Assembly: GCA_011033025.1 (NCBI GenBank)
Contig: WFMF01000122.1
Location: 62,001-126,000, forward strand
DNA from: Beroe forskalii
Taxonomy: Eukaryota; Ctenophora; Nuda; Beroida; Beroidae
DNA: 64,000 nt
Direction of reading: 5' to 3'
Part shown: one piece after another, positions 1 to 64,000 of the stretch
How positions within the stretch are numbered: position 1 is the stretch's first letter
How the letters are laid out: the number at the start of each line of letters is the position of its first letter
The notes under the pieces: model-generated
What the model was told of the DNA's origin: nothing
What the model saw: the letters and a program-made list of their open reading frames with translations, nothing else
Database searches by the model: none
Program-made: the position numbers and the translations under genes

Positions 1-250
1 GGCTAGATGAGCGCCGTGAGCCCAATACGTGCAAAGAAGCCCCCTTAGGCGAAGGCAACAAAAAATTTGGGGTAGTTTTTTGGGCAACAAAAAAAGGAAT
101 AAAACCGATCAATAAGAGCTGCTAAACGATGATAATTTATTTATAGAATTAATAAGATCATAATTGAACCTTTCTCTTTTGATATTACAGCCCTGGCCCC
201 TGAGCTTGTCCGGTGTCCTTCCATAAAATACACTTATCATTGTCACGTGG

Positions 251-320
251 TGTTTTGAGATGGCGTCATAAGCTTAGCTCAAAATGGTGAGTTGGTGACG
301 GTGAACCGCCTTCGGTTGTC
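251..320 (+). mobile_element. CRE-palindrome element, 3' part
   Basis: TGGCGTCATAAGCTTAGCTC...GGTGAGTTGGTGACG...GAACCGCCT matches the inner and right parts of the family, with the CRE core mutated to GGCGTCA. Confidence 0.55.
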
Positions 321-622
321 TAGTGGTATTTGCAGGAATTTAATAGAGTATATTTTTCATAACATTCTGCCCAATACTCATAATCAACAATTTACATCGG
401 TGGTTTAAGATTTGGTATTTATTTCAATATAACATTTCAATTTTCGTAAGAGCCCCATTCACCTCTCATTATGTTGGCATAAAACAAGGTAGTTCTATGT
501 CATAAGTACACCATCCTAAACTGAAAAAACTCCAAACTGCTCATTTTATTTGAATACCATCTTTCTAAAAGCCTACAATCCAGCTGTGTGGTCACACGGG
601 ATGTAAATGCTATCCGTATTAG

Positions 623-864
623 TTCCTGATCCCACCAGCACCCAACCTCAGCTGGACCACTCGTCTCAACTGGACAACTCGTCTCAACTGGACCACTCGT
701 CTCAGCTGGACCAATCGTCTCAGCTGGACCACTCGTCTCAGCTGGACCAATCGTCACAGCTGGACCATTCGTCTCAGCTGGATCACTTTCCCGAGGTGGA
801 TCACTCCCACATCCAGGAGTTGGATCCGATCAGCGATGAGGCAGAAAGAATGCTCCCCATCAAG
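623..864 (+). CDS. Putative linker exon with hexapeptide repeat (QLDHSS)n
   Basis: An open stretch that encodes about eight copies of a Q-L-D-H/N/Q-S-S hexapeptide from an 18-bp tandem repeat (about 650-795), followed by an acidic tail ending ERMLPIK. An AG acceptor lies just before 623. The only sensible end is AAG|GCAAGA, a GC-type donor at 865, leaving phase 0. This matches a linker exon that starts at about 3021. It is placed in the Rab gene because it lies upstream on the same strand with compatible phase. It could instead be non-coding minisatellite. The open frame on the opposite strand over the same repeat is a shadow. Confidence 0.45.
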
Positions 865-3800
865 GCAAGATATCTTAAACCCCTGTAGTCTTTACTCTTT
901 ACAGAACTGCCACAATTCGATCAGAATTCAGATTATTTGCCAACATAATTATTTCGAATTTATAGTAGTGCTTTCTGACTTATATTTGCCCAACTTGACA
1001 AATGCGTCATCAAATTTCGATTTTTCTAGTTTTAACAAATATCATGATCAGTCCAGATTGCAATCGAGTGTGCAATCAAGCGGTAATTGAAATAGGAGTT
1101 CTAGCACTATCCAAAATTGATTTCATTAGCCCAATACTTTCTGAGGAACCACTTTTTGCATTTGAATTTAATAGAATTGACTATTTTAGATGATGTAGGA
1201 CACGGGAATTGAGTTGCAGGATAAATGAATTTCCCAAATTTTCTTGATCTGAACATGAATCAATCTGTATTCAATCTCCGTTAGTTCTCTGTAAATCAGT
1301 ACTTGTTGCTTTGATGAATGAATCAAAAGTAGGTACGTGGTGTATTCGGGAGAAGAAAACAATAAAATTATATCCCTGACATTCGAAAATTGTTGGCGAA
1401 GGCCGAAGATGAATTTTCTCTGCAAATGCTATTTTGGCGCCATGTCGATGTAATACTAATAGCATAATGCTGCAGGTTTTGATCCCCTAGTAAGGTTGAG
1501 ATAATGATCGACAGAGTCCTTGGCCCTCGGTATTGAGCGAATATTTAACCGCGCGTACGAGAAATAGGCGGGTAGGATGACGTCATTATCACATCATGAT
1601 GTAGTGAGTTAATGACATTGAACCGCTTTTTGCTCGTGTGGGGCGTTAAAGGTTCTACCGAAGACTCGGACTCGGTCACAAAAGCTGCCCTCGGTCGATC
1701 ATTGCTTATCACTAGATAATATGCCTCAATGTGAATTATAGCTAAGTATTGTAATATTATCCACTGTAACATTTAGCTGTCACTTACTGACACACGACAA
1801 TGCCATTCGATGGTAGATACTAGATTCCATTGTTCATTCCAGCTCCGGCAACCCTACGACATGTGACCCTCAGATATAGCTGGCGGATAAATTTCATCGG
1901 ATCCCCTGATTGAAAGCTATGAATATCCTTGCTTTAGTATACTATCGAGAATGGAATATGCATGATCTTGGTGGATTTATATCTAACAGTGATAGATACA
2001 CGAAAATGCTGTTTTCATCACACTCTATACCTATCTCTCTCTTGACCAAGACGTACTCATTATGCCTTATCCATTCGAGCGCTATTTACACACATAGAAT
2101 ATCATATCAGAGATCTGCTGCCCACTAAAGCAAAATATTTAATATTCAAACATAACCAAAACACTTATCTTAATGCCTTAGATCTGCCTGAGTTTACCCA
2201 GGTTAGGAGAGATCACTAACCAGTCACTCTATTTCACTGATCAGTCACTCTATTTCACACACAGCGGCCTATATACTTTATAATCGCCGGAGGTACTTGG
2301 TAAATGGTAATCGGCCGATTTATTATACGAGCCACCAGCTGCTCCTTTACAAAACACTTCGCCCAACTCCCTGCCTTATACCGAGAGAAGAGGAGGGTGT
2401 TTATACCAAATCCCTGCATTTTACATAATACCTCTTCCTCCCTAACGCTTGATGATGCTCAGTTACCTTTGTATTCCTGACATCTTACGAGAAATGATTT
2501 GCTAAGTAGTATCATCCCACTTTGTTGTTGTTGTTATACACACACATCGTACCAACCCTCCTTTGCCTCGCTCTGTATGCTTCTCTTCTTGTAAAATATA
2601 GTACAGTTTATATGTTATTATCGCACCTGGATCCTCCTGCCTTATCTTTTCTGAAGTGTAAAATCTAGGTCCCTGGCAAATATAAAGACCGAGAAAAAGA
2701 GAAAATATAGAAGTGTGATTATCTACACCCGGGAGTATTTACCTAATTTTCGTCTGGTTTTTATATATAGATCCAGCACCTCTCTGACTATACGTCACTG
2801 GGCTAACCTGCTACTCAGTAACCTGATTCTGGCTATTAGTAACAACTGTGTGATATAGAGATTATATTTTCGCTTTGATTCACATTCCCGCATCTTTATC
2901 TTTTTCTTCTACCTGTACATGATCATGGCTCGTTTTACCTGCTCAAAGACTCAAAGATTCAGCTGTCGGTACGAATAAATCTTTCCTTGTGTTTGGACTT
3001 GTGCTCCTGTTCAAAGGAAGGAAGTGGAAGTTATGTTACGAAATAAAAAGTATTTGACGGACCCGGAATCTCGACAAACCAGCGCCCCATTAGACGAAGT
3101 CCCCGCCTTCTCATTTCACCCGGATGATGACGTAGTATCTGAAGGTGGCGATGAAAACAGTCCGTCCTCCGTAGGTTTTCCTGGCAGTGCGAGGAATGGC
3201 TTAACCAGAACCTCGGGGCCAGCAATGGCGGGAGTTTTCTTGACATAAGAATGGAGAAGAAACTGTGGAAGAGCCTGGATGACTTGGCAGCTGCTGGAGT
3301 TGATGATGAATACAATAGGAGAAGAAGTGGTCATTTGAGGAGGAAATGTCACTTTGGGAGCGAGGAAGACGGCAGTTTCAGGAACCGGTCTCTGGCCTTC
3401 TCCTTCGGGAATAAGACGGTTTTCACTCAAAGGAAGGATTTCTTGGCAGATGTCCCAAAGCGAGCTACCAGAGTTAGTCAACACACTGTATTTTGTACTG
3501 CCATATATGATTCTGATTACTTGTATTCACATCAAACATCTCAGGTGTTTCTAAAAGATGTTTGAAATCTCTACATTTGGGTATTGACCATGTAATACTT
3601 AAAATTCCTGCCAAGATAAATTGCGTTTGCGATGTGACTCTTCATGCAAGGCAGACGTTATTACTTTATTAATTCATACTCATCACTCAAAGCCAAATAT
3701 ATCTTATTTATTTTCAAATTTGATAATATACAGACCGTTATGTCATATTTTTATAGAGCATAACTAAAAGCAGTAAATTCTGCTTCAATCAAGCGTGTTT

Positions 3801-6800
3801 GATCGATCAAAGGAGCAGCCTAATAAGGATATTGGCAAGAATTTATTTACGATATTAAAGCGCTTTCAGTCAACAAATTCAATATCTTTGTGTTTTCTAA
3901 TAGCTCAATTTATTCTTGACTTGAGTGATGTTACTTGATTTTTAGTGCCCATTTGGAGCTCGAAATGCTGCAAAATTAAACTTCAATTACTTCAAGAGTA
4001 GATTTATCGGTTTATTATGGGTGGAATAAGAATATTGGATTGGATAACTTTGCAAACCACATGAAATTCAATATTCTGTTTTGGTAATCCATTTTTAATC
4101 ATATTTTACCAATATTTTTCATGAAGCTCACTCACGCCTTCTCCTAATTCGTATATTTTGTTAACTCTATGTTCCAAATCATCTCTTCCAACACTGACGA
4201 ATTGGCATCTCAGTAACAAAAAGCAATCAAAATCACTTGCTTTAATACCCGTCTGAACGTGTCTTGAATTTATTCCTGATTTGTACCGCTTTTTATAATC
4301 TATAGATGGCATTTGAGTTTTAATACTGTACAGTTCTGATGGATCTCTTCAACACTTCACCCTCTTGCCACAAACGTGGGCCTATGTGAACTAAAAAGAG
4401 CTCCAATGTTAATCTCAAAGCGACAAAGAGAAATCTTATGACGCAGTCGAAAGTCATTAAATGTGGATTTAATGAAATATATGTGTTCCCTCGGTGAATC
4501 TTGAACTTTCTGAGACTTCATGATTCACCTGAGATTTTGTGGTTTTAAATAAAACCCTCTAATAACTAATCAAACCTGATGTATTGTAATCTATCAAAAA
4601 TTCCTCGTATCCCTAATAAGGCCAAATACGATCCATAATTCAGCCTCAAATTCTCACGAAATACTCAAAGTTAGAATTTGGGACATACAAGTTCTGATGT
4701 TTGCTCAAATTAAATATTTAGTGGAAGGGTGACCACCGAGTTAAATTGCTATTTTATACGTTATCGCCGTTATAGAATACATAGACATTAGACACGCACC
4801 TTTCGGTCCATTTTGGAATACTTCCCGAGGGTGTAGCTCGAGGGATGTTTATTATATCTGGTTTAGACCCGCAGTCCGAAGGGTGTAAAACAATGTCCAA
4901 TATGGACTCGATCAGGAAAGCTTCTATGCAATACCAACACCGATTAAAACGTCAGGGGTTTCCATAAATTGGCAGAGCTCCTTATGTTTCGGTTCGCTCG
5001 GCATGAGCATTACACTTAATTTTATGCTTCCATTTTAATAAATGTAAGTTTGACCTTTTTACTAACCCATGGTCTTTCAGGAAGCGCCACAGTTCGGTCC
5101 TCACAAGGTGATCCTGGTGGGAGACAGCGGGGTGGGGAAGAGCAGTTTCATGTTGCGGCTCTGTGATGATGCTTTCAACGAGAAGATGAACCCCAGCTTC
5201 GGTGAGTTTTATGTGGTTTGAAAGATGAACCATAGCTTCAGATGTGATTTGAATGTTTTGCGTAATGAATCTTGACGCCATGTTTTGCAATTTGGCTTAT
5301 GTAGGAACTGCCCTTCCTACTCTCCATTTTATTGAACAAAACATCCAAGCTTGCTGTCCTGTGTCCAATGTACATTTGCCATTTACAGTGTACTCATTGT
5401 CTTGCAATTCACATCAATTTACTGTACACCCTAGTGTATTACTTGAATACATACATTAATTTGCTGCGCATTACTCACTGTCCACATTTGCCACTAAACA
5501 TCCCTCCTCCTCGACAGGACTCGACTTCAAGACGAAGGTCATCCCGGTAAACGGGACGGAGGAAAGCATCCAGATCTGGGACACAGCTGGACAGGAACGG
5601 TTCCGGTCCATCACGCAGAGTTATTTCCGGAAAGTGGACGGGATTATTCTGGTGTACGACATTACGCACGAGGAAAGCTTCCTTAACCTGCAGAGCTGGG
5701 TCTCCTGCATACAGGTACTTACGTGGTTGATGGTGAACTGACTACTGACATGGTGTACTGACATGGTGTACTCTGTACACTGTACTGACATGTGGTTTAC
5801 TGACATTGTGTACTCTCTACACTGTGCCACTGTACTTACATGGTGTACTTACATGTTGTGATGACATGGTGTACACTGTACTGACAGTGACATATGGTTT
5901 ATGGTTAGATAGTGGAGTAATTAATGCATCATTATAAACCTAAAGTGAAGTGTAAGGTGCGATAAATAATCTCATAAATTATGAAAATCTTTAACTCCGC
6001 TTTAATTTTCATTCAATCGGGTAGGTTTGATGATTCTGAGTTTCCCTGACTTTTAAGAAGTTATCGAATGAATTCAGCTTCTTCAGAACTGATCCATCGC
6101 GACCAGCAATAGATTGAATCCGTCCCATGACAAAGTCGCTTGCTTCTTGACATCATTGTTTGTCAAAATACCATTGATGTTGTCTATTACCCCATCAAAG
6201 AAATTCTTCTACCCATTATCAAAGCTATATTTAATAGCGACATCTTTGATCTGCACTATGTCATTATTACGGCTGGTTAAGACGGTTGTTTTAAACGTGA
6301 CAGCACACAATAATGTCCATTGTATTGAGATCTTTGTGATCCAGGTTACGTTATGAGTTATGACATAATCCAGTCGTGTAATCAAAAGTACATGCTCTCA
6401 AGTGGTTTTGGATTCCATTCTCAAAAAAAAGCCCTTGTAATTCTGAAAATTAAGAAATCTGAAAGTTATTGTCAAAGCGACCTACCTCACACACCACCAT
6501 TGATAATTGCGCGATTCCAATCTTTCGTCTTAAATACTTAAATAGTAATAATTTAAATCCGCTCAAATCTTAAGATTCAGTCTACACTATGGTGGTTTGG
6601 TGGTTCATGCACCTCTTAGTTTAATAAACGCCTTGTAACTCTAGACGCGAAAATGTGCCCTAGAATAAGTACCTAAACTGTGCTCTATCATGAATGCTTG
6701 AAAATATGACTATTCACAAATCGTTTCTATTAAATTGCGTCTAGATTCTAGGATTCGGGGTTAAAGTTTTCGATGGTTAAAATTCAAATGATCTAAACGG

Positions 6801-8074
6801 TCTAATATCTTATGCCTACTAAACCTTCAAAGTTCAAATTCCTAAAATTAGAGTAAGGTGTCGAAATGCTCAAATCATTATGTTTAGTTCAAGGCTTTCA
6901 AAACGATTTCAACCTGTTTATTCTTAAAGGGTAAGGTAAGGTAAGGTATATTTACAATCTTATTACATCAAATATTGTAATGTCAGATCGTTAGGTAATC
7001 AAAGAGATTACCTAAAAAAGAATTTGAAAAAAAAATGATAAAAACGCCCATCAACGTCCAACATCCCCTCCAAATATAAAGTGGTACGAATGAAAGGTAG
7101 CTTTCAAAAGGAATGCCTACTCATAAAATTGCAAAGTGCAAATCTCTAAAATTCCCTATCTTGGACATTAGAAAGTCTTAAAGATCATTATTATTCACCT
7201 CCCCCATCTTCAGGAATCAGGGCAACTCACCGCTCCCATCACTATCGTGGGTAATAAGCTGGACTTGGAGCACTTACGGTGCGTAACGAGGGAGATGGCT
7301 ACTGAACTAGCTGATGTGAGTAGTACCTTCGGGACATTGCCGACTACCTATGTGTCTCCCCTTAAAGAGGGCCCGGCCTCCTTGGCTTTTAAGAGCTCCC
7401 ATATAGAAAATCTTAGGGGGCTTGGCTCTTCCATGGATTTTTCCGAAATCTGAGCATTTAGGTGACACATTCATCAGCAATTCCGTGATCAGTGAGTATG
7501 ATTTTCTTGGAAGTTGTTGGCAAATATTAGGGCCCACTTCCCTTAATTAAACTGGTCATCAGTTTGGCATGAAATTAGAATGAAATACCGTCACAAGTGT
7601 TCTTTCATACGACAGTATTTGTCTCGCACACTCTGTCGCCAACTGTGGGGTATTAACCGTAGGGTTCTGTCAGTGCCCTCACTTCCTTCCACACATTATC
7701 ATATTTTATCGTAGGTTGTTTACGTTTCCAATTCACGCTCAACTTGTCAATGTGGGGAAGGAAGTAGTTAACATTTGTCGCACACCATTAAATATGATGT
7801 TGATATAATAGTGGATGATGTTTATAATGATGGTGGATTGATGTCACTTTCTGTTGACGACATCATTCCCATTCTTCAGTTCTACGAAGCTGAATTCGTG
7901 GAGGTGAGTGCTAAGAACGGTAAGAACATTAACGAGGTGGGCTACGAACTCGTTCGGAAGCTGGTGGAACAGCGGAATATCAACAGTCAGCACGCCGCTG
8001 AACTGCCCTTCCCCGTCGCCAGACCCTCCTCTTCGGACTGCACCGAGACCTCCTGCTCCTGCGTTATCCTGTGA
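623..8074 (+). CDS. RASEF: Large Rab-type GTPase gene (RASEF/CRACR2A/Rab44 class), 5'-partial
   Basis: Seen exons: 623-864, about 3021-3472 (containing a 17-nt anomaly), 5081-5201, 5518-5714, 7214-7315 and 7880-8074. The last four join in phase into a complete Rab domain with G1 GDSGVGKS, G3 WDTAGQERF, G4 NKLD and G5 SAK. The stretch RSITQSYFRKVDGI and the KSSFMLRLC after G1 resemble the C-terminal Rab domain of RASEF (Rab45) and its relatives CRACR2A-L and Rab44. Those proteins carry N-terminal EF-hands and a coiled coil. Here the Rab domain follows a long, low-complexity linker with no start codon close by, which fits the same architecture, but no EF-hand is visible in the window. The C terminus is CSCVIL, a CaaX box ending in Leu, which predicts geranylgeranylation and membrane attachment. 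Family knowledge suggests a role in vesicle traffic. The choice of RASEF over its relatives is an inference. Confidence 0.8.
865..3020 (+). other. Putative intron, nothing coding recognised
   Basis: AT-rich sequence between the two linker exons. It holds one full copy of the CRE-palindrome element (about 1545-1650). All open frames are short and lack domain-like composition. An exon could be missed here. Confidence 0.35.
1545..1650 (+). mobile_element. CRE-palindrome element, full length
   Basis: Left end TTAACCGCGCGTACGAGAAAT, then AGGCGGGTAGGATGACGTCATTATC, GTAGTGAGTTAATGACATTGAACCGC and an inverted right end ...CACGAG...TTAA. An intact TGACGTCA is present. Confidence 0.75.
3021..3472 (+). 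CDS. Linker exon(s) of the large Rab gene, with a frame break at 3171-3187
   Basis: The frame starting at about 3021 reads EVEVMLRNKKYLTDPESRQ and runs acidic to ...DENSPSS at 3170. A second frame, offset by 17 nt, runs from 3188 (CEEWLNQNLG) through MEKKLWKSLDDLAAAGVDDE to KRATR at 3472. It ends at the donor GTTAGT in phase 0, matching the Rab exon at 5081. Both halves look like real coding sequence, with charged, soluble linker composition. The 17 nt between them begin GTAGGT and end CCTGGCAG. Possible explanations are two abutting alternative exon ends, an insertion, an assembly error or a micro-intron. The exon start is uncertain because the acceptor before it is weak. Confidence 0.5.
3473..5080 (+). 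other. Intron of the large Rab gene
   Basis: AT-rich sequence from the GTTAGT donor to the polypyrimidine acceptor GGTCTTTCAG at 5071-5080. No other exon or repeat stood out. Confidence 0.5.
5081..5201 (+). CDS. RASEF: Rab exon: P-loop (G1) and start of switch I
   Basis: The acceptor GGTCTTTCAG precedes EAPQFGPHKVILVGDSGVGK, which gives the first beta strand and the P-loop GDSGVGKS. KSSFMLRLCDDAFNEKMNPSF follows in the same frame, and the exon ends at G|GTGAGT in phase 1. Switch I has Ser where most Rabs have the Mg-binding Thr. Confidence 0.92.
5202..5517 (+). other. Intron of the large Rab gene
   Basis: Phase-1 intron between the G1 and G3 exons. It runs from a GTGAGT donor to a CTCCTCCTCGACAG acceptor. 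Nothing else was recognised in it. Confidence 0.85.
5518..5714 (+). CDS. RASEF: Rab exon: switch I end, G3 WDTAGQERF, interswitch
   Basis: Completes the glycine after PSF to give GLDFKTKV, then ESIQIWDTAGQERFRSITQS and YFRKVDGIILVYDITHEESF, ending SWVSCIQ|GTACTT in phase 0. The catalytic Gln of DTAGQ is intact, so the GTPase should be hydrolysis-competent. Confidence 0.93.
5715..7213 (+). other. Intron with degenerate GTACTGACATGGT repeats at its 5' end
   Basis: The first ~180 bp (to about 5890) are a variable-period repeat of GTACTGACATGGT-like units. Several copies resemble the real donor GTACTTACGTGG. A short GGTAA run follows at about 6931-6947. The rest is AT-rich with no recognised exon. 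Confidence 0.7.
7214..7315 (+). CDS. RASEF: Rab exon: G4 NKLD
   Basis: Acceptor CTTCAG, then ESGQLTAPITIVGNKLDLEH and LRCVTREMATELAD|GTGAGT, phase 0 at both ends. NKLD gives guanine specificity. Confidence 0.92.
7316..7879 (+). other. Intron of the large Rab gene
   Basis: Phase-0 intron between the G4 and G5 exons, from GTGAGT to CCCATTCTTCAG. Nothing else was recognised. Confidence 0.8.
7880..8074 (+). CDS. RASEF: Rab terminal exon: G5 SAK and CaaX box
   Basis: FYEAEFVEVSAKNGKNINEV holds G5 (SAK). The last Rab helix and a Ser-rich tail follow, ending CSCVIL and TGA at 8072-8074. RASEF- and CRACR2A-type Rabs that I know end in a double cysteine near the C terminus. This one has CVIL, a CaaL box. 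Confidence 0.93.
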   Translation, partial: FYEAEFVEVSAKNGKNINEVGYELVRKLVEQRNINSQHAAELPFPVARPSSSDCTETSCSCVIL

Positions 8075-8569
8075 CATGGTCACGTGACACATGATATCAC
8101 GCGCTGCAGCTCACGCAGCGCGCGGCTCATTTAAATTGTGCACGTGGCGCTTAATATACTCACGATGGAGTGAAATTGTGGAACGAAGACTGAGCTTCAA
8201 GATCGATTTGATTTGTAAATTTGAACTGTAGCAGTTGATTTGAGTAAAAATGGTTTGCCATGAGATGAAATCTAGGAAAAGTCAGTTATATAAACAGTAT
8301 AAACTGCAAATATAGACATTGACATTGATACTTATCAAACAATACTGTACTAAAAGAATGATTAATTAGATTCCGAGCAACATTTCTATGTTCAATTCAA
8401 TGGATAAGTGAGTTTTGTTTAATCTATCTAAATGCACCGCTTTATAATGAACCATGTATGATCGTTTTCACTTTTCATCTGTTGATTTTTATTGATTAAT
8501 TATATTTTGACTTGTTAAATTTTATGTGGTTAAATGAAAAATAACAATTGCAACCTTATAAGACGTTAA

Positions 8570-8575
8570 AATAAA
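8570..8575 (+). terminator. Probable poly(A) signal of the large Rab gene
   Basis: AATAAA about 500 bp after the stop codon, followed by GTGT/GTTT-rich sequence (8576-8600) suitable for cleavage-factor binding. It would give a ~0.5 kb 3' UTR. Confidence 0.45.
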
Positions 8576-8599
8576 TGTGTTCGATTGATAACGTGTTTA

Positions 8600-11265
8600 A
8601 TCATTGTCGCATAACCTGATGCATATATTGGTATATTTAAGCTACCTTGTCGGCTCTTATTTAACCAAATGGTCCAGAGGGCCATTAAATTAAAAGGCCA
8701 GTTAAAAACAATTTTTTATACGTGCCATGTCATTAACATGACCGTATTTCGAGTTGAACTCATCAAACGCAATTGTGGAAGCAGTAATTTCGCTTCATTT
8801 AATATCGAGGAAATATCAAGATTTTGTTAAAAGTTCGGTGGATGTTGGAAATTTTAGTCCAAAGTGTCGGTTTGATGGCTCACAAATAATACGATTTTCG
8901 GTCATCAATGGTCTTGGGCTGGTTAAATAAAGGCCGATAAGGAAATTGATTTACTATAGGTTGATAACTGTTATCAGTGACCTATTATAGATGTAAATAG
9001 TTGTAGTACTAGTAGTATTTTTTGAAACTTTTTAAATAATATTAATTGATATATTCAAGTTCAATACAATATTTAATGTTACAAGCACTTATCATATTAT
9101 GATTCATAACTATATTAATGGATGTTGAGATTGATTGCACTTGAATTTGACGATGTTTGTTATTTATATTAATTGGGTACTTTTCATTTCGTTGACATGA
9201 TTGTGGGATTGCTTGAAAATTAGTAATTACTATCAAAACTTTTATGTTTAAATTTAAGGGTCTATTTTCATGTTGATTAGATGTATTGGTATTTCTCTAG
9301 AGCTAATAAATGAATTTCCATACGTCATACTGATCTGTTTAGTGATATGATTTGGCTGAAAATTCATTTCATTGATAATTGTAATTATTTTAATTGATTG
9401 ATTAATTGCTCTGTAAACTGTGCCGCTGTAACTGGATTTTCTGGCTCGTGCTTGGCGGGCGTAGGACCCCGAAATGGTCATGACGTTGACCAATCAGAGC
9501 GAGAGTTTATGGTCAACGCACGCTGATTGGTTGATGGCAAATGGACCTGTGGGTTATCATAGCTTATAGTTATACGCCTTCGATAATGAGGATGGTTCAC
9601 ATATCATTACGTACCTATATAGGTGTATGGGTATACTACAAACATAACAAAATACTGTATTCGATTTTCTAATTCAAGGATTGACATATTATCATTACGT
9701 ACATATCGTGATAAAGGGGGAGGAAAGGGGGCTACAATTACGTTACACGGTATTCTTTTTCTAATAAACGCAAATATTGTATTTGTAAACATTAATATTT
9801 AGGGGATCGGGAGGCCAAATCAGCCAAAGATTGAAGTTAGATATGTGAACTGCCTCTTATCATGGTTTGATCCACGTCCTTATTAGCTTATTATAGAGAA
9901 TTCAAATATTAGATTTAGATTCTTAGAGGTATGTTTTAAAAGCGAGAGACTGATCCGACTTTGATAATGAATTTGATGTATGATCATATGGGGTTTGTTA
10001 TCTGAATTTTTTCCCTCCCCATTGGCCTTTTTGTGTATACAAAAAGGCAAATGAGAGGGTTGGCAGAGATCGTGGTCTGGGAGGGTGAGAAATAGGATAT
10101 GTGTATATCAGGTCCAGTTTTGCAATACAACTACTGTAATTTCTGGAAAGTGCCCGGATTGCTCCTTTATAATATCAGTCGCGAAAATGTCCCTCCGTCC
10201 CTCCGTCCGTCCCCCCCCCCCATATCACATACATCTTCAAAATAACGAATTTCTTAATTCATGGAGCTGTCGGTTGTCAAAAGTATAAATCTTATAGGTT
10301 GATCTGGCCCATCCGTGCCACATGCTCGAACTCCTAAATTATGATAAGTTCTAAATTTAATTAGACTGTTGAAGAATTCGTGTCTTATAAAGTTAAAATC
10401 TTAGGTGTGAGTTGGGTGGTGGATTTGAGGAAAAGGCTTCGGTTTTGTACTAGGTTTAGTACCAAACTGCAAAATTATTAGACTTTCTGCTGGATTCGAC
10501 TAAGTTTGAGAAATACTATTCGCTGTGAAAGACGAATATTGCTTTTTGGAACAAGAGACAGCATTGAAACAGAAAACAAAAGCACGAAATTTGAAAATCA
10601 TATAAAAAGTGATATCAACTTAGTATAAACATTCAAGAAAATACATCGCGTGAATAAACGGTTACACAATTTGATGTGAAACGTAAACCAATTCAACAAA
10701 ATGGCGCGAAATCTACAACGAACTGAGTACAACAACGAACGCGCGCGCAGGAATTTTAGAAGAAATGGCACGTGCCAATTCGTATTCTCGGTGGTTGCGC
10801 GCAGCACCCGCATCGGAACAAATACAATATTCATACTCAGAGTCTTACTCTTATTAATTTAAAACGACTGCGTTTTGTATTATCTTATTATGATGCTAAG
10901 GTTACATCAAGCACCGTGGGGGAGGGAAATTATAGCGCCTGCATACGGCCTACGGGAACTACAATAATTGTGTCGGTGCAGGCGCAATTCTTGTTGGGAT
11001 TTCATCAGCCAATGATTGCAAAAATCTCACGTATTTTCAGTTCATGACATTGACACATAAATGGTCATTTTTTTCAACTGCGAGATGAAGAATATTGTCA
11101 CTTGTCTTCTGCAAACCTTCCATGTTCCAGGTAAATTCGAGACAAATGTATCGGATTTGACACAATTTCGTATTTTTCGATTCTACATCAACTAGAAGAT
11201 TAGTTTTAGAGTTAGAAGACGAAAGTTTTACTTTTAATAAGGTAGGAACTCTTGTTAAGTGCTAT
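8600..11265. other. Intergenic, no gene recognised
   Basis: AT-rich with short random open frames only. Points of note are an inverted pair of CCAAT boxes near 9490-9540, a C-rich run at 10196-10222 and a CpG-rich patch at about 10738-10830 (GCGCGCGC, TTGCGCGCAG) that could be a promoter or repeat debris. Confidence 0.5.
9485..9540. promoter_or_regulatory. Inverted CCAAT-box pair
   Basis: GTTGACCAATCAGAGC and, about 30 bp on, ACGCTGATTGGTTGAT form an imperfect inverted repeat with a CCAAT box on each arm. It may be a regulatory site or part of a small foldback repeat. Confidence 0.35.
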
Positions 11266-11273
11266 TATGAGCG

Positions 11274-11488
11274 GGTAACTCGGTAAAACACCGACGCACA
11301 CTGAGGGCAACACCTCGGGCACATAGTGCCCTCAGTGTACACTTTACCTCAGTGTGTCCAGAGTTTTGTCCTCAGTGTGCCCTCGGTGTGCTTGAAGTTG
11401 ACCTCAGTGTGCCTTATGCCCTCAGTGTGCCTTCAGTGTGTCCGAGGTTTTGCCCTCAGTGTGCACGTCGGTGTTTTACCGAGTTACC
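11274..11488. mobile_element. 215-bp foldback MITE with ~46-bp TIRs and 8-bp target duplication
   Basis: The left end starts GGTAACTCGGTAAAACACCG. The right end is its near-perfect reverse complement, with one 2-bp gap and one mismatch over about 46 bp. Flanks are TATGAGCG (11266-11273) and TATGAGTG (11489-11496), an 8-bp duplication with one difference. The interior is a degenerate tandem of CCTCAGTGTG units. There is no coding capacity, so it is non-autonomous. An 8-bp duplication suggests hAT-type mobilisation. Confidence 0.8.
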
Positions 11489-11873
11489 TATGAGTGTCAG
11501 TTTGACAGTGACTTGCAGTTTCATCAATGACCATTGGCCCTGAATGACCTGACCCCGCCTAATGTATTTATCTAGAACCGGTGATGATGACCGTCTAGAC
11601 TCTAATGAATTAGAAAGATAGCTTAATTTAGTTGTCAACTTGCGATAGTTGTTTTTACTTTAACATATTTATTTGTTATGCTAAAACATGTAATGAACGA
11701 TGCCTTATTTAAAATTCTCTCTTTATTTGGTGTCTTCGATAATTGAATCATTATGAGGGCAATAAGTACTCTCCCACCCAGTCCCATATAATTATAATCG
11801 AGAGCCTTATTAATATCATCATCTAATCTATGATAATGGCGACACCTCAGTTAAAATGCGTCTCGGTCAACTA

Positions 11874-12443
11874 GGGTGTCTTGTGTCTCGACCTTTCATT
11901 TTTAAATTTCATATGTATGCGAGGTTCAAGGGAGGTGTCGCGACCTAGAGAATTAAGAGAATCATTTGAAATTTCCGATCGCGCGGCGCGATGTACGTAC
12001 GTGGATATAATAATAAATGACTATCAGTATCACGCATATACAAATTGGGGTTTTGTGGAAATTGCAGACACCGATCTCAGACATCAGAGGCGACCTTTCG
12101 AGGTGCGGTGTATTGTGTATACTTTAAGTTTTACACCGCGCGCTGTCAATGTCATTTTTGGTGCAAAATCCACAGACCACACGCCACCGCTTACGCGAGT
12201 GACGGCGCGGTGGCAGCTCTCCATTGCAGAGAGCTCTGCTGCTGTCAATGTCATGCGTTGTCGTACGATGTATGACCCGCTGACGCCAGCCGCGAAGCGG
12301 CTGGCGTCAGCGCGCGCGCTGATTCTCGAGAGGGTCTGTCAACGCCAGACAATGTCATGCGCAGCATGAGCAAAAAAGCACCCAAGCGCGGCGTAATATA
12401 CACCGGCACACCGCGCCTCAAAAGGTCAACTGTCAAGACACCT
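11874..12443. mobile_element. ~570-bp GC-rich MITE-like element
   Basis: The ends GGGTGTCTTG...GACCTTT (left) and AAAGGTCA...CAAGACACC (right) are inverted copies, flanked by TA on each side. The interior is GC- and CpG-rich (GCGCGGCG). It holds a 33-bp hairpin at 12279-12311 and a core shared in inverted orientation with 58000-58070. A 162-codon open frame inside it has no protein-like features and I read it as chance. Confidence 0.55.
12279..12311. repeat. Perfect hairpin in the MITE core
   Basis: GCTGACGCCAGCCGC and its exact reverse complement are separated by GAA, giving 15-bp arms and a 3-nt loop. The related copy at 58000-58070 lacks one arm. Confidence 0.75.
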
Positions 12444-12784
12444 TAATAATAATATCAGTACGGGTTATTAATATTAGGGATCGTTCACATATTACGTAAT
12501 CAATTTTTGGCCGATTTTACCCCCCCCCCCTCGTAATCAAGTTTACAGTAGTTGTATTTGTTACCATAACATGTAACGTGATCATTTGGAAACACCCCCT
12601 TCCCCCCTAGGTGATTAAAGTTTCGAAGAAATTAGGAGTTGTGATTTGATTTTGGACAAATTTAAAAACAATGATGACTGTTCAAAATAATAAATATTGG
12701 CATCAAATGCTAATCGAATATCAACATCTCAATATTAAACATCTCAACCATAACAATTGACTCGATCGTAGTGATGATAATACC

Positions 12785-12966
12785 CTGGTGTCTCGACCGT
12801 TTGAAGTGCGGCGTATTACGCCGCGCTTGGGTACTTTTTGCGGCGCGTGCTAGCGCGCAAATGTACTTTCTATGCAAAGCACATTTGCGCGCTATCAAGC
12901 CCCGCTTAAAGTTAAACTTAAAGTACCCAAGCGCGGCGTGATACGCCGCGCTTCAAAAGGTGCCGT
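12785..12966. mobile_element. ~180-bp multi-hairpin foldback element
   Basis: The outer arms, GAAGTGCGGCGTATTACGCC...GGGTACTTT and AAGTACCC...GGCGTATCACGCC read in reverse complement, pair over about 36 bp. An inner perfect 14-bp hairpin (TAGCGCGCAAATGT, 12851-12864 with 12881-12894) sits between them. Its AAGCGCGGCG ends match the right end of the element at 11874-12443, so the two belong to one family. Confidence 0.65.
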
Positions 12967-14370
12967 AAGTTAGGATTGGATATATTACAAACAATGATTT
13001 TAAATTCCAGGCTCAGATTAAACAAAGAAAGAAGCAAATGCAATGGGGAATTAAGTAGCTATTCACTCTTTAGATTTATAGGTATCGTAGCAGCAAGACT
13101 AAATAATTACAACAGATAATTTAGATTTGGGAGCAAAGGCACATCTATATTTTGAACTGTAATCGAGAAAAAATATATTCCCTGCAAGCAAATGAAGCGA
13201 GCAGTTAAATTAATAAGATCTATTTCAATCGTAATCATATCACAATTAGCTGTAAATTACATCTCTATTTTGTAACCTATTATAAACAATTAAAGACCTA
13301 ATCATGGACGTTGTATAAATTGACTTCGACTCAGAGCCACATGACTATGACATTCATTTCAAGTAATTCTACATAATCTAATCACAATCTCATGTCAACT
13401 AAGTGGAAAGATGAACAGCCGTCTTTGAAACTTGTTTAACTGTTTAAACTTTCCGGAAGCAAAATGATGCATCAATATCATATTGTACAGTATTGGTATG
13501 AATTTCCAACAAATAAAATGAATCAAACAGAATAATGTGATTTATTTTTCATTCATATATCTTTACCCAAAGTATATTAGATGGGCTGGTATTACTCATG
13601 TAACTGTATTTTATTTTTAAAAGTATCAGAAATCCTGGCGTAAAATTATGATCAATCAAATCTTGGGATTCGTGTTCCAATTATTGATAACTACAGCACC
13701 AGGATTACTGGGTGCTGCCTTATTAAGTTCTAAAATAACGCTTATGCGGGCAGATCGCTCGATTGGTGGATAAATCGATAAAAACCCGCAATTTTTGCTA
13801 AACTACCGATAGAATTTACATCAAAAATTGTCGCGCAAAGAATGAATTTGTGGGTCTTTAATCTTTATCAATTCCTCCATAAATCGAGTGATCATTAAAA
13901 ATATAGAACATATGCAAAAATAAGATTCTCTGACTGCAATACAAGAAAACGCTTGGATTATGATATTCTAGTTAACATAAAACATTTAGAGTTTTCGAAC
14001 TCTCAGTCAGTCAAGTTTTAAGTCCAGATAATGTCTGTTTTTCAGCTGATTCAAGCTCAATCATAAACGTAAACATGATGAGACAATTTGACTCATTTTT
14101 ATAAGAATTGTATCATAATAATTCGTACCAACGGTAATTAATATAACAGTGTAATGCAATTATAAAATTGTTTATGTTATAAACTGGTAACCATGAATTA
14201 ATCAAACATTGGCAAAACCACTGATAAAAGTGTTATGTTCGCGGAACAATCTCTCGGAGTTCTGTTAGGGATGGTATCGGACATATATTCGAATACATCG
14301 ATCATAAATATCGAGGACACCACAACGGAGACGTTGATGAAGGAGTAATTATATGATAGTTCACTGTGTT
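12967..14370. other. Intergenic / 3' UTR of the RIPOR-type gene
   Basis: AT-rich, no gene recognised. On the minus strand an AATAAA (plus 13541-13546) lies about 830 bp past the RIPOR stop and could end that transcript. Confidence 0.4.
13541..13546 (-). terminator. Possible poly(A) signal of the RIPOR-type gene
   Basis: AATAAA on the minus strand about 830 bp past the stop. Other AT-rich candidates exist nearby, so this is only one option. Confidence 0.25.
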
Positions 14371-14495
14371 TTATAAAGGAGAAGCGGTAGGGATCTTTAG
14401 GGTGAAGTGCAGTACGTCCTCTGATTTGAGTTCAGGGTCTAATTTGACTGAGAGGTAGGGGTGAACCCCTTCCTTCAATGGGTCTTCTTTCAAAC
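14371..14495 (-). CDS. RIPOR: RIPOR terminal exon p
   Basis: 125 nt: [20 protein letters not shown], then [20 protein letters not shown] and TAA at 14373-14371. The acceptor CCTTGCAG and phase fit exon o. Confidence 0.72.
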
Positions 14496-17400
14496 CTGCA
14501 AGGATTGATGTCATGTATCGACTAAACCAGGCTATTAAATGAACAAAATATTCAATAACACTATTTCAGGGTTGTAAAGCTGAGCTTAAGTGTCCACTGT
14601 AGTTCTCACTATAATATGAAAAATCTACTGCAATCAGCTGTAAACTGTGAGAATTACAGCAGTACTTACCCCATCTGTCGAGCGTCTTTACAGCAGTCTG
14701 CCGGATATGGTTAAGGTCTACGGCAGCAATGCGTTGCAGTAACTGCAGACTGTCCGTAACATTCAACATGTCTATAGCAACACAGGAACAGTGCCGTATG
14801 TAGGGAGATATGTCCTCCAGTCCCTTACACGACTCCTGGTGAGCCTAAAACGGGGAGGGTTGTTAAAGGAAAGATTGTGAAATGATGGGTGCCAGAAAAG
14901 GTCGGAGGGGGGGGGGGAGAAATCGCGTCGAAAAAGGGTAATATTGAATTGAGTTAAATCAATCGAAACATGGATTGACTAGATCAGTATCTAAAAACTG
15001 CTTGTAAGATGTTTAACTCCTGCAACTCACCAATTGTCGCATACTCTCTGAGTTCTTGACCTCTGTGAAAGTAGAACTGGTGAGAGCTACTGATTCTGAT
15101 CTGGTGCTGCCCAGCATGCACATCGCAATCCTGAACTTGGTGGCGCTGAATGGAAGATTCTGGAACCTGAAGAATAGTGTTATCAGCACTATGAAACCTA
15201 TTAAGCTATTACCATCTAGGGTATAACCCAGTATATCCAAGAAGGAATGAAGAGTATGATCCATGAACCATATGGAAAAGTGCAGATACTGGCAATAAAA
15301 ATAAAGTAGATTTAAACAAGGCCATCCCCTCACCTCTGGACGGCGTCCTCTCTGTCCCTCAGCAGATGAGCCTGCAGTCCATGTACAATACTGTACTCCT
15401 GAGCTAGCTGTCTGATGAACCTAGCCACTCCGTTAGCACTTCTTTCCTTGAAGTACCGTGTCACTTGACAGACAGTAGCCAAGTTAGCGTCATTGAACTT
15501 GGTGTTGGTGGAGTCCGTCATACACTGGACCATGTACTTGAACATGTCATCAGACACCCCCTGGGTCAGGTGACCGTACTGGGACGCCAGCTTGGTATAC
15601 AGCTTCTCGTACGTCACTGTGCAGTGTGTGTCCTCTGAGATAACGTTCCATAGCCCCCTCCACCTGTCTTCCAGAAGGAGAGGCTCCAGAGTGACAGCCA
15701 CCAGCTCCCCCCGCTCTCTGATGTACGTCCTCACACGGCTCAGCAGACCACTGTGCTCCTGTACCGCCGTCAGGGCGCTTTGTTGACGGGTTTTTAGGAG
15801 GTAGCTGCACTGCAGGTTGCTGCAGATATCCTGAAATAGGGCGGGTTTTTAGCAGGTAGCTGCAGGTATCCTGAAAACAAGTGAATTGGTGAAATGAGTG
15901 TTGCTAATAGGGGAACTGAGAAGGCTCAACAAGAACTGAAGAACTGGGAGACTGTGATGGAGGACTACTGAATAGGGCTTACATTCAAATAAATGCGCCA
16001 GGTACGATACAGAGTATAGCACAATTCATCAGACTAACTCACCTGAAGGTACTGGAGGTGAATGGACAGGAACTTATCAACTTGTTCACTCTTAGAAGTA
16101 AGTCTCGTCTTCTTGAGTGTCTGATCGTAGTTATTGAAGAGCGGACCCACGGGCACATTATACCTCTTGTATTTCTTCTGTCTTACGGAAGAGAAGATGG
16201 ATTTCTTGCGGGACCGCGGCCTCATGCTCTCGGATATCCACTTTGTGTCGCGGCTAATGGGCGAGCTGCATGGGGAATCACTCGTGTTCAGGGCCAATGA
16301 GCTGAGGAGAATATTGTGTTAGCCAATGAGAAGCAGGAAGGGATTATGTTAGCCAATGAGAAGCAGGAAGGGATTTTATTAGCCAATGAGCTTTCTGGCT
16401 TTCAGGAGAAATTTAGAGATAAGGTGTTAGGTAAGGAGCTGTTGCAAGACAAAAGGTGCGAACAAAAAGGGTAATGACATGAAAAATCATCCTCTCAACA
16501 TTCGACTGATGACCAAAATTATGAAATATCGACACCTGGAAATTTCTACCATCTGACACCTCCTGTTGCTCACCTGCTGCTGATGATATGAGGGAAGGCC
16601 CCACTGCTCGGACCCCCACTCCTCACATTATCAGTAGACCCGTAGTAGGGCCCCGTGTCCTGAGAGGAGGAGGCGGAGGACATGGTGCCAGTGAGTTGGG
16701 GAGTGGTACAGAGCGGGGCAGGAGTGGAGGGAGTGGTAGTCCTGGGCACAGGGTGCAGGTCAATGCGGAGTTGTCGCAGAACAGATAGCAGCTCCTTTAC
16801 TTCGATGAATTGCACTGCGGAGAAGGGTGTGATTGGTGATGAGAGATATGGAACAATCAGCGATACATGTTATCGTTATTATGTGCAAGCCAAATAAAGG
16901 TTGATTTATGGCTTAATTTTACTAGGACGAACGAAGGTTTATCAGAAAGGTCCTTGTAAGTGCGTTCGCATTGTGTAACTCACATTCGAAGTCCTCGTAG
17001 AGAATGATGGTATCCTGGAGTAAAGCAGCAAGTGGCATGTCAGGCTGCTCTGAGATACTCATCATGGACACTGCTGATGATAAGCCCTTGGATGCTGCAC
17101 CAAACTGAGGGAAAGAGGGGCGTGAGTAAGGGAAGGAAGGGGGACGATTCAGATCAAAAACAGTTCTGTGAAGACACAATCCATTTTACTTTTCATGTAA
17201 AGGAACTTACCGATGGGTCATTGAGCTGTTGTAACTGAGCTAGACTTGTGGCCCGGTGCTTGAGTCCTGCCCCAAAGGATCCCTGACACAGGCCCCCAAT
17301 AACTGTGTCCTGAAAGGGTAACTGCCCGAAAGGATCGAAGTTTATCTGCTGCCCCTTGACCACAGGGGTCCACGCCAGGGTGAAGTTCAGTCTGAGAGAC

Positions 17401-20400
17401 GTACAGGTTCCAAGAGCCACAATCACGTTCTGAAAAGGGGGATTGTGTTTTAAAATGCGGGGTGATGGGAATTAGCGTTCATTATTGTGTAGCTGTGTTA
17501 TAGTTTGAATTTCTTCGACCTTTGGAATCAAGACAAAGGATATCTATCCTTATTCCTTACCCTGGCATCTTTCAATTAATGTACCGATATAATCGATAAC
17601 AAATGGTCTCTGTAATTTACTATTGATGCTTTACAATACCTAGCAATGATCTAATGTTTGAGAGAAACTGTAAAAAAGCTATAAATCATTACGAACTCAT
17701 AGAAATGCAAATTTGACAGCTTTGCGTGAGAAACATTCCATCAAACAGCTTACATCACTAGACGGGCATCTTATTATCAAAACTCAAATGGCACGTTATT
17801 CATGGTCACACAAAAGAGTCTTCATGAATATAACATGCTATTTACTTCTTTAATGTGCCAGATGACATATATTTCACATCTCAAATAATAATAATAATAA
17901 TACGATATGATATCAGATATGTATGGAAGACCTACCAGAGGTTTTACAGACAGCAAGTTCATGATGCTGAATGTGACCTCGCCAACATTGACATTCCTCT
18001 CGTACTTTCTCTTATCCATCACCTGATGGTTTTAAAAATTACAGTTATAAATAAATACATTATCAGCAACTGATAAGGTTGTTATGAGCAGGGTTCTCAC
18101 GATAAGGGAAATCATCTCGTGAAAGCTTAAATACATTTATCACAGGCCATTAATTCTAGCAGACAGAAGCTGAAATTTGTTAATGGGCATTCGTGGGAAA
18201 AGTGTATCCAATTGCAATGAACCATTAAATTCTCATTTCTTTTTATTCTGTGGCAGGCAGAAAATAATTACCAAGTCTATTTTAAAACTTGTGCCTGGTA
18301 GGCAATGTTGTATGCTAATTTGAAATGGTAAATGTGCAATGAATATAAATCAAAATGTACCTTCACTGTTATTTGGTCGTGGTAGGTTATCTTCAGCGAT
18401 TTCTGAAACAATCAAATTTTAAGACTTCAATAAATAAATTCCATGATAAGATGGGTTAAAGAAAATTAAAATCTTTTCGACTTCTGTCCTTATTTGGAAC
18501 CGCAATCAAGAAAGGATGATTTGATCCAGCTCCGACCTTGCCCTGTATACAAATTGCAATACATCAAGTATCAAACAGGGCGGGTTTGCCCTATCCTAAC
18601 TCCATTTCCTAACATTGTGTGACGCATGTATTAATGCAGTCTGACAGTAAGTGTTATTGAATTAGACACAGTAAGTCTTTCTGACGATACATCACAATTT
18701 GCACTGCCTTTCATTAGAAAATCTGTACGCCAGTGAGCGTGCATGGTTCACCGATTTCCATTGGATCAATTGATGAAATTATCAAATAAAATTCGGTGGA
18801 TAAAGTCATCGAAAACGTTTAATTTGATTTAAAAACTTCATTTTATCTTCCAACCTTTATTTTTTGACGTACAATAATCGTCCTAAATTCTACAAATTCA
18901 GAAAAAGTACGGTCGTTGCGCGTAAATTCAAAGGAACGACACACCGCGCGCTACGCAAAAAACCGAAAATATGGCAATCATTCAGTAAATGTCCTAACAC
19001 AAAATTGTCATGAGAGGCACCCATCAGTATTGAGTCTTCCACAAAACAAACTGGGTGCATTTAGTTACAGGAAATTTATTACAATATTGAAGTTGAACCC
19101 CCTGTATATCATAATAAGGCCATGACAAAATGCTGGAACACCTTCACCATCCCACGGCAATGCGCATTGCAGAAATTATCCTCCACAGGGGGTCGGATAT
19201 TGGCTGCATCTTAAAACCACCATTATACCCCTCCCAAGCTTGTTTTGGCGACCGTATAAGTTTGGTTATACGGTCTCCATTGAATTACAAAGCAAAAAAG
19301 CTGAAAATGAAATTTGATTTTATAAAGGAGCACTCAAAAATCTACTAAAGCGTTGAATCCGGACGAGGGTCGTCAGACCCGAGTAGGAAGAAATACTGTT
19401 GTTTGGTCATAGAATAGTCGGTCCTAGCTGTTTCCGGTCGGGGTATAATCCGGTTCCATGATCTCAGCTGTGACCGTATACCTTCGATAATGAACTCGGC
19501 ACGCCTCGTCCATTATCCACCTTACACAGTCTCGGCTGTCGCCTCAACCATGTAAGTTGCGGTATACGGTCACCACTTCGACATGTAACCGCTTATTATT
19601 ACCCTCCCGTGGCTCAAACTCCAGTGTGATAATTATCGATATATCACTCCTTTATAGGACTACTGAACAGTGGCGGAATAATAGAGCAGAATATCGTTAA
19701 ATAAATTGTTGATTTTATGAAGGAGCACTCGATAATCTATAAAAACGTTGAATTCAGACGAGGGTCGTCAGACCCGAGTGGTAGGGAGTACTGTTTTGTC
19801 GGGTAATAATACAATTAACAAACTCATGGATCGTGTGATATCGAAAATTGTCAAACTCGGCTGACGCCTCGTGTGATAATTTTCGATATAACACTCCCAT
19901 TCGTTTGTTAATCGTACATTATTACCCTCCCGTGGCTCAAACTCCAGTGTGATAATTATCGATATATCACTCCTTTATAGAACTACTGTACAGTGGCGAA
20001 TAATAGAGCAGAATATCTTTGAATAAATTGTTGATTTTATGAAGGAGCACTCAAAATCTATAAAAACGTTGAATTCAGACGAGGGTCGTCAGACCCGAGT
20101 GTGAGGGAGTAATGTTTTGTCGGGTAATAATACAATTAACAAACTCATGGATCGTGTGATATCGAAAATTGTCAAACTCGGCTGACGCCTCGTGTGATAA
20201 TTTTCGATATCACACTCTCATTCGTTTGTTAATCGTACATTATTTCATCACCACTTCTCGGCACCACTGTATTTTACAATCCCCAGTGGTGGCACGGCAG
20301 TTAGTGTACAGTGGTGGGACCGGTAGTATAGCCGTGGGAAAAACACTTAATAAAATTGACATGTTAGTGGCCTTGACGAGGCTATCAGTGAATATAATGA

Positions 20401-23400
20401 TACTGAAATTAATGAAAATGCGTCAATTCGCATTTCTCAGGCGTCAATTAACCCACCTGGGTATCCTTCCATTTCTGGTTGAGGTTGGAGTCAATTTTAC
20501 ACTGCGTTTTGATCTTCTGTGTACCACACTTGAGTGTAACCTGAAAAACGAAGAGAATTAGAAACATGGGAGTTATCTAGTACAAAATAAGATACATGAA
20601 TAAGTTGTCCACACGCAATTCGCTTCTTGAATTTGTTTATCATTTGAACGACACGGCAGTAACATTTGCCAGATAATGCTCAATATCAAGTTTAAAACAA
20701 ATAAGGTCGATGTATCATGTAACCGAGTATTTTAAACAGACATAAGCCGACTACTGTGGTCTGTGTACATTCAAACAGATATGAACAGATGTTGATATAA
20801 ACTAATCTTTCAGCATGTGATGTAATTTAGACTAAAGATATGAGAGTTGATGTCTTTGTTCGTTAGTTTGAATGTTTGTTTGTTTGTATCAACGTTCGTT
20901 TGTTTGTATAATGCGAGTGAATGTTCGTACGGAATGTAAGTGTTAGTAGAATTGAGGTAAACAGGTGTTCATTGTGTGATTAGAAACACGTTGAATTGTG
21001 AAACAATTTGCCGAAATTCAGCATCAAATGCGGAATTATACACGACTTTACTTTAGAAAATAATAAGAATTGCAATTGCTGACGTAATGAAATTCAACCT
21101 TATCTACAATCCAAGGCAGAAATAAGAAACTGTTCCATCTCTAAATTTTGAATCAACCTTTTTACAATTTCGTCACAAAATTGTACAGGAATACTGAATA
21201 GGCCAGAGAACTCGCATGGAATATTCATTTCGGCTATTAAATTCATTTAGCATAGCATACATTCCAGGACAAACAGTAATCTAATAAAACTATATGGCAG
21301 TGTACAGTGTGTAATTGAATTGAACTACACACTTCATTGCCCTCCGTGTTTTGAATTCCATTCCTTCTCTGATAAACCACTTACACGGTACAGGACCAAT
21401 GATTTACAGATGTTAGCTTCTTCTGAGAGAACACTGCGTGAAACCGAAGATTTTCTGGAAATTTACCGGGAATGTACAGTAACCTTGCCTTAAAAACCAG
21501 TTAAACATTTACTGATTTAGGTACTTATGGAGGCTAAAAGTGCTATGTTTAAGCCCCATGTTTAATTTGAACGAAATTTAATAAATTGAACGAAATTAAA
21601 TAAAATCTTAGATTTCCTGAATTCCTGGCTTTGCTACGGAAAATACATACTGTGTGTACCATGTACTGTTATATGACTAACTTAAATGATCGCTGCCAAA
21701 ATTGATTAATAGTTTAATTTACAGTAAACCATTTTAGAAGGAGACATCCATTAGACGATATATAAATTAAACTTTCTAGTAAAATACAACAAAATATATA
21801 ATGTACTTGTACACTAGCGCAGTTATGGGATGGGGAAATGCGAATTAAAAGGCCTAATCATATAATTACATGTCTGGTGTTTGGTGTAACTCTGTTTACT
21901 ACGGCTGAAGTTGAGCTCGGTATGGCTTAATTTACACTAATTTCATGGCTCAGGATCTACGTAAGTGCAGAGTTAATGTTGTACATTATTTGAGGTAAAC
22001 AAGTAATTTAGGAACCAACCCACCAATTAATGTACTCAACATCATAATAATATGTATTGTGCTTTACTTATTTCGTGATGAAGAAACGAAGAGAATTTTA
22101 CTAAATTGTACAATATCTGGCAGTTGATAATATTTAAACACTCTGAAAAATAACAGTCAAACCCCCCCCCCTTCCCCTGCGGTTAAAATGTACATCGTTC
22201 ATTACATTCAGTGTTTATTGAGTGAGATGACCTTTAAATTGTTTGAACAGCGCGTGGGCATCGGCTAAAGGCAGTGAAGGAAGAAATGTACCCACAATTT
22301 GAGTACACATTCTTCTTCTTTCCTGAAGCGCGTCCTCTTTGTGAAAGCACTCAAAAGCGGAAGGTTACGAATAGTCTCAATCAATAGACATAAGATAGCA
22401 GGGCTGACGTCATCAATACATCACTGTGATCTATCATAATGACGATATTCTGATCAAACAATCATTTCTGTGGGTCTCATAGATTGAGTTGTAACAAAGA
22501 GACATTTCAGTTTAGAAGATTGTGCGTAGCCTCAATATACAATCATTATTATTAAGGTACATCTATTAGACAATGGCTAAATATAGCATCCTTGATCTTA
22601 ACTAGCTTACCGTTCATTATTATTATTTATTTAGCTATTAAACTTTACATACCGTCGATCTCAACAGCTCAGAAACATGGTCACTTATTAAAATGTTAAA
22701 ATAACACATCTAAAATGATTCCTGACCACCTCTTTGAATAGGAAGTCTAAAGTCTTCTCACTTCACCCTGTGCAACCACAATGTGATTACTATATTGAAG
22801 TGAGGTGGCAGTGTGAACTGTAGGTAATTGCATCAGAAAACCTTGAAGACAATAGGTCCTACACACAAACACACGCGCATACATACACCCATTCATACAA
22901 ACATACATACACACAGACACACAAACATACGTACAAACAAACATACACACAGACACACAAACATACGTACACATAGACACACAAACATACGTACACTCTG
23001 TTGAATATTGACAAGGTTTGTGGTCAATAACGGACATTGCGTTGCCTGCTAAGGAATAAGTAGCACAGCGTACACCTTGTATTATCACGATTCGAATGTG
23101 CTAATAATCATGCTGTGGTACTATTGTAATACCACCCTTTATACGAGGAATACCATGATAGCAGTCTAAACTGGAGTCAAACATTCTATGGTACCATTCC
23201 AAAACCAGTATATAATATTTGAGATATTCTAAAGTTCTAATACCAGTCTATACTGGAGTCTAAACATACCATGGTACCATTCTCATACCAGTGTACACTG
23301 GAGTCTAAATCATTAGAAACCTCCGAGGGTGGTCTAAAACACAAGGTGTGTGTTACTTGTGTGTGTGAGGATGTGGGTCACTTGTCAGTGGTCAATGTGT

Positions 23401-26400
23401 GAGAGAAGGAAATGGAGAGAGAGCTTCGAGTCCTTGAAGACATGACTATGAGCTCATCGCTTGGAATAGTCAACACAATGGGCATTATTATACCGGGGAG
23501 CATTATTATTCAGATTTTCAGATTAGAGGAATTAGTGGGAAATAATGCAGAGGATAATGTTGGAAAACAAAGAAATACAATAACGGCAGAGTTGGGTGGT
23601 TTCCAAGATGAAACATTTCAGGAAAATGACCTATACAAGGACTAATCTTAATGGACTGAAAATGGACAAAATATGGCTGTTATCATGATGGTGTTTGGAA
23701 AGTTAGAAAGAACTGAAGAACAAGACACCTGCTCTGAAAGCTTCAAATCTTGTTTAGTGAACTTTTTTTTTAGCAAAATTTAGATAAAAACGCTCATCCA
23801 GTAACTCATTCTATATTCCAAATTCTATAACAGTCAGTACACCCAGCCAGATTCATCTGGTCTGATCAGTATTCACCTATTCAGTACCACATAAAGCCTA
23901 GCACCACAACCACGCTGTCCACACAAATACCACTAAAATTCTGTTTGTCTAGAGGTTAAAATAGAACTTGTTTGTTTATTTCAAAGAGAGTACAGGGGAT
24001 ATTAATAGCATGTCTAGATCATATCATACACAACTTAAGTAGGCACATACCACCAAAATACAAACAAGCTTCTAGACAAAGCCAACCTGAGGAGACAGAG
24101 GAGAGGAAGAAAGCACTATGAACTGTAAACTGGGATTTGGCATGAACTTTAGTGGTATTTGAGTGGTGGATCACCTAAGATGCTATATTTAGCTAAAACA
24201 AAGTCACATGTTATATTTTTATTTGGAGAAGAAGTTATCATCAACTTAATTTATATCGGAAATTGGAATATGCATTAGAAAATGGCGGGCTTTATGTCTC
24301 GTCCAACATTAATTAAACACCACACTTAACATATAATTATTTCTGGAGAAAGGTGCTAAAGTGGTGATTGCATAACGTTATCAATTACATATATTTCCAA
24401 TTAAAGAGTCTCCTTCTCCCGACACTTCGTCTCCCTGAGTCCTCTAATAAATACGGCGCGCACGAGAAATAGGCGGGGAGGATGACGTCAATATCATAGC
24501 GTGAGGTAGTGAGTTGAAGACGTTGGACCGCCTATTTCTCGCGCGCGGCGTATAAACACGACAGAGTGGTGCAATGGACAGTGGTGGATTGGAGCGTACT
24601 ATGCAGTACCAGTATCACTGTGTAATTACACAGGTCCATTAACAAGCATGGGGGATGGTGAAGAGGTAATGTCTGCTTCAGAGTTCTGGGATAAAACACG
24701 TCATTCGTCAAGTAAATTAGCATATCAATATGGCCGGTACTTCTCGCGAAATGTACTTCAAATCGGCCTGATTGACTCATCGGCAACGTTTTGGGGGCTT
24801 TGATTTCTCACACGCTCAAGCTTCAACTTGCATGTTCTGCAGACAGCAAGACTTGCAAACTGCCTTCTTTAACACCACATAACAATTCACAGTACACACA
24901 ACAGAGGTTTATAGGAAAAAGGAGGCGATTCGATGCCAATAACGAACCACTTTAATCTGTGATAATGACGTCACCCCAATCACCTATGAGTCGTGTACAA
25001 CCAGGAGTCGTGTCTTCTTTGTGTTGATACGATACCATGCAGGGTAGCCAGTAATAGCATCAAACCATGAAAATACAACTACACTCGCAGTTTATGAAAA
25101 ATGGGCGGTTGAATGTGACGTATTATCATGGCTTAGAATGATGAATTGATGACGCTGAAACAGGAATGCTTTGCTCGAATAATATTATATCAACTTGAGT
25201 TATAATTCCTCTCGGTAACATCAAAGAATCGGAATACTATCCACGATACAGAGCCTTCAGTGCAATCAGTGGTTGCCACATGTACACAAACAGAGGTCGT
25301 AGACAGATAATAGGCAGTTGACTGTTGAGAATGACGTCATTATCAGGGTTTATAATGGTGAGTTGTTGACATGTAACTGGCTATCCTTAGCACACAGGAA
25401 CTACCATTAAATCTGAACATGACTCAGTGGAGCCATGGAATGGCTGGAGAGAGTGGTCATGTTCGGACATGCTGACCACACTGCATCTCACAGCCATGAC
25501 CACATAATGCGCCCACTTGAGAAATAGGCGGGTAACATGTCGTCAATCATTATCATGGTGAAATGTAGTGTGTTGATGAATTTCAACCGCCTATTTTTTC
25601 TTGATAGGTTTAGAGACTCATCTCAGTCATATCACAGCCATGAGTGATAAACACCACACAGCACGTAGACTCAAGACTGCTGTGGGGAGACGTCTGGTTT
25701 AAGTCTACTCGAGTACTCGACTTCAGATAAAATCATACTCCAAACACTTCATCACTGAATTGTAACATCTGTGGTTGGTATACCGTATTCAGGAAAAGCT
25801 GAATACTGATTTGAACATCACGAACCCAAGGCATTGAATGGCGAAGATTTTACCCATGAAATCCCCAGAAGACTAATTTTAACAAAACAGAAGGCCGTGT
25901 GCTCGTTTCTATAAATAACCACATTTTGAAACCATTCAGTCGCTGCAGTCTCAGAGACTCTTGCTCCATTGCTTTTAATTATCTTGAATTGAATTGGTGC
26001 GACACTACAACACTCCGAGATATATTTCACCACTTTGTGCCCCAATGGCAATTTGGGAGAAGGTTATTTGTAAGTTGTAACTACACCAATTCCCATTCCC
26101 AGGAAATTAATTAAGCAATTAAGTAATCATTTGCTCAGTTGCACAAATACTTTAATATTCATCCAAACATCTTAAATGTTATTTTGGTAAAAACCCTGTT
26201 CCTTGCAACTCGCAGTCATCATGGGTAATGGGTATTTGAGTATCCGGGTATCCGGGTACAGGATAACCCTATTCTCATTTCTCTGATGACTGGATTCAGA
26301 CCTCCACTGTCAATAGGAAATTACCTCCATAGGGCGTGCCCTGCAGTTAGGGACGTTAAATATAGCCCTGTTCTTTGATGATATTATTTCTATGATTTTT

Positions 26401-29400
26401 GTGAGGATTTTGTCTTGTTGAGCGTTCTACACAAAGGGACTAAATTAATTTACAAGGGCGTTATTAGGTTAGGGAGATAGGGTCACTCCAGTAGGATGTG
26501 AAGTCATGAATCATCAAGGTTTTATCAATTATCGAAGGTGATCATGATTCAAAAGATATCAGATAAATTAAAAAAGTTGATTGCCTTTTTTCTCAGAATT
26601 TTGGCAACACTCATGATTTTCTCTGATTCACAGATTTTTAAACCATAATTTTAAAACCCAAAATTATGACTGAAATATAGATACATCTCATTAAGGCAGA
26701 CACATCTTTACCAGCCCTAATTCACTGTGATTATATTACCACAATATTATATTTTGCAGAGATGTTGCATACGGCCGATACAGTACACACATATCAAAAG
26801 CCTTTGATGTATATTTTTATTTCTTATATTTCTTATCCAAGTAAATACTTGAATAGTACATCAAATTTTGTACACGAAATTTCAACATACTATCGGCCAA
26901 TCGGTTATCAATGGCTTCTAACGTTGTCAACAATTAATGTAATATCCAAATTGCTCCAGTACATAACAATACACACATTTACTGGAAATTAATGCTTACA
27001 TTAATAATCTATCCGTGCTTGTCATGCCCTCTACCAATAATAGATCGTATTTTGGAGGGGATCTGCAGGAGCAAAGTACATGCTACAACCTACAATCAGG
27101 AGGTGATGTGAAGTCATCAAGTTACCACTTTAATTCATGATCATGACGTCATCATCATATGTATCCGATGTTACATTGTGCATGATGTAGGAACGTTCAA
27201 CCAAATTACGGCTCAATCGGAGAAATTATGCGGTAGCTTGCGTAATTCATGCCAAAATACTATTACATTGTAAGTAGCAATATTCTGCGGTATTGGTTAT
27301 AGCTTGTGATAGTATTTACCAATGGGCTAAGAGTATCATTTGAATTGACCAATAGGGTTACAGCATCATTCGAATCCACCAATCAGTATAAAGTATTGTA
27401 GCGAAGCAATGCTATTTAAGTTCTTGGTACGGTCTATCTCCATATGAGGGGTCCCAGACGAGATTTCAGTCGTCATCATTACTTTCTCGATGCTGCAGAA
27501 TCATTCTGCAAGTTCATTCCCTGGATGTCCTTCACAAGACATGTTTGAACATGCTCAAACACGAGGGTCGAACGGAACCATTCCGGAGATCATTAGACAT
27601 GATTAATGCGCGCGTTCCTTGAATAAACAGTTGCATAAACAACACAACCACACACTGAGAAGACAGACAGACATAACACACTGTGTTCACTGTACACTGT
27701 ACATGGACAGACATTCAGACATACATCACACTCCTAGGCATAACATGCTGTCAGCACTTGACCAGGTAAGTGATTAGTGAGCAGACATATTGGTGCCAAT
27801 TGGTGGGTTGTTCCACCTCCAGACGTTATCTCCAATTAGTATATAAGGAACAAGTTATCGTATACATCTCAGGTCGTGCAGGAATAAACCCTCCACTCGT
27901 GAAAGATAGACAGTTCAATGTTATCAACTAACTACATTATAACGCTGTGATAATGACGTCATCGTTACGGCCTATTTCACGTGCGAGCTTATTAACAGAC
28001 GGTTGGGGGTGATGTTTATAGCATGGGTTGATGTGTCAATTGATGATTTCACAACGCCTATTCCTTTCTTGGGTCCTGTAATTCTTGGAAGGGGTAATAT
28101 CTTGAGTTAGCGTGTAGATAAAGTGTGTGTAATCAAGGAGGTGGTAAATGGTCATGAAGTGATGCATATTGCATGTCTAGACATTAAATAGAGACACTAC
28201 CAAGGCATGTGGGATAAACTGTTTAAATTTCCAAAGACATTCTTTGGTTTTTAAAATCAGGTGGTTTTACGCTTATTGGAAATCAAATGATCCATGCAAT
28301 ATCCTAAATTCATTTTCCGATGTTGTCTCACCAAATAATTTACCTTCAAAGAGACAAAGTTGTAAAATGCCATGAATTTCTAGACGACACAAGTTTCAGA
28401 CAATTTTGATTTGTGATATTATAAAGAACTCATATCTCTCAAAATCAGCCGTGAGAAAATCTCCCGAAGCAACCCTTCTCATGAGTCAAATATGAAGACC
28501 CCGTGATAATATGACTATAATCTAGCAAATAACGCACCATTTAATTTGTAAAATGAATTTGATTAAGCAGTTTGATGTTACCATCCTTTGCCCCACAAAT
28601 ACAATGAAACTTTGGAATGAAGGAAATTGGCCGGTCTCGCCAGTTTGTTGCACAAACTATACAGTGCTTCAGGTATGTACCTTCACTGCGTATTGAATAA
28701 GGTTTGACACAGAAAATAAGGCTTCACAGCATTGATATATCAATCTGCATTGCACTATACTATCTCTCTAAATCTCAAATGCACAGCTCACTGAACTGTT
28801 AAACAAGGGTTGTTAAAACAGAAGTGAGCTTCACCTGAAAGTGTATTGGCAGTAAGGTGGCACAGGAGTAAAACTTGAAGACAGGAGTGACTGAAGGTAC
28901 TGCAGATTGTTAAACGTCTGATTTGTTCTGACATCCGGTAGTTAAAATACCCATAATGCAGCAGGGGTGAGTGATCTGGTAGGTAAAGTTAAACACATGG
29001 CTTTATTCTGCTTTATAATGGCATATCAGCTCTTGACAGCAAGTAAAGACTTGGAATTATAGAAACTGGAAGTTACACCAACACAGCAACATGGTATAGG
29101 TATATGCTATGAGGTCTTGGAAGTCAAATATTTTACTAACGGTGTGTATTCTACTTAGCACGAACACACGTGGCACACACTATGTGAGTTCGGACCATTA
29201 ACAACTGCTGCTAGAAAGTGCAGGTAGTAACGTGAATCGTATTCTCAGTATTGCACCAAATATTCGTGGTATCCTACGGGAAGGAAGTTGCGAAGTTAGC
29301 AGGAATAACAGCTGAATTTCATGCTACTTGAGAAGTAACATTAGTCTTAAGACCCTCAGACGTCTGAACTGCGATCATTTTAATCCTTGAGTCAGTAGTG

Positions 29401-32400
29401 TGGCAGGTCGTAAGATTCAGACGAATCTGACCGTATGAGCTGCGATGGTAGGAAAACGGAAGTTTTAAAACGAATATTCCAAGGCAAGATGCCAAGATCA
29501 TGACACACGTAGCGTGTGATTTGAAGTTCTATTATTTCAAGGAGAGACTCATGTGACATGTCTCATTCGCCTAAAACCATTTACCAATCTACCACAAAGG
29601 TACCCCTATGTAAAGCTGTGCAGCTTGTCGTAAGCCATGTTTCCATGCATGTCTCATGTCCCCTAGCTATAATGTAAAGCTGTGCCTCAAAGGACATGTT
29701 TCAGTGAAGGTTCCTGCAATCCTGAATGCCCACAACCCCTGTGTTATTGACGCTCAACAACCCCCAGGGTAAAATGTTCTTGACAGTACATACCTATACA
29801 CACCCTACAACGTACATTTTCAGCAGCTTTTAGCGGCCCAGTACATTAACTTCGTCCTTCTCGAAAAGGAATATCATAGGCCCTGTCTATTGGAGAAAAA
29901 GCGCTCCATTTTATTAGTACACCATTTTAAGCTATGAGAATGACGCTATTCCTAACTGCCCTTCTTCTGTGCAGATGATGTTTATGCAATGTCAAAAAGA
30001 GTGAGTAAAGACCTGGGGAGTAATAATATTATGCAGTATAAATATAAAGCATAATCACCTCGAATACATACAGGATTGAGGTAATACCTACATTCGTGGA
30101 GAATAGTGACCACAATGAAAAGTGGTTTGGTGAATAAGTTCTGACAATGACGTCATTTTCATAGTTTCAGATAGTTGGTTGATGACGAAAACTGCCCATT
30201 CTTTGGATGTTACACACCCGAAAGAATAGTGACAAGTCAGTAGTCCATTACTGCGCTGCATGACCGTTTAATTCAAAGAATATTGTGTTATTGTGTTACT
30301 AGCGATAGCTGTAAATGACTTGGACAATACACATAATATGCCCATAATGCTTAAAATCAGTGATGAATGATGACAATAGACTGAGATAATACACACGGAC
30401 AATGAATGGTGATTTGTGATCACCTAGCATCGGCGATTGTGCAGCGAACTGCAAATTTTCTGGTTGCTATTTCATATTCAGAAGAAAGCTTATATTCACT
30501 AAAATATGATCAGTATTTTGATTAAAGTCATCAAGCTTCCATAGCAATTGCATAGCAAACATGTTTGCTTTGAGTAAACTTGTTCACGTATAAGAATTCT
30601 TTAGTTCAAATAATTTCCTGTTTTTTCTGCAATACTAGCAAGCAATGACACACGCTATGTATCGCGCAAACAAGAACTCAATTTAGTGAATTGCTGCAAA
30701 TTACGTAAAACTCAACAATTTCTTGTTTCATCAGCGGTCAGATAACATTGTGATGTATATAAAAACTATTTTTCAATAATTTCATACCTAGCACGCAATG
30801 CACGTACCAGTTAAAGTTCTGCTAAGAAAATAGTGCGGAGAAATTAAAATCAGGAGGGCAGACAAAAGTGATTCAATACAGAGTAAATTTCATAACGTCT
30901 GAATGAACAGTCATATTAGTGATCTCTATTAATGGAATATCCTGCGATTTGATGAATTGATTCACTTCAGAAACTAAGGATTTCTTATGTCTATATTTGA
31001 AATGCAGGCTGTCGCCTGATGTCACACAGTTTTTAGACTGTCTAGCCAGCCACTGTGGCACACTCTGACACAAGAGAGATACCTATTACCTGCATGTCAC
31101 CAACGATAGGCACTTGATGATGCAGTCAATTCATCATTCTAACCTTTGATAATGACGTCACACTGACCTGACTACTATTCTTGAAACCATTACATCACGC
31201 GCCACAGAAAGTTAGTTTTTGTAACACTCCACCACCCAGCTTACTGACACTATACCAAGATACATACTATACACATTACACCAAGACATGGCAAATCCGG
31301 AGAAATTAGCGTGGAGTAATTTGTTGACAACGCAGAGTGAGGAGAATGGAGAGGAGCCGGCAAGGCGCCAAAGTGCACGTTTGCAGCCACACGCCAAAGT
31401 GCACGTTTTGCAGCCCAACCACGCGCCGAAGTGTACGTTTTGCAGCCACGCGTCAAAGTGCACGTTTTGCAGCCACATGCCAAAGTGAACGGTTTGCAGC
31501 CACACGCCAAAGTGCGAATTTTGTCTCTCAACCACACACGCTCAAGTCTCAATCCAAGAGAATGTGTTAGCCAAGTTTAGACATTCTATTACAATTACAT
31601 CTTTCTCACTAGCATATCATACTGTTTGACATATTTAGTCTTCAGATACCAGAAAGCATACTACTGTCTGACATTGAAAGCACCCGGAAGTTACTTCACT
31701 ATGTCATTGTCTGTCATATTCTAACAAGTGGTGAAGGCTAAAGTCTAAGAACGCTGTCAAGCAGTGTGAGCAGTATGTCACAGCTCAGTTTGACACCTCA
31801 ATGAGTCAGTGGTAGGTATGTGGCATGACAATATGAGGTATATTCGGTATGTTGTAACTGTGGCCGGTGCCAGGAGGATTATTGCTGAGTGAGGTAACCC
31901 GTCACTTTGAACTGTATTTGCAGAGTTCTGGAGACTGTGCAAATCTCACTAACTATGATTACAAATCATATGCTGGTTACTAAGGTTGTCGGTATTCAAG
32001 AAGTCTGTTTCGCTGATATCATCATCAAGCTATCAAGGGCATTGTGAGCTGAGAGCACAGTTTTCATATTATTCTTCAGATGGCTTGGTTAATTAACTCT
32101 CCACAAGGATTAGCAATTAGCATCCTCTGAGCTTCTACTCAGTCTTCAGGATGATATACGCTCATGTATATATTCCAAATTTCAAGATCTTGCTCGATGA
32201 ATATACAAATACAGTCATCAACTGACTACCTTAACCCCTGATAATGACGTTACTCTCAACCGCTGTGTCTTGATTTACAGCACAGGATATTTACAACGCA
32301 GGTCAGTGATTGCCTGTGTAATTGGTCAATCATCAGAGCTCTATAATTACCCCCTTTCTGAATGTCACGTGACTGATGGTTATGTGGTTCACGTGACAGC

Positions 32401-35400
32401 AGTTATAAACATTTACAAGCTCAATCATCGGCCATCAGAGGCAATTTCCTAGTTAAATTGCCATCCCTAAACTTCGTTTTTTGGGAGTTCCTACTTCCTC
32501 TTCTTTAAAAACTCACATATTGAATTCTAAAATTCAGAGTTCGGAATCGGATATTCAGAAGAATACAGTGTATAAAACTCACAAATATAAAAAAGCTGTA
32601 CCCTCACAGAAAATTCCGATCAATGATCTCGCTTCCTTTTTACCACCATGTGATCTCAACGATTCTCTTATCTTTTCCACTGTTTTTGTGAGCCTTTTCA
32701 CTGTGCGTATGTTTGTTTGTATTGTGTTTATCTGTCAGTACGTTCGTAAGTGTCATATCTATTTGTACTTCTAGAGTCCTAAATTCCTAGGCTCAGGATC
32801 ATTCACAATAGCAGGGTGCCATCAATTGATCACGCTAAACTATGACAATGACGTCACTCTGAACAAGCTATTATTTCAACATGAACTGTAAGCCCCTACT
32901 GCTGCTGCCTCATTGACCTCTGTACTCTGGAGCTTTGAGACCATGTACTCCTATACACTGAGTTCTGAGCTCTGAGAAGGAGCAATATATACTGCCCACA
33001 GGAGAAAATGAAGATAGTAGATGACGTCATTATCATAGTTTATAGTAGTGAATTGATGACGTAGCAGCGTTGTTTATTGCAGGAGGAGTTATGAGTGTGT
33101 TTATCTGTCATGAGATCAGAGATTGGCTAATGAACTCAATGTACACACACCACACAACACGCATTAGTGACGTCATTATCACAGGTTAGAGTGGTTAGTT
33201 CAAAGCTCCGAACAATGAAAACACTCACACGACACACATGTTTAATGTTTATCAGTTTTATAATCGGACATTGTTAATGTGATTGCAGGATTTAAAATAA
33301 AAGGGTCCGGGCCAGGATATATCATGTTAAAATTCACACAATAAGAGACTGGTTAGAGTCATTATCTGGTTCTAATGTGAGGGGTTGATGTTGTGAACCG
33401 CCTATTCCTGTGATCAGCATGTGGGAGTTGGGCATGTGGCCTTTGTCTTCTCGACAATGACTCTGGGATCAATGATATAGGAGAGAGTGATGAGAATCAA
33501 GAGATATAGGCGGTTATGATGATGTCATTATCATGCGCAATGTAGTAAATTGATGACATCGAACCGCCTATTCTTCGCGTGCAGCCAATGTTCTCCGTCT
33601 TGAAATGAGATTAATGATAGGTCCACAGACCACCTGAGAGTTTAGAGTTCAAACTCCACATTGGAGTAAGTGTTCATGAAAATTCAGATAGTGAAATCGG
33701 AGATCCTATAATATTTATCACGATCCTTTTCTTCAGTGATTTGCCAAAGACTCTAAAGTCTTTCCAGTTTCCATCATGATCATACATCACTTTACAATGC
33801 TGGAATCTCAACCCCAATTGCGAAATTTACAGAAGGAAGACTTTATTTGAGTACATTGCTTTTATTCAAGCACTGAACGGACCAACGTAGCTTCCATATG
33901 AAATCACTTACTATTTGTCATTTGACCACACCTATGATCAACTAAAGAAATACTTGATTTTCTGCTTATTGCTAAACATCAGTGCTGTATAATAGTATCA
34001 AATGGTGCATACAATATATATACAGAATAGTAGAAGGTGACACCATTATCATGGTTTGGGGCACCATGAATTGGTGTCTGATGGTCAACAAAAGGTCTAT
34101 TTATAGGACACGCGATTCTTTATTGACTCGACCGCTTGAAAAGTCTTTGAAAAGTATACGCAAAACCAGATCATTGCTGTCAGGCTTATCATCATACACA
34201 CCATTGAAATTGCAGTCCTGTCACAGAGATCAGCCAATAGGAGTAGAGCCATAGAGTTCTCAGCCAATCATAGTCAAGATATCGAGTTTTTCAACCAATC
34301 ACATCGATGCTGTGGATTTTTCCGCCAATAAGAGCACAGAATCTGTGAAGTCCGGAGCACGATACGATAAACAGATCAGAGAGTCTCCAAGTCTCTGCTT
34401 TTGTAAACCGGAGGTATCTAATAATAGCCATGACTGCGAAGTGTGGTTAGATGAGGCGTCTCATTCAGGGAGGCTAAGGGTTGTATAGCGAGCAGAGTCT
34501 ATTGGAAATGATAACATGCTATTCATTTACTGAGTTAGAGTTAGGAGAGTGCCACCAAATGGTTGAATGCCGAAAAAAACATTTTCCAATGCTAGATTAT
34601 TTCCGTACAAAGTTACTACTTTACAAGAAGCGTCGTGTGTTAACTGTTAAACCTTTGTTTAAAAGTAAATGTAAATAATATTTTCTACTATGTTGTGTTG
34701 GCTGCATAATGTTATCTCTATTGCTTTAATTCCAGATAATGAGCATAGATGAAGGCAGCTCGTTATTGGACAATAATGGGCCGCATGCTTAAGCATCTGA
34801 TTGGATAGTGACGGACATCCTTTAGCTTTTGATTGGATAATGTTTATTAGAGCTTGCTTTTGATTGGATAATGTTGATCACAGCTTGCTTATGATTCGAC
34901 TATCGTGCCATACGAAACATACGATGCTAAAAGTCGGTGAGTTTAAAATGGTATTTAATAATTTCGCTCAGCTCAGAATTCAATAAGCAAATTGTTGAAT
35001 AGGCAGTCCATTCTTATATTTCACAAATACTCAGTCGTGCAACTTCTCAGATTCACTACAATATGGACAGAGATAACTGTGTCCGCCCAGAATCTGAATC
35101 CCAAATGACAGTAAATTTTCCCACAATACCTAAAATCCCCAAAACCCTCTATGCTCAACTTAGTAGGCCTTTTCAAACAACTTATTATAGTATTATTTGA
35201 ACATTTGAACAGCGCATCGAACGGTAAATGATAATGGTGGTTTCCATTGGAAGGTCAAAAATAAAGTTTCCTTGTCGTTACTTGCGTTTGTTCCTGCTCT
35301 CCTGCAAAGCGTTATAAACAGTCCAGCTCGGAAGGTTTTTTCACATGGTTGCAACTGAATGCATTCTAATCAATTGAACAGAACCTAGGTCATATATCTG

Positions 35401-38400
35401 CAAAGGATAATTGGTATGCTTCACAGTTCACTCATGTTTTCACAGTAATATTCCTACTTTCCTGCACACTTAGGATGGGGTTTATTTTAACAATCCTAAG
35501 TTGTTTTAGGGTTACGTAATAGCCGAATGACAGCTCTATGTTAAGAATGTCAGTACATTATTATGCAAAGTTTAGACCGATGTTGGGGTATTTGTGAATA
35601 TATTTACATCCGAGGATAATATATTCCTGTGTGCTAAGTTTAGGCAAATGGCTTTACTTTTCATGACGCACTGGACTGTATTCTGCAAATTAAAAAGACC
35701 AAAATATGTTATCTCAACAACTTTACATAGTACATGCTCACTTGAGTGCAAGCATTTTAATTGCATTATCGTCAAGGCAAAAATCAGTTTCTTCTGGAAA
35801 TTTGTAACTGATAAAATTCCATCAGTTGAAAGTGTAAAATTATAACTTGACCCTGTAGATGGTGATAACCTTGTGAAATCATTAGACATGCTAACCTGCA
35901 TAAGACTTCAGCTGTAGTTGTTTTACAATGGCCATTTTCATAAATGCATGTTGTACATTTGGTTGTACATTTTCAAGTGTACATGTTCTATACACAGATG
36001 AGTGTATTTCTATTGTGTACATGTCAATGATGTACAATAACTTAATAATTATGGAGTGCATGTAGTAAGTGGTATGAACCAGTGTAAATTGCCATTGTAA
36101 TTACAGAGGAAGAGAAGGAGGATTTCCTTGTTCTTGTTTCCTTCCTTCCTTCCTTCCTATCTGTACACATTGAAGAGACTTCATTATCCCATTGTCATAC
36201 TATCATAGTTCAAAGCAATCAATTGATGATAACAGTGACGATGAATTATTATTAATTTCTCGAAGAACTTCGTTAATTAATCTATTAATAATTACTTAAC
36301 GTTGATTAAATATTAATTAATGATTAGTTCTTACGCCATGTTTAGATTCTTATTGAGTTACTACATAACACCCTATGAGGGTACGAAGTACCAGTGAAGA
36401 ATGTGAATTTCAATGAGGAGTATTGTTCTTTAAATTCTCTATCAATTTTAGTGCTCTATCAATTTTATTAACCTAAGAGTCTTCAGAATAATAAAAACGT
36501 GGCATTAGTTAATTTATTAAATTAAGTTAATATATTAATCCTATTGTGGTACAATAATTTACTAACAGATGGTTGAGAGTTTATTTTTAAACACATGTAA
36601 CGTCCAAACAAAGATGGTTTGTAATGCGACAACATGATAAATTTCACGTCTTAAATATGCAAGGAATTCACAAACATAGCTGAATAAATTTATATATTTG
36701 TTTATTCTACTGAGATTTAAAACAGTCAGCCATTTATTCACAAGTACGGTTTATTGTCAAAGATCCTAGTACTGCTTGGTACAACTATGAGCTGTTGGGT
36801 CACAAATCACAATTCACTAAATTAGCAGCTATAATCCCTTCAAACTTCCCTTCTCTTTTGTTCCTTTTTAAATCATAAACGTGATAAAATGAGACATGAG
36901 TCAAAATCCCTTCCTTCATAGTAAATATCAATATGATCTCAGAGTTCTAAATTAGATTAATTTTCACATTTGAAGACGGTATAAATGTGCAGTATGAACG
37001 TCTTGTCTTGTAATTCTGTGCACGTTTTTGTAAGTCTTGCCAACTCTTCTCTGTTCTCATGACAAGTGATGATCAACACTTCTTATCATGAGTAGTAGAG
37101 TAGTAGGGCTAGTGACCTTTCCATGTGATGTGCCAGACTCTACATAACACACAACGAGATATAGGACTGGAAGTTACATGAGACACTCGCACCAAGGCTT
37201 ACAGATAGTAGTTTACTGACACAAGAAACAGTATAGGTACAGTCGTAGACACAACGCAGTCACACTTCTTACAGATGGTAGTGTAGAGACACAGGACAAA
37301 TACTTAGATATGAAGGACTCAACGTACCAAGATTGCCTTACACTCTAGTACAGGTATAGAAATGTACAAACGCAAGGCACAGTGAGGAGTCTGCTTTATA
37401 TATCACAGCGTCGCCGTCAGCGACACACACAATCACTCTTATTATTATCAATCCGTGAAAAGAAACTGACTGCTATCAGCCGAATCTTATTGAGTTATTG
37501 CTGATCTAGTACACACTGACTAGGCTTTTGTCAGCCTTGTGTTGCCAGATGACCACAGAGAGTGAACGGGACCAGTACCCATCCGACCGGCTTCGGCCCA
37601 TTCTTCATTTGCCATCACGGAATTACGAAGAAGTGACCATTATCAGATATCCCGCCTTTTTTCAACATATTAATTTAAGAAAAAGTAATTACAAGTTAAT
37701 CATTCCGTATTGCCAGGTTAAGTAACATGAACCACTTTTTTGTGGTTCATAGAAGTGAAACACGTGTTAGTTCATTGGTTAGTACTTCAAAAGACATCAG
37801 CAATGCAACGTGATGAACAGATCTAAGTTTCATTCACTTTGACTTCAAAATAATATACTACGAGGGTACTCTAACTTCAATATAATATTCTTATTAGAGT
37901 ATATGCAGAAAGTCAATATATTCAAACTGTCAATAGAATATGACATTTCTATAGTGACATATCCTGTCAATTTAGTAATACGATTCATTATACTTTTAAA
38001 CGTACGACATTTTAAACGGAAATGAAGAAAGAGAAAATGTGGTAGAAGGGAATTAAAACAGTGGTGTTCTGTCAGAGTTTGACAAGTTGACATTCAGAGT
38101 ATTGACTTATTGAGTTATGATGGCAGAGTTGTATGGCACAGTGTTTGGTAGTGCAGTATTCAATGCTGCAACGTGACACGATTTTGTGGACTGCCATGGA
38201 CATCCTCAAAAGTTTAATTTCTGCCTCTAAAATTATCAATAGCGTAGTCTATCATTCTACTTTTTTTAAAGCCAGAGAAGATTAAAATCCAGGGAGTAAA
38301 AGATGCGAAAAAAACACATGATGGAATATAAAAGTATAATCTATCTTGAATTAGACATACCTCATACACGTCTCCACCGCTGAGACGACCGTGACCAATC

Positions 38401-41400
38401 AGCGCTGAAAAGGGAAGAAGGGTTATATCGAAAGATAGGGGACTTGTGATGAGTAAGATTAAATTTTGAATTAGTACAGGTCAAGTTTTCAATAAGATAG
38501 TGATGCAATATGCAAATTGAAATCTGAACGTCACTGTGTGTCGTAATCCTACCATCCTACTATCCTACTACTAGTCCTTTAAAAATTCTTGGAATAAAAC
38601 CCTCACAGTACAATAATTACATCCAACAAAAGGAAAATGTACCAGTTACCCCAATTACCGTCTAGAATAAGCTAGACCTACACAAAACCTTGTAATAGCC
38701 TAACATGAATCTTAATTTCCTTATACCCCTCATACATCATGTAATAACCTGTTACCCACTTTTGTAATTAAAATTTATGGTTGTAATAAAGAGTCGGAGA
38801 ACACCATACCACGACCATATAATTAACAATGAATAATTATGAGTACAGTGTTTAATACAGATCATGATCTGTATGGAGGCCAATGAACAAGATGCATTCA
38901 TAGGAGGAGGATTTAATTGAGAGGAGGATGATTTCATTCCCAGAATTAGGGTAAATATTCCGTTTAAAGAGGAGGATTTAGTCGGGGTATTAGTAGGAGA
39001 ACTCCATGAATTCCGTGAGGAGAAAGACGTTGGTAAAACCGGAGAATATTTTCAATGCAAATACATCTGGTACCCCCTTTTAACTCTTGGGAGGATGCCT
39101 ATACATCCCTGAAAGATGCAAAAACCGTAGGCACTGATAGGGGAGATCCTACTAGAACTAGACTTTCATCAACAATTTAATCCGCTCCCTGTTATTAATA
39201 TTAAATCCACCCATTGTCACTTATTAAATCCACCCAGTATTCCATCTTTCCTATGAAAGCATGAAGCCTGAGGCTGACAGACCTCCCTCCTAAGCATGAA
39301 TAATGGATTATTTGGAGTATTTAGCATGTAGACCAACTTATATTCAGTAATGAAGCATCTAAAATGGATGTTCAGTAGTCGTTAATGAATCAAGAACCAT
39401 TTAACGCATCATCTGCTGCACGCGACGCCATGGGAACATTCAGCCTTCTAGAACCCATCTCATACCAGCTAGTTAACTAAGGCACTTAATTAATAATTAT
39501 AAATACCTCCAGCCCTCTCAGTTGGCCGATCAATGCATTGTCCACCACTAGCATGTCAATGATAATAGTGGTATAATTGCCTCATCTCACACTTGATTAG
39601 TAATGGGGAAGCGTCAAGAATTGTCATAGAACTCGGGAAGATCAAAAGTGATAATTGCCACAGGACCTCGATTAGAGAAGGTTAATCAGCCCGCTGATTA
39701 TGTGTCATGAGAGTGGCACAGGCGGCTTGACACCACTATTTGACCATTCTAAACAATGATAAAGACGTCACTAGCAGAAACCTATATTGCTCCTTCACGT
39801 TGTATAGAGTTGGTTAATTTACTCACAGAGAGGTAGTTTATTAACTTCCACAGCTGTTCAGAAGACTAATCAGAAGCTGAAGACTCTAAACACACTTCTG
39901 ATAGAGTCTTTTAATTGATAATCAAATCTCTTTGATCGCATGTGGTATGATTAGAGTTTACATGTTATTTATTAGAGTTTGTAGGTTATTTCTCATGATA
40001 CGTTGTATAATAATGGGGGGGGGAGCTAGAATTTATATATATTGACACAAGATGTAATGAGTCATGACACAACAGTCAATATTATATCTGATTACATTTA
40101 CTATACACGTGGTAATCGAACGAAGTAAAGACACAGAAAGTAGGAGGTGGTGCGCACGAACAATAAACACATCAATGTCAACAATTCCCCACTTTAACTC
40201 ATGATAATGACGTCACTCTCAACAACCTAGTGATTGTCTATAACTAGTAGCAGAAGATGGTATTTGTACAGACACCAGATGGTGATCTCAAGGGAAGGTT
40301 TACAGGATGAGTAGAGGTAGGATTGAGGACAATGGATGTACAGACAGCCGATACAAAGTCTGGATATTTCTCAGAATTACAGCTTCTTCAAAATGAACAG
40401 TATCAAAAGCTAAGAAGATTTGAAGATGCTATGAAACGATCTGAAGATTCTACGGAACTAGGAAAATCCTAGAAACCGTCGAATCCCAGCAATCAAAGAA
40501 TCGAAGAAGATCAGTTTAACTCAGCTCAATTCCAACCCTTCCTCATATGATATTTATTAATGGATTTTCTACCCTTCCTCCTTTGATTCTTTGGTGCAAG
40601 AACCACCAACACAAAAGACTGGTATAGTTCCTGCCGATCCCTCCTCGAACTACTGTAGATGAAAAGATGAAAGTATCATCGCTAGTCGTGTGTGGTCACA
40701 ATGGGAAGCTTTACAAAACTCAGGCTTGTTACTGAGATGCGTCAACTCACATTACATAATATGTTATGTACAAAATGTAAATATAACTCCTTCTGTCATC
40801 AACTACAGTTATTACATGACGTATAGTTTCAATTTTACTTCACTAAGTTACACTTAGCTAACAAATTTCTAACTTATATGTTAAGGCGGAAATTTGTAAT
40901 GTCTATGAGAATTTCAATCATGGACATAAAGATTCATGACTCTCGACCCCTATGGACCAGATCTCTTTCTATCTTGAAGATTCTGTCACTTAGCCGTAAT
41001 CTAAACTTATTTTATTATCCACTTTCTTATTTTATTTCAACCTTTTCCATTCTTTCATAAACTGGTCAGTGATTTCTCATTTTATATCTTTTTCAAACAT
41101 TATACTTTCCTCAAATACTAGTCGATCTGAATCATTTGGTTAGTCTCATATCCTATTATTTTCCTCATTTTGCCATGATCTTCAACCCCTCATTCTAACA
41201 TTTCTCTTAGATCTGCTATCCTTTACTATCATCTGCTATCCTGCCTCATATCCTAAACTACTACACTTCACTTAGTCTGTCTAATGACCCCAATCATCTA
41301 GGTGCCATGTTGTTCCACCCCCTCCGGACTTAGCCGGGTTTATATTGACAATATACCATGTGCTCTGTGTGACTCGTACTACCATACCCCACTTCATCAC

Positions 41401-44400
41401 TTGTGAGCGAGTCACACGATAACGTCATTATCATAGCTTAAGGTGGTGAGTTGACGGCGTCACACATCCAACATTCACTGAAATAGTCTGTGATACGGCG
41501 CCACTCGACGCGTCCTGTGCCACTCAATGAGAGAGTCAGACGGTCTTATGCTGAGCAACAACAAAGACATGACGCTACACTCGGATATAGAGTAATTACA
41601 CTGGCAAATATTATAATATTCTTAGATAATATTATTCTTAGATAATATATGCGGCACTCCTATATGCATTATATGCTGCTGGAGAATACTATTCTCTTTG
41701 ATGCACATTGGACTCTTCAGACGAAAAGTTAACTGAATATTCTCTTAAAATCAATGGTCAATATGTCAGCAGGCTGAACTCCATGAAGTCTTGGACATTA
41801 AACGTATTCATTGCAGGAAGGGAAGGTTTTGCTAGGTTGTTCAGCCGGTATTCAGCTCAGGTAAAAGTACAAAGCTACGCATTGACGGCAAGCCTGTTTG
41901 ACCAGGGTAAGGAATGCCGTCAAAGTAACAAAGCCTGGTATCAACCCATTTTAATAAAGCTAACAAGGCCTCATTAATACCAGGCAGTACCTTGAATACC
42001 TCAAAACCACAACATTAAAAGAAAGCTTTTCCTTGATTTATTAATGCAATTAGTTAATCGTAATTATTTTGTTCTTTTATCATTGTAATTGTTGCAGCAA
42101 AAAAGAATTGCTTTGCCTTTTGATTCAAGAGTGTTGTAATGTACCCTAAAATAGTGCATCTGTAATGTGCTGCAAAATCTTGCAGAATAGAACTTATGGC
42201 TAGCTCAGCTACTTTGATGATAGACGCTACATTGGAAAACTAATTCAAGCTGACAACATCTAAAATAGAACCGGAAGGCGGAAACGTATTGACTTTAGAT
42301 TTGGAGGAAGTGACGTTTGCAGAAATTATTCGGTATTCCTGCCTAATGAAGTCCCAGTCATTCAGACCCTATGTCATGACTTCATGAAATCATTCGAGCT
42401 GTTTGGAAATCACGAAATTGGATTTACTGATTTAGATTTAATTGTAATCTTGCTACTGATTAGCGATCGGTTTCCGGGTTCAAGGGTTCAGTTTCACAGT
42501 TCTTCCGAATGAGTTGATCTCCATTTCGAAGATATATCTCACTCAAACAATTGGTGAATCACTGTTTCGGTGCCGTTTCGGCGGATCGAAATTATTTGAG
42601 ATAACGGAAATACAATTATATAAGTGTGCCATGTACTCAATACATTTGACTGAGTACATTCAGCTAACGATTACTAAAAATGTCTTACTCTTGGATCGAA
42701 AACTTACTTTTCGGTTCGATGTGCAGGTATCCCAGGAATTCTTTGAATTCTGTCTCCAATCCGTTCAGTTTCTGAAAAGGGCATTCATTTAGGTTCAAAT
42801 TTAGAAGGTATTTCAGCAATTAGCACTGATTTCACCTTATCAACGCATGTTGTAGTAGGTTTATTTACGATGAATACTAAAGTACCGATAAATAGATTTA
42901 ATTAGCACAATTCCAGTAAACTTAGGGCTTGAACTAACTTCTAAGAAATAATTTTTAATTATTAGAGTTATCCCTAGGGATTTGCAAAAAAATTAAAGAA
43001 TTGAAATACTTGAATCAGATAGTTTATTAAGAAATTCATGGTCGGAATTTATTATGATGATCAGCATTTTGGAAGTGTGGAATAACCTACAAATTTAAAT
43101 GTTTTCCTTTAGTAATTTGTATCGTATATCACAGAGTCAGACTGGTGATTTCATACGACTTACTGCCGACCACGATTGTGACCAGTAACTGGTTTCAACT
43201 GGTTTCATGTTTCGAGGAAGGTGATTCATGACGGTGAAGAAGATCGTTAAAATTTAAATTTTAAGGCAATCGTCAGTGTGCTTGGGAAGGATCAAATCAA
43301 TATAACGGGATCAAGTCCGAATAATTACATGTGTTTTTTATCCTGATCTGACATGAATAATCTTTCTTATGATAATAGTCTTTCTTATCATTAGAGAATA
43401 TATCGTTGTCATCATGACCATTATCACTACTGTTTGTTCTGATTATCGTCAATTTAAACATCTATTCTTATCATCTAGCTCTGTTCTTGAATCTCTATTA
43501 TCATTAGGTTTCTAATCAACTCCTATTCCATTCAGAACATGCCATATGTCAACAACAATGTAATTTGATGTTTAGATTTATCTCTAGATTTATCTCTAGA
43601 TTTATCTCTAGATATCTCTAGATCAGTGATTTTGTTATTTCCTCATGCATCATCAGGTCAAAGTTCAAACAAATCACAACATCAAAGCTGTGTTGAACGG
43701 TCCTCACTCTCAACTTTCAAGAGGCCCCACTCCAAAAATATGTCACAAAAAGTGACGTCATTTTCAGGGATTAATGTTTTAAACTGATGACGCATGCAAC
43801 CGTCTACTTTCCATCCTCGAAGAGTGGGGGAGGGTATGAAAGGAAGAGCTGCAGTCACCACTATTAATAGCATAACAACATTAGGTAACTACTATATTTT
43901 GTTGCCGCAAGTAACTTGATATTATAATTTCATGGTAGATTTAAGGTTAAATAATGCGGTACGTTGATGCCTGGTAAAAAGTTTTTAAATTTCATGCAAA
44001 ATATTTTTGATTGCCGGGGAGAAAAATTTAATTCGAAAGGGACATTATTTGCCGTAATTCGTGCTTCAGGATGTAAGTTCATTGATCAAATTATCAATAA
44101 CATAATTGATTATAGCAGTAACCATCAAATTGCAAATTTCCCATGGGTACATTCATCAGCAAATAATACAGTGAAATTACTGTATAGAATCGTAAAAAAA
44201 CGCGGAGATGGCAATTTTGTTCAATAATTTCAAGAGTGGCGCCGGGTATCTGATAAATCATTTCATTTTTAGTGATAAAACCAATCTCAATATTTCGTTA
44301 TCGAAGAAACCATTCAAATACTCAAAAACTTAGTTTAGCCATCATTTCCCGTATCGCGTTGCAGATCCAATCAGCGAACCGTTTACTTCTTTAATTACCA

Positions 44401-47400
44401 ACCAATGTCAATGTTTTGAAAGAAATGAAAATAAAACTTTTACGGGACCTCAAAATGACCATGTTTCAGTGGTTGTTCCTTTCATTTTGAAGAAAATGCT
44501 TTTAAAGCACCCATACAGTTTGCACGATGGACCGAGTTTGTGCACGGAAGTTTGTACACTGGAGTTTGTACATCGGAGCTAAATGTGTGTAAACACTGTG
44601 GAGTATATGTAAACTGTGTATTGTTCAGTGTACGAGTATAATAATTGTATGTAGGGATGGTGCGCGCGTTATACTTGACGTACAGTGCACGCACACGACG
44701 CGCATGGGCCGCAAATCAGTACATGCATGAGGCTGCCTTACAGATTCCCAGAAATCTAACAATTGTAGAGTAAGTACTTATAATTGCCAGATGGCGATGA
44801 CGACTCCACAACATAATCATGTAATGGTATTGACCTGACAGCTCCTGTGTTGACGGCAATTTCCCCGACAATACCGCACTTCCCAGCGATTTCCACGGCA
44901 ATGCCGGAATTCTTCCGTAGTTCATACCATAACATATAACACGACAACTCTCAATATTCGATGATATTATTGCAGAGCTTTACCCCATTATCTTACAAGT
45001 TAATGAGCAATAATTCTCGCATATAATTGAGGGATAATACTGGAGATCTGTCCACAGAACAGGGTAGACATGATGTCTGACATCGCCTGCACCACTTACA
45101 CACGAGGGTGTGTGTGTGTGTGGACTAGTAACCACTCCCTCTTTAGCTTGTTGAAATGAGGGTAATTAACAGTTCCCAACTCCCACCACAATCTCTCCCC
45201 TTAATAGAACTTCACAGCTCCACAACATCTCTCTCCCTTAACACCCATGACAAGGCCCCGGAGGGTACTTAGCATACACCCAGCGAGGAGAAAAGGAGAG
45301 TCACAGTCTCACAGAACACGCTATAATCTCTCTCTCCTGTCACAGGTTTCTTGACAGTTCCATGTGTGGGTACTCTCATCTCATCACTATCACAGAGTTG
45401 AATTTACACCACAATATACGCACCCCTCTCTCTCCTACAACTCATGATACCAGTGACATTAGGAACTAATGAGATGAGGCTACCAGCTCATACTCTCATC
45501 CAACACACAGTGCTCTCACCACTTCACCACATGTTCTGACACAGTTTCCATGAAATATTGTACCCATCTCATTAAATCTAACAGAGTTTAATGTACCCCA
45601 ATTTCAGTACTCATCTGATTAAATCTACAGACTTTATAATGCACCGCAATTTCACTCCCCTCCTACCCAATCTCTCACTCTCCCAACCATTAGCTCTCAT
45701 CTTTCTGTATAGTCCATAATAATATCTACTCAGCTTAATTCTCAGAACTCGTTATTATTTCTATAATTGGCAGCATCATGGTGCCCCCAGCATTTATTAG
45801 AATTATTGCCTATTATTATTAGGGATGAGAAGGCGTGAGTGGTTTCTTGCTGGCTGACCATGCCCCATTGTCTCGCTCTAATATCATAGACGTGAGTCTG
45901 GAAAACATGCAGTGAGTCGGCAGACATCCACACGTCAGACATCTGTCTGCCCTTCTACTTTCCATTTCCCCTCACCCTTCTCACTTCTCAGGATCACATT
46001 GAAAGTCATGATAGTAAGATAAATAGTGGCCAGACATTCGGCGCCCTACTACAACCTCCTTCTTCCTTTTCACCTTCTCTCTTCATTCCATTTCAATCCT
46101 CTTCACTGCATTATTTCAATCATGGTAATGACTAATGATGATGGGGTATTTACCTCATGTCTCACATCATTTATCATAATCACGACAATAAGTAAGTGGG
46201 GGAGGGAGTATGTGAATGGGAAATGTCTTTTGAAATGCGCATTTTATTTATGCGAAGTTTCAGTAAAAGAAATAGTTCAGTAAAAGAAATAGTTTATTTT
46301 ACATCAACAATCAAATAATATGTCCGATATGTTAGATTAGAAAATGTACATGGAGTAGTGGCGGCTATTTGAAACACGGAAATTTAGTATTTGCTCGAAA
46401 ATTGACGGCTATTTTGATAACTTAAGACTTGAATTGAGATAAGAGGTAACTCAAGGTGGTTAAAAAGTATAGGCATTTCCTTATGTGCTGATGAAGGAAG
46501 GAGTACTGGCGTTTGTTCCTCACCGCGGGACACATCATGCCTGGCAATTTAAATCAAAACGTCGTGTCATTTGAGCTGAAGTTCAAGGAATGTACCTTCA
46601 TGTGATTGATTGGTTTCATCAAGCGTAGTATTTATGTAGTATGCAACTTGCATAACTGGAAATGTTGGCTGGTGTGAAATGTGTTGTGGCTGAGTCCATG
46701 ATATCACCCACAACGAAAACTTTGATCACATATACCTGCTACCTATAGAACCTGAACCTTTGCAGCAAGAGTAAAGACTACAGCAGGCGTGAAAAGGTAA
46801 CTCTGTTTAATGGGCATAGATAATCGTGGATAGGCCCTGGCACGTATAGTGACGAAAAATTCTCATGATGAGTCAGTGATCTTAAAGTTTACTTCTGGGA
46901 ACCATTCCTCCTCACTTCCAATATTTTGTCTTCTATTTACGAGACATTTAATTTTGCTTTTCAGAAAGCTAATTCCAACTGAGAAATCTTTAATGTCACT
47001 AGCTTCAGGCAAGGTACGGAAGGTGTTCCCACATAATACTAGCCCTAAAGATAAACGAGTCAACTTGTATGGGCGCTATAATCAGGTCGGTTTCCGGCGT
47101 GATATTTTAAAGTGTGGAAGGAGAGCTATTGGTGTATGATATTTAAGGATAATGCTGATACTGAGTAGAACATGATAATTATACAGATTGTGGACAGTTA
47201 GAATATTCTGTTCATTAAATAATGGCTTGGTATGTTCTTTTTTCAAAGAAGTCGGTCCCAAGAGTTTGAAGTTCAATAGACCTAGTCCTGGCAGCTGTTC
47301 GGTGCTTTTCTAGGTAAGCCTCACTATCACCAAACATTATGCGGATGCAGTGTTTTGAGCAGTAAATATGGGTTTCATTTTATTATGTGAAACACCTCCC

Positions 47401-50400
47401 CATACTGTTATACCATAGCTAAGGTGACTTTCAAAAAGAGTATGATAGAGACTTTTGTATAGAGTTTTAGGGATGTACTTTTTTAATGCGATTCAGTTGG
47501 CCAGTACAGCATCTCAGTTTTTTGGCAAGAGCAGATATATGCGGTGTCCACAAAAGTTCGTCATCGATTGTTACACCAAGAATTTGATTTCAGCAACCTT
47601 CTTTTTATTTCAAAGTCATTTATTCTAACAGGCGGGCATTGCAATTGGTCTACACTATTTGTGTTTGATTTTGGTTTGAAATGCATATAGCAAGATTTTT
47701 TTCATATTTATGTGAAGCTTGTTTGCATACATGTAAGAAGAGACTGAAGTTAAAAGAAAGTTTGCTTTCCTGATAGCTTCCTCCTTACTATTACCTACGA
47801 TAAAAGATATTTGTATCATCAGCAAATAAAATGAACTTTCCTTGATCAGAACAGTTTGAAAAGGTCATTAACATATATTAAGAACAGTAATGGTCCAAGG
47901 ACACTACCCTGAGGCACGCCATAAATCACTTTCAGTGGGTCAGAGTCAGATTTCAAACAATTCACATACTGTGTCCGGTTTGATAAGTAACTATGGAGAA
48001 GGGAGTGCGTTACCCCTTATACCATAGTGATGTAGTTTATCCAAGAGAATATTATGATCGATTGTGTCAAAGGCTTTGCTGAGATCTATGAAAACACCTA
48101 AGACGTGCTGCTTTTCTCTAAGGGCCTCTTGGATGTAGTTCACTGAGCAATTTAAAAGCATGGCTGGTAGAGTGCCCTTTGCGGAATCCGAACTGATATG
48201 GTTTATTATTTGCTGAGATGATAGAAAACTATAGAGTCGTTCATAAATAACTTTTCGAAAATTTTACCAAATATTGGAAGTGTGGAGACAGGACGGTAGT
48301 TCTCGAACAGTTCTTTATCATCCTTCTTATAAACAGGTGTTATTCTACCAACCTTAAGAATATCAGGGAAAATGCCGTTGGACATTGATGTGTTGATGTG
48401 CTTGGAGAGAAATGGGCTTATTATGCTACCAGATCTTTTGATAATTTTGATAGGTATGTCACTTGATTTGTTGTTTTCAAGGCTTAATATTATCTCGTTT
48501 ACCTCATCAGGGGTAGAATCCTGTAAAAATATACTAGAAGAATGAGAGCGTCCGAGAAATACCGTGAATGGTTGTATCGGTTCAATGTTTATAATAGAGT
48601 AGTCATCCGGTTCGTTTAATTTGGATGCGAGGGAAACAAAGTATTTATTAAATTCATTTGCAATGATTCTGCGGTCAGAAACAATTTTTTTGTCTATCAT
48701 AAACTTAGAAGTTAAAGCAGAGTTTCTCTTGCCTCTTAACTCATTCACAGCTGCCCATGTTTTCTTTAGGTCCCCTTTGTGCCTGGAAATCTTAGTGTGA
48801 TAGTACCTACATTTAGCTGCTGTGATAGCATGTTTAAGAGTGAGCCTGTAGCTTTTGTAAGTTTGATAAGCGTGTGAGTCACCTACGCTGTCTAGTCTGC
48901 TCGTTGTAGTTTTCCATGACTGGTAAAGATTTTCTTTTTGTTGATAGAGATAATCAAGCCATCGGTTATCCATGGGTTGACCTTCCAATTTCTTTTAGAA
49001 AATTTTGGTTGTTTGAGCTTAAAATTTTTTTCAACATTGTTGTTGTAAGTATCAAGAAAATCGTCGAGATTATTGCCAAGTTTGTTTTCACATGACAGTT
49101 TCTGTAGGTGGTTGATAAACAATTCAGTATTAGACTCACTGTAATCGTAGGCTGGCCACAGGCTCATGGCAAAGATTTCCATGCACAAGGTCAAGATAGA
49201 AAAAACCGATGAGTGGTGAGACACTGACTCCTCGATCGTTCCAGTCACCGCTATGTTTGAGGGTTGGAGGTGAGGATATTATCAATACAAGTTTTTCTAC
49301 AGTTAGGCTGGCAATGGGTATACTTGGAAATCAAGGAAACAGGCCAAAAGATTGATCATCTCCTCAAACTTTTGGAATTCTCATTACTCAGTGTAAGAAG
49401 AAAGTCGAAATTGAAGTCACCTAGCAGATAAATGTTCTCATTTGGACATTTTTTTAAAATTTTTTCTAGTTCCATGATGTATTGTTTATCATCCCCACTT
49501 GGAGGGTTGTATGTGACTCCAATTTCATAAATTACAATGCTTTTTTGTCCACCACCAAATTTCAAAGAGAAACGAGACTTATATTAGCAGAAACTCTCAA
49601 AGAAAATACTATAGCTCTCAATAGTGTCCAATACAATTATGGTCAAATTGGTGTCAAAGATTTGAAATGCATGTAACAATCTCTCTCTTACGATTTAATC
49701 TAACACTCTGGTGTTCGATGGAGTTATTAATTTTGGAAATTAGTTTGTTAAGTCGCCTCGAGGGGTTGAAGCACACAACAGGTTGCTTTGTTAATAAATC
49801 TGTGATTAATCTTGAAGTAGCCCTAGTAATTCATTAAAGCCGCCACTTTACATGGGCTCTAATAAATTGTATATAGTGTAGCACTACTGTTGCACACGTC
49901 TTACTAACACTAATTAGAAAATGGCAAGGTAATGTGGCAAGTGCAACAACACATGGTGCACTAAAGAGAAGTTAACTTTTCAGTTACACCAGGGAAATTC
50001 CTTAATTTCGCATCTGTAGTTCTACAAGATGGTAAGATGCTACCGCATCAGCTTAGTGTAACAATTTCAACATGAAACCATAGTTTATTGGTTTAGCTGT
50101 TTAGGGTAAGCCAATAGCTCGGGCGCTAAAGTGTGCAGCCCAAAATTCTTGCTTTCTTGCAATAATTGGAGAGTCTAAAATTAATTCAGTCTCCATAAAA
50201 CTTGAAAAATCGCTTAAATGTATCATTACATGTGGGCATCTGCTGAATCGACCATGCTAGAAATAGAAATTATGATATTTCCTGTATTTATATTTCTTTC
50301 GATGCGCTAAGTATCTTGAATATTATTAGGATAAATGTAATTTAAGTTATCTTGGTGTACCCATAGTAACCAGGCTTACAACTACACACAAAAGCCAATT

Positions 50401-53400
50401 AGTATTTATTGGTACCCACTGCTGGAGTATGAATACAAAAGACCCATTCTCAATAGATACACGTCTTAGTAACTAGCTAAATTATACGATGTCAGAGTCA
50501 AGATTGTGTGCTGCCAACGTTAGCTCAGAACTGAGCTAGCTGCTGTCAGAGGAGACTGGCGTCAGTGTGATATGGTGTCAAGATGAAATGGTGTCAAGAT
50601 GAACTGGTGTCAAGATGAACTGGTGTCAAGATGAACTGATGTGGAGATGAACTTATGTCAAGATGAAATGGTGTCAAGATTGACTATTGTGTTTTGCATA
50701 ATCAAAACCCAAAAAAGGAAAAAGGTGGTTCGACATAACCAATTTACCATTGTAAACCCTGATAATGACGTCACTCAACAAATTCCTGAACCCCCAATTG
50801 TTGCCTCACAGAAAAGTGGCAGCTAAGGATCTGTACACGCAATCATACCTTATAAGGAGATTAGTATATCGCAACTCAGTATAGGTACACTAACCAGTCT
50901 GAGAAATTAAGGTCTGTAGAGTGTAGACCCTTATTACTAGAGCACCAACTACAGGTACAAAGTTTAGGGGAGGGCTGAGGTATATTCTCTTATCTGATGT
51001 CACAACAGTTCTTGTTTCAGGCGACTCAATCAAATATGAATTCTTTTGGAGTTTTGGGGTTTGATAATCATACCAAAAAACTGAACAGTGCTAGGGTTGT
51101 TGTATCATCATCGCCTACATTTTATAATGCTCTTGAACTGAAACTTACCCACTGTTTTTCTCTGATTTAGCAATTCTCACGGGAACCAAAATCTAATTCA
51201 TGAATTTCATTATTTCACCCTCATCAAGTGCTCTGCTACCCTTTGTTTGTACGCCTTAAGACGCCTCAAGTTTCCAAAAGCTCCCTCGCAATGTTACATT
51301 TCATTCAACTGTGTGAGGAAATTTTTAGGTGGTGATAATGGTACACGCATAGGAGTTAATATATTATATTCATTTGTTTTCACACGTGACACTGGTTCTC
51401 GCACATGATTGGCCAGTGCGAGGCGGGGTTCCGAATTGTGATTGGTTCCCAGGTACCAAGGTTCACGTGCTCTAAGTTCTGGACGGTGATTGGTTTTCGA
51501 AGACACGTGCTCGAGGTTATGGGGTACGATTGGTTCTGAAAAGAGTTGTAGCAATGATAGAGCACTGCTAGGTGTGTGTATTGAGGGGTAGAAAAGAGTA
51601 TGTGAGAGAATTGAGGCTGTGAGGGAGGTTTTAAAATTTTAATAGAACTACTGGACTTCCATCGAAATAATGATAATATGACTCTAAAAATCTTAAAGAT
51701 GCTTAAAAAATGAGCCAGAAGTTTATGACCTAATCCCATAATGTACGAACAGATAATTACGACATTGAACGATCGATAACATTACGTCACAGAAAAGGAA
51801 TGATGACGCATACTCACATATCTAGCCTCGTGTTTCTCGTGAGACAGCTCGTTGAGGATGGTCCTGACTCTGCCAGCAGGGGAGCTGGAGATGGCACCCA
51901 GCAGGTTGTTAGCCCCTGAAAACACAGGGTTACATAAAGAAAGGTAGGGGTGAATCATGGGGGTGTTAGCACCTGAAAACAAGGAAGGTGATGTGGGGGT
52001 CAAGGGGTAAATCAGGGGGGGACGTTAGCCCCTGACACACAGCGCGGGTCAGGAAGGAGTGAATCATGAGGCGATGTACCAGGTCACCAGGATTGATCCC
52101 GGAGCGGAGTCTTGAGGAAATAGTTAGATACTTGACATATCTTCCAAACCCAAAGTTCGGAAGAATCCTCGTGTTTTGCATATTGCTTTGAATCTTGAGC
52201 CTATTTAATGAAGTCTTGAGATTTGATAACCAGGTAATCACAGTGCGCACATTGCTCAAATTAAACTTCTACTTCTGCTGGATAAATAGCCCGTGAACGA
52301 TACAACAGGAGGCTTCCTAAAACCTTGTAGAATCTCTCACCAGTCCCACTATTGCTGTCAACCATTGACGATTTACTGGATCCCTGGATGAAGCACAGCT
52401 ACAGTTCCAGTCACCAGACAAGGTGATTGATCTCATTAGACATTCTAGGAACGTCAATTCATGTCTGAGATGAAAGTAGCGTACTGGTAGACTAGAGTTG
52501 ACAAGAAATTGATGGGAGTTTGCGTGAGACATGGCAAGTTCTCCACTCTATTAAAACCTATGGTATTTTCAGAGGTATTTAAACGGCAATGACAGGCTCA
52601 GTGAGATGGTTAGTTCGGTACTGGAAGGCTGAAATCTTCATGTTGTACGGGTTCCTAGTACCGCTACCAAAACAGCACCAGTGGTTTTAAATTGGAGAAA
52701 TGGATCGGATGAAGGATTTTAAATATTTATCAATGTCCACGATATATCTTATGGAATATATATTCAATTCTTATTTTAAATTCAAATCAATGAAAGCCCA
52801 ATTCAAACGACCAGAACTAAAACATATATTCTGTTTAATGACTGCATACATCTTTCAAATTCTATCCAAAACATCCTGTATATAATTATTTTCATAACAA
52901 AGATAGACTTGCTTACTTCTGGAATTCTTTAAAATGGCTACAGTGAAAGCACTACAACATGATTGATATTATTCCGACGTATTCATCTTATGCAGGAGCA
53001 CTATTTAAAAACAGAAGATCTGACGACTTAGCATCAGAACTATCATCAATAATCTGCTTGCTGAATCAGTGACGAGGCAAAACACACCATGAACTCATGA
53101 AATGGAGCGAAGGACAACGGGCATTTGAGGACATTCAACATGATTGCTTTGTTAAATCATCTAATCTAAAAGTGGTGTCTGAGTTAGAAGTAATAACGAA
53201 GTGTTGAACGTGCTACCTATTTGACGAGATATCAAGAGCACACTGCCTAGTCCACTCAATCAAATGAATAAGCTCTTCCAATTTTATCGGAATCTGTACA
53301 TGTAAAATAGCGACTTATCATCTGCTAATATTTACACAGTTAACATGATTATCCACGAACTACATGATCTGGACACCTTACCTGCGTGCACACACACGTT

Positions 53401-54915
53401 AACACATTATCATGTAGGACAGTTGAGAAACTATAGCTTCTAATGAAAAGAGACCACCACAGTATCTTACTGAGCAACGTACAGGCCACAGTATTATCTA
53501 ACAAGCTTTATAGAGCACATATTCCTATATAATATATATTATACACAGTAAAGTGCACTAGAATACACTTCTTTATCCATGTTGGGATATTATAAAGACC
53601 TTGTCAAGAGGAATTTGGTAAGTAAACACATGATTTGTATGCTCCATTAACAGTTAAGAGAAACTGTGGGGCATGTAAAGGACACGCCACAATTCTGTGG
53701 AATTATTATGTCTAAAAAATTGAATGTAGAAAACTTCTGACAATCTTTAACAATAAATCTGAATGATTTCCACAATGATACAGGGCATATAAGACTTCCC
53801 TAGCCAGTAATTCTCATTCCTCCTAAACAGTAAATTCCTCCATTGGACAGTTATCTACTCAACTCTCAATCTCAATATTTTGTTTTAACAGTCAACTATA
53901 TTCAGCAGTAATAGGTCTTTTTCCTATCATCTGGAAAACTAAATGAGGTAATGTTACACATTACGCACCTGCCATTAGCTTTGTGTTCAGATGATAATGG
54001 TAGTGGAGCTGGACCACTTTCTCCAATGCCAGATCAACGTTACTGAAAAGATACAGTTATTGATTGGTGAAAGTTACATTCACAGAATGACATTCTACAA
54101 TATGAATGTAGAATGGTGGATGTGTGTATAACACAAATCTACACACACAAGGTAATGTACAGCACTGTAATTGATGTGTTGACACTACTGCACTTGATAA
54201 GCTTCCTGTATTTGCTAGTGAGGTGCTATGAAGTGTAAAAGTGTCATTTCTGTGTTACTACAAAGGCAATGGAATTTTATGAGCCGTCACATTCACATGT
54301 AACATCATAGTGTAAGGCAGCAGCTAAGCCAAATTATCAATAGTGATATAAGCAATCAAACGTTTAATGAATCTGACAACTTTCTAAGTTTGAGATGGTC
54401 TTTGTATTGTTATGAAAAAATGTAAAATATTAATGGTGGTTCAAAGTACTTTAACAACAATTCAACATAGCATCCTGAATAGATATATTCAAATTTTTAA
54501 GCTTTAGCCAAATTATGATTTGCTGGTTTGATAAGTAGATGATTCAATACTTACTGCAAAGCAAGAGGCAATTCTTTTCCATCCTCCACATCAGGTTGAC
54601 TATCTTTGCCGTCTCTAAAACAACTTATTCAATTGTAAAGAATCATTTATAAAACTGCAATATTATCTTGAAAAAACACTTTAAATTCATCATTAGGTAA
54701 TTATCTATGGTATTTAGCTATTTGGGTAGCACATAAGTTGCACCAGTTACATGTTTATTGGCAAAAACACCAAAAGTAACATACTGTAAAGCCTGGAGAG
54801 CTCTGTCTAGGAGATCAATGTAGATGTCCCTGGAACTCTTCTTTGATGGTTTAAAGTCCAATGCTGTAGTTGACTGATAGCAAGATCGCTCTATGTGAAC
54901 TTGCTTCACTGACAT
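14371..54915 (-). CDS. RIPOR: RIPOR (FAM65) family Rho-interacting protein, spliced, ~40 kb
   Basis: Thirteen minus-strand exons were placed: 54915-54785, 54614-54555, 54042-53969, 51915-51818, 38404-38361, 20540-20457, 18402-18361, 18022-17936, 17429-17211, 17104-16984, 16814-16574, 16301-16043 and 15830-15334, continued by 15166-15031, 14844-14670 and 14495-14371. Phases match at every junction except 51818/38404, where at least one exon is missing. The early coil segment [19 protein letters not shown] corresponds to the conserved GAxxxxxAxxxSPAxK part of RIPOR proteins. [14 protein letters not shown] corresponds to their [29 protein letters not shown] corresponds to LGTIKLNLEITWYP at the end of the C2-like domain. 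The C-terminal helical part looks like ARM repeats, as in RIPORs. Family members bind active Rho and control cell polarity and migration. Confidence 0.72.
14670..14844 (-). CDS. RIPOR: RIPOR exon o (ARM/HEAT-type repeat)
   Basis: 175 nt: [39 protein letters not shown] and [15 protein letters not shown]. The repeated 'IRxxAxxxL' helix pattern is typical of ARM/HEAT repeats. Confidence 0.82.
15031..15166 (-). CDS. RIPOR: RIPOR exon n
   Basis: 136 nt: [20 protein letters not shown], then [17 protein letters not shown] and [14 protein letters not shown], phase 0. Confidence 0.82.
15334..15830 (-). CDS. RIPOR: RIPOR exon m (helical, ARM-like)
   Basis: 497 nt: [20 protein letters not shown]...[20 protein letters not shown]...[15 protein letters not shown]...[20 protein letters not shown], ending VQ. 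Strongly helical, the longest exon of the gene. Confidence 0.85.
16043..16301 (-). CDS. RIPOR: RIPOR exon l
   Basis: 259 nt: [20 protein letters not shown], a basic patch [20 protein letters not shown], then [24 protein letters not shown]. Its 5' edge lies in a 30-bp tandem repeat. Confidence 0.8.
16291..16390. repeat. 30-bp tandem repeat with CCAAT, overlapping a RIPOR exon edge
   Basis: GCCAATGAG occurs at 16292, 16322, 16352 and 16382, a period of exactly 30 bp. The middle copies share the flank AAGCAGGAAGGGATT. The first copy includes the acceptor and first bases of RIPOR exon l. Confidence 0.85.
16574..16814 (-). CDS. RIPOR: RIPOR exon k (Ser/Thr/Pro-rich linker)
   Basis: 241 nt: [20 protein letters not shown], then a Thr/Pro/Ser-rich, presumably disordered stretch ending PHIISS. 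Phases fit both neighbours. Confidence 0.78.
16984..17104 (-). CDS. RIPOR: RIPOR exon j
   Basis: 121 nt that read [20 protein letters not shown], then [20 protein letters not shown] and one extra nt, ending at GTGAGT. Confidence 0.78.
17211..17429 (-). CDS. RIPOR: RIPOR exon i (end of C2-like domain)
   Basis: 219 nt, phase 0: [23 protein letters not shown], equivalent to RIPOR's DLGTIKLNLEITWYPF, then a linker ending [16 protein letters not shown]. Confidence 0.8.
17936..18022 (-). CDS. RIPOR: RIPOR exon h
   Basis: 87 nt, phase 0: [20 protein letters not shown] then [16 protein letters not shown]2-like strands. Confidence 0.75.
18361..18402 (-). CDS. RIPOR: RIPOR exon g
   Basis: 42 nt, phase 0: [21 protein letters not shown] beta strand of the C2-like domain. 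Confidence 0.7.
19310..20250. repeat. Three tandem ~320-400-bp units with internal hairpins
   Basis: Each unit begins TGATTTTAT(A/G)AAGGAGCACTC (about 19314, 19711 and 20031) and carries GACGAGGGTCGTCAGACCCG. Each ends with paired arms. In units 2 and 3, GGTAATAATACAATTAACAA pairs with GTTTGTTAATCGTACATTAT. Unit 3 is truncated. It lies in the 18.4-20.5 kb RIPOR intron. No open frame of note. Confidence 0.75.
20457..20540 (-). CDS. RIPOR: RIPOR exon f (C2-like domain start)
   Basis: 84 nt, phase 0 both ends: [20 protein letters not shown] then [14 protein letters not shown]. It aligns with RIPOR's IFMKYGRQRWKLKGKIEV...SWDGEE. The x-NxxWxxT pattern is C2-like. Confidence 0.75.
22861..22996. 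repeat. ACACACAAACATACGTAC microsatellite-like array
   Basis: A/C-rich variable repeat built from ACACAAACATACGTAC and ACATACACACAGAC units. Confidence 0.8.
24452..24552 (+). mobile_element. CRE-palindrome element, best full copy with 25-bp TIRs
   Basis: The left end TACGGCGCGCACGAGAAATA(GGCGG) and right end (CCGCC)TATTTCTCGCGCGCGGCGTA are inverted copies with about 2 mismatches in 25. The interior holds GATGACGTCAATATCATAG and GTAGTGAGTTGAAGACGTTGG. It has no coding capacity. Confidence 0.85.
24940..24975 (-). mobile_element. CRE-palindrome half copy
   Basis: CCACTTTAATCTGTGATAATGACGTCA, the inner half in reverse orientation. Confidence 0.5.
25096..25164 (+). mobile_element. CRE-palindrome element copy
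   Basis: AATGGGCGGTTGAATGTGACGTATTATCATGG then GATGAATTGATGACGCTGAAAC. Core mutated to TGACGTAT. Confidence 0.65.
25305..25388 (+). mobile_element. CRE-palindrome element copy
   Basis: GATAATAGGCAGTTGACTG, TGACGTCATTATCAGGGTTT and ATGGTGAGTTGTTGACATG...GGCTATCC, with both ends recognisable. Confidence 0.7.
25505..25610 (+). mobile_element. CRE-palindrome element, near full length
   Basis: TAATGCGCCCACTTGAGAAATAGGCGG at the left end and CAACCGCCTATTTTTTCTTG at the right. The core is altered to ATGTCGTCAATCATTATCATGG. Confidence 0.75.
27112..27153 (-). mobile_element. CRE-palindrome half copy
   Basis: GTCATCAAGTTACCACTTTAATTC then ATGATCATGACGTCA, reverse orientation. Confidence 0.6.
27309..27400. 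promoter_or_regulatory. CCAAT-box cluster
   Basis: ACCAAT at 27318, 27348 and 27388 within diverged repeats that share ATCATT(T/C)GAAT. Spacing 30 and 40 bp. Confidence 0.45.
27920..27985 (-). mobile_element. CRE-palindrome copy
   Basis: TTATCAACTAACTACATTATAACG, GTGATAATGACGTCATCG and GGCCTATTTCACGTGCG, reverse orientation with one outer end kept. Confidence 0.6.
30132..30200 (+). mobile_element. CRE-palindrome copy
   Basis: AATAAGTTCTGACAATGACGTCATTTTCATAG then TAGTTGGTTGATGACGAAAACTGCCCATT. Confidence 0.6.
31120..31163 (-). mobile_element. CRE-palindrome half copy
   Basis: GTCAATTCATCATTCTAACCTTTGATAATGACGTCA, reverse orientation. Confidence 0.55.
31362..31518. repeat. 26-27-bp tandem repeat, ~6 units
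   Basis: AAGTG(C/T)ACGTTTTGCAGCC recurs at 31371, 31397, 31429, 31456, 31483 and 31509 (one 32-bp unit, the rest 26-27). It lies in the 18-kb RIPOR intron; open frames across it are by-products. Confidence 0.85.
32215..32255 (-). mobile_element. CRE-palindrome half copy
   Basis: GTCATCAACTGACTACCTTAACCCCTGATAATGACGT, with the core mutated at its last bases. Confidence 0.55.
32819..32860 (-). mobile_element. CRE-palindrome half copy
   Basis: CCATCAATTGATCACGCTAAACTATGACAATGACGTCA. Confidence 0.5.
33019..33065 (+). mobile_element. CRE-palindrome half copy
   Basis: GATGACGTCATTATCATAGTTTATAGTAGTGAATTGATGACGT, both inner CRE-like ends kept. Confidence 0.6.
33167..33201 (+). mobile_element. CRE-palindrome half copy
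   Basis: TGACGTCATTATCACAGGTTAGAGTGGTTAGTT. Confidence 0.5.
33358..33410 (+). mobile_element. CRE-palindrome right half
   Basis: GTCATTATCTGGTTCTAATG then GTTGATGTTGTGAACCGCCTATTCC. Confidence 0.5.
33498..33582 (+). mobile_element. CRE-palindrome element, near full length
   Basis: AAGAGATATAGGCGGTTATGATGATGTCATTATCATG, then GTAAATTGATGACATCGAACCGCCTATTCTTCGCGTG. Both inverted ends present; core TGATGTCA. Confidence 0.75.
34225..34335. promoter_or_regulatory. Four CCAAT boxes at 30-31-bp spacing
   Basis: CCAAT at 34233, 34263, 34294 and 34324 with little sequence conserved between them. Confidence 0.55.
34760..34900. promoter_or_regulatory. ATTGG (inverted CCAAT) cluster at 31-35-bp spacing
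   Basis: ATTGG at 34765, 34800, 34832 and 34863, plus a decayed ATTCG at 34894. The later units share GCTT(T/A)TGATTGGATAATGTT. Confidence 0.55.
38361..38404 (-). CDS. RIPOR: RIPOR micro-exon e
   Basis: 44 nt between TTTTCAG and GTATGT that read (x)[14 protein letters not shown]. It is isolated by introns of 13 and 18 kb. It is recognised because it matches RIPOR's GFARLCPGDQYE and its phase fits the next exon. Confidence 0.68.
39725..39772 (-). mobile_element. CRE-palindrome half copy
   Basis: ACACCACTATTTGACCATTCTAAACAATGATAAAGACGTCA. Confidence 0.4.
40171..40218 (-). mobile_element. CRE-palindrome half copy
   Basis: CATCAATGTCAACAATTCCCCACTTTAACTCATGATAATGACGTCA. Confidence 0.6.
41416..41463 (+). 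mobile_element. CRE-palindrome half copy
   Basis: GATAACGTCATTATCATAGCTTAAGGTGGTGAGTTGACGGCGT. Confidence 0.6.
43565..43624. repeat. 12-bp tandem TTTATCTCTAGA
   Basis: About four consecutive copies, the last lacking two bases. Confidence 0.85.
43750..43811 (+). mobile_element. CRE-palindrome copy
   Basis: AGTGACGTCATTTTCAGGGATT, then AAACTGATGACGCATGCAACCGTCTACTTT. Confidence 0.55.
46860..49690 (-). mobile_element. Degenerate, 5'-truncated non-LTR retrotransposon (CR1/L2/Jockey-like)
   Basis: Read on the minus strand. Endonuclease tail [10 protein letters not shown] at about 49.4 kb, then a linker ([31 protein letters not shown]), then the reverse transcriptase start ([31 protein letters not shown]) and [13 protein letters not shown] at about 47.9 kb. 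After a frameshift come FILFADDTN (catalytic FADD) and the C-terminal [20 protein letters not shown] and [20 protein letters not shown]. Several frameshifts and stops make it a dead copy. The most intact piece is 48206-48988. It lies in the 13-kb RIPOR intron, sense to the host gene. Confidence 0.88.
50575..50690. repeat. 16-bp tandem GTGTCAAGATGAACTG, ~7 units
   Basis: Seven adjacent units with few substitutions. The fifth reads ATGTGGAGATGAACTT. Confidence 0.85.
50744..50777 (-). mobile_element. CRE-palindrome half copy
   Basis: ATTTACCATTGTAAACCCTGATAATGACGTCA. Confidence 0.5.
51388..51545. promoter_or_regulatory. ATTGG/CACGTG repeat cluster
   Basis: ATTGG at 51408, 51441, 51489 and 51529, alternating with CACGTGCTC (E-box) at about 51463 and 51504. 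It lies about 300 bp downstream of RIPOR exon d. Confidence 0.45.
51818..51915 (-). CDS. RIPOR: RIPOR exon d (conserved SPAG helix)
   Basis: 98 nt that read [20 protein letters not shown] then [19 protein letters not shown], phase 0. This gave the best family match: GA, SPAG and the ExxxxxxE spacing equal RIPOR's GASKMKQAFATSPASKAARE. Confidence 0.75.
51900..52045 (-). repeat. Three-copy ~58-bp tandem over a RIPOR splice acceptor
   Basis: The acceptor context (plus-strand GTTAGCCCCTGAAAACA) recurs at about 51907, 51964 and 52024 as GTTAG(C/A)CCTGA-like segments, with GGTGAATCATG-type sequence between them. Only the first copy continues into the exon. Confidence 0.55.
52050..53968 (-). other. 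RIPOR intron sequence
   Basis: Minus-strand intron between exons c and d. No repeat or exon was recognised apart from the acceptor-proximal tandem at 51900-52045. Confidence 0.5.
53969..54042 (-). CDS. RIPOR: RIPOR exon c (helical)
   Basis: 74 nt that read [25 protein letters not shown], then G|GTGCGT. This matches the KVDELYEAYCIQRRLQDGA helix of RIPORs in position and pattern. Confidence 0.7.
54555..54614 (-). CDS. RIPOR: RIPOR exon b
   Basis: 60 nt that complete Gln and then read [19 protein letters not shown], with 2 nt left over at the GTAAGT donor. Both junctions are in phase. Confidence 0.65.
54785..54915 (-). CDS. RIPOR: RIPOR exon a (N-terminal; possible start codon)
   Basis: ATG at 54913-54915 in GCCAAAATGT starts [35 protein letters not shown] follows, ending CA|GTATGT in phase 2. 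The frame is open upstream to an AG at about 54942, so this may instead be an internal exon. DRALQ resembles the RVEQVYRALKRGL stretch of vertebrate RIPORs. Confidence 0.6.
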
Positions 54916-55169
54916 TTTGGCACACTCAAACCATATCTGATATAATGCAAACTATGTGTAAGATAGTCTAACCTAGTATTTGATGATAAATTTGAGTCAG
55001 ATAATAAAATAATAATCCACTTGATATTAGTCTGAATAAAAAGAATATTTCAAACTTTAAAATTGGAAACTTCTATCATCATTTTTAGAAGGTTAATATC
55101 AATAATTAAATGAACTACAACCAATAAATTACCTATCTGAAGAGTTTAGCACAATGGACTTTTATAAAA

Positions 55170-56540
55170 ATCAACTCATAACACACCCAAGTCAACTCAT
55201 AACATGCCCCTCATCAACTCATAACATACCCCTATCAACTCAAAACACACCCAAGTCAACTCATAACATGCCCCTCTCAACTCATAACACACCCCTCTCA
55301 ACTCATAACACACCCCTTTCAACTCATAACATACCCCTATGAACTCTTAACATACGCCTATGAACCCCTCATCAACTCATAACCCACCCCTATCAACTCA
55401 TAACACACCCCTATCAACTCATAACATACCCCTCTCAACTCATAACACACCCCTTTCAACTCATAACACACCCAAGTTAACTCACAACATACCCCTATCA
55501 ACTCATAACCCAGTAACCCACCCCTCTCAACTCAAAACACACCCCTTTCAACTCATAACATACCCCTATCAACTCATAACATACCCCTCTCAACTCATAA
55601 CACACCCCTTTCAACTCATAACACACCCAAGTCAACTCATAACATACCCCTATCAACTCATAACACACCCCTATCAACTCATAACACACCCCTATCAACT
55701 CATAACATATCCCTCTCAACTCATAACCCACCCCTCTCAACTCATAACCCACCCCTATCAACTCATAACATACCCATTACCCCTCTCAACTCATAACATA
55801 CCCCTCTCAACTCATAACACATTTCAACCCACACCCAAGTCAACTCATAACATACCCCTATCAACTCATAACACACCCCTTTCAACTCATAACACACCCA
55901 AGTCAACTCATAACATACCCCTATAAACTCATAACCCACCCCTCTCAACTCATAACACACCCCTTTCAACTCAAAACACACCCAAGTCAACTCATAACAT
56001 ACCCCTCTCAACTCATAACACACCCTTTCAACTCATAACATACCCCTATCAACTCATAACAGCCCCTATCAACTCATAACACACCCTAGTCAACTCATAA
56101 CATACCCCTACCAACTCATAACCCACCCCTATCAACTCATAACACACCCAAGTCAACTCATAACCCACCCCTCTCAACTCATAACACACCTCTTTCAACT
56201 CATAACATACCCCTATCAACTCATAACACACCCCAGTCAACTCATAACATACCCCAGGCAACTCATAACATACCCCTCTCAACTCATAACACACCCCTTT
56301 CAACTCATAACACACCCAAGTCAACTCATAACCCACCCATGTCAACTCATAACCCACCCCTTTCAACTCATAACATGCCCCTATCAACTCATAACAGACC
56401 GTATCAACTCATAACACACCCCAGTCAACTCATAACATACCCCTATCAACTCATAACCCACCCCTATCAACTCATAACATACCCCTTTCAACTCATAACA
56501 TACCCCAGTCAACTCATAACATACCCCTATCAACTCTTAC
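55170..56540. repeat. ~1.37-kb minisatellite, 21-bp unit, ~65 copies
   Basis: Unit CAACTCATAACACACCCCT plus two variable bases. Variants differ mainly at ACATA/ACACA and in CCCCT(A/C/T)T versus CCCAAG. Because 21 is a multiple of three, long heptapeptide open frames (STHNTPL, CYELRGV) arise on both strands. They are not genes. It lies 0.25 kb upstream of the first RIPOR exon found. Confidence 0.95.
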
Positions 56541-56579
56541 AGACGTAATTTGATTAATCAAAATATATGAATTCCCACT

Positions 56580-56680
56580 GTTTCCCTTATACATGAAGCA
56601 ATTGCCTTAGGCATAAAGCAAAGCCCTTATGGATAAAGAAAATGCCTTATGCATAAGGACTCTTCCTTATAAGTTTAGGG
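56580..56680. repeat. Short degenerate tandem of GCCTTATGCATAAAG
   Basis: About five diverged units of CCTTA(T/G)...CATAAAG, period about 20 bp. Confidence 0.5.
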
Positions 56681-56689
56681 TTACATTTG

Positions 56690-57955
56690 GGCATTCTTGT
56701 TGAAAGGAAAATATTAAACTGAACATGAACCATTATCCCGAAGCCCCTGTTTGGACAGAGAGCATTGAAACTATCAAGTTGGGTCCAAAATGTGACAATA
56801 GCATCCAAAAATGTGCCTAGAATTTGTCAAAATATGGACAAACAAAAATGTTACCATCCTTCATCAACAGGGAGGGAAATATGGGGTATAATCATTGTAC
56901 TACGGGCTACCTTAGTAGCTTAATTGAGTGGTGATCGACAGGCATAAAAACTTTCAAGAATAACATAACCCCAATGTAGTAAATACAGCACAGTTAAAAC
57001 ATTCTTGTCTTAAATTATTCTTGACTTGGCAAAATGGCCAAGGTCACTTTAATCAACCAGGTCAGTTGCAGCTATCTAAGCATAGCTGATACTTCCTTGT
57101 ACACATAGACCAGAGGCTAAGAGTGTGAAATTTTAAGATGCTGTGGCCACTGGACTGCCAGGGATATCCTAGGCAGAAAGCATTAAATCAGTCCTGGACC
57201 ACATAGGTCTGGTAAGCTGTCAATACCTAGTGGCTTCATCAGACTGCAAAGTGCAAAGCTAGCCAAGGCTTGCTTGGAGATTGAGTTAGATCAGCAGAAG
57301 CACCATCCCCCTTTGTCTAACTGGGTCAATGGGTGGCCTGACCCAGCTGGACTGTAAAATGGAAGGGGTCCAGATACAGGAGAATGCTTGGGGCATGGAA
57401 AGGGACTGTACTGTTAACTTTGCTATTTATGTAATGGTTTTCTACTTGGGGAGATTCAGTGAATTGTGGGATGGTGTTAAAGCAGTTAGAACTTTCTTCA
57501 TGTCATATACTTCCTACAAGGTACTCTTAATATTCAAGTAAAATAATTAAATATAAACAATGCTATACACAAGCTTAAGCAACATATTATGTGAATAATT
57601 TACGATTCTGAAAACAAAATATTGATGAAAACTAAATGATTCATGTACCAGATCCGGACAAACTGAACCACTGTGCATTATATGCAGAGAAAATATGTTA
57701 GAACCCTCATTTTTTATATTTAGAAGCAAAGGGGTTTTCACAAAAGACATGAAGAATTCAACTTTCCATATCAGATAATACATATAACTGGAACTGATGC
57801 AATAATCTATGAGATGACTTGCATGTGAAGTAAAGTAAAGAAAAAAAAGTAAGCAAAATGGTATTTAACCATCTCTCATACTCAGTACTCACTTGATCAA
57901 TATCAATACTCACTTGATCAATATCAATTGACCAATTGTAAACAATTATTTAGCA
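56690..57955. other. No gene recognised
   Basis: Unique-looking AT-rich sequence between the 21-bp arrays. Short open frames without conserved features. It may be the 5' flank of the RIPOR gene. Confidence 0.4.
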
Positions 57956-57984
57956 CCATTTCACTCCAGTGCCATTTCCATTGC

Positions 57985-58330
57985 CTTAACCAGGGCCTTG
58001 TCTGACGTTGACAGACCCTCTCGAGAATCAGCGCCGCGGCTGGCGTCAGCGGGTCATACATCGTGCGACAACCAGGGCCCTGGTTGCGCGCACAGAGTGC
58101 GCGGCGCATATCCATAGTACTAGTAACATGATTAATAGGAAGCAATTTGATAAATGTAATGAAATTAATTTTAACCTTTCAATTTGCTAAACAGCGTGTG
58201 TACGATACCCATGTTTACGTCGCGCGTAGGGTTGCTAAACACGTGTACCCCTGTCATCGTTGCGCTTCCTCAAAAGGAAAGCGGCGCGCGCGGCGCGACG
58301 ACGCGTAGACACCCCTATGCGGGCGTAGAA
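57985..58330. mobile_element. Diverged relative of the 11.9-12.4 kb GC-rich element
   Basis: 58000-58070 is the reverse complement of 12262-12350 (TGTATGACCCGCTGACGCCA, CTGATTCTCGAGAGGGTCTG), minus ~20 bp that form one hairpin arm at 12.3 kb. Palindromic CCAGGGCCCTGG follows. A CTCAAAAGG...GCGGCGCGCG...GACACCC end near 58268-58314 resembles that family's terminus. Confidence 0.5.
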
Positions 58331-58454
58331 ACAGGCCGGCAAAGGGAATTCCGTCAACATTAACCCACTGATGCCGTACTGATCATGATGCAGCCGCCAC
58401 GCGAAGCGACTGCGTCGCTCTGAAGGGTCTTTTGAGTCATACTCATCGATAATA

Positions 58455-59095
58455 AATTTTGCACGCACACAGTGGTTCCATGCGCACACAAAGTTGTTGC
58501 ACGCGCGCACACATATGTTGCATGCGCGCACACAGTTGTTGCATGCGCGCACTTGTTTGCTGCATTATTTGCTGCATGGCGCATGCGCGCACACAGTTGC
58601 TGCATGCGCGCACTTATTTGCTGCATTATTTGCTGCATGGCGCATGCGCGCACTTATTTGCTGCGTGCGCGCATGCACAGTTGTTGCATGCGCGCACACA
58701 GTTGCTGCATGCGCGCACACAGTTGCTGCATGCGCGCACAGTTGCTGCATGCGCACACACATTTGCTGCATGCGCGCACATATTTGCTGCATGCGCGCAC
58801 ACATTTTATGCATGCGCGCACACAGGTGCTGCATGCGCGCACACAGGTGCTGCATGCGCGCACACAGTTGCTGCATGCGCGCACACAGTTGCTGCATGCG
58901 CGCACACAGTTGCAGCATGCGTGCACACAGTTGCTGTATGCGCACACACAGTTGCTTCATGCGCACGCACAGTTGCTTCACGCGCACGCACAGTTGCTGC
59001 ATGCGCACACTCAGTTGCTGCATGCGCACACTCAGTTGCACTGCATGCGAACACTCAGTTGCTGCATGCACGCACACATTCCTTAGCCCGCATTC
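58455..59095 (+). repeat. GC-rich 21-bp minisatellite, first orientation
   Basis: About 29 units of GTTGCTGCATGCGCGCACACA. The stretch TGCATGCGCGCACACA is strictly alternating pyrimidine-purine. Four to six frames are open throughout (Ala/Cys/His-rich) because the period is divisible by three. Two units are interrupted by TTATTTGCTGCATGG inserts near 58560 and 58620. Confidence 0.95.
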
Positions 59096-59099
59096 AGCA

Positions 59100-59475
59100 A
59101 CTTAGCCCGCATGCAGGCACGTGTATGCAGCAGCCGCGCGCAGTCCCTGTACGCGCATTCAGCAGCTGTGCACATTCAGCATGCGTGCATGCGCATTCAG
59201 CAGCTGTGCATGCGCATTCAGCAGCTGTGCATGCGCATTCAGCAGCTGTGCATGCGCATTCAACAGCTGTGCATGCGCATTCAACAGCTGTGCATGCGCA
59301 TTCAGCAGCTGTGCACGCGCATGCACCAGCTGTGCACGCAGTAGCTGTGCACGCGCATGCAGTAGCTGTACACGCGCATGCAGTATCTGCGCATGCAGCA
59401 GCTGCGCACACTGCACGTGCTTGCAGCAATTGTGCATACTGCACGCGTGTGCAGCAACCGTACCATGGGCGCATG
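59100..59475 (-). repeat. Same 21-bp minisatellite, inverted orientation
   Basis: Units of GCGCATTCAGCAGCTGTGCAT correspond to the reverse complement of the first half's unit (GCGCATGCAGCAACTGTGTGC), with about 4-5 differences per unit. The junction is near 59085-59150. Each unit contains CAGCTG. Confidence 0.85.
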
Positions 59476-59509
59476 CAACATGAACAAGGAGCAACAGTGT
59501 AGGCATGTA

Positions 59510-60088
59510 GCCAAGTAAAATGAATGTGCTACCAAGCCTGACTGCAATGTGAATACCAATTCGCAATTCAAGTAAGAAATTTCATTGCATCATAACAGTG
59601 CCATTAGTATAAAATAATACGATGGCATGTAGGCCGTGTATTTGGAAATTTGAATGGTTTTAGTTCGGGAGGTATCATCAGACACGGTTTGAAATTCAAG
59701 AATCATTCCCAAAACCTGTGACTCAGCCACTTATTTCTAGCAGTCACTTGTTTCTAGCCAGCGTCAAGATTTGCTTCATGTGACCTCGTCAAGTCGTCAT
59801 GATGTAAATTTCTAATGGTATAATTCAAGCAAGCAATCATGGAAATGAAATGAACTGTAACTCCAGCCGTGAAAATTCTATTAAATTTAAATTCTTTTTC
59901 ATAGTTTGACCTTCAGTTTACAATGTACAAACACAACGATATAACATTAACAATTACATTTATAAGAACAAATGAAACATCATTTCACAAAGCTTGCGAC
60001 GAAAATCAACTCAAATTAGTTTGCATTAAAATAATATCTAGCAAAAATATACATAATAAGATAAAAGTAATAAAATTTTGATAAAAAG
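59510..60088 (-). other. Presumed 3' UTR / intergenic
   Basis: AT-rich sequence beyond the stop codon of the next gene. No perfect AATAAA was found on the minus strand close to the stop. Confidence 0.35.
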
Positions 60089-61444
60089 TCAAGGCCTAAT
60101 AACCCCAAATTGATTCGGGGCCTTCGGATCCTCGCTTTGTTTAGCGTTAGTTTGATACAAGTGCGCCAGTGACCCGAATTTGCCGGCCGCAGCGTGCGCA
60201 GCAGCGAGCTGTAACTGCCGCTGATACCCAGCTAACGACTGCAGAATGTTGGCGCTGGTTCCTTGAGTCAGGTTAGGGTCCGCCGCCAACTGCTTGTACA
60301 GCTGCGGGTTCAGTCCGATGGGGTAGCCGATGTGGTTGAGCATGCCCGCGCCCCCGTAGTTCAGATGCTGGAGGTGCTGGTGGTTTGAAGTGGCGCCTGG
60401 AGGCCGGTGTAGCAGCGACTCCGTGCGCTGGGCAAGGAGTTGTCCCTGGTGCTCTCTGGCGCCCGATGTTGCAGCTTGCTGGCGCTGCTGAGCCAATAGC
60501 CGCTCTTGCTGAACTAGCAACTCAGTGGGAATAGGCCGCTGTCTAGGACTTTGCTGTCGCGGCACTTGTTTATTTGGAATGGCTGCCGGAGGCGGGCGAA
60601 GTTGCGCGGCAGTGGGGAAGGCCGGCTGAGAGTGGGATTGAGTCTGGGATTCGTTGCTTTCTCCCCTCCCGTACAAATCCACCAAGCTCCCCAAGTCCTG
60701 TTGTTTGAGCTGCTGCTCCAGCTGCTTATTGAGTTTTCCCGCGACCGTGGTAGGAATCCCAGGATTCGGCATGGCTGAGAAGGGGGAGAAGGCTCGGGAA
60801 TAGCGCTGCCTGGCAAATATCTCCTGCTGCTGCTTCTTGGAAAACGCGTCATTCTCGACAGTGAGGCGCGGCTTGGGTGCCTCCTTGCCGCGCTGCTCCT
60901 GATCAATGGAAACAGTCTGATGGTTGATAGTAACTACAGGAGTCCGAGTTCCCAGCTGCTGTCCGGCCAACTTACTGTGCTCCAGAACACTGTCCGACAT
61001 GTTGACGTCATTCTTAGAACATGACGTCAGAGAAACAGACACGTTGGGCTGGTAGAACTGTCCCACAGTCGAGGGCGATGCTTTGGGAGTTATGGGAGAG
61101 GTGGTGTTATGTTGGACCTTAACCAAAGGAGACCTCCGACCAGAGTAGTCAGCCAGGAACTCCAGTCGGCGGTCGTGAGGCGAGTTCTTGGGTGACGGCT
61201 TGTGGAGCGGCAGTCCGTTACGCATGATGGGGGTGTTAACAACATTGTCCACGTTGGTTTGGGGCGAAATGGGCGAAACTCTGGAACTTCCAGGTCCTTT
61301 GAGAGTGATGGGAGAGGTAGGAGAAGTGGGGGAAACCACCTTGGCAGGAGAGGTGGTGTCCTCGGTGGGGAATGCGAAACGTTTCTTCTTTCTCTGCTCC
61401 CCACTCGACTGCTGGTTCTCCAAACTCGGTCTCTTTGCCGCGAC
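60089..61444 (-). CDS. Disordered nuclear protein, terminal exon (Q-rich)
   Basis: Acceptor GCTCAG, then VAAKRPSLENQQSSGEQRKK KRFAFPTED, SP/TP repeats, and a coiled Q-rich part (GKLNKQLEQQLKQQDLGSLV, LLVQQERLLAQQRQQAATSG). It finishes NYGGAGMLNHIGYPIGLNPQ...LYQTNAKQSEDPKAPNQFGV and a stop. The last ~100 residues look the most conserved. Confidence 0.82.
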   Translation of the reverse strand, partial: VAAKRPSLENQQSSGEQRKKKRFAFPTEDTTSPAKVVSPTSPTSPITLKGPGSSRVSPISPQTNVDNVVNTPIMRNGLPLHKPSPKNSPHDRRLEFLADYSGRRSPLVKVQHNTTSPITPKASPSTVGQFYQPNVSVSLTSCSKNDVNMSDSVLEHSKLAGQQLGTRTPVVTINHQTVSIDQEQRGKEAPKPRLTVENDAFSKKQQQEIFARQRYSRAFSPFSAMPNPGIPTTVAGKLNKQLEQQLKQQDLGSLVDLYGRGESNESQTQSHSQPAFPTAAQLRPPPAAIPNKQVPRQQSPRQRPIPTELLVQQERLLAQQRQQAATSGAREHQGQLLAQRTESLLHRPPGATSNHQHLQHLNYGGAGMLNHIGYPIGLNPQLYKQLAADPNLTQGTSANILQSLAGYQRQLQLAAAHAAAGKFGSLAHLYQTNAKQSEDPKAPNQFGVIRP

Positions 61445-63831
61445 CTGAGCAATAGCGTAGGATAAAAATCAGAAAACATGGCAGTGAAATTATTCTCAAA
61501 TATTTACAAGGAAATACGGATATGCTGCAGGAGCCTTTTAGCAAATTAGCCCGTGCTCTGGTATGCTGTATTTTTATTCAGCAGCTGGTATGGTATTCAT
61601 ATTTTAAGATTTAAACCGGAAAATAACTTTGGAATTCAAACTCCATACCTGGCTCACAGCCAAACTTTACTACGATTTCTCAGAAAAAAGCCTTGTCTAA
61701 GACATATAATTACATACTACTGAGGGTACAAAGAAAACACGCCTCACGAGCCACGTGTACTTACATTGTTGTGGGTATTTGGGGAGATGTTGTTGGGCGG
61801 CTGATGGGGCGCCGTTACGGCTATCTTAGGAGAGCTGAGTGGCGGTGGCCCTGACCGGATGATGTGTTGGAGAGAGCCGTGCTGGAAGATGGCGCTGTGA
61901 GCAGGAGTCAGCATGGGTGGCTTGCTCGGACCCTGCAGGTTAGGAATACCCATCACAAGCTCAGGTCGCGGTGGCTTGTCAGTCAACTTGTTAACAGGGA
62001 TCTTAGCGTTGTTTATTGGAGGAGTAGTCACTTGAGGCTTCGTGGTCAGTGGGGACAGCTGAAACAATGGGTGGATTAGCATTTTAAGTTTGTGATAAGG
62101 TAAGGATAACTATGTTTTGAGAGCATGAACTGATGCATAGGTTTCAACTGAACTCAACAATGATCCTACGAATGGATGCAATTACAAAAAAAACTTATTT
62201 TCAATTCGGATTTCATTCTCAGCTCTGCACCGTTGTTAGAGTTTGAGTCGTTTGAGAAGATAGAATCCACCAGGTTCATATCGTGCTTTCCGCCGTGTGT
62301 GGTCCTGAACTTGAAGGACCTACTCTTCTTGTTGTTCCCAGAGAAAGGCAGAGGTTTGAACTTGGGCAGGTTAGGGTCAGGGGTTTCAGCCAGAGGCGGA
62401 GCTGGAGTTTCAGTGACTGGGGAGGTTTGCTTGACGGGTTTAAATTTAGACACAGACTGCTCCAAGGTCGTTACAGTGGTAGGAATTTCAGGAGGCTTCT
62501 CAACCACCATCTTCTCAACTGGTCGCTCCACAGGCTTTTCCATCATAGGCTTTTCTGGAGGTGGCTTTTCCGCAGGTGGCTTTTCAAACAGTATAGATTC
62601 AGAAATGGGCTTCTCGGGCGGCTTTTCGACTAGTTTGGGTGGAATCTTTTCGAGGATCTTTTCAGGTGGCTTCTCTGCCTTGTTTTCAGAACTCAGTTGT
62701 TTCTTCAATCGAACGGGAGACTTTATTTTTGGAGTCAATGCTGCTTCAAAGAGCCCAAAATCGCTCAACCTGGGTTTAGGTTTTTCAACCTTCACCGGGG
62801 ATGGTTTAGGGACCACCTGTTTAGGCGTGAGTTTCGGTGGCTCGGGTTTAGGAGTTAGTTTGGGAGCTGCTGGAGATTGCCTCACGGGAGAATCTTTTGG
62901 AGAGTCTTTAGGAGATCGGATGCGCTTGGGAGAACGTTTTGGAGACGGTTTAGTGAATTCAGTGGGCATAACCAGAGGGTCACTTGTCGGGGATACAGTT
63001 TTAGGTTCAGGCTTCGTGACCTTGGGAGATTTTAGCGATTTAGGCGTCTCTCTTGGGGAAGCACTTGGCTTGGGAACCACGGGGGTCTCTTTCACAGGAG
63101 TTTCCTCGACTGATGAAACAGATGATTCCGCTTTTGAGGCCTCCTTTTCCGAGTTCTCCAGGATATTCCTGATTTTCTCGCCGTCTGACTCGATGCTGTT
63201 CCTCCTGAGTCTCCTCTGGAGCCTCTCGTTGGACTGGTTCCGGCTCTTCTCGTTAGATCGCCGCCTGGAGTCCCTGGTTTGGGGGGCAGGGGGTGTTCTG
63301 GCGGAGGGGGTACGTACTGAGGCGGGCTCCGGGGCTACTTCCTCCGCCGCATCGTCCTTCAGTTCTCCGTAGAACTTGGGGGCGCACGAGCGAGACCTGC
63401 ACTTGATCCGCTCGGAGACTGAGAGGGAGAAGTCCCCAGCGTAGATGGGGAGAGTGGAGGGGGAGCGAGGGGGAGTGAGGGGGGACTTGAGAGTGGCTGG
63501 CTTCGCTTCTTCAGCCTGAAATAGACAAGGGGTGAGTCAAGCGCAAGCAGAGCATGATCCATGTGAGTTGGTTCAACTTCAAAGCAAATTCATCTTATTG
63601 AAATGATGATAATTGAACTTCAATATTTATTTTAAAAAATAAAATGGAAAAACTCACGTTTTCTCGAGATCTGTTCAGTTTAGGTTTAGGTTTCGGCCTT
63701 GATTCGGGTTTTCGCTCAGTTTTCTGCGGTTTCTCCCTAACTTCCTCTTCAATTTCAGTGCTCTCCTCCTTCTCTCTCTTCCTGTTCTTGACGGAGGAAG
63801 TTGCCAGCAGTTTACTTGTGACTTTGGGCGG
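60089..63831 (-). CDS. Long disordered SP/TP- and Q-rich protein, 3' part; not identified
   Basis: Four minus-strand exons: 63831-63658, 63515 to about 62166, 62058-61765 and 61444-60089. Together they encode about 1,000 residues of low-complexity sequence. It starts with a basic/acidic segment (KNRKREKEESTEIEEEV). Next come RSPSTLPIYAGDFSLSVSER and IKCRSRSCAPKFYGELKDD, then a long SPK/TPK/EKP-rich region. The more conserved-looking RSFKFRTTHGGKHDMNLVDS is followed by Pro-rich and finally Gln-rich tracts. Many SP/TP sites suggest proline-directed phosphorylation. Basic clusters (KRSPKRIR, RKKKRF) look like nuclear signals. A chromatin or transcription scaffold is likely. No catalytic domain is visible and the 5' end is outside the window. 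Confidence 0.7.
61765..62058 (-). CDS. Disordered nuclear protein, Pro-rich exon
   Basis: 294 nt, phase 0, between GTTTCAG and GTAAGT: LSPLTTKPQVTTPPINNAKI...RPELVMGIPNLQGPSKPPML...SPNTHNN. Confidence 0.75.
62166..63515 (-). CDS. Disordered nuclear protein, long exon
   Basis: Open from the acceptor TTTCAG at 63516 (AEEAKPATLKSPLTPPRSPS). It contains a run of EKPPEKP-type repeats (about 62470-62690) and SPK repeats (about 62860-63050). The frame runs on to a stop at 62166, but the true 3' splice point is not clear. The next exon needs phase 0 and no good GT donor gives that phase. The stop may be the end of an alternative isoform. Confidence 0.7.
   Translation of the reverse strand, partial: AEEAKPATLKSPLTPPRSPSTLPIYAGDFSLSVSERIKCRSRSCAPKFYGELKDDAAEEVAPEPASVRTPSARTPPAPQTRDSRRRSNEKSRNQSNERLQRRLRRNSIESDGEKIRNILENSEKEASKAESSVSSVEETPVKETPVVPKPSASPRETPKSLKSPKVTKPEPKTVSPTSDPLVMPTEFTKPSPKRSPKRIRSPKDSPKDSPVRQSPAAPKLTPKPEPPKLTPKQVVPKPSPVKVEKPKPRLSDFGLFEAALTPKIKSPVRLKKQLSSENKAEKPPEKILEKIPPKLVEKPPEKPISESILFEKPPAEKPPPEKPMMEKPVERPVEKMVVEKPPEIPTTVTTLEQSVSKFKPVKQTSPVTETPAPPLAETPDPNLPKFKPLPFSGNNKKSRSFKFRTTHGGKHDMNLVDSIFSNDSNSNNGAELRMKSELKISFFCNCIHS
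63658..63831 (-). CDS. Disordered nuclear protein, exon 1 of those seen
   Basis: 174 nt, phase 0 at both ends, acceptor TTCAG and donor GTGAGT. PPKVTSKLLATSSVKNRKRE then an E/K/R/P-rich tail ending LNRSREN. Confidence 0.72.
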
Positions 63832-64000
63832 CTGAAGGAAAGTTGAAATATTTATCCTGGTGTGGACGCATCACAAGAAGTCCACAACAGAGGGCGGCCA
63901 AGGTGGCTGCTACTTTGATATAACTATCTCCTGAATGATAGTTGAAGGTGCAGAGCACGAATTTGCCAAAAATGTGTGGACGTCCTTTAAGTTAGAAAAG

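What the first reader, a model, noticed from the sequence alone, without database searches (positions are those of the whole stretch)
24452..50777. Swarm of a short palindromic element carrying a CRE (TGACGTCA) core inside the RIPOR introns
At least 22 copies of one ~70-105-bp sequence were found, two at the left edge of the window and the rest within 24-51 kb. The consensus is GAGAAATAGGCGG...GATGACGTCATTATCATGGTTTA...GTGGTGAGTTGATGACGTTGAACCGCCTATTTCTC. The whole unit is an imperfect palindrome. Half copies keep the inner TGACGTCATTATCA...GTGAGTTGATGACG part in either orientation. This inner part stays recognisable, often with an intact 8-bp CREB/ATF site, where the outer ends have decayed. 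It is a non-autonomous element family that has scattered CRE-like sites through a gene's introns, or a selected regulatory repeat. I do not recognise it as a described family.
Basis: partly seen in the sequence, partly recalled or inferred. Interest (0 to 1): 0.82.

Follow-up and report, generated by a model that had tools for sequence, protein, structure and literature searches.

The report
Genome-wide MITE-like repeat, conserved CRE core
A short inverted-repeat mobile element is scattered in very many copies through this genome, and its inner 14 letters, which look like a CRE site joined to a GATA site, have decayed less than the rest, so a DNA-binding protein probably uses or used them.

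Summary
The repeat is real. A profile finds 25 copies in the window (14 on +, 11 on -), 23 of them at 22,393-50,776; 15 of the window's 17 TGACGTCA octamers lie in them. It is not peculiar to one gene: the core 14-mer TGACGTCATTATCA has 7,719 exact matches in the 216 Mb genome against 3 for the reversed word. Young copies are MITE-like: an imperfect palindrome of 86 bp or more, with inverted ends around a 35-36 bp unit that is sometimes tandem. The same 14-mer lies in two other inverted-repeat repeats. In 35 copies not chosen by the core, the 14 bp (CRE plus GATA-like TTATCA) are 8.7% diverged, the right half 24%, the ends 26-32%. Neutral decay simulated through the profile never gave this (0 of 2000 samples). 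Hairpin pairing is not kept, so the motif is probably read as double-stranded DNA. I read it as a MITE family carrying a bZIP/GATA-like site that is partly constrained after insertion, comparable to C. elegans CERP2/CELE2. Constraint acting only in the source elements is the main rival. The RIPOR label was not confirmed. The genome-wide decay counts I planned could not be made: the genome server did not answer from then on.

The parts
255..312 (+). element copy (decayed, inner part)
   Evidence: nhmmer 37 bits
1555..1638 (+). near full-length copy with both inverted ends; exact core 14-mer at 1578
   Evidence: 66 bits
22393..22455 (-). element copy
   Evidence: 30 bits
24459..24545 (+). near full-length copy with both inverted ends; arms extend to GCCGCGCGCGAG
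   Evidence: 65 bits
24917..24995 (-). element copy; exact core 14-mer at 24960
   Evidence: 51 bits
25095..25159 (+). element copy with a 1-bp deletion in the core
   Evidence: 39 bits
25315..25391 (+). element copy; exact core at 25332
   Evidence: 52 bits
25516..25598 (+). copy with both ends kept; core changed by a small insertion and a substitution
   Evidence: 44 bits
27094..27155 (-). element copy
   Evidence: 38 bits
27898..27985 (-). near full-length copy; exact core at 27948
   Evidence: 52 bits
27994..28065 (+). decayed copy next to the previous one
   Evidence: 23 bits
29892..29971 (-). element copy
   Evidence: 30 bits
30144..30203 (+). element copy
   Evidence: 32 bits
31098..31183 (-). 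element copy; exact core at 31147
   Evidence: 39 bits
32192..32264 (-). element copy
   Evidence: 39 bits
32816..32875 (-). element copy
   Evidence: 34 bits
33017..33070 (+). element copy; exact core at 33022
   Evidence: 42 bits
33168..33200 (+). inner fragment; exact core at 33168
   Evidence: 24 bits
33358..33409 (+). weakest copy kept; part of the core lost
   Evidence: 22 bits, E 1.3e-5
33498..33579 (+). near full-length copy with both inverted ends
   Evidence: 61 bits
39719..39776 (-). element copy
   Evidence: 30 bits
40153..40236 (-). element copy; exact core at 40202
   Evidence: 52 bits
41418..41470 (+). element copy
   Evidence: 39 bits
43749..43812 (+). element copy
   Evidence: 32 bits
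50718..50776 (-). element copy; exact core at 50760
   Evidence: 41 bits

Best explanation
A MITE-like, non-autonomous DNA element family, dispersed genome-wide. Intact copies are an imperfect palindrome: inverted ends (about CGCGCACGAGAAATAGGCGG), then a 35-36 bp unit that begins with the 14-mer TGACGTCATTATCA and ends in GTTGATGACG, and that can be multiplied in tandem. The 14-mer is a double-stranded protein-binding site, by sequence a full CRE (bZIP of the ATF/CREB type) abutting a GATA-like TTATCA. Copies insert, ends and linker decay, and the core has about a third of their divergence because a host DNA-binding protein still uses many copies (regulatory or architectural role). Shown: dispersal, anatomy, lower divergence of the core in the copies examined, no upkeep of hairpin pairing, recurrence of the 14-mer in other repeats. 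Inferred: the class of protein, that selection acts after insertion, and any effect on genes.
For: 7,719 exact 14-mers against 3 for the reversed word. In the 35 copies of window, L020 and L021: core 42/482 = 8.7% diverged, right half 141/579 = 24.4%, left end 96/302 = 31.8%, right end 83/322 = 25.8%. Core less diverged than the right half in 31 of 35 copies, and than the ends in 30 of the 32 that have enough end letters. Uniform decay simulated through the profile: core/right ratio mean 0.92, minimum 0.59 in 2000 samples of 35, observed 0.36; share of copies with core below right half at most 0.80, observed 0.89. Scanning with the right half alone: of 19 places at 16 bits or more in window, L020 and L021, 13 have 0-1 core mismatches. 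Private variants only: core 18/458, right half 43/481, linker 44/262, left end 37/243, right end 31/270. Within one subfamily of 13 copies: core 10/182, right half 25/195, ends 70/399. Pairing of the palindrome equals shuffled expectation, 1693 of 2323 cells against 1689. The 14-mer also lies in a TACCTTAGGAGG inverted repeat (L002, L009) and in both arms of the L019 fold-back.
Against: The copies free of core ascertainment number 35 and all come from one 84 kb stretch. Some right halves have no recognisable core: at 11 bits or more, 8 of 31 places in window, L020 and L021 have 7-9 core mismatches (at least one of these is a 1-bp deletion), against 1 place in the whole reversed host set, so lost cores exist. 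In the subfamily test only 6 copies are free of ascertainment (7/84 core against 52/278 elsewhere, p = 0.028). Weak linkage among non-core positions (mean n*r2 1.33 against 1.0) leaves room for diversified source elements. There are no orthologous copies, chromatin or binding data. Constraint at thousands of sites would be a lot.
Confidence: 0.5

Rival explanations
1. The core is constrained only in the source elements, for example as the subterminal binding site of the transposase or of a factor needed for germline activity. Sources diversified in ends and linker while keeping the core; each copy decays neutrally after insertion.
For: The same 14-mer recurs in at least two other inverted-repeat repeats and in tandem inside the element, as expected of a cis-motif used for mobility. 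Linkage between non-core positions is slightly above independence.
Against: Variants private to copies are also rarer in the core (18/458 against 43/481 in the right half), and a single subfamily shows the same bias (10/182 against 95/594; p = 0.0002; but 7 of its 13 copies lie in loci fetched for an exact core).
Confidence: 0.33
2. Plain MITE debris: uniform neutral decay; the better core is an artefact of finding copies by their core.
For: The profile was trained partly on loci chosen for an exact 14-mer. Some right halves lack a core.
Against: Neutral simulation through that profile gives nearly equal divergence in core and right half; detection by the right half alone gives mostly well-kept cores (13 of 19 with 0-1 mismatches at 16 bits or more).
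Confidence: 0.07
3. The 35-36 bp unit is the primary repeat, a dispersed satellite monomer, captured by several inverted-repeat elements; the 86 bp element is only one carrier.
For: Tandem arrays of 35-36 bp units (seven exact cores in L010; further tandem units in L011-L013), and the core inside other repeats.
Against: Many decayed single copies still align with remnants of the same inverted ends (by eye on the alignments).
Confidence: 0.1

Closest known systems
CERP2 and CELE2 MITEs of Caenorhabditis with the m1/m2 motif pair bound by HIM-17 (PMC9757741; abstract and passages seen)
   Same: Short non-autonomous inverted-repeat elements carrying a motif pair at thousands of places (1,458 divergent and 2,566 tandem pairs outside open chromatin), in divergent or tandem arrangement; m1 and m2 show elevated conservation over neighbouring sequence.
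   Different: Different motif (here CRE plus GATA-like); no sequence kinship tested. There binding and promoter function were shown, here neither. Constraint there was measured in promoters across species, here as unequal decay among paralogous copies.
Mutator TIR motif at placozoan chromatin-loop anchors (PMC12221973; passages seen)
   Same: A motif inside the inverted repeat of a DNA transposon that recurs at many sites and may be recognised by a host architectural protein.
   Different: No superfamily is assigned here and no contact data are at hand; the placozoan motif lies at promoters, promoter association was not tested here.
MITEs amplifying E2F sites in Brassicaceae (as told in the review PMC12595863; passages seen)
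   Same: Several MITE families amplify one transcription-factor site.
   Different: Plants, other factor; the passages seen do not speak of the motif outlasting the element.

Membership tests
MITE (miniature inverted-repeat transposable element) | short, non-coding | tested here: met
   86 bp model; arm similarity reaches about 10 bp further out in 22 arms
MITE (miniature inverted-repeat transposable element) | terminal inverted repeats | tested here: met
   GAGAAATAGGCGG/CCGCCTATTTCTC with CGCGCAC outside in young copies; fold z = -8.7 for a young-type sequence typed with idealised ends
MITE (miniature inverted-repeat transposable element) | high copy number, dispersed in both orientations | tested here: met
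   7,719 exact cores, 3926 forward and 3793 reverse; window copies 14+/11-. Not every exact core lies in this element.
MITE (miniature inverted-repeat transposable element) | target-site duplication of fixed length | tested here: inconclusive
   TA 18 bp outside AATAGGCGG in 8 of 22 arms, fewer at neighbouring offsets; no sharp boundary
MITE (miniature inverted-repeat transposable element) | autonomous partner sharing the ends | not tested
   genome search not answered from then on
CREB/ATF (bZIP) binding site | TGACGTCA octamer | tested here: met
   15 of 17 window octamers lie in copies
CREB/ATF (bZIP) binding site | bound by a bZIP protein in this organism | not testable with these tools
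   no ChIP, DAP-seq or ATAC data
structured RNA or hairpin element | base pairing kept in the copies | tested here: not met
   paired cells equal shuffled expectation: 1693 of 2323 against 1689 in 115 copies, 580 of 799 against 576 in 35; no Rfam match in the window at gathering thresholds
CERP2/CELE2-like co-opted MITE | motif bound by a host factor and active as promoter | not testable with these tools
   no binding, accessibility or expression data; position relative to promoters not tested

The most novel reading that the evidence does not exclude
Several MITE families have seeded this genome with about ten thousand composite CRE-GATA sites, and a host protein holds them under purifying selection after insertion wherever they lie, including far from promoters: a genome-wide distal regulatory or architectural network recruited from transposons and readable from unequal decay alone.
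Probability: 0.3. Interest if true: 0.8.

Novelty: new member of a known kind. Interest (0 to 1): 0.5.

Why it matters
MITEs that spread transcription-factor sites are known. What would be unusual here is that paralogous copies by themselves suggest that the motif outlives the element. If the constraint acts after insertion, the genome carries a ready-made, testable network of sites with one motif, and the copies give a natural series from intact to decayed. If it acts only in the source elements, the motif points to the transposase or to a factor shared by at least three repeat families.

Tried and rejected
Hairpin or RNA function: pairing not maintained, no Rfam match at gathering thresholds, no clear strand preference in the window (14+/11-). 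Detection artefact: tested by simulation and rejected. Local composition as the sole cause: the near-palindromic partner of the core (positions 56-64) decays faster than the core. A scan of viral contigs for the 14-mer returned single matches per listed stretch, which I take as chance in a very large collection; not used. RIPOR: no Pfam match for the two ORFs at 14.5-15.8 kb, only one PDB match at E = 0.072 for one of them, and a RIPOR N-terminal fragment recalled from memory gave one hit at E = 0.63. Literature (9 of 10 searches used; apart from the three papers named above I saw only listings with the starts of abstracts): the text search for pieces of core and ends listed one unrelated paper; searches on sponge repeats, MITEs, CREB and ATF listed 0, 10 of 67, 3, 3 and 8 of 125 papers, none of which by title describes such an element. 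led to the three papers cited. One script timed out (redone); one stopped with an error after three rows of output, which are used (the rest redone).

Rows dropped: L005 was left out of the host set because it overlaps L004. For figures on 115 copies, 13 of 128 were dropped (7 of L010, 4 of L012, 2 of L013; mostly tandem units). Figures on window, L020 and L021 use 35 of 128 copies. The other loci were fetched because they hold an exact core, so their core divergence is biased low. Copies were found with the third profile of the iteration and aligned with the fourth; the simulations used the fourth for both. Clustering used only the first 100 listed places, all on contig C1, collapsed to 88.
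Full report
Observation. The window lies in a 216 Mb genome of 1,134 contigs with no relatives held. TGACGTCA occurs 17 times in 64 kb against 0.81 expected; the end word GAGAAATAGGCGG with up to 3 mismatches occurs 28 times against 9.3. An iterated profile run on 161,906 bases (window plus fetched loci) found 128 non-overlapping copies, 25 of them in the window. 15 of 17 octamers lie in copies; the exact 14-mer TGACGTCATTATCA occurs 9 times in the window.

It is genome-wide. The 14-mer has 3,926 forward and 3,793 reverse exact matches in the genome; the control (word read backwards) has 1 and 2. In window, L020 and L021, 12 of 35 copies keep it exactly; if that share holds elsewhere, the family has of the order of 20,000 copies. 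This is an extrapolation, and some exact cores belong to other repeats. The exact cores are clustered: of the first 100 listed places on C1, collapsed to 88, the variance-to-mean ratio in 25 kb bins is 3.5 against 1.0 at random, with 15 in the richest bin. The stretch 22-51 kb of the window holds 8 exact cores where the genome mean is about one per 28 kb, so it is one such cluster and not a special property of one gene.

Anatomy. Young copies are near-perfect at the ends: CGCACGAGAAATAGGCGG ... CCGCCTATTTCTCGTGCG. Similarity of the arms reaches about 10 bp further out, but no sharp boundary or target-site duplication could be fixed from 22 arms (TA 18 bp outside AATAGGCGG in 8 of 22). Inside lie TGACGTCATTATCA, a variable linker, and GTGAGTTGATGACG. 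The length from core to right half is unchanged in 88 of 102 copies (25 of 32 in window, L020 and L021). In L010-L013 the 35-36 bp unit is repeated in tandem. The 14-mer is also found in a different inverted-repeat element with TACCTTAGGAGG ends (two copies, L002 and L009) and in both arms of a fold-back in L019.

Unequal decay. In the 35 copies of window, L020 and L021, divergence from consensus is 8.7% in the 14 bp, 24.4% in the right half, 31.8% and 25.8% in the left and right ends, and 37% in the linker. The core is less diverged than the right half in 31 of 35 copies and less than the ends in 30 of 32. Because the profile was trained partly on loci chosen for an exact core, I simulated uniform decay, with CpG sites 1.5 times faster, and passed it through the profile: core and right half then differ by under a tenth (0.203 against 0.221), and none of 2,000 samples of 35 copies came near the observed ratio (0.36; minimum simulated 0.59; a first simulation, gives 0.168 against 0.185).

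Independent scan. Scanning with the right half alone (positions 48-77) finds 19 places at 16 bits or more in window, L020 and L021, of which 13 have 0 or 1 core mismatches; the reversed host set gives 1 place in all 162 kb. Against the reading: at 11 bits or more there are 31 places, and 8 of them have 7-9 core mismatches (one is a core with a 1-bp deletion), while the reversed set again gives 1, so copies or fragments without a core exist.

CpG sites. The CpG of the core is kept at C27 28 of 34 and G28 34 of 35; the other CpGs at C15 16 of 25, G16 14 of 25, C62 25 of 34, G63 16 of 34, C70 18 of 30, G71 25 of 30. G28 stands out; C27 only mildly, its losses being mostly C to T.

After insertion or in the source. 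Non-core variants are only weakly linked (mean n*r2 1.33 over 1485 position pairs, 115 copies), so most divergence is private to copies. Counting only variants that are neither consensus nor the commonest alternative, the core still has the fewest: 18/458 against 43/481 (right half), 44/262 (linker), 37/243 and 31/270 (ends). Within one subfamily of 13 copies it is 10/182 against 95/594 (p = 0.0002), and in the 6 of these not chosen by the core 7/84 against 52/278 (p = 0.028). This leans towards constraint after insertion but does not settle it. The whole-genome test I had planned was not possible, because the genome server did not answer from then on.

What conserves it. Probably not a hairpin: pairing in the copies equals shuffled expectation, 1693 of 2323 cells against 1689, and the two sides of the inner stem decay at different rates. 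So the motif is most likely read as double-stranded DNA. By sequence it is a CRE octamer abutting TTATCA, the complement of TGATAA, a GATA-type site (motif names recalled, no motif database used). Which protein binds is unknown.

Known kinds. The nearest published cases are the CERP2/CELE2 MITEs of Caenorhabditis, whose paired motifs bind HIM-17 and are conserved in co-opted promoters (PMC9757741, passages), the Mutator TIR motif at placozoan loop anchors (PMC12221973, passages) and E2F sites amplified by MITEs in Brassicaceae (review PMC12595863, passages). This element resembles these in anatomy; no sequence kinship was tested and no function is shown here. Hence 'new member of a known kind'.

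Gene label. The claim that the copies lie in RIPOR introns was not confirmed: two minus-strand ORFs at 14.5-15.8 kb have no Pfam match, and a recalled RIPOR domain finds nothing significant. This does not show that the gene is not RIPOR. A reverse-transcriptase fragment lies at 47,991-48,263, within the same stretch.

Noticed in passing
55170-56536: 21-bp minisatellite (ATCAACTCATAACACACCCCT), about 64 units, also reported with periods 42 and 63.
   Followed up: no
58460-59458: GC-rich tandem repeats, mostly 21 bp (TGCGCGCACACAGTTGTTGCA and GCGCATTCAGCAGCTGTGCAT), that leave several frames open on both strands; the long ORFs there are probably repeat artefacts.
   Followed up: no
19595-20244: Two tandem copies of 321 bp, 96% matching.
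   Followed up: no
47991-49278 (-): Probable retrotransposon remnant; RVT_1 match on the ORF at 47991-48263 just above the Pfam cut-off.
   Followed up: no
5460-5741 (+): Rab-like small GTPase exon (Pfam Ras); ORFs at 7172 and 7772 look like its continuation by eye, not scanned.
   Followed up: no
61003-61029: Two TGACGTCA octamers 19 bp apart outside any element copy, in an exon-like ORF (60089-61468, -).
   Followed up: no
L010 (G000:C1:1188000-1191000): Tandem array of 36-bp units, seven with the exact 14-mer; the 86 bp ends were not seen in the part printed.
   Followed up: partly
L019 (G000:C1:1300500-1301500): Fold-back repeat with the exact 14-mer in both arms, flanked by degenerate CCCTAA/TTAGGG-like runs.
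   Followed up: partly
L002 and L009:9648-10000: Another inverted-repeat element (TACCTTAGGAGG ends, GGGGATTTTTC inside) carrying the exact 14-mer.
   Followed up: partly
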